Positions 1-64,000 of a DNA stretch of 64,000 nt are shown here, piece after piece. The DNA is taken from assembly GCA_037042915.1 (NCBI GenBank), contig CM073193.1:6138001-6202000 (forward strand), given 5' to 3'. A model generated the notes under the pieces. The model saw nothing but the letters and a program-made list of their open reading frames with translations. It was not told the origin of the DNA and did no database searches. The translations under genes and the position numbers were made by a program. The DNA is from Auricularia sp. M13. Lineage: Eukaryota > Basidiomycota > Agaricomycetes > Auriculariales > Auriculariaceae. Position 1 is the stretch's first letter. Each line of letters opens with the position of its first letter.

Positions 1-366
1 GAGCGAGCGACACGCTGCTCAGGATCTGGCCGATCGAGCCAAGGATAGGTAAATTCCTCTCGTCCCTCCTGCTGTTATCAATGTCACTCACAACTATTAT
101 TTGCAGTGGGAGATCGTCAAGAAAGCATTTATATCAATTACACCCCTCCTAGCCAGGACGCAGAACCTGACTTCAAGATCCCTGAGGAACACCAGTTTCG
201 GTCGTATGTCTGGTCACCTGGCGTGCGGCTTGTCCTCGGGCTGCCATTCACATCCATCGATTTCACCAATGCACGTCTAGGCACAGACTGGGCGCAATGT
301 TACCAGCCGAATGCAGAGTCGCAGGGCCCAGCAGTTCGCACGGACCATACAAAGGAAAGGGTGTAG
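1..366 (+). CDS. 3' end of an unidentified gene (partial)
   Basis: Two terminal exons of a gene that begins outside the window. Exon 1-48 reads in its third frame and ends at a GT donor at 49. A 58-base intron ends in TTGCAG at 106, and the last exon runs 107-366. The frame joins cleanly across the intron through a split valine codon and stays open to a TAG stop. The readable tail has about 100 residues, rich in Pro, Glu, Tyr and Arg (for example YINYTPPSQDAEPDFKIPEE). I recognise no domain. The other frames of the last exon stop earlier or look less protein-like. Confidence 0.5.
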
Positions 367-819
367 ATACTGGTCATGCTATTGTTACATGTAATAGCCA
401 CTGTATCCAGCCAGGCTGTATCCCACAAGATGTGATGTTGAATTTGGGAGTACCGCACACCAGACTCGGAAAGCATCAGCGGGCACATCCAGACGAGCAA
501 CAAGATCGGTACTATTGGGATCACAGGCTGACAGACAAAAAAACACGCAAGACATGTACACGGGCAACATGAGCAACGAAACGAAACGAAACGAAACGAA
601 CCAGGAGAAACGAGCCGGGAGGAAAAGAGCCGAGAAAAGAGAAAGAGACCAGAACAGAGGGGAACAAAGGGGGGAGGGGGGAGATAGTACAGCGTAGACA
701 ACAGCATTCGAAAGCAAACGAAAACATACTCAGACTGGATGGATTCTTCCTTCCTTCATTCTTCCCTTCTTCCTTTCTTCATCCTTCCTTCGCTATCCCC
801 CGCGCAAAGCAAGCAAGCT
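367..819. other. Intergenic gap between two converging 3' ends
   Basis: No convincing gene. It holds the presumed 3' untranslated regions of the left fragment and of the WW-domain gene, which converge here. Five ACGAA units lie at about 576-600, followed by a purine-rich stretch to about 690. A TTCC/CTTC pyrimidine-rich run lies at about 745-795. Confidence 0.5.
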
Positions 820-3800
820 TCACCGCCCATGCACATGGCCGTGCTGCCGCCGCCCAGTACCCCGACGCGGGGGGTACCTGCCGTTGGCATTACTGCGCAT
901 GCGCCGGAAGCCTCCCCCTCCAGGACCCTCCCCGCCGTCCGCGGTGGCAGCGTCGTCCGCATCGCCCGGCCACGCGCCCTCGTTGGGGTCCGAGATCCTG
1001 TCGATCAGGCTCGCCTTGCGCTCAAGCGGCGGCGGCGGCACTTGCATTCCCCTAAGTAATAAAACGCCCAGGTCAGCTCAGCCATACATGCATGGACTCT
1101 GCGCCCTACCTCGGGTCCAGTCCGAGAGCATCGTACCTCATCTTGCCCGGCGGCGGTCCACGCTCACGCTCACGGTCTCGCTCGCGCTCGCGCTCCCTAT
1201 CATGCGCCGGCGGGTAGAACGACGGCTGGCGCGACGGGCCCGCCACACCGGGCGGCGGTGCCCCGCCGCCGCTCACCAGGCCAGCGCGCTCGGGGTGCAT
1301 GCCGTTAACGAGGCGCTGCTCGGGCGACCGATGGGGCGGAGGCGGCGGCGGTCCGCGACCCCAATCCTGGGACGGCATCATGCCGTCGCCCGGAGGCGGC
1401 GGAGCGTACTGGCGGTGCGGCGACGCCGAGCGCGAGCGGCGGTAGTGCCCGCCCTCCGCGCGGAACGATGCCGAGCGCTCGTTGCGCGTCGGACGCGGGC
1501 GGTCGTTCCAATTATTCTGATTACCACGCGGCGGCGGCGGCGGCGGACCCTGCTATAGCCACGATCAACACCATTTCCAAAAGAAAAATAAAAAGAAAAA
1601 GAAAAGCACACATACATCGCGCATAGGAAACTCCGCGCCTCGATTCGGGCGCTGCTGCACATACGACGGCGGGAGCGGCATCTGGTTGCGGTCCTACACG
1701 ACTAGGTAAGAACCATACACCTCTTCAGGAAGGCAGACAATCACTCACCAGAGCAGGCGATATATGCGGGCTGCGCGAGGGCCCCGTATTCTGGTAAAAG
1801 CCCTGCTGGCTCGCAACCGGAATCGGCCCCGGCCCCGGCCCCGGGCTCGGCAACGGCGGCGGCGCGCCCGTGTGCGGGCTGGCGCCATACCGCGCCTGAC
1901 GCGGCGGCGGGCCGCGCCGCTCGCGCTCGGGGTGCAGCGGGCGTCCATTCTCCATCGGCGATGCCTGCAACTGCAAAACCGCGCCGTCAAACACCGTCCA
2001 CGGCGCACAATCCAGAAGAGCACCAACATCCATCCTCGGCGGCCGCCCCGCGACCTCGCGCGGCGGGAGCGGGTGCTGGTTCCACTCGCCCGCGGGGCTG
2101 TTGCGCTGTTGCGGCGGGCCAAATCTCGACTGGCGCGGGCCCGAAGTGTCGACGTGCAGCGGCGGCCCAGGCGGCGGGAGCGGCGAGCGGCCGTTCACGT
2201 TGAAGGTCGGGCTCCTCTGCGGCTGCGGCGGGGCGGGCGGGTGTTCACCGCGTCCCATACTGTCGCGCCTCGTCCGGAACTCGCGGTCAGCACGCGGCCC
2301 ACTCGGCAGCCGGTCACGGTCACGCTCTTGCTTATAGTCAGCAGCAGCAGGCCCTCTGAACGACGCCTCCCTGCGCGGCGCAGGAGGATGGGGATGAGGA
2401 TGAGGATGAGGCGGGGGCTGCAGATCCTCCCTAGGTTTCGCGGGCGACGGCGACGGCGGCGGCACGCGCTTGGCCTGGAAGAGCTCGCCCTGGGGCGGCA
2501 GCGGCTTGCGTTCTGGCAGACACGAGGGCGTGTGAGCGGCGGCGCGCGGGAAGCAGGGCCAGGAGAACGCACTGCGCGGCGAGTCGTCGTCGTGGGCAAC
2601 GCCAATGTCCTTCGCGGGCGGCGTCCGTCGCGCGCGCGTCGAGTCCGGGTCGCTGTCGGTCCTTCGGCGCTTCGCGTCCACTTCCTCCTGCGGCGGCGCC
2701 GCCAGGGGCTGAGCCTTGGGTGCCTCGTCCTCTTCACGCGGGCGCTTGACGCCTTCCTTGACCGGCAATTCCTCGCGCTCGCGCGGCGGAGTCGGGGGCC
2801 TCAATGGCGACGTGGTGGCCGAGGTCGAGGCGAGCGTAGGCACCGACTGCGGCGGCGACGGCAGAAGCGTAGGCGGCGGTGGCGGCGGCGGCGGGGGCGA
2901 TCTGCGTCCTAGAAAAGCAAAATACGGGGGTGCAAAAGCGGGCGGAATGAGCGTCCTTGAGATGTGACGAGAGAGAGCCGAGAGCAGGGATGGAGCGAGC
3001 ACCGAAGGCGACTGCGCGATAGGCACGGCGCGCCCGCCCCAACTTGCAGCGGACGGAACACCGGCGGCGCATCCGTCGCCCCGGGCAGCTGGCGATGGCG
3101 GTGGTAATGGGAGCATAGAACGTACTCGGAGCGTCGGCGGCAGGCGCGCGCGGGGCGATCGCATTGGCGTTGGCGTTGTTGTTGTTGTTGCTGCTGCTGC
3201 TGTTCTCAACCGAGCGCGCACGCGGCGGGCGGCGATTCCTGTTGCTGGGTCCATTCTGGTCTTGCTGAACACGGCCGCGCTCAGGGGCCCTGCCGCGCTC
3301 ACGCTCACGCTCGCGATCCCGTTCAGCAAACTGATCGTGCTGCCACTTTCCGGCCGCTGCAACACCACGAGGCGCGTCGTCTTCCGGCCGCCAGCTATTG
3401 CTGCCGCGTTTTACCTCATACCTCGCAGGCGGTGACAGGGAATGGCGACGGGGCAGAGGAGGCGACTGCGGGCGCGGCACAGGCGGGGCAGGCTCGCGTC
3501 GCCCACGAGTCTGCTCGGGCGAGTAGTGCTGGCCTCCACGCCTTAGCATCCGTTCATCGGCGGCGGGGGGAGCAGCTGGGGGGTAGTCACGGCGCGCAGC
3601 AGGCCACGCAGAGGAAGAGGGCTCCGGCGGCGCGGGCGCCGACGGATAGTGCCTAGGATCAGGGTCAGAGCCGCCGCGGTAATCTGCAGAGGAGTCGTGT
3701 CTTCCAGGTCCCGGGCCGTACGAGTCAGTTCTGGGCGGCGGCCTGGCGCTTTGCTGCGGGCCACGGGGCGGCGGCGGGGACGGCTTGCCGAGCTTGGGGC

Positions 3801-4536
3801 GCTGCCACTGCGTCTCCTGCGTGAGCCTGTTGTAGAAGAAGTCGGCGCCCTTGCTGGACGTGCAGATTTGCCATTCGGACGGGAGCCCGTCCAGCTCGTC
3901 TCTTGAGATCCTCTGCGCCGCGGGCGGCGGCGGCGGGTCGTCAGAACGCGCCCGGTCCCGGTCACGAGCAGGGCGCTGGGCGGGGGCCTCGATGGGCTGC
4001 TGGTAGCCGCCGTACGAGGTCGAGTGGATCAGCTGGGGCTTGGCGGGCAGCGCCATGTTCCCCGCAGGCAACTGGTTGTGCGCGCCCCGCGAGCGCGACG
4101 GCGGGGGCGGGGGCGGCGGGGGGCGGGCGTTGGACGAACCGGACGACGACGAGCCCTCCGTGCGCTGGCGGCGCTCGTCGCGGTCGCGCTCCCGGTATTC
4201 GCGCTCGCGGTAGTCACGCTCACGATCCCGCTCGCGCCGCGGGCGCGGCGGGTCTGGGCGCGGCGCCGGCTGTGGCAACGGGCCCGCGCTCTGATTATCG
4301 GGCGGCGCACTACTGCTGCTGCCCTCGTCGGCGGGGGCGGCGGGGGCAGCGGGGGCCGGGCTGGGGTCAGCGGGGGCGTCGTCACCTTGGGCGGCGGCGC
4401 GCGGGGCCTGGTATTTTTGGAGGGCGGCGAGGTCGTCGTCCTCGTCGGCGCCGCCGAGCGAGATCGCGTCGTCGTCGGGCATGGGGGCGTCCACGTCGCC
4501 CCAGTCGAGCTCGTCGTGCTCCATGTCGGCGTCCAT
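820..4536 (-). CDS. WW-domain, proline/arginine-rich low-complexity protein
   Basis: Multi-exon gene read leftward. The chosen ATG is at 4536 and opens an acidic N-terminus (MDADMEHDELDWGDVDAPM). A WW domain follows around residues 195-225 (GLPSEWQICTSSKGADFFYN, ending in TQETQWQRP), with both key tryptophans and the Tyr pair present. The rest is mostly Pro-, Arg-, Ser- and RE/RD-rich, including RERDRERD and poly-Pro tracts. Introns I can place are 1748-1694, 1615-1553 and 1109-1052. One near 2900-3060 and probably one near 1970-2025 are inferred from frame changes next to CTAG/GCAG acceptors. The stop is at 820. WW domains bind proline motifs, and RS/RE-like tails are common in nuclear RNA-processing factors, so a nuclear splicing or transcription role is a guess. 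No ortholog is claimed. Confidence 0.75.
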
Positions 4537-4797
4537 AGCGGCGGCGGCGAACACAAAGGGCGGATGGCGAGGGTGTGGGTGCAGACTCTGACCAGACTCA
4601 ATCTCCGCCTCCGTGTCCGGCCTCGCGGGGGGTTCTCCGCCGGAGCTGGCAGTGCACAATGAACAAGACGTCTGCAATGCATACCTATGCATAGCCAATG
4701 CGTTCAGCCTCTTCCAGCTTTCCCGGCTGGGCAAGGTAATATTCCGTCGGCGGGTTTGTCCAGCGTCCAATCCATTCCAAATGATACATATATACTG

Positions 4798-6245
4798 TCA
4801 GAAAGCACCATATCCCGGCCCTGGTATCTCCTCTTTCTCCCGCGAACCCCAATGTGGATGCGCCTGCGGCCCAAACGTGAGCACCTGGACCATCTCCTTG
4901 AAGCGCTGACTGTCCGCGCCCAGCTCGATCTTGAAGAACTTGGCCGCGCCCTCGACCCACTGCAGCGTCGCATCGTGACTACAGTCGCAATCCCGATTTC
5001 AGTTCAGCATTCACTGTCACACCGCCACTCACTTCGAATGCGCGGCAGCGATCTGCGCCAAATCCGCGAGCAGCTGCCCCTTGGTGCTGGGGTATCGCTC
5101 CTCGTCGTAGCGCAGCTGCCAGATGCGCCGCCCGACGCGCGTCGCCTCGCGCCCGTCGACGGCGCCGCGCGCCCACGACGCGAAGCGCGCCATGAGCTGC
5201 TGGTGCTCGCGCATGCGCGCGTCGGACTCCGCGGCGGGCCGCGCGCACGCCGCGCAGCCGCAGGTGAAGTTGTACGTTTGTTGGAGGTACTGCCGCCGCT
5301 CGGCGCGCGGGCGCAGCGTGTCGGTGTATGTTGTGAGCAGCTCCTGCGAGTTCGTACATATATATGCAGACGATCAGTTTCTGTTTCTTGAATCTGGCTC
5401 GCCTCGCCGGAAGAACGCACCTCCCCAGGCTTGATATCTTTCACAGCATGCACGACTGTAGGTGCGAAGTATCATAAGTAATCAGACTGAGTCTCGAGAG
5501 AGACTCCAAACGCACCAATAACCCCATTCTCCTCCTGCCAACTATACACGACATTAAACGCGCCGAGACACGCATGGTTGAGCCGCGCAAACGTCGGGCA
5601 CACGCCCGCGCCGCGGCTGCCCAGCGCAACAGCGTTCGTCTGGAAGATGGACACGCGCGCGTCGGGGTGCAGCCGCGCGTCGCCCAGGCGCATGTACCGC
5701 CGCCGCTCCGCCTCGCCCAGCCTGCCCAGCGCGTCCGCGAGGATCGTCTCCGGCGCGGCTTTCACTTGCACCCGTCAGCCAGCATTCATATTCAGTGCGG
5801 AGGGGCAAAGTCGGCGTACCCTGCGTTGAGAGCGCGAATAACGGCGCCTCGGTGATAATCCTGTCGCCAGCCTACATGTACATAACCCAGCATTCAGCAT
5901 TCAGCATGCCATGGGTTGGATTTAAACGCACCTTGATATGCCGCGTAGCGATGAGCCCCTTACCCCGCCCAGGCAGCTCGCGCAGCTCAAACGGATAATC
6001 GTGCCCGGCAAACTCGTCGAACTGCTCCTCCGCGCGCTCGGCCGCCCAGCGATACAGAACGAGCGCAGCGGCCACGGCCAGGACGCCGACGAAGAGCGCG
6101 GTGAAGAACGACTGGAAGCGGTTGCGTTTCTATCGGCATTCACGGTCCTCAGCTTCAACTTCGACAAATGCAATGTGCTCACAGTCGCCGCCGCCGTCTT
6201 CACGTGGGCGGCGCCATTGAGTTTTGCTGAGCCTTTCTTGGCCAT
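4798..6245 (-). CDS. SET-domain protein with N-terminal membrane anchor
   Basis: Start ATG at 6245. Exon 1 (6245-6183) and exon 2 (6129-5932) join into a short basic leader. A hydrophobic segment (FFTALFVGVLAVAAALVLY, residues about 28-46) follows. The SET domain then begins at ELPGRGKGLIATRHIK and continues through AGDRIITEAPLFALSTQ. The SET core has RLNHAC, matching the NHxC cofactor-binding motif. It is followed by VHAVKDIKPGE and a post-SET cysteine cluster (FTCGCAACARP). The C-terminal exons carry a helical tail (MREHQQLMARFASW) and end at the TGA at 4800. The family transfers methyl groups from S-adenosylmethionine to lysine, and this layout resembles fungal SMYD/SET5-like proteins. Being anchored in a membrane is unusual for such enzymes. 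One intron needs an AAG acceptor near 5767. Confidence 0.82.
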
Positions 6246-7394
6246 ACTGATAACGACAATACTACACAGGCGAGTGCGGAGGACGGTCACAAATTCGAAC
6301 GCATATGCATGGAGTCCGCGTGCAAAATAAAGCAGCTCGTCGGGAATCGGAATTTCGTCGGTCGGGCGACCGCTACGTGGCCCCGCTCGCTGAACGCTAC
6401 GACATGCAGGCGGGCGGCACGTGCCCCTGGCTTTGCGTCAATATCTTCCAGAAATGTTCCATGGTAGTGTAATGAAAGTAGTGATATTGCGCAGCACGGA
6501 CGCGGTATCTAATACAGGCATTGACAAGCGAGCAACGTAGGAGACCTGACGATGGGGTCAGCAACGGATACGACGAAGGCGGATGGACGGGGAGGGAAGG
6601 GGCCTCAGGAAGATTGTTTTCCGTCACAAATAATCGGACATATGCTTGTAAGTTGTAAAACTTGGACATCATAGGCGGGGGCGGGGACAGGATGAAGGGC
6701 AAAGCATAAGGAAGCCACTCACGTTCACAGACTTGCACAACGCGTGACGACGAGCACATACAACCTGCGTGATAGAGCATCGTCAGCGCCAGTCACGACA
6801 AGAGACAAGGAAGTGAAGGGTCAGAAAAATTTGGTAAGGTATAGGATATCTTCAAGGACATTGCAGAAGCAGAACTGAATAAGTTGGATGCATCATTCGA
6901 CGCGCAGGGGCACGCGCGTCCAAGGGCAGGCATCGGAGACAGCACTCACTGGTATGTCCAGCAGCGAACACGAAGAGGAAGGAGGAAGAGGAGCACACGG
7001 CTTTACCCGGTGGAAAACTTTGCGCTGAAAAAGGCTCCGCGCGGGACAAAAAGCGTCGGCCGCGCGCGCCAACTCCGCTTTTCCCTCATCCTCCTTCTCC
7101 CCACTTTTCTCTGCTCTGCACCCGTCCGCGCGGACGCACCCTCATTCGTACGTCCACCTTTTCACCTTTCCTTTTTTCTTGTTTTGGGCGATGATAGATA
7201 ACCATCCAATTTCGAGTGGGCGACGGCTTTCCAGGCCGCGTGAGCCGTGCTCAAACATGCATCACCAACGGAGCCCTCCATCCTTTCCTTCATTCCTTTC
7301 TTTTTTCTCAACGTCCTTCATCGCATACTCACCTATTTACTCATCTACAGACTTCTTACGACCCCGCCACACGACCGTACCGAACCCAACCCGA
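6246..7394. other. Intergenic region, no supported gene
   Basis: About 1.1 kb upstream of the SET gene and of the small rightward ORF at 7395. Open frames here (for example 6397-6780 on the minus strand) show no domain and no codon bias. The end nearest 7395 (about 7270-7350) is rich in T and C runs (CCTTTCCTTCATTCC), as is common just upstream of strongly expressed fungal genes. Confidence 0.4.
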
Positions 7395-7604
7395 ATGATG
7401 ATGCCCACCGTGACCGTCCACGCCACCGCCGCCGCTACCGCCATCCTCAACTGGCTCGGCCTCAGCACCGCCAGTCCGAAGATGCCGACCAACCTCCACC
7501 CACGCGCAGCGGGCGCAGAGCCGAGGGAGGCCGAGTACGTCTTCGACGCGCACTTCGCACACCCGCGCGCGTCGTCGCCCCTGCTCGCCCTCGCCCTCGT
7601 TTAG
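7395..7604 (+). CDS. Small hypothetical protein (69 aa)
   Basis: Open frame starting at a triple ATG at 7395 and ending at a TAG at 7604. It is single-exon as read. Codon use is strongly biased to C-ending codons (GCC, ACC, CTC, GTC), as in well-expressed basidiomycete genes, and a pyrimidine-rich tract lies just upstream. The protein begins MMMPTVTVHATAAATAILNW and has a charged middle (EPREAEYVFDAHF). I see no signal peptide, domain or homolog. It could instead be the last exon of a longer gene. Support is codon bias and context only. Confidence 0.35.
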   Translation: MMMPTVTVHATAAATAILNWLGLSTASPKMPTNLHPRAAGAEPREAEYVFDAHFAHPRASSPLLALALV

Positions 7605-8556
7605 GGCCGCCGCCCACTGACGGCCTGAATTTTTTGTTTTTGTTTCGACCTTCACACGGCCGCGCCCATTAGATTTTTACCCCTAGCCTTGCCGGAGTCG
7701 GTGTTGTTGATGCAATACACAATGACTCGGATGCCGTGCCCTGTGTGTCAATGAATGAACTGAATGAATGAATGAAAGGCGGACAATAGTACTTATGAGG
7801 CGTCGGGCGCTGCGCTTGTTGACGCCACACAGGTTGTACACATTGTCATGCGCTCATTGCAGTCTGTGTTGATATTGCGTTGATAACGACTGTCTGCTTG
7901 GCCCGGGCTGTCGCGGAGACGGCGTGCCATAGTTGCCAGACCGAGCGCGTCGCGACGAAAGCGCCGAAAGGTGGAACGGAGCCGCCACGAGTTCGAGGCG
8001 AGGCCATGGGTCAGGCGCCCGCAGCTTTGAATCGATGAATGGGATGTACAGTATCTAGCTTGAACAGCATCGGGATCGGTGTAGCATGCGCGGTCCGTCG
8101 CGTTTGGAGTTAAAGTCCATTTCAAGGAGACTGACTGATGTTCACTATCATAATGGAATGCAAGCATCGCCGCTGTACCCCAGGAGAAGCCTAAAAGAAT
8201 AAATACCAGATCCAGGATGGCTTCGCCGCAGCGTGCAGCTGCGAATAAGATGCAGTAAGGCCTGAGCCTCGAGCGAAGGCGCCAATACAAAAAGCTTACT
8301 ATTACGAAAAAAAAAAAAAAAAAAAAAAAAAAGGTAGAAAAAATTCTGGCGATGTCAATACTTCTCTCGGTCTCTTGTTTGAACCCAATGGTACCTATTT
8401 CATCCAGCAATTCGAGTTATGTAAAGGGCCTTGCATCGAACGCACGTGAGTTTTGACTCGAGGAGCGGGCGGTTGTTGCCGGTGGCACAACAATTGGCTT
8501 CTTTGGTTACAACGGCCATTGTGCCTCGCCCAGTTTACTGTCTCTATCCTCTCACC
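7605..8556. other. Intergenic region with poly-A tract
   Basis: No convincing gene. It contains ATGA/GAATGAAT microsatellite at about 7752-7780 and an uninterrupted run of about 26 A at 8307-8332. The minus-strand frame across the A run encodes poly-Phe and is judged spurious. The last 150 bases should hold the promoter of the nuclease gene at 8557. Confidence 0.5.
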
Positions 8557-9809
8557 ATGCGCCTACTGCCTCTGCTCGCTCTTGCCGCTGCGCCCGCCGG
8601 CGTTGCTGCATGGGGCGCTGCTGGTAGGCGCCTTTGAGCTCTTCAGTCACTGCGGCGAGCGTTGCTGAGCACGGTTTCAGGACACGAGATCGTGGCAACG
8701 ATCGCGCAGATATACATGCACCCGTCCGCACTGAGCGCCGTGTGCGCCATCCTGGGCGTGCGCTTCGAGGACTGCCAGCTCTCGCGCGTCGCGACCTGGG
8801 CGGACCGCGTGCGCGGCCAGCCGGCGTACCGCTGGTCGGGCACGCTGCACTACGTGAACGCGCTGGGCGACCACCCCGCCGCGCGCTGCACATTCGGCGA
8901 GGAGGGCTGGGCGGGCCGCGAGGGCGGCAACGTGCTCGCCGCCGTGCGCAATGTCACCGACTGGCTCGTCGACGGCCGCGAAGGCGCCGACGAGGCGCTC
9001 AAGTTCCTAATCCATTTTATCGGCGACTTGCATATGCCGCTGCATCTGACGGGCAGAGACAAGGGCGGCAACGGCGGTGCGTATGCTATGCGGTATCGTC
9101 TCGGAATGTGGCTTATGACTTTGGATGCTCAGTGAAGGTTCATTTTGGCACGCGCTCGACGAGTGAGCGATTTACAGCCCGTATGACTATAAGGCTCTCT
9201 GGCTGACCCCTGATTGTAGACTTGCACTCGGTATGGGATGGCCTGCTCATAGCGAAAGCGATCCGCGAGACGCCGTACAACTACACGCGTCCTTTGCCCT
9301 CGCGGAGCGTCGAGCGCGCTCTGCGCGGCGCCATCTACGACCCCTACGTGCGCCAGATCGTCTGGGAGGGGCTTCTCGGCACGTGGCGCGACGCCCTGCC
9401 CGCGTGGGCGTCGTGTCCCGCGCTTCCCGATCCGCAGCGCCAATCGCTGCTCGACCGCGTCCAGTTCGTCCTGGGCGTCAAGCGCCCGCCCGCGCGGCCG
9501 GAGGACACGGACGACACGTTCATCTGTCCGTACGCGTGGGCCGCGGAGATCCACCCGCTCAACTGCGACATCGTCTGGCCCGCCCAGCTCAATTTCACAG
9601 TAGCTAGTTACAACCCGCCGCATCCTCCAAGTGAGCCGCTGCTCGAGCTCGACGAGCCGTGGTATTCCGGCAGAATTAAGGAGGAGCGCGTCGTCGAGCG
9701 GCTCCTTGCTCAGGCCGGCATCCGCCTCGCTGCTGTCCTCAACGACATCTTCGCGGACGAGGTCCCCGACGTCGTGCGCGACACAGGCAGGTTGCCGCGC
9801 CTTGCGTGA
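8557..9809 (+). CDS. Secreted S1/P1-type nuclease
   Basis: Four exons: 8557-8623, 8681-9076, 9133-9162 and 9220-9809. Introns are GT-AG of 56-57 bases and the frame is continuous. Residues 1-18 (MRLLPLLALAAAPAGVAA) form a signal peptide, so the mature protein begins WGAAGHEIV, the N-terminal Trp that ligates zinc in this family. Further family motifs are ATWADRVR, YRWSGTLHYVNALGDHP, LIHFIGDLHMPLHL, DKGGNGG and NLHSVWD, which supply the His/Asp ligands of the tri-zinc site. S1/P1 nucleases cut single-stranded DNA and RNA and remove 3' phosphates, usually outside the cell at acidic pH. Potential N-glycosylation sites are visible (NYT, NFT). The length (about 360 residues) is normal. The gene looks intact and ends about 350 bases before the transposon. 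Confidence 0.93.
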
Positions 9810-10160
9810 ATTAGACTGCACGCACGTGCTCACGACGCACAATGTATTATCACGACGTACGTATGGCTTGTATCCCATGCTGTACACGGCTCATTGACTT
9901 GATAGCAGTTGATATCGTCCAATGCCCATTGCTAGATGTATTGCATATTTTTCTTATGAATCAGTGTCCAGCAAACATAATCCAATGCAAATGGCCACTG
10001 TATAGTATGGTGCGTGCGTGGACACCTGATGACAAGGGACCTACGGTCGCGATCGTCTCAAGCATATCCCACATGCCCGTTGCTGTTCCCGGAAGCCACA
10101 ATGTCTGCCGTTCAGCGACGCTCATGCGTCCCTGAGGATCTTAGCAGGCCAATGGTACCG
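9810..10160. other. Gap between nuclease gene and transposon end
   Basis: About 350 bases, probably the 3' untranslated region of the nuclease and the original insertion site. No gene is seen. The 8-mer AGCAGGCC at 10143-10150 recurs just outside the right end of the element and is listed separately. Confidence 0.5.
10143..10150. repeat. Candidate left target-site duplication AGCAGGCC
   Basis: AGCAGGCC lies 10 bases outside the first base of the left inverted repeat. The same 8-mer lies 10 bases outside the right inverted repeat at 33412-33419, in direct orientation. Zisupton-type elements are known to make 8-bp duplications. The symmetric 10-base offset suggests the true ends lie outside the part of the repeat that is still recognisable, or that the match is chance. 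Confidence 0.5.
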
Positions 10161-10229
10161 GGGACTTTCGCTTAAGCGATTGCCGCACTTTGTGCAACGC
10201 ATCGGTTAAGCGATTCCCGCACTTTGGCA
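10161..10229 (+). repeat. Left inverted terminal repeat
   Basis: About 69 bases matching the reverse complement of 33331-33401 with a few substitutions and one T-run length difference. Within it the block AAGCGAT-nn-CCGCACTTTG occurs twice in tandem (about 10174-10192 and 10208-10226), so each terminus already contains two copies of a likely transposase-binding unit. Confidence 0.9.
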
Positions 10230-10284
10230 CGTTTTTGAAAAGTAAGTAAATGTAATCCGAGTGTAGATAGAGACACGTTACTAC

Positions 10285-10545
10285 AGTATAAATCGCTGGG
10301 CATCGCTGAGGACAGCGTTTTGGGCCGCTTGTGATCGCTGGGTTTCGGTTGACATCGCTTCGCATCGCTGAGCTACGGAATCAGCACGGATAGAACATGA
10401 GGATATTCGGTCGAAATCGGTGGGCATCGGTGGAAAGCGGCGTGTAGGGAAAGCCGGTGCGTTCACCATCGCTTGTGATCGCTGTACCACAAAATCGCTG
10501 AAAATCGGTGAAGATCGGTAGACATCGCTAGTAATCGCTAAATAT
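10285..10545. repeat. Left subterminal ATCGCT repeat field
   Basis: Degenerate, closely spaced ATCGCT/ATCGGT words (for example GGCATCGCTGAG, TGATCGCTGGG, GACATCGCTTCG, TCGGTGGGCATCGGTGG). They are the inverted counterpart of the AGCGAT words near the right end. Such dense short repeats next to the termini are typical transposase-binding regions of large DNA transposons. Confidence 0.8.
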
Positions 10546-10607
10546 CCCTGCTAACTACACCGACCGTCCGCTCGCATATTACATTAAAATATAAATAGCC
10601 TCTGATT

Positions 10608-13600
10608 TCAAGCCGAAACGCTATCTTTGTTTACGGAGTACACTGCATAGATAATATGAGCTTGTACGCATGCTGAGGGCTGAGCATACACTCACGGTCA
10701 GAGTCGAACTCATTCCACCCTTCGGCTACCTTGAACTGAGCACAGGCTGTAGCTCTCAGCCGCTTGACCTCCTCCAACATAGCGCCATAAAATGACGCCT
10801 TCTGGAAGGCATAGGCTGCAGCCCCTTGTGCAATTTGCCGGCTACGCAGCTCATCGGCGGGCTGACGCTGCCACCGCGGAACATCGGGGCCGTAGTTTGC
10901 TGCCGCTGCTGCGGCAGTATGCTCCATCTCCTCCGCTTTTCGCCCTGCTGGTTACCGATGGCCTGCCAAATAGAACGCATTCGAGAAAAGTGCCGTTCGC
11001 TGCGCCCAAATTCTGCGCCCACAATCGACATCTGTTCAGACCAGCGCCGATAATGGCCTTGCAAACGAAAATACCGGACGCGGTTGTCTATGCAGTATGT
11101 TAATTTTGCAAAGACAACTCTGTCCGTTGCACGCACCGTCATCTGTCAGAAGAGCAAGTTTGGTTTTCTCCTGCTTGGAAACAAGCCCAACGTCCAGTTC
11201 CCCTCGCCAAAACCAAGCAACATCTCCCTTGGACTTGCCAACATTCAGTGGCTGAGGTTTGTCGACGGGTGCGTGAGCGCGCAGCATAGTAGCGTCCAGA
11301 TCCTGATAGGTTGTGTCCTCCCGGCTCAGACCCAAGGCCCTGAGCGCTTAGATGCTCCGAATAGATATTGACAAAGACATTTTGCTTGGACTTCATTTTT
11401 TTTAGGTATGCTCTCGCTCTCGTCTTACCACCCGTGCTGTCCACCTGATCTCGAGCTTCATCAGCATTGGAGCCGAAAAGTCGAATGCTGAATCGCAGGT
11501 TCGAGAGCGTGCCCTCAGCATGTGCCTTTCGAAGCTCTCGCTCCATGTGGACCAAGCGATCTGGCACGCCATTCTCCTTCCGCTCCTCCTCGCTGAACCA
11601 GGAGGGTAGCATCAACGGCACATCCTCAGCGTAACCGGTCTCCTCGAGACTCTCCTCGTCTTCGGAATCACCGGAGTCGATTTCACCCTCCGTAATAGCC
11701 TCGGCAAGGTAAGGCATATGCCTGAGCTGCAGTCGGCGAAAGCTGGCTATGCGCTCGCTCAAGTTACGACGCTTTTGTCTCACACTCTGCTGAGCTTCCT
11801 TGTCCTGCTTATTCTTTCGTGCGTTGGCGGCTTTCCCACGTAGTCGCACTCTGCGCACGTTGAGCTGTAAACAGTAAATTGTGAAAGGCACGTACTGATC
11901 TTCTGCTAACTGCACGCCTTTAGCCATCATGCCCACAACACCGCTCTTACGGATCTGTCCAGGAAGACGCTCCTCCCGTTCAAGCCTTGCGATGACGTCC
12001 TTGTGATTAGGGCCTATCAGTGCGTAAGTGATTGGCTCTTCACAGATTAGCGTTTGAACTTCACGGTTGGCAGGGTCAACACAGTATCGCCCGCGAATAG
12101 TATCGTCCTTGACCACCGCTGTCTCCGTCGGATACTCTGCTTCCCAGGCAGCTATGCGCGCAGGATCAATGGAGCTCGAAAACTCCTCGAATTCTGCCTT
12201 GGACACGGCAATGTGTTTGTGTGCTTCTGCGGCCTGGGAGTAAAGATATTTTGCTTACAAATTTTCTAAGTCCTTGCCAACAGCAAATCGAGCCGCACTC
12301 ACCAAGTCCAACCAGTTTGTTGAAATTCCAGAAATTATGAACGTCGTTGAGGATGTCATGACGATGACCGGCGTTCGCGTCCCGACATATGGCCGCCGCG
12401 AGCTTTGTTTCTGCCCACGGCCGCTCAACCCCTTCTCCGCACGCTCTCCCAGCACCCGGTGTGTACAGAAGATGATACACATATTGACACTTCTCACAAT
12501 GACCCTGTATATGCATTTTGGGTATAACCCACACGAGCTCTTTCGCGATCTGCTGGACGTCCTGTCGGTCGGGGAATTCGTCTCGCAAACGCCGCATGAT
12601 GTTGATGCACAAAGAGCAGGCTCTGTCACTCGACAGCGCGGGGTAAGTCGGTGTCAGGCTTCGGTCCTTGGGCGTATACCCAGCCGTGGTCAATCATATA
12701 ATACCTGAAGACATTAGCATTTTTCAGCCTCGAATCTCTGTGCTCAGACGTACTTTTCGCCCAGCTTCAAGTCTACCATTCCCATCGCCGGGAAGCAGCT
12801 GTGACGTATGCAGCACACAGCAGACAAACCCGAAACCTCTCGATTGCTGAGGTCCTGGATTTTATGCATCTTGTCGTATCCAGGACACGATCCAGCCTCC
12901 TGAGAGTTTATTAGTACTGCTTAGGCATTTGATGAACAAATGGTCATGCCTGCGAAATATCGCTATTTTTGGACGTGTATGCTTCCCAATCTGAGCGTCG
13001 AGGAAGGAAAGCGCATCCATCGAGCAAGGAAGTGTCCCCAGCGTCCCGAAGTTTGACCTTCAAATAAACCTTGAACGATGCGTCTGTACCGTGCCACAGG
13101 ATGAATTTGAACCTTGTGTCGCATGAATACATGAATCCTGGAGGCCTGATCTCTCACCTGTGCTTCTCGTCGTTGGCCAAGTCATGCCAGCCCGGCTGCA
13201 GATTGAACTCTGGCTCTGGACACGCAGGGCAAGCGACGATGACCGAGCCAGGCCAACGATTGGCGGGGAGATGCCCGTCAATTCCGAGAGCCTGACCGCT
13301 TCGAAGCTGCATTTTAAGTACGCGCCAAAAGTGTCCGGCTCGAAGAAATGCATGGTAGCCTTTCTCTCGGGGTATGAGCCAAAAAATAATATCCTGAAGA
13401 TGTAAACTCACTCTCTCCTTGCCGCGTTTATTTTTCTGACACACGGCCTGCCAGTAGTCCCAAGTTGATTTTTTGCTCTGGAGCGACTCCAAGTGCCAAT
13501 GCATCATAAGCTCGAATGTATAGCCGACGGTCGGTCGACTGAACGTGCTGGGGAAGATGCGTGCCCGGATGAGCTGATGCACCAGACTGGGCAGCTCCTG

Positions 13601-14423
13601 TCGAGGGCCCCGACACCGGCAGAGGACGAAGTTCAAGGTGTGATGACCATTCAGGTGTACCACGGTCATGGAGTGAGTGTAACGATGCTCAGGCAAGATT
13701 TCAGGGCAGGCTTGAACTTCCATCAACGTTGTCGGGCACGCAGCGCCGTTGTGTCCAAGATGTACCTTGAATTCTGGGTGATCGCCTAGCGCGGCGGGCT
13801 CGAACGACGACCCGTTCCATTTCTCGATGGCGTGCAGCGGCAGACTCCCATGGCGCTCAAGGAAGCAGGTATGACAGTGGACGGAGGATCCAAAACAGTC
13901 AAGGCATCGATAAAGACGACGTCCATGCTCTTCGCAGTCGCAGACTTTGCCAACATCCTCGTTCCACTCCAAGCTCATCATACCGTCCAGCAACTGTGCT
14001 CGCGCCCTTTCGAATTCTTTGTTGAATTCCGATGTAGTCTATACACTCAGTGTCAGTAAAAGTATCACGCAAGTCGAAAGCACAGCGTACCTTGCCATGG
14101 GTTGTACCCACGCCCCTGGCCCGCCCTGTGGTTTGCCGGTGAGGCGCTGAGCTAGGAGCTGGCTGCAAGGCTGTATCATCGCCCGCTGGTAACGGACCCT
14201 CCCTGGCACTGTACTCTATACTATGTACATACACTTCGGCAGCCTTGCGTTTCTTGGGACTCGTGACACTCGAAAGATGGCAAAGCGATCTTAAAGTACG
14301 GGTAGGGGAGTGAACGGAAGTTACATCGACAGACGTAGAAGAGCTAGCAGTAGTTTGGACTGTATAGACAGTTTGGGTGAGCTCTGGCGCTCGGATACGG
14401 GGACGCTTGCTGCGAGGCGGCAT
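10608..14423 (-). CDS. KDZ transposase with CxC2 cysteine cluster
   Basis: Intron-rich gene read leftward from the ATG at 14423 (MPPRSKRPRI) to the TGA at 10610-10608. Exon 1 is 14423-14091. Next comes a CxC2 cluster (VCDCEEHGRRLYRCLDC, HCHTC, then the His/Cys run LGHNGAACP). The transposase core shows GLSAVCCIRHSCF, LGEKYYMIDHGW (first catalytic Asp), SSDRACSLCINIMRRLRDEF, IPKMHIQGHC and GAGRACGEGVERPWAE (catalytic Glu). A long charged helical tail follows. At least ten short introns are implied, one with a weak GTCCAA donor near 11390. Between the YMIDHGW exon and SSDRAC the frame changes next to a run of four G (12640-12643 on the plus strand) with no good intron. This is either a one-base lesion, an assembly error or an intron I missed. 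The enzyme should cut and join at the element's repeats. Confidence 0.88.
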
Positions 14424-14662
14424 CCTGTAAAAACACAGCAAGAGCCGAAGTCCTGGTCACGATGTAATACACCACCGAATGGCGGCGCATATAATCTACA
14501 CCCACGAATGCGGATGCAGCAAGCGTGCTGGCGGCAACAGAGCCTAGCAGGCCGCAGGTACGGCGAGTACGAAAGGGAAGTCCGGACTTTGAATTCTCTC
14601 GGAAACACACGGCCCATCGGCCGAGATTGTAAAAACCAGAACATTGTTTTATTTTTTCCAGC

Positions 14663-16893
14663 CTAGCTATCCTTGTAATCTACCCCTGTAGTGCATACTC
14701 TCTTGGGCCTTTGAGGTCCATTACCTGCGGTTGCAGGTGCTGTATTTTTGACGGTGCGAGCGATGTTCCTCGCCGGTGCCGGTTCACGTGGCCGAGCCGG
14801 TACCTTCTGCGCACGTGAGCGCATCGTACGATCGGAAGTTTGGGCATCTGCGGCTCTCATCCGTTTCAACGGCGCATCGCTGCCATCCTTGACCTTGCGC
14901 CTGGTGAAGACTTTAAAATCACTGGGTGTACTGCCAGAAAATACATACTTTTTTCCGTTTCCCACAGCGGTTGATTCGGCGGGTATGGGAGTGAGAGGCG
15001 ATTCCGGGTCTACGGTGCGGAAAGGGCTGCCGCCGGGTGTGCTGGGGAACGCAGTTGGCGTCGGAAGCTGCAGCCGATCAACGATTATGTTAAACTTAGA
15101 ACAACCCGACTTACCACTTGCGATCCGAACCTCGAGCGCACAGGCGTCTGGTGCTGCTCCACCGTCTGCTGCTCCCGGGGCTCCAGCATCTGCCTGTTCG
15201 ACGATATGGGCGTCTGTTGCTCCGGCGGTTGCGGTGTCAGCTGCTCCGCGGGCTTGGGCGTCTGCTGCTCCGGCGGCTGCGGTGTCTGCTGAAGCAGCGG
15301 CACCATCTGCACATCCCGCGGTTTGGGCGTTAACTCCGGCGGCTCGGGCGTCTGCTGGGGCGGCGGCTCGGGCGTCTGCTGCTCCGGCGGCGGCTGAGGC
15401 ATCTGCTGCTCCGGCGGCTCAGGCGTCTGCTCCGGCGGTGGCTCAGGCGTCTGCTGAAGCAGCGGCACCGTCTGCACATCTGGCGGTCTGGGCGTTTGCT
15501 CCGGCGGCACCGGAGTCTGCGGGAGCAGCAGCGCCTGCTGGTCCGGCGGTTTGGGTGTCTGCTCAATTGAGCTTGAGCCTGTATATTCTCGGCGTGAGAT
15601 GAGATGCCAAAGCAACCCGTACTGAACTTACCGCGAGTAGCGCGCACTGCTACTTTGGACAGTCGCTTGACTTCAGCTGCGTGAATACCTACAAAGATGT
15701 CAGCGACCACTTCCACCTGCAAGAAATACCATACCTGGTAAAACCCGCATGCAGTAATCTCTTAGAGCTTCATCGTGCCGGTTATGCTCTGTGCTCTTGA
15801 GCCACTCGCCAACCTTGCCTTTCCCGCCTATACCCTGTAGTCTGTTCCCATGTAAGACATAATAGAAAGTATTTAGAGTACAAACGTACGACTTGATTAC
15901 GACGTTGCCGGTTGTAGGATCGAGTTGCGCGAGCTGGAAAACGGCCATGTTCGTGGAGCGATAAGAGAGCTTTCCCATAAGATCTGCGATTTTTTGGATA
16001 AGCTCTTGCTCGATCCTAATAATCGAATTAGACAGGGAAATGCATTGACTCGATGCTTACACTTCCTCCTGCGCCTCCAAGTTGGCGGGCGAACTTCGCT
16101 CGGAGGACAGTTCCTGTGCGGCCCCCGCATAGCGCATCTTCTCCTCCGTGTCCAACAGCGCCCATCGGTCAGAAAGAACTCGATTTCGCACCGGAATCCG
16201 CTCCTGGTTCCAATCCGCAGCGTCAAACTCTGCGGCGAGCCTCTCGGCAATTTCACGGTCCAATTCGGCCTTGATCATCCGCGCATATAGCTCTCTTGCG
16301 CTATCCGCCCGACCTTTATCAGCCGTCGTTGGCGGCCGAGACTGACCCGCCTGAAGGGCACCCTCGGGTGTTGCTGCAGTGCTGGCCCCGTTAGCACGGA
16401 CGACGAGGGTAAAGAATTTAGAAAATACTCACCGCGTGTTCTTGTTCGACGCATTGAGCGACTGTTCGTAAATCTTGATCCACACGCAGTCTGCGAGTGA
16501 GTTGTTACGAACGTCCTGCCGAAATGCCTTACGCAGCTGTCAGCTAGGAGCATAAAAGCAAGCAAACAGTTTTACCGTGCGAGCGTCTTGCGACTTGCAG
16601 TCCGCGTCATAAAGCTCAGGAAATTTGTCCACAACGTGCAGCCCGTGCGCCTCCCAGATGGGAATGATGTGCTGGGAAGTGTATATGCGTACTTCTGCTT
16701 TAGATGCACCTGAGCGCTTCAACTGGTATAACTTGTACAACTCAGGCTTGAGCTCTTTCATGCATGCTGGGGTGACGACGAGATTGGGATCGCCGACCGT
16801 CCAGATAGGCCGCTGTACGTGACGCTTGCCCCTGCGCTTTGGCTGAGTCGACGAGGGCGGATCATCGGGTCCACCACCACCTGGTGGCGACAT
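14663..16893 (-). CDS. Transposon cargo protein with TPxPP repeats, function unknown
   Basis: Starts at the ATG at 16893 (MSPPGGGGPDD) and ends at the TAG at 14663, with about eight GT-AG introns whose phases agree. The N-terminal part is globular (PIWTVGDPNLVV, YKLYQLKRSGAS, IIPIWEAHGLHVVDKFPELY). A charged helical segment follows whose end (WALLDTEEKMRYAGAAQ) faintly recalls the last helix of an HMG box. The middle (plus-strand 15110-15560) is about 20 degenerate QQTPEPPE units. The C-terminus is basic and ends CTTGVDYKDS. The frame stays clean through the repeats, so this gene looks intact. It is transcribed the same way as the transposase and begins about 2.2 kb upstream of it, which suggests a role linked to the element. 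I know no function. Confidence 0.7.
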
Positions 16894-17235
16894 CTGAGCA
16901 CTCCACAGAACACCACGCCGGGCGCATGCATTTATGATATCCTGTGAAACAATCGTCCCCGCATAATCCATTGACCGAGTCAACCGGCATTTAGCATTCA
17001 GCCGCACGGTCCATCGAGATGATAACGTACATACCTCACCGATTCCCACGGGCTTCGCAGTTGATTTGGCAGAGAAGCACGCAAATCCTGTTCCTATGAT
17101 TGTGTAGTAAGCTACGTCGGCATTTGATTTCGCTTAGGACTCAGGCCCACTGTGCCGCTTAACATATTGATGTTTCAGGTTGCCTCAGAAGAACTGCAAT
17201 TGATGGATGCTACGGGGAGAATATCTCTCTATCTT

Positions 17236-18527
17236 TTACGTTCGAACGACCAGCTTCATCTGCACATCTGTGACCTCCGTCACCTCACCCCCCTCGGCCT
17301 CATCATAGAGATCGTACTGTAGAGCCACGTCGGGACCGTCGTTGATGCAGTCGTCAGCGATATCTTCGATGCCAAGGATGGTGCGGGCTTCGTCGGAGAA
17401 GTCCTTGAGATAGAATCGGCAGTCGGCCACCCTGAGCCGACGGCGAGGTAGCTCCACAACACACCAATCCGCCTCGCCATTCGCGCCCTCGGCATCCACG
17501 TCCTGGATCTGTGAATAATCAGGCAACCATGAAGGGATAGGGGGAAAAATGCACATACAAAGTTGCGAGACTGGAAGACGCACTGCACGTGAGCGAAGAC
17601 GTTGCCGAGGGTGTCCCAATCTCGATTGTAGTCGAGCTCCTCCGGTCGAAGATCGTTGACATGGCGCCCGAGCTCCGCGACGTCGACGTACACCACAAGC
17701 CGTAGCACCGCGGGTGTGGGTGTTCAACTCCTCGTACATAGCATGCCCTTTGTAGAATGCGAGATCCCCAGCAAAAGGAGGGTCGTCCTCTTCGTAGGCG
17801 TCGTTGTAGTAGATACGGTCCAGGGTAATGTTGTCGAGGCGAAGGTCATGCATGGTGCGATCACTGGTGGCGAGCTCGTGGTAGTAGGTGAACCTGCGAT
17901 GGCTGGCACGCGTGCACATTGTGATGGAGTAGGTTTTGTGGCCAGCTGGGCGGACTGGGCTTCCCTGGAGGGAAGGATGAGCTGAACGTCGTCGACAGCA
18001 GGGACGGAGTACGCACCACCCAGACATGAGCGCAGGATACAAGTAGCTTGATGCGGTGCTCAACTTGCAAATCCTGCACGTCAAGTTCCTGGAGAGGTTT
18101 GGCGGGCGCTCCGGGTACATGGCTTGGCCACGGGCAGTATGGGTGCGGAGGCGGCAGCGGACGCGAAAGATGGCACAGCACTCGCAGCACAACATCAATG
18201 AGCAGTGAACGTCGCTGCGACGGCGGCAGATCAGGCAACATTCTGGGTTGTCGAGGGCGAGTTGGACTTCGTTTGGGGTGCGGGCGTGTGCAAAGCTGAA
18301 CGGAATGACGGTGCGAGCAGACGAGAGCTGGTAGATTATACCGTGCTCCTTGCACTACACGGCGACAGTGAGCATGTTGGGTCACACACGAGCGTCGCTG
18401 CACATACCGCGGCGACCTTCATCGGCGTTGTACCACGGTACACTCGGTACCAGCGTGCAGCATGGTCGCATTCCGTCACCGGGCAGAGGACGTCGGGCTC
18501 GTCGCTGATGATGGAAGGGAGCGGCAT
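17236..18527 (-). CDS. Transposon cargo protein, Cys-rich N-terminus, function unknown
   Basis: ATG at 18527 (MPLPSIISDEPDVLCPVTEC); stop at 17236. Exons join through GT-AG introns after GTTPMKVAA and after SRNF. The N-terminal half has several Cys pairs (LCPVTEC, PECCLICRRRSDVHC, LCCECCAIFRVRC, LTCRICKL), consistent with one or more zinc-binding modules. A conserved-looking acidic region follows (RIYYNDAYEEDDPPFAGDLA) and then a C-terminal part ending VQMKLVVRT. Between the segment ending AMYEEL (about 17740) and the one starting PTPAVLRLVVYVDV the frame shifts by one base without room for an intron. The gene is therefore either damaged or affected by an assembly indel. It points away from the cargo gene at 18900, with 372 bases between them. 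Confidence 0.6.
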
Positions 18528-18899
18528 GTTGCACGTTCGCGGGCCAGCGGGGTGGGGAATGACTGTGTGGGTGCCAGAACGCAGACGCCATATAAGTCAA
18601 TGGGGGCTTGCGCGAGGTCACGCTGGGGCTGGGTCACGTCGAGAGGTCAAAATGCGCGCATCACGGCAGGTCCCGGTGGGATCATGAACCTGACCGAAGT
18701 CCGTTGAATACAGATATCGCTTAAGGACCAGGTTGCGTCGATCCCTTGAGATGGGAGATTCTCTCACGTTTCAGTGGGTAATGTAATGAACCTCGGGGTC
18801 CTAGCACAGCGTACAGGTCAATCGGGCGAGGTCTTGGGCTCATAATTATCAAACACTCACCAGCACACCGCGTGCGCTGCGAAGCCAAGTCTTCCCACC
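18528..18899. promoter_or_regulatory. Presumed bidirectional promoter between two cargo genes
   Basis: 372 bases separate divergent start codons at 18527 (minus) and 18900 (plus). No gene is seen inside. I find no clear TATA box. Shared regulation of the two genes is an inference from layout only. Confidence 0.35.
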
Positions 18900-19956
18900 A
18901 TGCCGCTGGTCACAGTACCTCGCCATGTCCCCAGAGGTATACCTCGAGCCGCTGTGTGCATAGAGCTTGCTTGTCGAGAGCGCCATCCGACCATCGTGGC
19001 CACCGTCGACAGCTACCCAGCATACGCCGGGCATGCTATAGTAATTGTGAGCACTATGCATGCCCGTGGTACCAGCTCGCAGCTCACCTGCGTTAGTGTC
19101 CTCGCTACGGCACCATATGCGCAGCATGGAACCTTCAGACATTCGGCTCTGTCGACCCGCGCCGTATGCACCCGGTCGTACAGGGTCCACCGCCACGCAT
19201 CATCTGCGATGGCGCAGGCTGCCGCCGTCGACGGCCGCACCTGAAGCCCGGCAATCGTCGGTGTCGCCTGGGACAGTGTATCCATTGCTGCCAGCTCGCT
19301 GTCTGCCCTGCAACGGGCCATGGTGTGCGCCGCCCGCCGGCATCCAACACGCCAACCACTGAGCCCGTCGTGATCGAGATCGTGCTGTCGGTGGATGCAG
19401 AACAAGGGTCAGAGGTATGCAACCCGTTGCAGACACCCGCGCCGCAGGCTTACGTTTGTAGGCGCAGACGATGACAGTGCGATACCCCGTACACCACAGC
19501 TCGTTCAGCCTGCGCACCGTCGTCTCCGTCCACACCGTCGGCCTTCAGCTGCACAATGTTGTTCTCAGTACTATGGAGGTCTTCGACGCGGGCGTAGACG
19601 ACTGGCTCGCGGTCAGCATGGACGATATCATACCCTTGCGCGGAGCCCGTACTGTCTTGCTGCGCGCTGTGCGCCGGCTGGCGTTCCCGCTCGTGTACAC
19701 CGTGGACATGGCAGATGGTATGGATGCCTGCTGCAAGCGTCAGCCGCAGCAGACACTAAAACAGGCCTTCCTCGCTGCGTTTCCGCGCTGTGATTGGTCC
19801 CCTGTGCTGTATACGGCGGCAGCACGCACCTGGAAGTATGCACCGCCCGAGGTGAAGCAGGCGTTTGTTATAGCTGGGCGCTGCCCGGATGGACTTTGGA
19901 TTCAGCTGGCGACTCAGGTCGATGCGCCCCTGCCTGATGTCATAGCCATTGATTAG
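18900..19956 (+). CDS. Transposon cargo protein with Cys/His cluster, function unknown
   Basis: Three exons fit well: 18900-19046, 19097-19414 and 19462-19956, giving about 319 residues with all junctions in phase 0. The middle exon encodes a compact Cys/His cluster (IICDGAGCRRRRPHLKPG, then C-x-LGQCIHCCQLAVCPATGHG), which looks like a zinc-binding module, possibly for DNA. The C-terminal exon is globular and free of low complexity (FDAGVDDWLAVSMDDIIPL, AFLAAFPRCDWSPVLYTAA). The start at 18900 is the least certain part, because the upstream exon is short and its frame was chosen by phase. The gene is uninterrupted. I recognise no characterised family and would not assign a function beyond possible nucleic-acid binding. 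Confidence 0.62.
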
Positions 19957-20020
19957 ATTAGATAGTATGACAGCATGTGATTGCTAGTAAAGTACCTTAG
20001 TGCGCCCCTATACTTGAAGG

Positions 20021-20028
20021 TATATAAA
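20021..20028 (+). promoter_or_regulatory. TATA box upstream of tandem array
   Basis: TATATAAA about 40 bases before the first array units. It is on the plus strand and downstream of the stop of the preceding gene, so it does not serve that gene. It could start a transcript through the array, ending at the AATAAA-like words near 20890. Confidence 0.35.
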
Positions 20029-20064
20029 CCCGCGCACAGCGGGCTACGCTAGCATTAGCCCTTG

Positions 20065-20865
20065 TCCTCCTGCACTTGAGCCCGGCCCCGAGCTTGTGCA
20101 CTGCTGATTCATACGTCATTTCATCATGCCGCCGTCCTCGCACCCGCACGCGCACCGCTGCACTTGAGCCCGCTCCCGAGCTTGCGCACCATGCACCCCC
20201 TTTCCCGTGCTCGCACACTGCCTACGCACTTGAGCCCGCACCCGAGCTCGTGCACCCCCGTCGCTGTAGCCCGCTCCCGAGCTCGCGGTACGCACTTGAG
20301 CCCGCGCCCGAGCTAGTGCACCCGAGTCGCTGTAGCCCGTTCCCGAGCTCGCGCACTTCCCACGCACTTGAGCCCGCACCCGAGCTCGTGCACCCCCGTC
20401 GCTGTAGCCCGCTCCCGAGCTCGCGCCACGCACGCACTGAGCCCGCGCCCGAGCTCGTGCACCCGAGTCGCTGTAGCCCGTTCCCGAGCTCGCGCACTTC
20501 CCACGCACTTGAGCCCGCACCCGAGCTCGTGCACCCCCGTCGCTGTGGCCCGCGCCCGAGCTCGCGCCACACACTTGAGCCCGCGCCCGAGCTCGCGCCA
20601 CACACTTGAGCCCGCGCCCGAGCTCGTGCACCCGAGTCGCTGAAGCTCGTCCCCGAGCTCGCGCGCTTCCCACGCACTTGAGCCCGCACCCGAGCTCGTG
20701 CACCCCCGTCGCTGTAGCCCACGCCCGAGCTCGCGCCACACACTTGAGCTCGCGCCCGTCGCTATAGCCCGATTTCAGCTCGCGCACATACCTTGTTGCC
20801 GTAGTCCATTGCTGGGTTCACGCATTGCCCTTGCACTTGAGCCCGCACCCCAGCTTGTGTACCGC
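20065..20865. repeat. CACTTGAGCCCG minisatellite
   Basis: About 800 bases of tandem, higher-order repeat. The basic unit is close to CACTTGAGCCCGCRCCCGAG followed by CTCGTGCACCC. It alternates with GTCGCTGTAGCCCG-type spacers and CGAGCTCGCGCC segments. Neighbouring units differ by a few substitutions. The array is CpG-rich and lacks stop codons in several frames on both strands, which creates long but meaningless open frames (for example 20116-20787 minus). It separates the Cys/His cargo gene from the TET/JBP gene. Confidence 0.9.
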
Positions 20866-21100
20866 ATCATATAAATCTGCATATTCAAAATAAAATAAAA
20901 AATTGAGCATAACAAGTTGGCTCGGATTATGAGAGGTTAATTGAGCAAGTACTTACTTACCATTCAATAAAGTTTCACAAAATAATAGCGCTTGGACGAT
21001 AATTGCAGTGTCTGTTTTTTCTAAAAGCATTTACATGAATCAATCGCGAGCATAGTATCGAACAAGCTGATCAATGGTCAGAAGGTTAGCCCAAGCTAGT

Positions 21101-23350
21101 TCACTCCAACTCTTGGCAGCGCATATATGCCCGCTTTTCCTCGTCCGTCTGCAGCTCGTTCAAACATCTCTCGCCCGCACAACGCCAACGGAACAATCCA
21201 CCGGCGGTGTAGAAAGTCCACGATTGCCGGTACTCGTGTGACTTCAACGGTGCGTTGCCGTGAGTGATGAGCGCTGACATGACGAAGAGGATATCGCCGG
21301 GCGAACTCGACGACGACGTTGGGCTCCTTCATGATGAAGTGACCCGAAGTCTTCGGGTTATATTTGCCCATTGCGATGATGGTGCAAATGCCCTGCTGCA
21401 AGTTCATAGCGTCGCGATGGAAGAGCGTCGTAACCTATACACCGTCAGTCAAGACGGACGTGCACAAAGAAAATATAACTCGCCTGTGGGCGAGATTGAA
21501 GGTCATCGCCGCAAAATAATAGTTGAATGGTTCTTCGTCTTCGTCATCGTCATCGTCGTCCAGGCGGAACGCTTCGTTGAGGTTCAAGTCCTCGTTGAGC
21601 TGACGATACTCTGCCATCACTTCCGGGAACGCGTTGTTGGCAGATGCTAACGACAATCAGCACGCGTATTATGAACCGACATGCACGTACATTGCGCGTA
21701 CTGGACGACCCGGCGCACTTTCTTATCCTTGAGGAAGGCGCCAATGAGTCGACGATTCCTTTCCTGCCGTGCGGTGCACTTGACGTCGCTACCGATGTCC
21801 GACGAAAACGAGTGGGCTGCTAAAGAACTCTCAGCCTCAATGAAGAAGAGGCTACAAACAGAACACACCTTCTGACCACCGCCAAAGGAAGTGCCGACCT
21901 GGATTTTCGAGAAGTTGCCGCGTGTGTTCGTGCTGGGGGAGTTGTCCTCATGGCATATACTGAGCTCTTCCTGCAGACGCTTCAACTCCTGCGCACAATG
22001 ACGCTGCGCATCCAGATAGCCGGGATCTGTGCATGCTGGCGCCTTGACACAGTAGATGCGACCCTTGTTATCTGTCATGATCACGCCCCTGCAAATTTTA
22101 ATCGTGAGCTCAACCAGCGCCAGTGCATTGTACGCGCACACCTTTCGTCTGCAACCACGTATAGAGCGCCCTGCTTCTCCACAAGATCGCGTACCATCGT
22201 CGAAACGTTGGGGTCTAACGTAGAGGGTGTGCGGGCAGACGAAGTGGAGCTTTGAACTTGTTCCTCGCGGAACTTCGACGGCGCGATGAACGAGCTCTTG
22301 CCAGTAACGTGAGACTTAACGTCAATGTTGGACTCGATGCGGACCGCCTCCTTGATCTGTTTTGCAGCATGGGCAGCGTTGGGTCCACCCCGCGCACGTT
22401 GTTTCAATCGGTGACGCCGCGGCGCGCGTCGCGTTGCGCGCATCGGTCTTGACCTTGGTTACCATGGATGTCCCAACTTGCTTCTTCGTAGACACGGATG
22501 ACTCGCCATGCTTCTTCGTAGACTCAGCGGACGATTTGACTTGCTTCTTGCTCTTCATCAGCCGCTGTACCTTGCGTGGACGATGTTCTGGGATAAGAGA
22601 AGTGTAAGAAAGCGACCACAAGCCATGCATGACAAACACACCCTCTTGCAGCTGGGAATCATCGGTTCGACGTGCGTCCAGCACTTGGGCTTTGCGTAGA
22701 GCACCTATCCCACATAGATGAGCTCAGAAATATAAACGACACCAAGAACTCACGTCGCTGATCGTGCCGCACAATCTGCGGCGGTGCCATGCGAATAACG
22801 CGCCCGTCGCCAAGCTTAACATCGCGCCCTAGAGCTCGTCGGCATTATGCTCAAATATATACCGGACAAACATACCACTACCGCGGATAACAGGAACTTG
22901 GTGTTGCAGAGGACGGTGGAGAGCCTTGGTGCGCGCTGACAGCTGGGGGACCAGGACGCACAGCTCCCGGAACGTGGGACTTGAGGTAGCTGTACGCGGG
23001 GAAGAGATCAACACATGGCGCGGTGTCAGATGAAATGCATACCGCGCGGAGCACGCACGGTGGGCGCTGGCGCGCCGGACGTGTAACGATCGCCTACAAG
23101 ACCAGAGTTAACGGTAGCGAGGGATGCAGCATATATGCTGACCTTTGCTCCCCGAGACAAGCGTCACACCAGCTGTGGGTGCGAAGTCAGCGCTGTTCAG
23201 CGGATGAAGAGACGGATGAAGAGATGGACTCACCCTTGCGCTTGAGGCGCACAGGCTCCTCGCGACCGTCTGAGCTCTCCGAGCCCGACGAGTCTGACGG
23301 CTCGTACTCAGAGCCAGAGTCCTCCTCGAACCCGTATTTTTAGGGGGCAT
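21101..23350 (-). CDS. TET/JBP-type 2-oxoglutarate/Fe(II) dioxygenase
   Basis: Intron-rich gene read leftward; likely ATG at 23350 (MPPKNTG), TGA at 21103-21101. The N-terminal exons encode an acidic Ser-rich leader and Lys-rich linkers (VKLGDGRVIRMAPPQIV, MKSKKQVKSSAES). The dioxygenase core has GTSFGGGQK, then FNYYFAAMTFNLAHRR, LFHRDAMN (HxD iron ligands), GKYNPKTSGHF, VVVEF, then GDILFVMSALITHGN (distal His), EYRQSW (2-oxoglutarate Arg) and FYTAGGLFRW. This matches the fungal TET/JBP family, which oxidises 5-methylcytosine. Two places change frame with no room for an intron: after MPPKNTG, and between VVEF and GDILF (21296-21304), within the catalytic beta-helix. This copy may therefore be inactive unless these are assembly indels. 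One intron uses a GTTATA donor. The gene diverges from the RING gene at 23987. Confidence 0.85.
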
Positions 23351-23986
23351 GAGGTTGACGGCGAGGTTGAGGTTTGCGTGCGGGTGGACATCACGTGCGG
23401 TAAACCCGTCGGGTCGCTGATCTCTCAGCGGCGCTCGCTATAAGGTCGAAGTCTGAGCGGATGACTGGGCGTCGTTGACGAAGCGGCCACTGCGAAGTTC
23501 CATCGTTGGCGGGGAGCGTAGGTGACCTTTCACGGTGAGCGCTCTTATATGGCCCATCCGAGCACCCCCTCGAGTGAGAGGGGTAATGCTGTCGGGCCGC
23601 GCGGGAGGAAATGGACCTGACGATGAGGTCAGTCAGACACCTGGGCGCTTCGACTGTACTCACCAGGGTTTCAGGTCTTGAGCCAGAGTTGGATGAATGC
23701 ATGTGTGTTGTCGACGATGATGTACCGTGACTGATTTTGCCGTTCGGGGTCCTCGACGGGCTCGTTCGGCCGACATCAAAGGAGACGATTGTGATTTTGA
23801 CCGGAGAAAAGGTCAGACGGAACGCATGGAGATTGGCGCTTGCCGAACTGCGCAGACGATCGCCAAGGTAGCGTGTGAAACATTTGCGGCTCGCAGACAG
23901 GAGCAGCTACAGCAGGCGCAACAAATATATATGCCGATGGCGAATTGCGGACTTCATCGTCAGACCCGCAGATCGAACGCGCACCC
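23351..23986. promoter_or_regulatory. Divergent intergenic region, TET/JBP and RING genes
   Basis: 636 bases between the likely starts of the dioxygenase gene (minus) and the RING gene (plus). No supported gene lies inside. ORFs here lack domains or codon bias. It presumably carries both promoters. TATATATATG-like sequence at about 23925-23934 lies about 55 bases before the RING start and could be its TATA element. Confidence 0.4.
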
Positions 23987-26073
23987 ATGGAGTCCAAAGC
24001 CTCTCATCGTCGCGGCGCCACAACAGCACGCGCAGCGTCTGCTAAGCCTATTGCTCTCACGGTGATTTGTCTCTGCTATAGCTGTTCAGCAAGCTGACTA
24101 GCTCGTGCAGGTCGCACACGTACGTGCGGCATTACACACTGGCAGCCAGGTATGCTCTTGTCGACTTCACGAACCGCAGTTGATGGACAGTTTTCCAGGC
24201 AGGCGAAGGGCACGGTGTGGCTGCAAATCGCAAGGTACGCGCATCAATATACTGGCGTCGCCGCGGCGAAGTCGTACTTACAATATTTTATAGAACAAGG
24301 CCAAGACGCCACCCGCGGACGTGATCATGATCTCGTCCGACTCTGAGGATGAAGTTCCCACGCAGGCGCATTCGACGTCGGCCACGTCGCGTCGCATCCG
24401 CAAGCCGAGCACCGTCATCGAGATCTCCGATACCGAGGACGAAAAGACAGACGATGGGAAGAGTCCTTGCGACTTCGGGTTCGACTTAATCAACGGCATC
24501 CTGGTTGAAAAAGACGACGTTAGTGCACAGGTCTCCAGCGCTTGACGATTGTACTCACAGCACTACAGGACGACGTCGCGGCGGTCTCGGTGAGCGAGGG
24601 TGCCGCGGTCCACACGCACGCTCGTCTCGAGAAAATGGCTGTCGACGGCGACGCTGCCGTAGCCGCTGAGGCTAACGAGGAGAGCGAGGAGGTTAGGCGA
24701 CACAAAGCTGCATGGCCTTGACACTTACGTTCTCTTTGCAGGAGTTCGATCCCCAGCTTCTCGCGCTGGAAACAATGGTGAGTACAGCATTATAGTTGGT
24801 ATATTTTACTTACGGCCTGTGGTGCAGGAGGTTGACACGCAGCAACACGCGCCGAAGCTAGCGGCACTGCAGCGGGAGTTAGAGAAAGTGACAGCTGATC
24901 TGGCGGCCGAGGTACGTACGCACCGACATGTCGAGACGATCCGCGAGCTAACAACTTGCAGCGCGAGGTCAAAGAGAACAGCCTAGCGTGCTTCTGCGCG
25001 CTGCGGGTGCACAGGTACTATAGGTGAGTTCTATGTTTGTAGCGCCCGCAAAGTGTACTTACTCGAGATGTAGCTTGCGATGCGGACACGGCCCGTTCCA
25101 TCTGAGCTGCCTGCAGCAAGCTCATGCGCAGCACGGCCGCTACCTCTACCGGGCGCCGCAGTGCCCGACATGCCGTGCCACGATACGGCAGAAGCCCGTG
25201 GAGAACTGGAACTTGCGGGAGGCGTGCGAGCACGGCAACTCAGACGCCGACCCGGATGAGGGCTTTGACACAACCTGGCTGGATCGCGTTGTATGGGGTC
25301 GTGCCGCACCGCGTAGAGTACCCAACGACGCGCCAATTCTCGACGAGCTGCCGCTCCCGCTTGGATTCGTACCCGCCGCGGCGGCACCGGACGATCCAGC
25401 TGACCCCGACTATCAGCCCAGCGACGAAGAGCAGTGGGCGGACGAAGGCGATGTCGACATGCTCGAGGACGACGATGATGACGACGACCGTTCAGAGAAC
25501 GGTTGGATGGAGGCGCTGCCGGTGACGCTCGACTATTTCAATCATTTTCCGCGCGACCTCCACCTGGATCCGCCCGTCCCCCACGCGACGGTTGACCTAT
25601 TGACCGGCTGCGCCGATGAGCTCACGTTGTGGACGTACGAGTATCGGGACATACTCGATGATCTATCAGGAGACACGGCTGGTGTGATTGCCAGGCTGGT
25701 CGACGCCATCCGCAACGCTCGACTCGAGCGTCTGGCAGAACATCTTCCCCGATTGGCCTACGGCATGGCGCTCGATTATGGTACCGTGCGCGCCGAGCAG
25801 GACGCCGCCATTCCCGAGCTTGACCGGGCCACGCTTGACCTATTGACGGGCGATCAGCGCGAGCTCGAGCTGACGGTGATGCGCAACGCGTTTGCGCTGG
25901 ACGGTGACGAACCTTTGATGGAAGACAAGGTGGACCAGATCTTGCCCTTCGTCCACCACCGCATTCAGAAACTCCAGCCGTACCTGCCCCTGTTGAATTT
26001 GGACGGCATGCGCGAACTCCCGCCGTATATCCGCCGCGACGCGCACAGCGCGCTCCATATGATCACTGCGTAG
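23987..26073 (+). CDS. Transposon cargo RING-finger protein with coiled coil
   Basis: ATG at 23987 (MESKASHRRGATT); eight or so exons joined by clean GT-AG introns (exon 1 is 23987-24061); TAG at 26073. An N-terminal basic stretch is followed by an acidic segment resembling a SUMO-interacting motif (VIMISSDSEDEV and STVIEISDTEDE). A Gln/Glu/Leu coiled coil comes next (KLAALQRELEKVTADLAAE). A RING finger follows (ACFCALRVHRYYS, LRCGHGPFHLSC, QCPTCRATI). The last exon is about 330 residues, strongly acidic in the middle (DMLEDDDDDDDRSEN), then helical to the end. The first RING pair is C-x-C instead of C-x-x-C, so a standard zinc site is not certain. RING proteins are usually ubiquitin or SUMO ligases, and the two SIM-like motifs would fit a SUMO-targeted ligase. 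That is inference. Confidence 0.78.
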
Positions 26074-27880
26074 TTCGCTATTAGCTATCGGAATATTTTC
26101 AGAATAATTTCATTACCTTGTTGCCTGCCACCGAGCTCAAGCGCACACAAGAGGTCCGCCCGCAAGACCAAGTCCTTGTGCGAGCGGGATGTGGCCGGCC
26201 ATCCATGAGTTACCGAGTTCGCCGGCCAATTGCCGGGCGCTTCGGACTGGCGGGCGCTTCGGACTTGCGGGCGCTTCGGACTCCAGCGATCTCATGTTGG
26301 GCGCTTTGGGCCTGCACTTGCGCGGGCGCTGTATATCGAGACACGGACCGATTTTGCAGCTCGACGGTAATGTTGCATGGGCGCCATGAGAGCTGTTGCA
26401 AAGACCTTGAGCGATTAATACGGAATGTCGATCGACCAACTGCATACAAGTTACGATATTACAACACGTCGTGAGACGGGATGTGGGGCGAGCGACAGCG
26501 GGACGTGGGGCGAGCGACAGGGGGATGCTATGGACGATGTGAGACCGGCAAGGGAAAAAAAAGTATACAACAAACCCACGGTGGGGATGTCCAACAGCTG
26601 AACATTATTTTCGTTAGTGGGGATGGTGCACTTGGGTTGCGGCAACATACCTGTGGCCGATGCCGCACAGAGCTCAGGGAGTAACACGATTTTCAGTAGA
26701 GGAGGCTGCGGCACCATATGAGAACGCATGGACGTGGGCAAGGACATCTCATCAGATTACCTTGAGCGACAAGGGTTTGCGACAGACTGGGCATGATCCA
26801 ACCTGCACAACACGACGACGATAATGAGTCATACTAGATTATACAGGGCGCGGGCGACTGCTACTACAAGGCTACTCATCGAAGAACTGGGCGGCGCAGA
26901 CGCAAGACGCAAAGGCTGTAAGCACGTAGCACGGTCAAAGATGGAGAGACATTCTTACCTTGCAGTCTAGATCGATGACGCCGCCTGTTGCAGCCCAGAG
27001 AAGCACCTGCGAGCAGAGGATGTCGTCAGCAATGCGCGCTGACGCTGCCCCTTATGAGGCACATACCGGGTATCGATTGGCCCGCAACGCCTCATCGAGG
27101 CCGTATAATGAGCCAGGACAACGGGCCAAGGGCACTTGGGACGGCTACCGAATGGCAACCGTCCCAGGTGCTGCGATCGTGGGCGGATGGCCCGCATAGT
27201 CGATAGGGGTCCGCGCACCGCGCGCGGAACGATTGGCCGCTCCCGAATGGGAACGGCCCCAGTGGCGCCCAGACGGGCACCATGGCGCTGCGAGAGTCGA
27301 TGGGGCAGGGCTCGAATGAGCCCTGCCCCGGTGGGTGGTGGGTGCGGCGGCGGGGTGTGGCGGGCGAAGGCCAAGATTGGACAAGTCCGTTTCGGACTCC
27401 GCCCGAATCTCGTCCTCCTCCCGCCAAGTCCCGCCACCGCGCCTACCACCCACCGCGCTCCGACCACCCACCGCGCGCCGACGCGTCAGCCACCACCAGC
27501 TCCCAGTCAGCGTGCGCATTCGTGCGCGCTGACAACCTCTGCGCATTCCCATTCGGGAGTGTGCTACCGTCCACAACGCAGGGCCAGCGCACGCGCCGTC
27601 GACCACAGGCGATCCAGCCAGCCTGCTGCTGCCATTCTCATTCGAGAGTGGTAGTTATCTTGTGCACACGGTCATCGAGGTGAGTCGATGCTGCGTCGCA
27701 CGCCTGATGTCCGTGTCATGCTCACCCGTGCCCCCAGCGGCAAGGAAACGTCCAAATTGCAGAGGACGAGCTTCTCGACAGGCTCAGGTAACTTTGGAAG
27801 CATCTCATCAACTAGAAAATGTGCGTTATTTCTTTATTTTTTGTTGATGGTTTGGACTTGGGTGGAGCGGGCTGGCGCTG
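26074..27880. other. Non-genic GC-rich region inside the transposon
   Basis: No supported gene in 1.8 kb. It holds three near-identical 17-base units around GGGCGCTTCGGACT at about 26236-26282. GTGGGGCGAGCGACAG is directly repeated at about 26484-26523. TCCCGAATGGGA (27241-27252) and its complement TCCCATTCGGGA (27546-27557) form a distant inverted pair, with a perfect hairpin between them. Open frames here carry no domain or codon bias. Confidence 0.5.
27302..27329. repeat. Perfect 12-bp inverted repeat (hairpin)
   Basis: GGGGCAGGGCTC, a four-base GAAT loop, then GAGCCCTGCCCC. The stem is perfect and very GC-rich. No poly-T follows, so it is not an intrinsic terminator. It could be a relic of another short element or a binding site. 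Confidence 0.75.
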
Positions 27881-27884
27881 GCGT

Positions 27885-29060
27885 GCACGGGGCGCGGCCG
27901 GGCGCAGTGCGCGGCCGGGGTGTTCACGGCGCGTTCACAGCACGCAGGCGCGGGCGGGTCGTTCACGCCGCGCGGGCGTGGGCCGGGTTCACAGCGCGCG
28001 AGCGCGGGCGCGGCGTTCACAGCGCGCGGGCGCGTGTGTTCACAAAGCGCGGGCACGGTGGGCGTGTTCACAGCGCGCGGCGCGGGCGTTCACAGCGCGC
28101 GGGCGGGTCGTTCACAGCGCGCGGGCGGGCGTGGGCGGGTCGTTCACGCGCGCGCAGGCGGGCGTGGGCGGGTCGTTCACGGCGCGCAGGCGCGGGCCGG
28201 GTGTTCACAGCGCGTGGGCGCGTGTGTTCACAGAGCGTGGGCACGGTGGGCGCGTTCACAGCGCGCGCGGGGTGTTCATAGCGCGCGGGCGCGGCGGGTC
28301 ATTCACGGCGCGCGCGCGGCGCGGCGTTCACGGCGCGCAGGCGGCGTGGGCGGGTCGTTCACGGCGCGCAGGCGCGGGCCGGGTGTTCACAGCGCGGTGC
28401 ACAGCGCGCGCGCGCGACGGGCCGTTCACAGCGCGCGGTGGGCCGTTGACAGAGCGTGGGCGCGGTGGGCGTGTTCACAGCACGCGGCGGGGCGTTCACG
28501 GCGTGCAGGCGCGGGCGGGTTGTTCGCCGTGCGCGGGCGTGGGCCGGGTTCACAGCGCGCGGCGCGGCGCGGCGTTCACAGCGCGCGGCGCGCGTGCGTT
28601 CGCAGAGCCGGTGTGCCCGTTCACCGCGCGCGGGCGGGTCGTTCACGGCGCGGTGCACAGCGCGCGGCGCGGGCATTCACAGAGCGCGGGCGCGGTGGGC
28701 GCGTTCATGGCGCACGGCGGGCGTTCACGGCGCGCAGGCGCGGGCGGGTGGTTCACTGTGCGCCGGAGCGGGCCGGGTGTTTGCGGCGCGGTGCACAGTG
28801 CGGCGCGCGTTCACGGCGCGCGGTGCACGGCGCGCCACAGCGCGTTCACGGCGCCCAGGCGGGGCGTTCACAGCGCGCCGGCGCGGCGGGGCGATCGCAG
28901 CGTGGTGCAGCACAGCGCCGATGTTCACAACGTGCTCATGGCACTCGACAGCGCTGCGCGATGCACAGGGCGTTGACGGCGGCCGGCCGCTCATGAGGTG
29001 CGGGTGTTTACGGCGGGTGGGCGTTCATGATGCGTGGGCGTTCACGGCGTGCTGCGGGCG
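27885..29060. repeat. CpG-rich GTTCACAGCGCGCGGGCG array
   Basis: About 1.2 kb of irregular tandem repeat. The unit is close to GTTCACAGCGCGCGGGCG, with variable GCGGGC/GTGGGC spacers of about 20-45 bases. GTTCAC recurs dozens of times in one orientation. CpG density is extreme. The array contains few stops in any frame, which explains the overlapping 200-385-residue open frames, none of which looks like a protein. It ends about 250 bases before the large cargo gene. Confidence 0.9.
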
Positions 29061-29313
29061 TGGCGCGTTACGGGTGTGAGTTGCTCGGAGTCGCGTGAGA
29101 CTTGCAGCGCACGCCGAGACATACAGCAAGCGTGAGCCATGCGCAGCGGACTCTGCGCATGCACGATGGGCTTGGATCGCGCACAGGGTGCATGTGGCAT
29201 TCGGGCATGAGTCGCGCACCGCGGCCTCGACTCCGTGCGCACCAGCGGGAACGCTAACCGTACTCCAGCTTGCGCCATCAAGCACCGTCTCAGGCAGCCT
29301 GAGTACCGCCCAA

Positions 29314-32300
29314 GATGACCAGGGTATGTTCGGTCCTGGTTCTCGTATGTATTGCCGCCTAATCTCATCATCCAGAAAGCCTTTGAGCCTGACATATACG
29401 ATAAGCTGGGCATCGACTTGAACTCAAGCCCGCCGCGCAGCCTCAACATGGACGAAGCCACCGCAGGCTGGAGTAGTCCTCCACACGACGTGGACATGGA
29501 ATCCATTGTGCCTGCCTCAACCACGCAAGGTGACGAGATTGACAGGGATGATGGGAGCGTGGGCGCACATGGCGACGATATCAACATGGATGGCATGGGC
29601 GGCAATGAGAATTCAACGGCGCAGCCTGGCCACACCGGTGCTACCACCGACGCCGAAAGCGGTAGACAGGTATGTGCTGTTCAGATCCGGAGCGGACGGC
29701 AAGCAGACTTACAGTCCTGGTAGGAAGGAGGGTGTGCCGACTCTTACTCAGGAAACGCTGCCCTGCCCACCGCCGACACCGAGGTACGAAAGCAGCCTCT
29801 GTCGCTGTAATGAAACTAAATAATGGCATCAGGACCGTCCTGCGTACCATTCGGGCCGAGGAGATACGAAGGAGGTTGTGACAGCACTAAGCCCATCGTG
29901 GCGCCTTCGGCACAGCCAAGAGCCCTGGCCGTGCAAGTTGCAGGCTGTTGCGTTTGACTCGAACGCAAAGCGGTACATCTACTCGTTCTCGGGCGGCGAG
30001 CCCATCCCTGAACTCCCCATCAATGAGTTCCCTCGTCTGCGTACAGATTTTCGGCTGGGTGTGCATGATCCCACGCAGTATCCTCAATACTGGCAGGCTA
30101 CGGCTCCCCCATGGCCTGGATTGAGCGCGTCAAGCTACACCGAGATCTCTATGGCGAGAACATCGTCGGTTACGTCATGCAGCCCGAAGACTGGCTGCCT
30201 GTCGAGGAAGGCGCAAGTTACGGGCGGTTGCGTCCTGAACTGCTGGCACGGCTGCAGGATGCGTTTTACGAGATTCACGCGCTCGTCCTGCCTCTCTTTC
30301 GGACGGCAAAGACTCGTTATCTCCTCCCCAAGACCACCATAAATGATTGTACCCGCTTGCTGTCCGACTTCCAGAGTCTGACGGCGACGTTCCGCGAAAC
30401 AGCTGTGTCCGTCACTCATGTACAGCGCGGGATCGCCGAGCTTCGTGCATTTAGACTCTTCCGGCTGGACGTAAAATATCATGTCGGCGATGAACTTTTT
30501 GTATCGGATCGCATGTTCCAGTGTGTCGGTGTATTCAGTACGGACAGCGCCATGGTGACGCTGCTTCACCGTCTCGGCATACCGGTTTGGTTTGTGTCGA
30601 AGTCGATGCCGGCCAATATGAAGAAGGAGCAGCTTTCCCGCGTGTTCGAGCACTACCGCCGAGTTGAGATGACGCCGCGAGACACGCTGGATACGGAAGG
30701 ACGAGACTGGAGTGGAGTGCTTTATCGGCCACCTACGCCGCCTTGGTATCCAAACGACGACGAGGCAGTGGGTACACCACGGCCGCAGGACGCGGACGAT
30801 GTCGAGGATGAGCGTACCGGCGAGCCTGCAACTCGTTCTGTCTCGCGCGATCGCTCACGTTCACCTATGCGCGGTCGAGCATACACACGAAGTCGGTCGC
30901 CACCAAGGTCGTCGTGGCGGGAGCCTGGGCAGAGCACACAGAGGCGAGAACCTGCGTCTCGTGTGCCATTATATAGGCTGAGGGAGGAGCCTCGACTGCC
31001 AGGTATGTTGGCATGTTTCTTCGAATTCTTGCATGTGCTCACAGCTCTGTTGTAGCGGGTAGCAACTCTCGTCGGCCTCAAGATGCACCAACTAGTTGGT
31101 TGCCAAGAATTGGGAAACTGACCCAGGGCACCAGGCCGCGAACAGCTTCGTTCTTCCGGCGTGGGTGCCGCGACCGCCAGATTGGCTTGCGCACATCGCA
31201 TCGTCCGTCGACAGGTCTCGTACCAGGGAGTATCGGCTTTGCGCACCCGACATCCTGCACCCCGTTCCGCAAGAGCGGTTCCTTCAGCCGTTGCAGTACA
31301 CGCTGCCGCCTTTCCACCTGCTGTTGGCGAAGAAGGAGGACCGCATGGTGTACTTGTTTAAATCCTGGGTTGCCCTCCGCAACTTCTGGCTGCGACGCAT
31401 CATCCGTGAGGGCTTCATCGGTCTCTCGGCTTCGCTGTGGCGGAAGGTCCTCGACGACAAGTATCATGCAACGCGCCAGCATACGGTGTGGGTTGCGGAG
31501 AACCGCAAGAGTCTGGGCATAAAGAGCAGCGACAAGTCTAATGCAGCATTACCCTCGCGTGGCGGCATCACCACCCCTCAGCACACTGCAGCTGGCAAGT
31601 CGACTGTTGTCAGGGATACCGAGATTAGCTCCCTGCTGCTGCCGCCCACCGTCACCGCCGAAGATGGGTCCAGCCTCCCATATACTCGTCCGGCCGAGGT
31701 GGGCGAGGACCTTTTGGTCCACCGCAAGAGAACATTCGCAGAGCCGCAGGGATGGAAGGAGAACATACGACTTGCTGCTGTTTTTTTTGAGCGCACACGA
31801 GCACACATGTATGCTGCAGATATTACGGATCGCCAGCTCTTACTCACCGAGGAGTGGGACGAATTTTGGGACTACGAGTGCCGCCGCATACTCCTGTTCC
31901 GCAGGTCTTCGCGTGTACCAGAGGAGGCGGCCGCAGGACAGGATGTAGAGATTCTGCTCAATGAGAATGCCTTGACCTGGCACCACTCTGTGACAGATGA
32001 GGATGGCCTCGCCCAAGGCTCTCGTGCAATGTGGATGGCGGCAGCGCCCCTTCTCCAGGTGTGTACTACCTTCCTATGGTGTTATTCATCCTTTCCGATT
32101 AATGTCCACAGAGAACTGCGGTGCTGTGTGGTAGTACTGTTCCTGCTCCGCCGGAGACTCCAGCCCAGGGTGCTGCAGCTGCTGAGACGGGTACAAAACC
32201 GCCGCCCGATCCAGTTTATGGCTATGAGGCCGAGCAGCCGAATGGACACGATGCAACAGCCCTCTTCATAGGTCAACATCCTCTATCTGCGGGCGATCTC

Positions 32301-32750
32301 TCCCGGTCCGACGTGCGAGCATTCCTGGTATGGGAAGTGCAGGAAACAGCTTTTCGATTTCAGTTGCGGGACCTTGACACGTACATCCTCAAGTCGATGA
32401 AAATCTGGAACGAGACTGTGCGGCAGGATCGGGAAGGCTTATGGCTCAAATGCTGGGGTGGACAGGACGGCTTTGTACCCTCCGGTCTGCAGCAACCGCC
32501 TCACACCGACCCTAACCCCGAGAACCGCAAGGTCTCGATATATAGCCTGTGGAAGATTGTGCGCGCGTGGCCGAGATGCCGAGAGGTTACTAACCTCCGG
32601 CGCTACACTGCGACTGAGGGTTTGTCGATGGAGAAGTTGCTCGATATCGAGCGCGAGGTCTGGAGCTTCTACGCGCAGAGCTTCCAGGATTACTTTGGGA
32701 TTCTCCCCACTATGCCCACCGTGATGCCCGCCAATCCGTTTGTCTCGTGA
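29314..32750 (+). CDS. Large transposon cargo protein, function unknown
   Basis: ATG at 29314; the first exon is nine bases (MTR) and joins KAFEPDIYDKLGIDLNSS. The protein continues through short introns to a TGA at 32750, about 1,000 residues. Visible parts are an acidic leader, a globular region (WLPVEEGASYGRLRPELLARL, LFRLDVKYHVGDELFV, LLHRLGIPVWFVSKSMP), an Arg/Ser-rich linker (RDRSRSPMRGRAYTRSRSPP), and a second globular region (LQPLQYTLPPFHLLLAKKED, TEEWDEFWDYECRRILLFRR). The C-terminal part ends VMPANPFVS. Two frame changes without evident introns occur, one at a run of five C at 30106-30110 and one near 31080-31125. Proteins of this look are common unnamed genes near transposons in mushrooms (recollection, not a search). 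No function is offered. Confidence 0.62.
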
Positions 32751-32884
32751 TGTAATGTAGATACTTTCCCAAATCCCTTCTCGTAGACTCTGCTTTGGTG
32801 AAACAGCCGTATATGACGCACTGCTGCAACAATGCTAACATGTTCCATGATTTTGCAGCAGTTCATAGTTGCTTGACGCTGGGG

Positions 32885-33275
32885 TAAGCGGCAGTAGGTC
32901 CATGGTCGCCCGCATAGCTTTGCTCAGCGATGCGCAGCGATCCTCAGCGGTGCGGGGGGCTGATCGACTGTATCAGTATTTGCGCATTGTCCAGCGATGC
33001 GCAGCGATCCTCAGCGGTGCGGGGGGCTGATCGACTGTATCAGTATTTGCGCATTGTCCAGCGATGCACAGCGCTTCTCAGCGATGCTCCATGTTAATTC
33101 AGCGATTCCAAGCTGTGTGAGTGCTAACCGACTGTATTCATATTTAAGCGGCCTCAAGCGATGCTCAGCGATTATCAGCGAGGCTCACTGACATGCGAGC
33201 GCTGACCGACTGTGCTCATATTTAAGCGACCTCAAGCGATTCCCAGCGATTCCCAGCGATTCCAAGCGATTTAAA
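32885..33275. repeat. Right subterminal AGCGAT repeat field
   Basis: Dense AGCGAT words (TCAGCGATGC, CAGCGATCC, CAAGCGATTCCCAGCGATTCC), the inverted counterpart of the left subterminal field. It includes a perfect tandem duplication described separately, and a second, diverged pair of about 80-base units around GACCGACTGT-C/A-TTCATATTTAAGCG (about 33120-33250). Confidence 0.85.
32925..33058. repeat. 67-bp perfect tandem duplication
   Basis: Two adjacent copies (32925-32991 and 32992-33058) starting CAGCGATGCGCAGCGATCC and containing TGATCGACTGTATCAG are identical as read. A third, diverging copy starts at 33059. Perfect identity implies a recent duplication inside the subterminal region. Confidence 0.9.
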
Positions 33276-33330
33276 TAAAATTATTAGATAGCTAGTATCA
33301 CTACACTACAGACGGTTGAACACTGAAAAC

Positions 33331-33401
33331 GTGCCAAAGTGCGGCTTTCGCTGAACCGATGCATTGCACAAAGTGCGGGTATCGCTTAAGCGAAAAGTCC
33401 C
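33331..33401 (-). repeat. Right inverted terminal repeat
   Basis: Reverse complement of the left terminus with a few differences. It ends AAGTCCC at 33401. The two CCGCACTTTG blocks are both present (as CAAAGTGCGG here). Confidence 0.9.
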
Positions 33402-33743
33402 GACACAGCTGAGCAGGCCCTAAGCCCAGATTCCATGGTGGAGTGCTGCTAAAGTTGCTACTACGCATCGAGCGCGGGCTGGATCATGTCTAATAAATTC
33501 AAGAATAGATCCGATGACGATGCCTCTGACGAGGAATTCTCCAATTTCGAGTTGCTGTGGAGAATGACCGCTGCCTGGCTCTGTCGCCGTACTCTGCCTA
33601 CCCAATGCACGTGTGTAACGCCTTTCGATGGAAGCCCAAGCAGTGAATGATGATACCAAACGACAACGTGACATGTTGAAATGCCCGTACCCTGATCTAC
33701 CCATTGAAACCTACGAATCGCGCGCGGGCGCAAGCTACATCGC
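33402..33743. other. Gap between transposon and P450 gene
   Basis: 342 bases of host flank, presumably the 3' untranslated region of the P450 gene. No gene is seen. Confidence 0.45.
33412..33419. repeat. Candidate right target-site duplication AGCAGGCC
   Basis: Direct copy of the 8-mer at 10143-10150, again 10 bases outside the recognisable terminal repeat. Confidence 0.5.
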
Positions 33744-36048
33744 CTAGGACTCTGAATGATAATCTCCGGTCGAGCCGGCCTCGTATGCGGCGTGGATCAA
33801 CTCGACGGCCTTTGGGGAACGGGGCGTGAGCACTGGATGGAAAGGCTCGGGATAGCTGCCGGTGAGAAGACCCGTCAACGATGGCCGCGAATGCTGTATG
33901 CGAGGAACAGCGGCAGACCTGAAAGCATCCTCGCCCGTCCAGCTAAACTTGAACGGCGGTGCGTCCTCGCCGTTGTCACACGACGGCGGGCTCGAGATCC
34001 ACGCGGTCGCCAAGATGCTCGTTATCGTGAGGAAGAGCGAGTTCTCAGCGAGGTGGCGCCCCGGGCAGATTCTGTGCAACACGGCATTCGGTGTCAGCGC
34101 TCGACAGCACGCCGTTTGGGGCAAGAAGAGGCGGGTACCTCCTTCCGAAGCCGAACACGTATTCCCGCGGGTCTGCAGTACGCATTCCCGCGGCAGCGCC
34201 CGGGAGGAATCGCTCAGGTATAAAGTCGTCCGGGCGGTCCAATGGGCCCCCGTCCTCTGCGAGCAGGCTCAAGTTCCTGAAAGGTTCGCGTGAGCAATGC
34301 ATGTTAACAATGTCGCGCGAACGGCAGACCATTGGTTGCAGATGACATGCGTCTCTCTAGCAAAGAAAAATCCTAGATCTCCGTTAGGATTCTGAAAGAG
34401 TTTGATAGTTGTCTACTGCACCTCTGTACTCCTCATCCTTCGCCATACGATGGGGCAAGCCAACAGCAAGCGATGGGTGCCATCTGTGTGCCTCGGTGAT
34501 GACTGCATTGACGTACGGCAGCGAATCGCGATCTTCAGCAGACGGAAGCCGGTCGGGGCCCACGACGCGCATGATCTCGTCCTGGGCTTTGCGCTGCACC
34601 GAAGGGTGAAGTTGCATTGCCGCGATGAACTTGATGACCGTGTGCGCTGTCTGTAGGTGATAATCATTAAATTTGGAGTGCGAGTGTGCGTCCAGGGGAG
34701 AAAGGACTCACGGTGTGAACCGCGGCTACACCATGGAGTTTAGCTGCAAGGTGTCCAGAAGTCATTCATGACACGCACCACGGTACATCTCAGATGCCAG
34801 GTACTTCAGCCCGGGATCTCCGTCAACGCGTAACGGAGATGCAGGGTCGACCTGGCCCGCTGCCTGCGCCTGCAGACAATTCGCGACGAATGACGGCGGC
34901 GCTTTACCCTCAACCTGAAGCCGTTAGCTGGGATCCTCGCACCGCCCGCTGAAAGCGAAACAACTCACTATCTGACTTTTTGCGGCTACAAAGTAGGCCG
35001 CATACCCCTTACGAATCGCGACTACGCGCTGGGCGTGGCGCTTAAATCCCGCCCCGGGAAACCAGGATGGTATGAAGCGGACTGCCGTGGCAGATGTTTA
35101 AGTTAGTAAGTGTTCAATAACATAAACAAACTGCATCGCCAGCCAAGTTGGGGTAAACATAGCAAAACGCACGGATAGGAATAGACTCCACGAGATATTT
35201 GCCAGGGATTTGAGCGGAGAGAAAGGCCCCGCTGACGATACTGTTAAGCCGGATGAACTGTCAAAGCCGAGCCTGTCAGGAAACCTGTACCATGGGATTG
35301 CGAATCCCGCCAACACTCACCTGGTCAAAGTGCCCCTCGGTAGGTAAGCCGTATATAATCGCAAATATGCTTTTCCCCAACGCACTGCGTGAACAGAGTG
35401 AGCGGTGCGTTTAAACCATGGTATTCATGGGCTCACTCTCTGAGCTCCTCCTTGCACTCGGCATTCGGGGCTTCAAAGATCTTCTTCAGAAATTTCGCCG
35501 CGTAATAAGTCTGGACGCCGTGGAAGGCCTTAACGGCCTGTGATCCGAGGGCAATTTGGGAGAGCTTCCGTTCGTAACGCCATCTCGGCGTATCTTGCGA
35601 CGTCGACATATCCTGCAGCAAACTTTGAGTCGAAAAATTTAGTCGAATAAAAGTCATCACTACCTGCGTCATGCCCATTAATTCATGCATGATGCAAATC
35701 GGCCGACCTGACGCGCGGGCCATGAGCTTCTTGCCGTCCTCGAGGGTGTTGAGGATGATCAGCGGCTGCCCGAGGATGCGCGCGTAGGTGATGCCCCCTG
35801 CAATGTTGGTGAACACGACAACCCGGGAGCATCGAAGTCAGAGTCGATCCTACCGAAGGTTTTTGCCCATTCGCTGAAGCGGATCCAAGGATAGGTTGCG
35901 GGAATGTCGAAGAGGTTGCCAATGAACCATTTGGGGCTGGGGCCCGGGGGTAGGGGTGTTTGTTGCCGTGGCGCCGACGAGTGAGAGCGAATAGGGCGGC
36001 CACGACACCCAGGCAGAAGAAGCAGGTGAGAGAGTTCATGTGCAGCAT
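33744..36048 (-). CDS. Cytochrome P450 monooxygenase, possibly damaged
   Basis: Read leftward from an ATG at 36048 (or 36039) to a TAG at 33744. The N-terminal membrane anchor (MNSLTCFFCLGVVAALFAL) is followed by the proline hinge PLPPGPSPKWFIGNLFDIP. RFIPSWFPGAGFKRHAQR lies mid-protein. The K-helix region has PYVNAVITEAHRWHP with the ExxR pair. PDDFIPERFLPGA and the heme loop FGFGRRICPGRHLAEN follow, whose Cys ligates heme and whose codons are split by an intron. The family oxidises small molecules at the ER membrane, and fungal members often act in detoxification or secondary metabolism. At two points (about 35941-35975 and 35581-35620) the coding frame changes with no intron evident. It may therefore be a recent pseudogene or contain assembly errors. 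I do not assign a CYP number. Confidence 0.78.
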
Positions 36049-37253
36049 TGTCCGAAAAGTTGAAATGGGGGATGAGACCAATTCAAGGGCATCTACTGTC
36101 CAGTCAGGCATACTTATGCGTGCGCACGGGTGAACGCGCCCAATAATCGTCCACGAGGATCGTCGAGGATCAAGGAATCGATTAACATTCGACATCTGGC
36201 TTTTTGTCGAATCGACACCCACACGCACAGTACTTTGCAGAATCACCGTAGTAGTAATGACAGTCGATCACAGGCGCGGCGGCATGGCTGGAAGTAAGGG
36301 GGATCGACCATTCTGGCAGGATGAGACGCGCCCATCGCTCAGCGAAACGCCGATACCTGCGACATCGATGACCAGAACACCAAGAAAATCCGGATGAGGC
36401 CCTGGGCGGTTGTGCCTCAATAACTTGCAATGGAGTTGATAATTGTTCGAAGTAGCAATGACTCCTTGACCCTGTGATCCACCGTCCAGCGCCTGCCCAA
36501 GCTCATGCTGTGTTTTCATGTTATTGAGGAGGTAGTTGCCGGGTCCATGATGGGCTTTGGCGTCTGCTTGTCGGTCAGCGCGCGTACCGTACCGAAAATA
36601 AAATCGAGCACAAACCAGGAAAGGGGGGTTTAGCGTCAGGCCCCTATCCTGTACGAAGCCGTCCCTACCTCTTGTGATGTCCTTGCCGGCATGCCATCGC
36701 GCTGCAGGTCGCGGATGCCAAAAAAAAGCATGGTATCTTCGGAACGCTATTCCGTTCCTTCGACATGGCCAAGGCAGCCGATCAGTGAACGAGAAGGGTG
36801 CATGCCGATTCCCGGACCCGCAGACAGCGTGCTCGCAAATTCTAGGCGCGCGCGGTGAAGGTGTAAGCATTTGTTGTTGAATTGTAGAAGGGCACGGAGA
36901 GCCCGCTATGGGTTTGACGGCTGACGATTGACATGTGCAGGCGCTGCGAACGCACTCGGCAGCCAGCGCCATCGTACATGTTTGTCGATGTCGGCAGCGG
37001 ACATGTTACATGCTGGAGGTGCACGCCACCATGGGCCAAGGGACGGTTGTATTGGTCGATGGCTGCCGCTGCTCTTGGACGTAGGGCAGCGATCAAACAA
37101 AGGACAGACATTGTGCGACAGATCAGGAAGAGGCCAAAAGACAATCCCTATAGCGCGATGAAAGTGAGCTGTAGATCCTATTCTGCTATTCGACTTACGT
37201 ACTGCTCGACAGCTGCAAGTCTGCATCCGAACCCTGAGTCCTGTCAGAACTCG
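36049..37253. other. Intergenic region, no supported gene
   Basis: 1.2 kb between the P450 start and the MFS 3' end. A 234-codon minus-strand frame at 36268-36972 has no domain and ordinary random composition. I see no repeats or RNA genes. Confidence 0.4.
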
Positions 37254-39311
37254 CTACGCACTATCGTCTGCAAGATCCAGATCGCGATTTTGCGCAGGTA
37301 CCAAGTCCGGTTTCTCCCCGCGACCCTCCTCGCGCAATACAGGCGCGGGGTTTTTATCTCCTACGATCCCCACCCGCCAGAGGAACAGCGCGCCGAGAAC
37401 CATACCTACGAGAATGTCAGACTGAGTTTGAATGGGAAATCGAAGGAGCAATGAGCGTACCGGATGCCGCGAAAGCGAAGCACGCCCAGAATCCGGCCCG
37501 GTACCCCTTCATCTGAGCATCGTGCGGCGCGGTGTTCAAGTCGCCGCCGATAATCGCGTCCTCGCGCCCGTGCAGCGCGCGGCGCACGCCGGCATCGTGC
37601 GCGATGGTGCTTATGGCGAGGCCAAATGCGGAGCCCAGCTGCATGAGGGTCTGGAAGAGACCGCCGGCGACGGACTGCTCGCCGGGCAACGCGACGCGCG
37701 CCACGAAGATCGCACCGGACGCGAAGACAAAGTCGGCGCCGAAGACGGAGAGGACGGCTGCGGGGAAGTTGAACGCCCAGTATGTCGCATGCTCGTTGAC
37801 CACGGCGAAGAGCAGACAGGCGACCGCGGTCAGGCCGGTACCCAGCACTGTAGACGGGCTGAGACAACGTCCATGTGGGTGTATGTGCACTAACCGACAA
37901 GATAGACCATCGGGATGTGCGCGACGAACAGGCCGACGATAACATTGAGCGTCACGCCAGTGACGATCATGGGTAGGAATCGAACCATGACTTGGACGGG
38001 TTCTTTGTGCAATAATTGCTGGTAGTATAACTGTAAGGCACTGTTAGGTTGTTGGACTGAGGCTTCAAGCTCCTGGGACGCACAATGGTCCAAAACGTCC
38101 AAGCTGTGAAAGCACAGTACTCGAAGAACCCAATGGCTTGGACGACCGCGAATGTTCCGTGGCCGCGTGTCCAAAGACCGATGCGAAGCATTGGAGTCCT
38201 TCCCAAGCGATGCTCATAGTACCACTCCCACGTGAAGAAAGCCGCAATTATGAAAGGCGATATGACGAGGAGCGCAATGATATCTGGGTCTTCGTTCATA
38301 TTCGAGCATATGCGGGGTGAAACAAGGCATACAGTGTGTACGCCAACCCTGTGGGGCTGATTCTCCTTGGGCGAGGGAGAAGGAGAAAAGAATCAGCCCG
38401 ACAGTGATAAGAGCTGCACCGATCCAGTCAATAGTCCTGTCAAAGAAGGAGCTCAGACCCAGAATTATCACCATGAACCGAGCCTCACCTGTCCCCAGAG
38501 GTTTTCTTGGAAAGCGGGGGGTCGTGGTCTATGGAAAGAAGACCAAGCAGGAAGACAATAACTGTCAGGCCGGTTATCAAAAAGAACGCGCTCCTCCACG
38601 TTTGCCTGTAGTAGCCCCATATTCAGGGAATAAGTACTAAGACGGTAGAGGACTTACTTTGTGTATTGCACGAGAGGGGCCGAGACAACCCATCCTACCA
38701 CAGCTCCAAGGGGTGCCCCAGCGGCAAAGGTGGCCATTGCCAGTGAACGAGTTCTCCCAGGCGGAAAGCTGTGCGCAAGGATACCCAACTAAGATCGCAG
38801 CGGGATAAGTCAGCCGAGATGTGGGGTGGCAACTAGGAAGACTGACCGAGGCAGGGACTGAGGCTGCGACAGAGATGCCTGAAAAGCCACGCAGAATCTC
38901 AAGCGTGATATAGTTAGGCGCAAAGCCGCATCCCAGGGAAAAGGCTGCAAGCCAGAGGGTGCCGGCGAGCCATACCCGCCGTCGGCCGTATAGGTCTGCT
39001 ACTCGTCCAAACAGCAGCAGGAGGCAGCCCGAAGACAAAGAATACGCCGATGTAAGCCACTGCAAGCGCGACTGAGGGATATCCAGGTCCTTAGCAATTA
39101 TAGGCAACGAGATAGATACCATCTAAATCGGCTATGAGTGAATAAATTTGATAATGACATGCACACATACCGACATGGATCCATTCCCGACCACTACGCT
39201 CGCTGTGCAGGCCAGTATGAGGATGACGGTCATGACCGCACTGCGATCACGAAAATGGAAAGCATCGCCGTCGGTGGCCTGGTCGTCGATGGTCGTGTCA
39301 CTCTTGGCCAT
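37254..39311 (-). CDS. Major facilitator superfamily drug/solute exporter
   Basis: ATG at 39311 (MAKSDTTIDDQAT), stop at 37254, eight or so exons. TM1 includes AVMTVILILACTASVVVGNG. Then SRLQWLTSAYSLSSGCLLLLFGRVADLYGRRRVWLAG gives TM2 and the loop 2-3 signature G-x-x-x-D-x-x-GRRR. FSLGCGFAPNYITLEILRG and LAMATFAAGAPLGAVVGWVV match TM4-5 of proton-antiport drug exporters. Later helices include FLITGLTVIVFLLGLLS, WIGAALITVGLILFSFSLA and VLGALFLWRVGIV. The size and helix count fit a 14-helix DHA2-type protein in the plasma membrane. The nearest resemblance I recall is to the Atr/ammonium-permease-like fungal group. The substrate is unknown. It lies upstream of the P450 on the same strand. Confidence 0.88.
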
Positions 39312-39730
39312 AGCACGAGGAGGAGCAGTCAGAGGATGAGCGTGCGCGCTTCCAGGTTCTGCCCGTACAGCGCCCCATTTTGTGACGGCTGCTGCCAGGG
39401 ATGGGCTGAGCCTCCAGTCACGCCGATCGAGAAACAGGCTGCCACATACGTCAACCAGGTTGGAAGTTTGCTCTCAGCTTCCGGCATGAACGAGCTCAAG
39501 GGGATGTATCGGAGCGCCTTCGGCTTAGGCCGATCCGATCTTGTCCTCGAAGTTTGCCACGCAAAGCAGCACAAGGCACTGCTACAAGGCAGTTCGAACT
39601 CCTGCTGTTATCTCAAACGCTTGCATTTTCGTCAAGTACAAATGATGAATGTCATACCATTACAACTACCTACACAATTACAGTCGAGCGTGTCGATATA
39701 GGAGAGAACGAGACGCCAAATGAGCCGCGC
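39312..39730. other. Gap between MFS and Argonaute genes
   Basis: 419 bases upstream of the MFS start and downstream of the Argonaute stop. No gene is supported. Confidence 0.4.
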
Positions 39731-42700
39731 TTACAGGTAGAACATACTGTTCCTCAGATTTTCGTGCAGACCTGGTCCCCACATTTTCTTGGCCGCGTCA
39801 TACACTTGAGCCTCTTCTTCCTCGCGTCTGCGCTTCGCGCGCGCGCTGCCCGTCTCGGAAGGATGACCGCCGCTCGCGGCGGAGCTCTCTTGAGCTTGGT
39901 TCAAGAAGCCGTGGATCCAGTACCGCGCCTGCTCGCAGACAACGTCGGCGTAGTAGGCTGGCGGCACGAGCGACACGGCCTTCGTAGCGCGGGCGTAGAG
40001 ATAGCTCGTCGCGTGAATGCCGGTCTGTATCTCGTCCGCGCCGAGGCCGGGCGTGCGCTCGTCGTAAATGACGATGTAGTGCGTGGGACGTACAGTGCCC
40101 TGTAGCCCAGCGTGCGCCTGGAGGTAGAAGTCGAAGTCGACAACGGACGTGACACCGCGATCGACCACGGTACCAGGTTTTGTGTTGCCAGTCTTGTCAG
40201 CGTCTTGGTCCGCCGTCGCAGGGAAGCGGGCATGGTGACGTTTGCCGCAAATGATAACGCTCAACGCGGGGCGATAGTGAGGATCCTTGGGGTCGATACG
40301 CTTGAATGCGACCAAAAACTGCGGCACCTCTTCGCGGATTACTTTGTCGTATTGACCCTAGGAGAAAGCTGTAAGATATACAGTGAAACAACTAGCTGAC
40401 GAAACGCACCTCAGAGACACCGTCACGGAAGACAAGAATTCGCTCGGGAAGGGACTTTGTAGCATTTCTGTAGGCGACCAGGCGTTCGAGCATCATCTCT
40501 GCGAGTTCAGCAATGCCCTGCAATCACGACCTGAGTAACTGTGCAAGCCACACGATACTAAAGCGCACCTCCTGCTTGGATTTCTGCAGGCGCAGGCTGG
40601 CGGGAAATTGGACAAAGTCGGCGTCCACGTTAGCGACAACGCCGGCAATTGAAGGCGTCCCGGGGACGCTGGCAGGTCCAGGATGTGTAACGTCGATGCC
40701 AACCATCATCGTCCGTTTACCAGTCAGCCATTGCATTGCCTGCGCGTCGAGTTTGTGATTGATGCCACCGAGCTTGGTGTTGACCTTCAGCGAGACATTG
40801 CCCAAATACTGGTCCTGGCGCTTCGCGCCTGTGACCTTTTCGAAGTCTATACACTGCGTGTGGACGCCGAACCGGACAGCAGCCAGCCGCTTGATATAAG
40901 GGTAGATGAATTCATCCCGGCGCTGCAAGATGACAAGGATGAAGCCGACAGATTTTGCTGCGGCAGGGGTCCCCAGAAGTTCTTGAAAGGCCGCATCGAC
41001 GGTGGTTGCTGCTGGCCTCGGGCTAGTCTTTGACACGTCGATCCGGTGAAGCTTCGTGTGCTTGGGAATCTGCATGCCACTCGACCTGCAGCTTCGCTGG
41101 AAGGCGTCTAGCAACGAAAGCAGCTGCGAATCGGGCGTGCCGTCGGCAGTGAACATGGGCGACCTTGATGCGTCCAAATTGACGCAGAGAACGTGCCACG
41201 TCTGAACCTGGGCACCGCGGTGGAATTTCACATTTCTGAGGTTCCACGAGCCATCGGTCGCCATGGCTGAACTCCCCAAGTACGTGATTTTGGGCGGAGG
41301 GAGCCTGCGCGCAGGAATGACGGCCATCTGCCCCTCCACAGTCACGCCAAACTCGTTAAGGACGGGAGCGGCATTGGCGCCAGAGAGCGCAAGCTTCTGC
41401 ATGCCCTGCTGAACGATATGATGGGCGTTGACGGCTGGTTTACGACTTGCAAGGTTCAGCATCTTCTGCGTCTCCATTGGCGAGAGCTTGCCGAAATGCG
41501 GCTCTCCCTCCTCTATTATGCAGATTTCTGCGGGCAGATACGTGGGCTTGCTCGAGCCGACGTCCACTAGCGGCAAATCTGGATGCCGAAGTACTATCCC
41601 ATACTCTATGACCCGGGAGTCAGTTATCAACAACTCAGCAAAGATACTGAGCTATAAATGACGTACTGCGCTGGAAGTAATCCTTGACAGAGATCATGCC
41701 GCCGCCGTATTCATCGCACGGGAACCTCTGGCTGTTCGCGTCGCCGCTGGCCGCAATCCTTTTGATCGTGTACTTGCGCCTGTATCCAAGGTGCTGCGTC
41801 GTGACCTTGACCTTATGCATGAACTCGCGAGGGTAGGCGCCGAAGGAGCCGCGGTTGAATGCCATCATGGCATCCGAGAGCAGTCCTGGTTGATGGAACG
41901 CAGTCATGCAGACGTTGACATTGACCATGAGTTGTCGGAAAACAGGGCGAACCGACGAGTAAAACCCCATGTAGGCAACGAGGCGGGGTCCGAGTGGGCC
42001 CTGCTCTTCGTCGTTGAAGAAGAACCTATTGCGCCCGACGCGGAACCCTGCCTGGGCGGCCTGGCGTTGCAGGACAAGATTGAGGGCCGAAATGACCGGC
42101 TTAACCTCCGTGTCCTCGTCCACGGCAGTGACATCGCCGTCGAGGTACCTACGATACAGTCAGCACAATCACGACGTTTACGAAAGTATAGGGCACGCAC
42201 CTCTTCAACGGCGCCGTCAAGAGTTCCTTCACGAATGTGACGGTGACTTCATAGCGGTCAGGATTGCGACTAGTCCTGTTGTCGCCCTCTTCGTAATACG
42301 AAACCGAGCCAGACAAGGGCTGAGGAAGAAGACGAGCGGATACGAGCCTTCCAGCGCCGTCGTGGGCAATATAGCCCGTAAGAGAGCTGCCCGTGCTGTC
42401 CCTCTCGAACAGGTCCAGTATGCGACGCCTCACGCGAGCCTTCTGCGACCTCGGCTCCGGCTTGATCTCGATACTGTACTCATAGAACTTGTCCTTATCC
42501 AGACGAATTGGGAAGAAGTTGGCACGCAGTACAATCGCTGTGCCCTCCTTGAGGGTAACGATAGGTTAGATGCTACATGAGCAAGCCCAAGATATGACAC
42601 ACACCTTGCCATAGGAGGGACGAATTGGTCGCTCAGGACCTGTGCGTTTGCCTTGTAGACCGCGCAGGATTTGGTCGGCCTGGGCGAGGTCGCGTGGGTC

Positions 42701-43378
42701 AATGCTGGCTGGCCGGTTTGGGTCCGGGTTGTAGATAGCAGGGACGTCTGCAAATGTTCCGCGTCCTCGAGGCGGAGGCATGCCGCCGCCGCGAGGCATA
42801 CCGCCGCGGTCGCCACCAAATCCGCCGCCACCGCGACCAAATCCGCGGCCACCGCGACCAAATCCGTCGCCACCACGTCCTGGTCCGACCCCGCCGCGTC
42901 CCGGCCCAAAATCGCCGCGTCCTCGTCCAAAATCGCCACGTGCTGGTCCAGCTCCGCCGCGTGCTGCGCCGCGATTGTCGAAGCCGCCGCGCGAGCCCGA
43001 GTCTGAGACGTGACTGGCCGGCGTATCGCGACCGCCAGCGCCAGGCCATGTCCCGCGACCACGGCTAGGCTCGGGCGACCCACGACCGCGGCCGGCGTCT
43101 GGTACGCCCCGACCGCGACCTGTATCGGGTACGCCGCGACCGCGACCAGCATCGGGCGCTCCACGGCCGCGCCAAGCATCAGGCGCCCCACGACCGCGAG
43201 CAACATCAGGCGCCCCTCGTCCGCGGGCACCATCAGGTGTTCCACGGCCACGGCCAGCATCAGGTGTTCCGCGGCCACGACCAGCATCAGGTCCTCCGCG
43301 CCCGCGACCAGCATCAGCCGCTCCACGACCTCCGCGACCGCCGCCTCGTTGTTGTCCTCCGCGTCCGCGTCCCGACAT
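39731..43378 (-). CDS. Argonaute protein with RGG-repeat N-terminus
   Basis: ATG at 43378 (MSGRGRGGQQRGGG), TAA at 39731, about ten exons. Roughly the first 200 residues are GRGRGxPDA-type repeats and RGG/FGRGG boxes. A linker (NPDPNRPASIDPRDLAQADQ) leads to the N/L1 region. The PAZ-containing part has VKVTTQHLGYRRKYTIKRI and EYGGGMISVKDYF. The MID part includes KITYLGSSAMATDGSWNLRN. The PIWI domain shows MVGIDVTHPGP (Asp), ILVFRDGVSEGQYDKVI (Asp) and PTHYIVIYDE (His), so the slicer residues appear present. The C-terminus is MWGPGLHENLRNSMFYL. Argonautes bind small RNAs and silence matching transcripts; in fungi this includes transposon control and quelling. The RGG repeat region is long compared with QDE-2-like proteins I recall. 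The gene looks intact. Confidence 0.94.
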
Positions 43379-44498
43379 GTGTACAGTACTGTCAGCTTTC
43401 TGCGCAAGAAGCAGCACAGAGTCTCAGAGTCAGACGAGTGGCGCTCTTATGACGAGAGTGAGCACCCTCAACGTGCCAGGGATCGATCGTTTGGGCGCTC
43501 CATATGGCCGCTGTCCGACTCCGCCGGGTGGTAGCGCATGCGAACTGAGATGAGCCAGCATGTTCAAGTTTGGCATCAGGAGCACTGGCCAAGTCCGTTC
43601 GGTTAGCCGGACGCGGCAACAAGCATCGATCGAGAGTCCAAAAACGCGTTCGCGTTGAAGCCGTATGCCCAGACCAATATTTCGTAGGAAATGTGGAATG
43701 CCAGGATACTGCCCAAGCTCACGGGTTGAAGCGGTGTAGCCGAAGACAGTAACAACCCGTGAGAGAGATGCGCATCGAACGGCCCTGGCCTCGTGTTATG
43801 CGCGCACTCAGGTGCGTGTGGGGTCCCATACCGGGCGTGTCGAGCCCATTCCAGGAAAGTGGAGATTGCAAATCAGCGAAGGCGCTGGGTACGTCTAGAG
43901 ACCATGCCGCTGGAGCCCAGGACGCAGTTTAGAGCCGCACAGTGTTGCGTGGAGCAGAGCACGAGCATGTGCACATCAGGAATTTTTTTGCTGCAAGTGG
44001 TGCAGTTTCTCGGGTTCGTAGACATGGGACGCTGAGCAGGGCGCAGTGCGGGGTTCGCGATGGCTCTATGCCTGCTGGCTGAGAAGCTGGCACAGGGCTA
44101 TGCTGGGCGTAGAGAAGCGGGAGTAACGGGTAACATGCGGTAGCGCTCGATCGATGTGCACGCGACAAAGAGGATACACGGTTCAAAGTCCGCTGTACCT
44201 GCATCCTTCGAACGCGTTCTACAAGTCTACATCCAGTAGCTGGGGTTTGTGAATACAAAAGGGACAGAGCACCCTCCGAGGCACCAAGGAAGGAGCGCCT
44301 ACAAGCATCCCGCATCAAAGCCTGAGATTATAACGACGTGGACAAACTACCTAAAGGGCATGCAAGGATACTAACAACAGGAACATTCTAAGACTGCGCC
44401 ATGATCATGAGCGGAGTGGAATAGCGGAACCTGGTGTACAAGCCGGAGCACCGGGCTACGAGACGGCAAACTAAGAGGCGATGTGGATTATGAGCCGC
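43379..44498. other. Intergenic region, no supported gene
   Basis: About 1.1 kb upstream of Argonaute and downstream of the Sur2-like gene. A 129-codon minus-strand frame at 43929-44318 has no domain and no codon bias. Nothing else is seen. Confidence 0.4.
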
Positions 44499-45575
44499 TT
44501 AGAGCTCCTTTTCAGGCAGCTTTTTGCGCGACTTGTCGCGCACGGTGAACTGGTTGCGGCTCATCCGCGTGCCGAGGATGTCATCCCAGTGGATGAAGAA
44601 CGGTTGGCTGAAGTTGTACTTGATGCCCGCGTGCTTCGGACGAATGTCAGTAACACGGCAGCGCGGCAACAAACACAAGTCGAACCTGATGGTGGATGTC
44701 GTGGTAGTCGGCCGTGTTGGCAAAGAAGAGCTGAAACGGGTCGAGCAGGAGCCGGTACCCGCAGTGGTCGTCGACTGTCTTCATCGTGCTCACGGTGAAG
44801 AAGAACGCGGCCTGGCGCAGGTTCATGCCTGCCGCGAGCTCGGAGAGCACGCCACCGAGCGTGTCGAGGAGGAAGCCCTCCAGTGGATGGTTGTATAGCG
44901 CGCCGTAGGCGTACGGCACATACAACCTGTGGTGCACTGAGTGGAAGTGCCGGTAGAGGAACTTATTTATGTGCATGGCGCGATGCAAGAAATATTGCCA
45001 TGTGTCCATGACAAACCTGAGAATCGTGATAAGAAATGGCACGCTCAGGGATTGAACTTGAGGACTTGCATGCCGACAGCGAGCTGCGCGATGGGAATGG
45101 CCCACCAGTACGCAAACTCGACGATCCGCGGGCCATACTGTCGCAAGACCTGCAGCCCGTTCTCCTGGCCGAGCACGAGCAGCACCGCGCGCGCTACGGG
45201 CCCAGCAATGTTGCGCATAGCGTCCGCATGGCTGGGCTGTATCTCGGGCTTCTCCATGCTGAGCCAGACGTAGCCAGTGACAAACTGGATAAGCTGCTGG
45301 AACAGCACGGCGGTGACGACCTGGGTCCGTGTTGCGCGGTTACGCTTCGCTATCTCCGCGGGCGTGTGTATGCGTGCTGATGGCCAGAGGTCGAGCGTGT
45401 CGATGGCGTGGAAGAATAACGAGTAGGCCCAGTACGCCACTATGGGCGCCAGCATGCTGAGCGTGATGTCGGACATGAACGGCAGCACGGACGCCTTGGG
45501 CGTGTGGTAGAACGGCAACGTGATGGGCCGCGGCACCAGCTCGTCGACGTCGAACGGCAGCGAGCTCGAGTTCAT
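44499..45575 (-). CDS. SUR2: Sphinganine C4-hydroxylase (Sur2-like)
   Basis: ATG at 45575 (MNSSSLPFDVDELVPRP), stop at 44499, three exons. Introns follow VLK (GTTCAATC donor near 45052) and HHQ (near 44690). Hydrophobic helices (SMLAPIVAYWAYSLFFHA, AYWWAIPIAQLAVGM) precede the fatty-acid hydroxylase core. The three histidine boxes are HRAMH, HSVHH and HDIHHQH, which bind the di-iron centre. FVMDTWQYFLHR and NYNF-like sequence (KYNFSQPFFIHWDDILGTRM) are typical of Sur2. The enzyme sits in the ER and converts dihydrosphingosine or dihydroceramide to the phyto form. The C-terminus KKLPEKEL is Lys-rich. Length (about 340 residues) is normal. Confidence 0.92.
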
Positions 45576-45871
45576 CGTCGACTGTCGAAGCCTGGAGCAA
45601 AGGGCGGCCGCGCGGCCGGCGCCGATGCTCCACACAGATTATCCATCCCGGGCTTGTCAGATAATCAGCGAATGACTAAGCACAGCTCCAGGCCCAGCAC
45701 CGTGCCATTCAGCATCGTCGAAGCTTTTGCCAGGGACATCCTGTACTGTAGCTTCCAGCTCTCAGCTTTGGAGCAGTACAACGGAATTCAATGAATCAAA
45801 GTTCGTAGAAATACAAAGCAAGTCAAAAGAATCACCAGATTTTTGTTTTTGACTAATCACCTCCGATGCTC

Positions 45872-46951
45872 TCAGGTGTTGTTCTGCCCAGGAGGCTCCC
45901 TACGAAATCTGGCTAAGGGTATACTAGGTGCTGGCGGCGCCGGCGGTTGAGGCGGCTGGTCAAGCGGGCCAGCCAAATGCTCAGTGCGCGCAGCATTCCT
46001 CTTGTGCGCCTTGCCCTCGATATGCTCGTCATACGCCCGCCAGCTGGGCAGCGAGAGATGCACCTTGCACACAGCGCACCAGCTAGGCAGACTGGGCGGC
46101 CGCTCGACGCACTGTACGGCCAGAGCATGCCTCGCCGACGCCATGTGCGCCTCATACGGCGCACGCTTGACGTACGTGACGCCGCAAGCCGCGCAGATAT
46201 ACACCTCCCTGTCGTCGCGTTTCTTGAGCCTCACAGGCGCGGCGCCCGGCTTGCCCTGCGGCCGCGCATGCGCTAGCGCAATCTGGCCGTTCCGATGCGC
46301 CTTCCACCCGCGCGCCTGGCCGACACGGTCGTTTGCACGGCGCAGACGGCGTTTGCGGCGCGTCTCCGCGCGCACAGGGCGGTCGCCGTCTAACTGCGTG
46401 ACGCGCTTGATGTGCTGCCGCTGCTGCACCGCCTGCTCCGCTTTGCGCGTCTGCAGCCACAGAATGGCCTCGGGGCTGAGCACTTGCCACCGTCCTCGTG
46501 GCCCGCGGCGAGGCCGACGTCGTGCTGGCCTGCGAACTTGGTCCTGCCCCCCGGCTCGCGTGGCGTCTTCTCTGCCTCGCGGCTGCGTACCAGCGAGGCG
46601 TTGGGCGTGCCTGCGGCCCGCAAGATGCTCCTGGAACGCCTGCGGCGTGCGGCACTGCACGCGGCACGTCTTGCAGAATGTTGCACGCGAATTCGAGTTG
46701 GAGTTCGAAGTCGGGGCGTATGGGTATCGATTTCGTGCCTCCGTCCCCGTGGGCTTCGGCCTGGGCTTCGTTACAGTCGGGCGGGGAAGCTGGGCGACGG
46801 CATGGAGATGCTGTGGGGTTGAGACGTGCGCCGCATAGTATCGGCGCGTGGGAAAGACAATGCCGCAGACAGCGCACGCTCGTACGGCGTTCGGCAGCCC
46901 CGTGATGCTGAAGACCACCTTGACGCGGCCGGATGCGAATGCGCGGGGCAT
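45872..46951 (-). CDS. Multi C2H2 (U1/matrin-like) zinc-finger protein
   Basis: Single-exon reading from the ATG at 46951 (MPRAFASGRVKVVF) to the stop at 45872, 359 residues. Four spaced fingers with C-x2-C and H-x3-5-H pairs are visible: CAVCGIVFPTRRYYAAH, FCKTCRVQCRTPQAFQEH (ending AGRRH), ICAACGVTYVKRAPYEAH (ending SARH) and WCAVCKVHLSLPSWRAYDEH (ending GKAH). The spacing and AGRRH/GKAHKRN endings recall U1-C/matrin-type fingers that bind double-stranded RNA. Between fingers 2 and 3 lies a very Arg-rich linker, suggesting nuclear localisation and RNA binding. I know no specific ortholog. The frame extends open upstream, so an earlier start is possible. Confidence 0.75.
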   Translation of the reverse strand: MPRAFASGRVKVVFSITGLPNAVRACAVCGIVFPTRRYYAAHVSTPQHLHAVAQLPRPTVTKPRPKPTGTEARNRYPYAPTSNSNSNSRATFCKTCRVQCRTPQAFQEHLAGRRHAQRLAGTQPRGREDATRAGGQDQVRRPARRRPRRGPRGRWQVLSPEAILWLQTRKAEQAVQQRQHIKRVTQLDGDRPVRAETRRKRRLRRANDRVGQARGWKAHRNGQIALAHARPQGKPGAAPVRLKKRDDREVYICAACGVTYVKRAPYEAHMASARHALAVQCVERPPSLPSWCAVCKVHLSLPSWRAYDEHIEGKAHKRNAARTEHLAGPLDQPPQPPAPPAPSIPLARFRREPPGQNNT

Positions 46952-47512
46952 TGGGTACGTAAATGAGACGCAGCGAGAGCGGGAGGTAGACTGTCTGAGA
47001 AGCGCAGTGCAGCTTGGACCGGAGTGATCACGGCTTATATGACGTGCCTCATACTTCCAAGCGATAACGATGTTACAATTGACGACAGGTGGCGGTGGCA
47101 CGCATTGTACCACTGAACCGTGCGCATCGTTCCTCCCCGCGCCGGTCGTCGCGAAAGTACGAGAACAACACGGCAGCACGTGATCCGGCAAACAAATATC
47201 TGAGTTCATGTCCGCGGTTACTCCGCACTTTCCCATGATATTCGTACGTAAATTGCTTGTTTAACTGTTGGACGGAACCTCCTGATAGCTGTATAGTCAT
47301 AATAGTATCGGTGCCTGGCAGTGTCAAGCTCCCAGAGTCTGAATGGATGGACATATTGACACAAATTCATCGGATAGCGCCGTGGCACTCGACACTGACG
47401 CTGGCAGCTGCGCAGGTCCCTGATCCATGCTTGGTCATTTCGTTGTAGCAACGGTATTTATGTATGAGGGTGCGGTAAGCTGCATTCCCATCCTTCTCCC
47501 CCCCTCTCATCA
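46952..47512. promoter_or_regulatory. Divergent intergenic region, zinc-finger and SSADH genes
   Basis: 561 bases between start codons pointing away from each other. No gene is seen. A C/T-rich run (CCTTCTCCCCCCCTCTC) lies just before the SSADH start and probably marks its core promoter. Confidence 0.4.
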
Positions 47513-49804
47513 ATGGCGGCAGCAGCGGTAAGTGCTCCCGGACACAAACCTGCCTCTCACCCCGGGCCACTGAGATTTTACTTCATCTACAGTTCGGTTT
47601 GAAGGACTCCAGCCTCGTTCACACGCAGGGCTACATCAATGGTAAATGGTTGGACGCAAAGGACGGGACAACGTTCGACGTGACGAGTACGTGCACATGA
47701 CCTCCAATTCGACAGTGTATTCAACTGTTAAAGACCCCGCAACGGATGAGGTGCTCAGCGCGGTGGTCGACATGGGCGTCGCGGAGACCAAGGACGCTAT
47801 CGCCGCGGCAAGCGCTGCGTTCAGGACGTGGTCTCAGACGACGGCGGCCCACAGGCATGACCTCCTCATGAAAGTATGCCCATTATCTTTGGTCGCGCAT
47901 GTGCGAACTCCTCAATACTCCCGCAGCTCTGTAAGCTGATCTTGGAGAACGCTAACGACTTGGCGCGCATCGTCACGCTCGAGAATGGCAAGGTCTTCCC
48001 AGAAGCTAAGGTACGTCTTTACAGGTGCCACGTACCAACACACTGATTTTGCGCATCAAGGGCGAGAGTGTGTACTCTGCGTCATATGTCGAGGTAGGCA
48101 CTGCCACGGAGGTGGCGTTGTGGCCACATTGCTGACGGATGCGTCATCTTAACACGGATATTACTGTAGTGGTTCGCGGAGGAAGCTGTCAGGGCATACG
48201 GAGGTGCGCTGAGCGCCATTCCTATCCTTTGTGCTGTGATTTCTCAGCAACCCCCGCCACAGAGGTCATCCCATCCTCTGTGCCAAACCTTCGCAGCGTC
48301 GTCGTCAAGCAGCCCGTCGGTATGGCCTCCTCTACCTCAATGCGCTCACAGCGGAGCTAATTGCTTCAACATGTCCTGACCAACAGGCGTTTGGTACGTG
48401 ATCCTTTCTTCGCGCAGTCCGCCTCTCCTCCCTGTCAATGCTCACGTGACGTACACGTTCAGTGGCATTGTCACACCCTGGAACTGGCCCTTAGCTATGA
48501 TCACGAGGTATTACTATTGGATTTCATTCATTCAGCGCTATGTTCAAGAATTTTCGTTACAGACAGATCGCGCCAGCGCTTGCAGCAGGTTGTACCGTCG
48601 TGATCAAGCCCGCACCGGAGACACCATTTTCCGCTCTCGCTGTAGCAGATGTGAGTCCCTCGCGCAGTTTGCTCTCTGAAGGCATATATCTAACTCGTGG
48701 GGTCAGCTTGCTACGAGGGTCGACATTCCTGCGGGGGTGATCAACATCGTGACCAGCTCCATTCACACGAAGGAAATCGGCAAGGAGCTATGCGAGAATC
48801 CGACAGTCCGCAAGATTTCATTTACTGGATCCACTGCTGTAGCCAAAACGCTGTATGCGCAGTCTGCATCAACGATGAAGAGGTGCGTGATCGTCTCCGG
48901 GACCCCCGTCTTCTTTTGTCGCGCTGAGAGACCGTACTTGTTTACTTAGGGTTTCTTTCGAGGCCGGTGGACACGCCCCTTTCATCGTCTTCGACGACGC
49001 AGACCTGGAGGCGGCCATGTCTGGTGCGTGTCAGAGTGTGACAAACGTTCAAATGGGAAGCATCTGACGGACAGTGAAGGCCTTGTCATCTGCAAATTCC
49101 GTACCTCCGGGCAGACATGTGTCAGCGCCAACCGCGTCTACGTCCAGTCGGCCGTGTACACCAAGTTTGCGTCCATGTTGGCGCAGGCCGTCAAGACTCA
49201 GAAGGCTGGTAATGGCTTTGATGCTGACGTGTGAGTCCTCGGAAGCACCGTTAGTGACTGCCTGACGCGGGCCGCGTGCAGTGCGCAGGGCCCTCTCATC
49301 CACTCACGGGCCGTCGACAAGGTCGAGGAGCATGTGCATGATGCCATCCACAAAGGCGCGAACGTGCTTGCTGGCGGGAAACGCCTGCAGGGCAACTTCT
49401 TCGAGCCGACTGTACTTGCAGATGTCCCCCGGACGGCGAAACTCTGCAAGGAAGAGACCTTTGGGCCGTTGGTCGCGCTTATCAAGTTCCATACGGAAGA
49501 GGAACTGATACAGCTCGCGAACGATACAGGTCAGTTTCAGATCGCAATATTATGGCTGTAACACTGAAGATGAACTCACTCAGAATACGGACTCGCGGCA
49601 TATCTCTACTCTCGTGATGTGGGCAGAGTTTGGCGCGTTGCTGAGGCCCTCGAGGTCGGGATGGTCGGCGCTAACACCGATGTGCTTGGGCAACCGTCCA
49701 GCCCCTTCGGCGGTGTTAAGCACAGTGGGCTCGGCCGAGAGGGCTCACGTCATGGACTTGACGAGTACCTGAACCTCAAGTACATCGCTTTCGGCGGCCT
49801 TTAA
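47513..49804 (+). CDS. Succinate-semialdehyde dehydrogenase
   Basis: ATG at 47513; first exon MAAAA, stop at 49804. At least 13 exons, several very short, including a seven-base one at 48387-48393. The assembled protein has [88 protein letters not shown] (catalytic Glu) and [15 protein letters not shown] (catalytic Cys). [33 protein letters not shown] and [13 protein letters not shown] follow. These match NAD(P)-dependent SSADH, the last step of the GABA shunt feeding succinate to the TCA cycle. The residue after the catalytic Glu is Ala where Leu is usual. No targeting peptide is evident. Everything reads in frame, so the gene looks functional. Confidence 0.92.
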
Positions 49805-49912
49805 TCTCGCGCGGTTCTGAAATAACGACGTCGGTGCGGCGTCCCTGTAACATTTGATAACAGCAGCAACTATGAACACGTGCCATCCAGCGTATATTGT
49901 ACACACTACGAA

Positions 49913-52004
49913 TCAGGTAGCGTGTTGAGCTTTGAGGAGAAGAGCGCAACGCTCGGCGAGCATGACGGTCGGCGCTTGGAGATGGCAGGCCGGGATCCGT
50001 GGAAAGACGCTGGCATCGCAAACGCGAAGCCCGCGGACACCATGGACGCGCATCTCGTCGTCCACAACGCCATTCGTCGCGTCGGATGACATCCTGCACG
50101 AAGACGAGTAATGATAGGTCGACTGCACGTCGCCCTCAATAAAGGCGTCTATGTCCTCGTCCTCATCGCTCCTGGGCACGTTCAACGGAGGCATCGGATG
50201 CCCCTGGGCCTCCATCTCGCGTGCAAGACGCATGCCAAGGCGAATAGCCGTGCGCATAACCTTTATATCGTTCCTGGCAGTATCTGAGAATGTTGCAAGG
50301 TCGCAGATTGGCCGAACTCGACAGTCAGTAGAGCGGAGTCGGACAGATCCTTCAGACGCGGGCCTGAGTGTGACGCAGAGGAATGAGAACCCGCCCTCCC
50401 CGCGCATGAGACCCTCTTTGAATAAGGGGTCCCTAGCGTTAAACGGGATGGGCATAATCTCGATGTCCGGGACATTGTCGGGATTCGAAGCGTCGAGGTC
50501 GGCTGCCGGTTGCACAGCTATACGCGACTCGTTGTCGAGTGTCTTGGATGACGCGAAGATTGAAAGCTGAGGGTTTGGTGCCAGGAAGAGACCTTTCCCC
50601 TGGGTGAGAAAACGGAAAAATTCACGGATGAGGAGCCATGGCGAGTCCTGCGCGGAGTGCAGAGTATCTTCCTTCGGGAACTTATACATGAGGGCTACTC
50701 CGGCGTGATCTTGCTGAAAATCAATATGCCATGATTAGCAGAAGAGAGCGACTGAACGACCGTAACGAGACGCACCACATGCAATCCGACCGGTAGGTCT
50801 CGAATGACATCGATGCCATGTTCACGGATATGCGCAGCTGGTCCAACACCGCTGTCAAGAACGTGAGGAAGGAAGTCAAACTACATCCTTTCTCGTACCT
50901 CAAAAGAAGAATGTGCGGAGTCCCGATCGCACCCGCACAAAGAATGATTTCGCGTCGCGCAGACACTGTTATTGGTGGGCCGCCCGGCTGCTCGGCCTCG
51001 ATTGTTACCCCAGTGGCGCATGGGATGCCATCCTGCACCGAGAAGTTGACTGCGGTCACAATTGTTTTCGGACAGATAGTGAGGTTTTTGACACGAGCTT
51101 TAGCCAACTATCAATGAGGCAGGTTAACTGGTTGGATAGTTCATGATAGGAGAATCGGGACATACGTCGAGCGGAAGAAAGGCGTCGAAAGACGACTGCC
51201 TAAGTCCATTTTCATCTAAAGCAAATCTCAGTTTCGAAAAGTGTATGGCGTCTGCAAGACTAACCAAGCGTGACCTCTAGACGAGTGCAACAAGCCGACG
51301 GAGCTTTGGGATCGTTAGCCGAGTCCACATATTGTAGTCCGATCTCCGAGCAGGCCTGAGGAATGCTAGAAATCCAAGTCGAATAACAGTACAGCACCGG
51401 TTGAGTGAGGATACGAAGCGTACACGAGGTTGTGCGCAAAGTAATTGTCAGGCTTGAGATTTTTCCAGGGGCCTGGGAATGCAGACCATGAGCGACGAAC
51501 AATATACGATATAACAGATGATATACCAGATGCTCCGCGGTGCTCCAGATGTCCATGGGAAAGCGAATTCTCGGATTTATTGAAAACAGGCTCGACATCG
51601 CTCCAGTTCCATCCGTGAATGCCGAGCCGAGCCCAGGCGTTGTATTCGCCAGGGACAGAGCGATGGTAAACGCTCGCATTGATCTTTGACGTGCCTCCGA
51701 GGACCTTGCCGCTGACCATCTTGTTGGTCATCTGCTTAGCCGCAGCGAGCGGCTCCGAAGTCCATTTGTATGCAGGCGAGGACGGCAGGCGAAAGTCCAT
51801 AGACAGCAGGGGCACGCGAGACATCCAGGATGTGATGACTGGCCCGCGCTCCAGGAGCAGGACTTGGACAGCTGGGTCCTCGCTCAGCCTGGACGCAAGC
51901 GCGCATCCAGCGGTGCCACCACCGACAACGATGAAATCATATTCCGTGGATGCAACGTCGCCAGGAGAAGCGACGGGGTACGAGTTCGAGCTGAATGGCC
52001 ACAT
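49913..52004 (-). CDS. GMC-family flavin oxidoreductase
   Basis: ATG at 52004 (MWPFSSNSYPVASPG), stop at 49913. The ADP-binding fold is EYDFIVVGGGTAGCALASRLSEDP; VLGGTSKINASVYHR is the second GMC signature. ARREIILCAGAIGTPHILLL matches the GMC signature 2 region. STYHYSSSCRM supplies the catalytic His and ACHLQAPTVMLAERCA the C-terminal end. The family oxidises alcohols, sugars or choline-like substrates using FAD, with oxygen or quinone as acceptor. There is no convincing signal peptide, so it is more likely intracellular than a secreted lignin-degrading oxidase. Four or five exons are implied; the one around 51260-51420 is the least certain. The substrate cannot be told from sequence. Confidence 0.88.
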
Positions 52005-52577
52005 AGTTTAGGGAGGTTCGTCGCGAGCTGGAGGTCTCCTGCAGTGCACCGGACACAGCACGAATTTTGCACATGCAAACTCAAAAACGGGTGCAGAATT
52101 CGAATGCACACCTATTATCAGACCGTAGAAGCGCCAGATCCACTCAACTCCGGCGACCGAGCGTGTGTAATTAAGTTGTTAGAACGACTGCGAAGACCTG
52201 CATGCAGGGTTTAGTCGGCGGTGCAAACAGCCGTAGAAAAGCCCGGGTGCTGACCTTAAAGATTTGGTCGCCGTTGAATTCACGGAGGTGCGTGAAACAC
52301 CCAGAAAACCGCGCTACGAGAGACGTGGGTACACTTTTAACGTTCGCAAGAGGCCGTCGGAGAATATTGAACGCAATAGTGACCGCTTTCCATCTCAACC
52401 GAACTGCCCGATTAGAACACACAGGGTCCCTGCATACAGTTCACACATGAGCACAGCTTGCGATATTTTCGTTTCCCACGTCCTCAGGGATATTGAGATA
52501 AGCGGAGTCGCTCCTCGTAAACTACAAGATGGAGGTTACTGACGAGCAAGGGCTACCTCAAAGAGGAGTCCCGGACA
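52005..52577. other. Intergenic region, no supported gene
   Basis: About 570 bases between the GMC start and the 3' end of the F-box-like gene. Open frames are short and lack domains. Confidence 0.4.
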
Positions 52578-53392
52578 TTAAGAGAGCTGCTCAGCATCTG
52601 GCTCCCGGAGCAGAAGCCGCGCATGAGGTATAAGACGCGTCGCCTCGAGCCCGAGTAGGTCGAGATTCTTCAAATAGTACTGTCGAATGTGCAAGGTACG
52701 CAACGAGCTAGTTGATAGGACCGTAGTTATGTTGGCTTCGTCCTTCAAGTGCATGAAGAAGACGTTGCGCACGGTCAGAGTGCGTAACGTGGGAGAGGTC
52801 AGGAAGACAAGCAGGCTGTGCTGCGGCTCCGGCAGCCTATGTACTTGCCTCGACCATGCCAATACACGCTCGATAATTGCGGTAGTTGCTCGACAAATGA
52901 TTCGAAAATGTCTCAGCGGACCCGTAGTTGAGAAGGCATCAGTTGTAGTCACCTATAGATTTCTGGTGAGATCTTTATGGCCACAAATAAGATGGCGCAC
53001 TGGAAATATGGCCACAAGGTTGGGTCGGGAAGTTGAATGGGTATCATCTTGACTACGCGGAAGAGTAGAGGTCGAAGGAGTTGCCGCATCTGACGATTGA
53101 CCATGAATAAATGCGCTAAAGGAGCGGAAGTCGTCCTGGGCAACGGTGCGCCTAGATGTGATACCGAGGCAAGCTTCGAGTCTTTCCAAGCATTGCTCAT
53201 ATGTTCAAATATGAGATGAAGTATTCCATAAGGCAAGTCAACCGAGGCTAAACCACGTGAAGTACGGGAAATCGTGCTGTGAGAGCGACGTCGTAGCAAA
53301 ATAAGAAGAATTCTGCGAAAGCCCCACGGAAACCTGCCGTAGCAAGCATCACGAACGCAACGAGACTGAAGTGAGCCTGCGACAATATACAC
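52578..53392 (-). CDS. F-box-like protein, short or partial
   Basis: Two frames on the minus strand fit one small gene. The first (to about 52950) contains VDLPYGILHLIFEHMSNAW and LFMVNRQMRQLLRPLLFRVV, the typical start of fungal F-box-like proteins. The second contains SPTLRTLTVRNVFFMHLKD and SSLRTLHIRQYYLKNLDLL, leucine-rich repeat-like. The joint between them is unclear: an intron of about 34 bases near 52950-52985 would be needed, or the gene is broken. The start is also uncertain. At about 250 residues it is shorter than the neighbouring 489-residue F-box protein. F-box proteins recruit substrates to SCF ubiquitin ligases. Confidence 0.5.
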
Positions 53393-53623
53393 ATTAGCGG
53401 GTGACTTGCTTTGAGTAAATCTAGAGGCAACTCGTGCATGAGAGCTTGTCTGCTGCAGTGTGCGGCAGCATCAGCCTGCACAGTGAGCTGAGAGGTCGGA
53501 AGTCAGGAGGCAGCGCGCGGAGTTACGGCCATGTCTCTGGCTAACCAGTGACTGCCACCATCCGAACTCGCTGGCCAACCTCTCTACAACCCCCAACGCC
53601 GCTTTCGAATGCCAAGCTAGGCC

Positions 53624-56511
53624 ATGTCACTCATCAGCGACCCAGAGTACGCTATTACGCTCAGTTGACTCCGTTATACTGACATTGACTGCTGCTTTAG
53701 TTACATTATCCACGCATTGCGCCTGAATTACTTGCGCAGCGTCGAAGACCCGTATGGGCCCCGCATACTATCATTGAGCCCCAACTATGCCCAGAACCCC
53801 CACATTGTCGCTGCTGGCCTTGCCGACGTCGAGCGCTGGCCCGAGCTTGCACATCCCACATCGCCGAAGCCGACATCCGATGCATGGCCGCTAGGCGCGC
53901 GCGGTCTCAAGCATACGGCGACCATCATGGGGCCTCATCGCACGGGTCTCATGGGTATGCGAGTTAATGGCTCCCGGCGCCAGTCCCGCTCCTCAACCCA
54001 GATTCGGACGTCGCAATTGGCGGCAGTCACAGCCCATGTGCCTTCTCCGACACGGACAAAGCGCTCAGATAGCGAGCCACTGCCTGCCGCCCGAGCGCAG
54101 GCCGCAGCTCATGTTCCCGCTGATATCGACGAGTCTACACCCGTACCGCCTGAGCCTGGAGTCCAGCGAGCGACCTCGATGAAACGGCGCGCAAATACCT
54201 TTGCCCAGGATACTGCTAACTCCCGCACTGCTCCTCGAGAGGAGACGGAGACTCGAAGGAGGCCACCGCTTAGAGCACACTTCTCGTCACCTGAACGAAG
54301 ACAGGAGACTGCCATCCCGAACGGCGACGAGGATGGCATGTCGTCTGGCGATGAAGACGTTGACCCCGACGATATGGAAGATGATGACCTTGAGGAAATG
54401 CTGGGCGACGACGTTGACGACGAGTTTGACGCGTGAGTCTTGCGTGTCCATTGAAACATGTCACTTACTGACAAGAAACTAGCGTACCGTCAAGTACATC
54501 GGACAATATCTCGCTCATCTCAAGCAACTCACTAGTCGCTGGATCCGTGGCCGATCGTTCTCTTCGTGACGGCGTGCCGCGCGGGCGCTTGAGTCCTGTT
54601 TCCGAATTCCAACATCCACCCCAGCAGCAAGCGTCAAACGGCCTTACGCCTAGACGAGACGTCAGTCACCAGCAGCTCAATGTCCCGCAACACACGCCTC
54701 CTACCGCTCCTCCCAATCTCCTGCAGGCCAATACCGCCACTCCTCGCACACGCTCACCGTCGCCCGCCCCGCCAGCACTACCAAAGCCCGCCGCGGCACC
54801 CTCGCTCACCTTCGAGCGCGTGAAGATCGTCCCTCCTCCCGCACGCTCCGCGCTGACAGCTCTGCTGGCCGCACAGAATGCGACGGACAACCCGTACACC
54901 GAGCTTTACAGCCTCATCGCAGCGCGCTCAGATGCTCAGGGGTTGAAGCTGACTGTGTTCGTGCACTACATGCGCGCGATGCAGAAGCTGGAGGTGAACG
55001 TGCGCAAGGACGCGACGGTCGAGGAGGTCATCGGGCACGCGCTCTGGGTGTACTGGGAAGAGAAGCGCGAGCCCAAACTCGACGAGGGCCTGCCCGACGA
55101 CGAGGAGGCGCGCAAAATTCGCTTCAGCGCCGTCGGGTGGAGCCTACGCATCGCCGAGGACGACGGCGAGCCGGACGAGGATTTCCCCGCGCCCGACCGC
55201 GCCAGGCGCATCGCGACGTTTGGGAAGTACTTTGCGGTCCAGCTCGCGACGCCGCAGCAAGGTGCGTGGTTTTCTTTGCCGCATTCACATCGTTGCATTC
55301 TGAGTCAACTGTCATAGTCAAGCACCACCTCGAGCTCGAAGCCAAGATCCAGCGCAGGCCGTCGCGCATCATGGTCGCGAAGAAACGCGAACCCACACCC
55401 GCCATTGTTACACCGCAGGCGGAATCCTCGCCCGCGGAAGCCAAGCCACCGTCGTCGTCGTCTCTTGCCCTGGCGCCGTCCTCGACTGTGAGCACATCCA
55501 TGCTAAACAATATGGCGGGTTCTGTCGGTGCCAGCAACGAGGAGATCCTGATCAAGGTGCACGTCGCGAACAAGACCGACGACCTGGCGTACGTGACTGT
55601 CAAAGTGTTCGTGACCATTCATGTTTTCTTCATCTGAATGCTGATCCTGACGCTGTGCAGCACGCCCGCGACCTACATGCAGGAAGTGCTCGAGCAGGCA
55701 GCGCGCAAACGGCGGTGGACGGACCTCCACGATGCGGTGTTGCTCACGCACGACATGAAGATCGTTATCCCGCTGGACCGCACCGTCGCGTCTCTCCAGG
55801 GCGACAGGCATATCGTGCTCGCTCGCAGATCGTACTTCAACCAGCTCGGAATCAGCGGGATCAGGCAGTTTGGGCGCTCGTCCGACCCCAACGCGAGCAT
55901 CTTCAAGCGCGCGAGCGAGATTCCGGAGAGCAAGGGCAGCGCGCTGACGGACTTTACCACTGCGTACAAGGTATATTTATGACTTGTCAGTGTTGTGGTC
56001 TTGAGGTACTAACGAGGATCAAAGAAATACACGGTACAGCGTAAGTTGCCCATCCTCAAGCGGCACGAGCGCGTGCTCGCCATTGACGGAGACTACGTAC
56101 ACGTGAGTTTACACAGTGCACCCTGACTATCCGTAGATGCTCATCCGCGCGTCAGATTATGCCGAGCACGACTGGCCGCGCGTTCCTGCTGGACAACATG
56201 AAGACGTCGTCGTACCATGTCAAGAGCATCGTCGGCGTGCAGGTGTCAAAAAACAGCGCGACCGGGTCGTCCTTCCGGCTCGTGGTGCTGCGCGAGTCCG
56301 GACAGAAGCAGTACGACTTCGAAGCAGAGAGTGGCCGACAAGCAGGTACTTGCTCACATGCTCCATATCCTCGTCTTGGATTCATTTTGACGGGATCTCT
56401 TTCGCAGCTGAAATCGTCCAGAGCATCAAACAACTGCAGAAGCGCTACTCGTCGCAAACAGGCGCTGGCGCCGGAAATAGGAGCAAGGCGCGCAGGAGTC
56501 GCGCAGTTTGA
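53624..56511 (+). CDS. TORC2 subunit Sin1/Avo1
   Basis: ATG at 53624 (MSLISDPD, split by an intron starting GTACGC), stop at 56511, about eight exons. The N-terminus YIIHALRLNYLRSVEDPYGPR is conserved in Sin1. A long disordered acidic region follows (GDEDGMSSGDEDVDPDDMED). The CRIM domain is at YTELYSLIAARSDAQGLKLT through VFVHYMRAMQKLEVNVRKDA. A Ras-binding-like region contains YMQEVLEQAARKRRWTDLHD. The C-terminal SIN1-type PH domain includes YTVQRKLPILKRHERVLAID and the closing helix AEIVQSIKQLQKRY. Sin1 is the TORC2 subunit that binds substrate kinases through CRIM and membranes through PH, controlling AGC kinases, actin and stress response. The reading is continuous and looks complete. 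Confidence 0.92.
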
Positions 56512-56773
56512 GTTTCGCTTTGTGTCCTCGAGGATGTTTTTGACGTGCTTTTTGCCTTTGTTGTACGAGTAGGATGCTGTCTTGCTGTCGTTTATACAAG
56601 TGCTATTTTATTGCAGACAGGTTATTGCGACGTGACAGGTTGCTGCGAGTATACATGATGGACGGCGCTCTTCAAGACGTTTTATATGGTAGCAGGGACA
56701 TGGCGGATAGCGAGATGATGTCTAGATTGATGCATAGCAGGGACGACAGACTGAAACTCGGAAAACTGGTAGC

Positions 56774-58243
56774 TCAAGCTGGAAGAAGGACGATCGACTT
56801 GAAGTAACCCCATATCTCTTGAGGGTCTCCGACAAGGGTGACGCCCTTGAGTTCGAGGTCAATAAGACGACGGCACGTAGCACCAAGGGTGTAGCCCATG
56901 AAGTTGGCAAGCCATTGCGTCGTGCACGTCTGCCCGTCGCCGACGATGATGACCTTCTTGACGGCAGGACACTCGAGCCATGCGAAGTCAATCCACTCCT
57001 CATCGGCGTCGTATGTGAAGTCACGGACGACTGTTGGATAGAGCATCTCATTGGATATGAAGTGCTGGAGCTCGAGGATGAACACCTCCAAGTTCTTCAT
57101 TGTGGGGAAGATTTCGGCGGCGACGTCGAGCGCGTTGAGGGCGACCGTCAATTCTACAATCCTCTCGGCGACGCCTAGATTGGCGATCCTCTGCGCGATG
57201 ACCTCGAGATCTTTCACGCCGTTCGCGCCAAAGCGGCGCTCGCGCCCCGACTGCTTGTCGACGATGGTAAGGTCGAACGTGGACGGAATTTCTTGGCCCT
57301 GGTACATGCCATAGTGGATTGTAAAGAGCTCGGTGACTCGCAGAGGTCCGACGAAGTCGGCCAAGAGCTGTTCGTAAAAGTGAATTATGTGCGGCGACGT
57401 GCGGAGATAGATGTGCTGTAGCTGGGCGACCGTCGGGTTGCCGAGGTATGTGGAGGCTTCCTCGGCGGTGCAGGAGTTGAGCACAAGATCAAGTCGACGC
57501 ATTCGCGGGCACAGTTGCGTAGCACGCTGGATTTGGGACATATCACTGAGTGAAGACAGCGCGACACGCTCTACAGACTCGATGCCGCCGACCGGTCCAT
57601 CGGGGAAGCCGACATCGCTCAGCATCAGCGATTTTAGAGCGCTTTGGCCACCGAAGACGGTACGCGGGAGGACCCTGCGTGTGAATGCGAAGAGCAAGGG
57701 ATCGCCTTGTAGGCCCAGGCGGAACCATTTGAGCAGCGGGGCTGGCCTGTTCAGAGTTGCGAAGAGGAGCTCCGGAGAGTAGTCGAAGTGCAGCGTGAGG
57801 CACAATGACACGATGCGGTGCATATGTTCGCTGAGCAATGGGAGCAGCGTGCTCACGACCTGGGGTGTAGATTTCAAGAGCATGACCGTCAGATGAATGG
57901 GTTGGTCTGATGCGGTCAACTGCTTGACGAAGAGTGCGCCTCTCGCAGGCGACGGCGCGGCCTCATCCTCCATGAACATAAACTCGATGTACCTGCAGAA
58001 CGTGGGGTGCGCGTGGGCAACGCTCCTCCAGCGCTTGGACAAGTGCGACATCCGAACTATGTAGTTGAGTGGCGGAACATGGTCGAGAATGCGGGCCAGG
58101 ACCTCATTTGGGAGGTCATCCATCGTCGTCACAGGCTTAGAGTCGCGACCTGAGGGTAGAGCCTGATTAATGGGCTGGACGAGAGACAAAGACGGACTCA
58201 CCATTCTTGTCTTTGTTCGAGTTCGGTTGGTCTTGCGAGCCAT
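56774..58243 (-). CDS. F-box protein (489 aa)
   Basis: One uninterrupted frame from the ATG at 58243 (MARKTNRTRTKTRM) to the TAA-side stop at 56774. The F-box lies at about residues 41-85 (MDDLPNEVLARILDHVPPLN and LSKRWRSVAHAHPTFCRYIE). The remaining 400 residues are irregular leucine-rich repeats (LKSLMLSDVGFPDG, MRRLDLVLNSC, LRVTELFTIHYGMY). This is the usual layout of agaricomycete F-box proteins that link SCF ubiquitin ligase to targets. The target is unknown. Its 3' end faces that of Sin1, 262 bases away. Confidence 0.85.
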   Translation of the reverse strand: MARKTNRTRTKTRMVSPSLSLVQPINQALPSGRDSKPVTTMDDLPNEVLARILDHVPPLNYIVRMSHLSKRWRSVAHAHPTFCRYIEFMFMEDEAAPSPARGALFVKQLTASDQPIHLTVMLLKSTPQVVSTLLPLLSEHMHRIVSLCLTLHFDYSPELLFATLNRPAPLLKWFRLGLQGDPLLFAFTRRVLPRTVFGGQSALKSLMLSDVGFPDGPVGGIESVERVALSSLSDMSQIQRATQLCPRMRRLDLVLNSCTAEEASTYLGNPTVAQLQHIYLRTSPHIIHFYEQLLADFVGPLRVTELFTIHYGMYQGQEIPSTFDLTIVDKQSGRERRFGANGVKDLEVIAQRIANLGVAERIVELTVALNALDVAAEIFPTMKNLEVFILELQHFISNEMLYPTVVRDFTYDADEEWIDFAWLECPAVKKVIIVGDGQTCTTQWLANFMGYTLGATCRRLIDLELKGVTLVGDPQEIWGYFKSIVLLPA

Positions 58244-59001
58244 TTAACAGAGGTCAGAAAATCACTTCAAATACGAGAGACATAGGAACTACATACCGTT
58301 GGATTCTTGGTTCATTTTGGAGAAATGAGCGTTCTAGAGGAGGGTGAAGACCTGGTGAAGACCGAGGGTGAGTTTGCTTACATAAACTCCGTCAACGCAA
58401 ACTGGATTGATGGGGGCCTCTTCAAGTTCCAATCAAAAGTCATAAACTTGACGTCCTCTTTGCGTCCTCCAGAGTGGAACTACAACCTTTGAATATGATC
58501 CGCAGGGTGAGCGGGGCCAGTCATCGGAACAGGCAGTCTAAGCTTGGTCACAAAGCCATGGTGTTCGCAGACATCATCCCTACCAAGTTGATTGCAACCT
58601 ATCCTCGCATCTCTTACCCCAGGAACATATCCCGTATGATTGTGTTCAAATGTTCCGAGTCGGGATGCCATTTCCGGAATTCCGCGGAATCATGGTGAAT
58701 GCGGGGAGAATTCAAGCTTTCATACCTGTTTCCGCCTGTACATTTTTTTCAAATACTAAACCTACTACAATGAATCCTCAAGTTGACTCGTGTCGCTCCT
58801 CCTCAGAATGTCAGTCTGGCGGTTGTACTTCCCTTGCCTCTTCGGGCGTGTTTGGCTGTCAGATCCCGGGCATCGCCTCACCAAGTCAACCGGGATTTCT
58901 ACCAACACCGCCACACTATAGAAGAGCGATGCAAACTCCCGCGGGACCGGTGCCAGGGCCGTTGCTCCTCGCTCTTGCACTCGGTACACGCTGCGGCCGC
59001 C
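58244..59001. other. Divergent intergenic region, F-box and calcineurin genes
   Basis: 758 bases between start codons pointing apart. Open frames here (58307-58492, 58474-58698) lack domains and could be untranslated leader exons. No repeats are seen. Confidence 0.4.
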
Positions 59002-61114
59002 ATGCAACCAGCTGGGGATCCTCCTGACCGCCAAGTATCCGTTCGGCCCATCGCCCTTGGGTTCAGCTCCCTCGAAGACCTCCTCAGCAGGGCCGCTTTC
59101 GTCCGCAATTCGGTGAGCACCCAAAGCAATACCATGGCTACAGCAGGAGACCTGATTATCTGTCATAGGTGCCTGCCCCTGCCTCCCAGCGGCCCACGGA
59201 CGAGCAATTCTTTTCGCCCGAGGACCCGACAAAGCCGAACGTCGAATTTCTGCGCCGCCATTTCCTGCGTGAAGGGCGCGTCACTGAAGACCAGGCTCTT
59301 TTCATCCTCGACAAGGCTTCAGAACTGCTCCGCTCCGAGCCCAATGTCCTGGAACTCAACTCGCCCATAAACAGTGAGCATAAACCGTTCATGACCGTCT
59401 ACGCATCGAGTTTGACTGCCCATAGTTTGCGGAGACATACACGGTCAATATGTACGTCACTATCCAGCTCCAGATGATATCGCGGGCTGACCCTGATTGA
59501 TCTAGTACGATCTGAATCGACTTTTCCGTGAGGGTGGCAGCCCTGAGAAGAAATCATATCTTTTCCTAGGCGACTACGTCGACCGTGGATATTTCAGCAT
59601 TGAGGTAGATCCCAACCTGACCTTCTGAATTGCGCTGACCCTGCTGGGCAGTGTGTACTCTATCTTTGGGCGCTTAAGATCTGCTATCCCGAAACTTTCT
59701 TCCTTCTTCGAGGAAACCACGAATGTCGCCATCTGTCGACCTACTTTACGTTCAAGCTAGAATGCCAGCGCAAATATTCGACTCGTATCTACAATGCGTG
59801 CATCGAATCCTTCCGCGCCTTGCCGCTGGCCGCAGTAGTCGACAAGAAATTCTTCTGCGTGCATGGCGGTCTCTCGCCGCTCCTTCCCACACTGGCGGAT
59901 ATTCAAAAGGTGTGCTCCTTCCTATATGGCTTGCTGCCATGGCGTCGTCTAAGCCGTCGCGCTCTAGATAGACCGTTTTTGCGAGCCGCCTCAAGATGGC
60001 GGCATGTGCGACCTGCTGTGGGCGGATCCTCATCCCTTGTTTGGAGACCATTCGCATCAGGAAAGCTTTCAACATAACCATGCTCGCGGCTGCTCGTACT
60101 ACTTCACCCATCGTGCCGTTCGAAACTTTCTTGCGGCGAACGATCTCTTGTGTGTCGTCCGGGCTCATGAGGCTCAGCAAGAAGGGTACGTCTTGTCCCT
60201 CGCAAAAATTTCGTCCGCGTCCTCAGACATCCTGCAGTCTTCGCCTGTATCCAGATACGGAAGGCGGCGTCTTCCCGCTGCTCATATCCGTGTTCTCTGC
60301 GCCGAACTATCTCGACATGCACAGGAACAAGGCCGCGATACTCGCGCTTGAAGACAGCAAGCTCACGTTCCTCCGCTTCCAGGAGACCGAGCACCCGTTC
60401 TGGCTCCCGAATTTCATTGACGCGTTCACGTGGAGCATGCCGTTCCTCGCGTCCAAAGGTGCGGCACCTCACCTTCGTATCAGCGGTCGAAGTAGACATC
60501 AATATTAATAAACCTCTGTTGCTGGCAGTCAACGATATGCTGAGGGTTCTGCTCAGCGACGAAGAGCTGCGCGAGCTCAAACGCATCGACGACGAGCTGC
60601 GCGAGCGCAGTGGGATTATCCGCAAGAAGATCATGGCTGTCGCCCGTTGGGCGCGCATCTATGCGGTCCTCCGGTCAGTACATGGTCGCCTTGTTCCTGA
60701 CATACATGAATACTGAAGCCTGTCGGGCAGTGAGGAGACCGAGCGCGCGTCTGAGTTCAAGACGGTCCTGGGCGCGACTAACTTGCCGTTCGACAAACTC
60801 AGCGTCGCCGTCGAGCACACGAAGGCTGCCATCACATCCTTTGACGATGCGTACGTATATTATCTCAGTAGAACGCGCTGTGCCTGATCACCATCCCTTA
60901 CAGATGCAAATCGGACGTCGAGAACGAGCGGCTGCCTCCTCCGCTGATCGACGACCCCATGGATGTCGACACAGTTCCCGCCATTATCATGCAAGCGTCT
61001 TCAGGGCAACAGGGCGGCATCTTCTGTGTTGGGACGACAGACACCAGTCCTAGCACCAGGCGCCGCAGCGTGGAGACTACGATGAAGCTCATGAAGGAGA
61101 TTTGTGACGAGTAA
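59002..61114 (+). CDS. CNA1: Calcineurin catalytic subunit A
   Basis: ATG at 59002 ([11 protein letters not shown]), TAA at 61112-61114, about ten exons. The N-terminus [16 protein letters not shown] is calcineurin-specific. Metal and catalytic motifs are [11 protein letters not shown]-like (spread over two short exons), [55 protein letters not shown] and [28 protein letters not shown] starts the calcineurin-B-binding helix. The C-terminal region has [20 protein letters not shown], probably the calmodulin-binding segment. [20 protein letters not shown] and [10 protein letters not shown], resembling the autoinhibitory motif, follow. The Ca2+/calmodulin-activated phosphatase acts in stress signalling through Crz1-type factors. 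The upstream start was chosen by splice phase; an earlier ATG is possible. Confidence 0.92.
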
Positions 61115-61349
61115 TAGAGCTGCGAATTTCCTCCGTGTATTTGTATTGTACTGTTCTTAGAGCTCACCGTGTAGGATTTTTGAATGTACTCTTACTTTAA
61201 TGCCTGGCTCGGGAAGTGTGCAAAAGAGTGAAGCTCGGAGTCGGACCGGTGCCGAATGGCCTGCAAGTCAACGCGCAGGTCGGAGCCTGGAATCGCGCGC
61301 ATTTTTGCGCATCAAATTTTCCTTTCATTTTCAATTGGGTGTGGCGACG

Positions 61350-63751
61350 ATGACCAAGTACATCCTCGTCTCTGGCGGTGGTGCGCGAATATCTGCCGGC
61401 GTGTATGCGTGCTGTGCTCACTGGGGCCTGCAGTGGTGAGCGGCATCGGCAAGGGCGTAATTGGTGCGCCGCGCTCGCCACCAGTCTGCACGACGCGCCT
61501 GAGAGCGCGTGCGATTAGCATCGTCCACCGGCCTGCTCCTGCGCATGACTGGCCTCAAGGTCACGGCGATTAAAATCGATCCTTATATGAACATCGACGC
61601 TGGCACGATGAACCCGCTCGAGCACGGTGCGCGGCCTGTACTCGCCATTTTGGCACGCAATTTGGCTCATATTTCTGCGCGTTATAAGGCGAAGTCTACG
61701 TTCTGAACGATGGTGGCGAAGTCGACCTCGACCTGGGCAACTACGAGCGGTACCTGAACGTGACGCTGTCCAAAGACAACAATATTACTACAGGAAAGAT
61801 ATACAGTCAGGTTATCAAAAACGAGGTGAGCAGCAATGCGTGGGCTACGAACATGCTTCGGTACTCATTCTATTCATCAGCGCCGTGGTGACTATTTGGG
61901 CAAGACCGTTCAGGTTCATTTGTCCGCCCGTTGGCAGGCAACCTTGACTGACTCGCGCTCCGCGGCCACAGATTGTACCACATGTGACGAACGCAATCCA
62001 AGATTGGGTCGAGCGTGTCGCCAAACAGCCCGTGGACGAGACAGGCGAAACACCAGATGTGTGCATTATCGAGGTAAGCCTCACGTGTGTTTGCCGTTTC
62101 GTTTAAGCTCACGCTGTTGACCAGCTTGGAGGCACAGTGGGTGACATCGAGAGTGCACCGTTCATCGAGGCCATGCGCCAGTTCCAGTTCCGCGTCGGGC
62201 ACGACAATTTCGCGCAGATACACGTCTCGCTGATCCCCGACATGCACGGCGAGCAGAAGACGAAGCCGACCCAGACAACCGTCGGTGTCTCGCGCGGGCT
62301 CGGCCTGCTCCCTGACATCGTCGCGTGCCGCCTGCTCGGAAATAGCCCGCTTCTGCCCGCGACCAAGCAGAAGATCTCCATGTTCTGCCATGTGTCGGAG
62401 GGCCAGGTCATCGGCGTGCACGACGTCTCGTCGGTGTACCATGTCCCGCTCCTTCTCGAGGCGCAGGGCATTATTCCCTACTTCCAAAAGAGGCTCAACC
62501 TCCACGAGCTCACCATCCCAAAATCCATGCTCGACCGCGGCGATGTGCTCCGTCGCCGCTGGCAAGAACTTACGAAAAAGTGTGTTTTATTTGGGGGTTC
62601 TTGTAATGGGTCTGACATGAGCTGCTTGCAGTCAAGAACGACTCTTCGACGAGGTGACCATTGTCCTGGTGGGCAAATACACGAGCTTGAAGGACTCGTA
62701 CATGTCGGTTATTAAGTCGCTTGAACACTCGGCGTTCCAGTGTAGGCGCAAGCTCAAACTTCAGGTTCGCATTTACGTGCGGGGGCAACTTGCCAGTCCT
62801 GCCTGTTGACGTATTTCTGTAGTTGGTGCCATCGGAGGACCTCGAGCGGGAGACCCTCGAAACCGCCCCGGTCAAGTACCATGATGCCTGGCGTGCTCTT
62901 GTTGGTGCGCAGGGCGTGCTTGTCCCCGGTGGCTTCGGCCAACGCGGCACGGAGGGCATGATCCTCGCCATCAAGTGGGCGCGCGAGCAGAACGTGCCGT
63001 TCTTTGGCATCTGCCTCGGGTTTCAGGTCGCTGTGGTAGAATGGGCGCGACACGTTCTCGGGTACAAAGGTCTGTGGCTTCGTCCTTCACATCCCACTTG
63101 CTGATTTGCTGACTGTGATTCAGATGCTAACTCGACGGAGTTGGACGAGGCTACTACGCATCCCGTCATCGTGTTCATGCCGGAGATAAGCACGACGGAG
63201 AAGGGCGGCACTATGCGTCTTGGACTGCGCCCGACCGTCTTCGAGCCCGACACGGAGAGCTGGTCGAAAGTGCGCCGTCTGTACGGCGGCGCACCCAAGA
63301 TCTGGGAGCGCCATCGCCACCGGTGGGAGGTCAACCCCAAGATGGTCGACGAGCTGGAGAAGAGTGGGTTGAGGTTCATCGGCAAGGACGAGAAGGGCGA
63401 GCGGATGCAGGTCTTCGAGCTGCCCAGTACGTCAGCGGCCTCTCAAGCCGTCAATCATGCGCTCATTGCTGCGTCCCTGGCACAGATCACCCGTACTTTG
63501 TGGGTCTGCAGGCGCACCCCGAGTTCTGCACGCGGCCGCTTGACCCGTCGCCGCCGTTCCTTGGGTTCGTCGCTGCCGCGTGCGGCCCGCAGGTGGTCGA
63601 GGAGCAGGCTGCGTATCAGGCGCAGCACTACCGGCCGCCGCACCCGCAGGGCGCCATGGTGTCTGAAGCGGAGCTTATCGAGTTCTCCAAGAACAAGTAT
63701 TCGACGCAGACGGATGCCGATGTGGAGACTCGCGTGAACGGTACTTCGTAG
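61350..63751 (+). CDS. CTP synthase
   Basis: ATG at 61350 ([20 protein letters not shown] after splicing), TAG at 63751, about nine exons. The synthase domain shows [78 protein letters not shown] and [13 protein letters not shown]. The glutaminase domain has [29 protein letters not shown] (nucleophile Cys) and [20 protein letters not shown] (His and Glu). The enzyme makes CTP from UTP, ATP and glutamine in the cytosol and often forms filaments. All key residues are present and exon junctions keep frame, so it looks functional. Confidence 0.94.
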
Positions 63752-64000
63752 CCGTGCGACGATTAGAGGATTCCGGTTCTGGTCTAGAGACTGAGTGTGC
63801 GATTTCCCGGAGCACATCATCATCATCATACACACTGCAGCGCCTGATATTAATACAAAGCACTGTGCCTGCGTTTTGTCCCGCACGTAAATTATTAACT
63901 TTTGGGAGAGATGTAATTCATCGTTGTTCGAATCACGTACTAGGGAATCTGACTCCGGTTCCGTTCTTGACCCGCTTCAATTCGCTCGCGCGTCCAAGTT
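63752..64000. other. 3' flank of CTP synthase gene
   Basis: About 250 bases to the window edge, probably 3' untranslated region. A CATCATCATCAT run lies at about 63815-63828. No gene is supported. Confidence 0.4.

Follow-up and report, generated by a model that had tools for sequence, protein, structure and literature searches.

A KDZ insertion of 23,262 bp is present with both of its termini in the window analyzed here, a stretch of 64,000 nucleotides from Auricularia sp. M13, and its target-site duplication lies in register with its inverted repeat, a reading that is well supported. It is likely that positions 10150-33411 form a single KDZ-group DNA transposon, with the Kyakuja type as the most likely assignment, which was inserted with a 7-bp target-site duplication. 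The borders comprise four features.

10143 to 10149, no strand: left target-site duplication AGCAGGC, a direct repeat matching the right flank
10150 to 10235, plus strand: left terminal inverted repeat of 86 bp, beginning with 5'-CA (gapless alignment, 71/86)
33326 to 33411, minus strand: right terminal inverted repeat of 86 bp, with TG-3' at its end (gapless alignment with the left repeat)
33412 to 33418, no strand: right target-site duplication AGCAGGC, a direct repeat matching the left flank

The longest inverted-repeat pair within 9000-35000 measures 77 nt (10159-10235 and 33326-33402), and a 40-base inverted-repeat probe found at least 26 of 40 matching positions only at the two ends of the element in the whole window, in agreement with self-BLAST. 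The inverted repeats which the preliminary description had placed at 10161 and 33401 are thus real, but the extreme ends lie 10-11 bp farther out. We moved the termini to 10150 and 33411 because the duplication, the CA/TG pair and the inverted repeat coincide there, with the 7-bp direct repeat bracketing 5'-CA..TG-3' termini. Measured from these ends, the 86-bp inverted repeat is gapless with 71 identical and 15 diverged positions, and in the outermost 10 bp only 5 positions are identical. Of 50,000 random registers, 2 gave a mirrored 7-bp duplication together with CA/TG inside a distance of 60 bp, and 572 gave any mirrored 7-bp repeat; a looser, unmirrored search gave 54 in 20,000.

According to Kojima (2025, PMC12730594), Kyakuja elements have 7-bp target-site duplications and CA..TG termini, and Zisupton elements have 8-bp duplications. 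Both Kyakuja marks are present here, the duplication being 7 bp by register in flanks that allow 8. The flanks have the 8 letters AGCAGGCC in common, of which the first seven are the AGCAGGC duplication, so an 8-bp duplication is possible. The element might then belong to the Zisupton or Dileera branch of the KDZ transposons, with AGCAGGCC as its duplication, a reading we consider improbable. It would be in keeping with the occurrence of TET-positive Zisupton elements with their 8-bp duplications in Agaricomycetes (Kojima, 2025, PMC12730594), and with the combination of long terminal inverted repeats and 8-bp duplications in KDZ1 of Cryptococcus (PMC12810828). However, with an 8-bp duplication the two ends would be one base off the register in which the inverted repeat is mirrored, and the CA/TG pair would be lost; the sole mirrored 8-bp repeat found there falls on the palindrome that the inverted repeat itself contains. 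Sharing of an 8-mer between random 40-bp stretches is not a rare event (458 of 20,000). Several observations count against the reading as a single KDZ transposon of Kyakuja type as well: one copy and no empty site is seen, the outer 10 bp agree at 5/10 positions, a terminal inverted repeat is present, the TET match falls below its cutoff and the ungapped residue spacing of CcTET is absent.

Inside the inverted repeats, both ends carry a field of short directional motifs.

10292 to 10539, plus strand: left subterminal field with 14 ATCGST motifs and none in the opposite orientation (motif count)
32926 to 33270, minus strand: right subterminal field with 13 mirrored ATCGST motifs and none in the opposite orientation (motif count)

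All 27 ATCGST motifs in these two fields, which separate the inverted repeats from the genes, follow the mirrored arrangement and bear out the subterminal fields of the preliminary description. Exact 10-bp motif pairs number 8 on the left and 6 on the right, and each of these counts was reached in none of 20,000 random placements. Elsewhere, windows of equal size moved in 100-bp steps hold at most three ATCGST motifs per orientation. Since a 67-bp tandem repeat (32925-33087) forms part of the right field, the motif copies in that field are not all independent. The mirrored and helically spaced motifs are probably transposase-binding sites. Within the open-licence literature searched, phased subterminal fields may be unreported for KDZ elements: among the papers listed there, the word "subterminal" occurs once, in a Pleurotus genome announcement, and a search for transposons of agaricomycetes that combine subterminal repeats with cargo genes found none.

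The gene next to the left field encodes the transposase.

10631 to 13981, minus strand: KDZ transposase gene, 8-exon model (gene model score 6.1, plus Pfam matches), with an apparent frame break near 12680

The KDZ domain is located at about 12303-13112 on the minus strand, adjoined by a CxC-type Cys cluster, and the CxC2 part lies in the open reading frame 13157-14038. Already the uninterrupted minus-strand frame 12169-12693 matches KDZ (PF18758) at 92 bits (5.8e-26; cutoff 26.6), and the joined models score 107.5-122.8 bits over profile positions 4-217 of 217 (E 1e-30 and 2.1e-35). The CxC2 family (PF18803) is matched at 67.1 and 68.5 bits (cutoff 27), with 1.8e-18 for the frame 13157-14038. 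These strong matches confirm the transposase with KDZ motifs that had been recognized by the preliminary description. Near 12680, the frame shifts between two blocks, and by eye we found no splice joining both in frame. When the break is bridged by X, the KDZ score is 122.8 bits, while the splice chosen by the stricter gene finder gives 109.5 bits. The transposase therefore appears to be frame-broken in the assembly. A gene-finder run discarded as overly permissive would place another splice across the break by way of a 12-base exon.

Together, the borders and the interior bear on whether the segment is one element at all. That unrelated repeats flank independent genes and insertions by chance is highly improbable: this reading has no direct support beyond the single copy and an interior of arrays and genes of unlike kinds, and is contradicted by a duplication whose register agrees with that of a long inverted repeat, by mirrored motif fields and by a transposase inside. 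No relative was returned when IMG/VR was scanned with two transposase pieces, one accessory open reading frame and the inverted-repeat pattern, or when a third piece of the transposase was run against prokaryote genomes; neither collection is fungal, and the result has little weight.

A second gene of the element resembles the TET/JBP dioxygenases.

21101 to 22443, minus strand: C-terminal part of a TET/JBP-like dioxygenase (motifs and a sub-threshold Pfam match; gene model score 6.8), with an apparent frame break near 21303

The motifs HRD, THGN and YRQS, labelled by eye as those of TET/JBP enzymes, are visible in the dioxygenase frames, where HRD and THGN may correspond to the HxD (not HxE) and the downstream His of AG-type TET/JBP dioxygenases. 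A loose motif search returned the HRD site together with eight other matches. The match to Tet_JBP (PF12851) reaches 21.7 bits (E 0.00012), under the cutoff of 34.9. A sequence search of the PDB gave no match at E 0.1, and at E 10 only two chance matches to acidic stretches. The dioxygenase of the preliminary description is thus supported by its motifs and by the 21.7-bit match, but not at the Pfam cutoff and not by a PDB match. The ungapped residue spacing of CcTET (positions of Gly331 and Asp337), which is called conserved in Kyakuja (Kojima, 2025, PMC12730594), is absent anywhere in the window. Near 21303, the frame shifts between two blocks that touch, which leaves no space for an intron at the break.

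Apparent frame breaks in both the transposase and the dioxygenase make it probable that this copy has decayed, in which case it would depend on an intact relative for its movement. It is unlikely, if somewhat less so than the 8-bp reading above, that we are dealing with an intact, active element whose breaks are assembly errors. By eye, the breaks near 12680 and 21303 both adjoin runs of three G or C, and the domains and motifs of the two proteins are otherwise retained. CpG is not depleted, with an observed/expected ratio of 1.12 in the element and of 1.20 and 1.12 in the flanks, and comparison of the CpG, TpG and CpA ratios of element and flanks gave no sign of hypermutation when C-to-T decay was sought. 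A frameshift-tolerant gene finder placed zero shifts in the transposase and TET models. An intact element is, however, at odds with the gain in KDZ score on bridging the transposase break, with the touching TET blocks and with the divergence of the two inverted repeats at 15/86 positions. Among models of at least 300 bases, one of the 13 outside the element and one of the 5 within it received a shift from the tolerant finder, which therefore does not separate decay from assembly error.

The remaining interior holds further gene models and two tandem arrays.

15010 to 18527, minus strand: accessory gene model(s) with a Cys-rich part, a weak HMG-like part and Pro/Gln-rich repeats, possibly more than one gene (model score 16.3)
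20198 to 20758, no strand: tandem array with a unit of about 72 bp (tandem-repeat finding)
24327 to 26073, plus strand: RING-like gene, 6-exon model, 498 aa (model score 42.1; zf-RING_2 at 22.1 bits, cutoff 27.3)
27932 to 28888, no strand: GC-rich tandem array with a unit of about 28 bp (tandem-repeat finding)
30111 to 32750, plus strand: accessory gene model(s) with 3 exons, possibly two genes (model score 24.6)

The HMG-like part in 15010-18527 matches HMG_box_2 at 17.4 bits, against a cutoff of 22.4, and at 15.9 bits in the joined model. No Pfam family was matched by the model(s) at 30111-32750, which have another open frame immediately upstream. The stricter gene finder gave five models of at least 300 bases in the element (scores 42.1, 24.6, 16.3, 6.8 and 6.1), compared with 0.8 when the element was reversed and no more than 2.0 in 20 shuffled elements, a contrast that is partly circular since the codon table was partly trained on open reading frames of the element. 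The arrays of the preliminary description were recovered. In place of its "five other genes", the stricter finder gives three models beyond the transposase and dioxygenase, perhaps corresponding to three to five genes. The fixed cargo order of that description is a conjecture from a single copy. Single-sequence AlphaFold predictions of two accessory open reading frames were poor (mean pLDDT 40.1 and 32.4).

We propose that the element would move by cut-and-paste. Using CxC2 or some other part, the transposase would bind the ATCGST motifs, which near both ends would face the same side of the helix, then pair the inverted repeats and cut beside CA/TG; the freed ends would be joined to a target cut with a stagger of 7 bp. 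The TET/JBP-like enzyme might oxidise methylcytosine on the element and thereby ease its silencing, as proposed by Kojima (2025, PMC12730594), where the relief of silencing by TET is stated as not experimentally validated. In two mushrooms, oxidised methylcytosine is present and few TET genes are expressed, and these weakly; the oxidised marks are tied to silencing there and not to its release (PMC8889193), which argues against a simple anti-silencing role of TET. The combination of KDZ and TET/JBP is a natural case of mobile DNA with an enzyme that may reverse its own silencing. The clear ends, the duplication and the phased fields provide a concrete substrate for studying end recognition by the KDZ transposase, of which we found no discussion in the parts of the KDZ literature covered. 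If relatives prove to carry the accessory genes too, these genes would be additional candidates for a role in anti-silencing or transposition. A more far-reaching idea, which we hold to be doubtful, is that a KDZ lineage of mushroom-type fungi acts as a large cargo carrier, with a transposase working on phased, mirrored arrays of a 6-bp motif at both ends and a stable accessory set by which host silencing is disarmed: the TET/JBP anti-silencing enzyme, a ubiquitin ligase of RING type, HMG-like and Cys-rich proteins and one or two proteins without assignment. Such a lineage would be the basidiomycete counterpart of the cargo-carrying giant elements.

KDZ elements and their TET/JBP link in mushrooms were reportedly described by Iyer and colleagues in 2014. 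The preliminary description had suggested that a complete, contiguous KDZ/TET copy was possibly undescribed, and this is not supported. Complete TET-positive transposons have been characterised in three fungal lineages, including elements of Kyakuja and Zisupton for which termini and duplications are given (Kojima, 2025, PMC12730594), and the novelty of a complete TET-carrying copy mostly falls for this reason. Complete KDZ elements are published for Cryptococcus as well, where KDZ1-3 are mobile, about 9.2-11 kb long and bounded by terminal inverted repeats of 139-241 bp (PMC12810828). In addition, Marasmius oreades carries KDZ elements, with motifs of the terminal inverted repeats given in the supplement (PMC8290104), and KDZ elements are listed for Agaricus bisporus (PMC7473861). 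It is possible that the terminal inverted repeat, the larger size, the extra genes and the phased motif fields are variations on this known kind.

The present element resembles the TET-positive Kyakuja elements in its KDZ transposase, TET/JBP-like gene, 7-bp duplication and 5'-CA..TG-3' termini (Kojima, 2025, PMC12730594). It differs in its 86-bp terminal inverted repeat from the two Laccaria families Kyakuja-1_LB and Kyakuja-2_LB, which are without such repeats, a feature not known to define the group. HMG, RING, subterminal repeats and cargo are not mentioned for Kyakuja in the main text of that paper, whereas the present element has accessory genes and motif fields. Its KDZ transposase and TET/JBP-like gene also link it to the TET-positive elements of the sister branches Zisupton and Dileera, but these have 8-bp duplications (Kojima, 2025, PMC12730594) and a 7-bp duplication fits better here. 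With KDZ1-3 of Cryptococcus (PMC12810828), the element has in common its completeness, long terminal inverted repeats and a Cys cluster adjoining the KDZ domain. Those elements have been shown to move; they are smaller (9.2-11 kb compared with 23 kb), have CxC1 in place of CxC2, and have duplications of 8 bp (KDZ1) or 4-8 bp (KDZ2 and KDZ3) in place of 7 bp. A TET gene is unmentioned for them in the portions of that report drawn on here, in contrast to the TET/JBP-like gene of the present element. No tyrosine recombinase captain family was found among the Pfam matches of the element pieces and models scanned. Like Starships, the present element is a fungal mobile unit bearing extra genes; Starships, however, are classed by their tyrosine recombinase and occur in Pezizomycotina (PMC12134995), whereas the Auricularia unit is a KDZ element.

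The 86-bp inverted repeats of the KDZ transposon also hold the core of the motif that makes up the subterminal fields, at 10175, 10209 and 33381. At all three positions the orientation of the core is reversed relative to the adjoining subterminal field. Between its termini, the transposon further contains two tandem arrays and an open frame:

20198-20758, GC-rich tandem array, with the dioxygenase gene on one side and the Cys-rich gene on the other
27932-28888, GC-rich tandem array, with the RING-like gene on one side and the right-hand genes on the other
30040-30160, plus strand, open frame immediately preceding the right-hand accessory model

Near 30110, the open frame shifts to another reading frame at a run of C; this is possibly a third break in the element, in addition to the apparent ones in the transposase and dioxygenase genes, or simply the gene start.

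The surroundings of the insertion include the following features:

9207-9806, plus strand, S1/P1 nuclease (PF02265), left neighbour
about 34.0 kb, minus strand, right neighbour with a P450-like heme motif
40527-41651, minus strand, piece of an Argonaute gene with PAZ, ArgoL2, ArgoMid and Piwi matches
43052-43330, 27-bp and 81-bp tandem repeats inside the gene model 39731-43576

The heme motif of the right neighbour was recognized by inspecting translations by eye, and a Pfam scan of the corresponding ORF piece (33747-34268) returned no match. The Argonaute piece is located approximately 7 kb to the right of the transposon, and this pairing of a transposon with a neighbouring silencing gene may reflect chance proximity.
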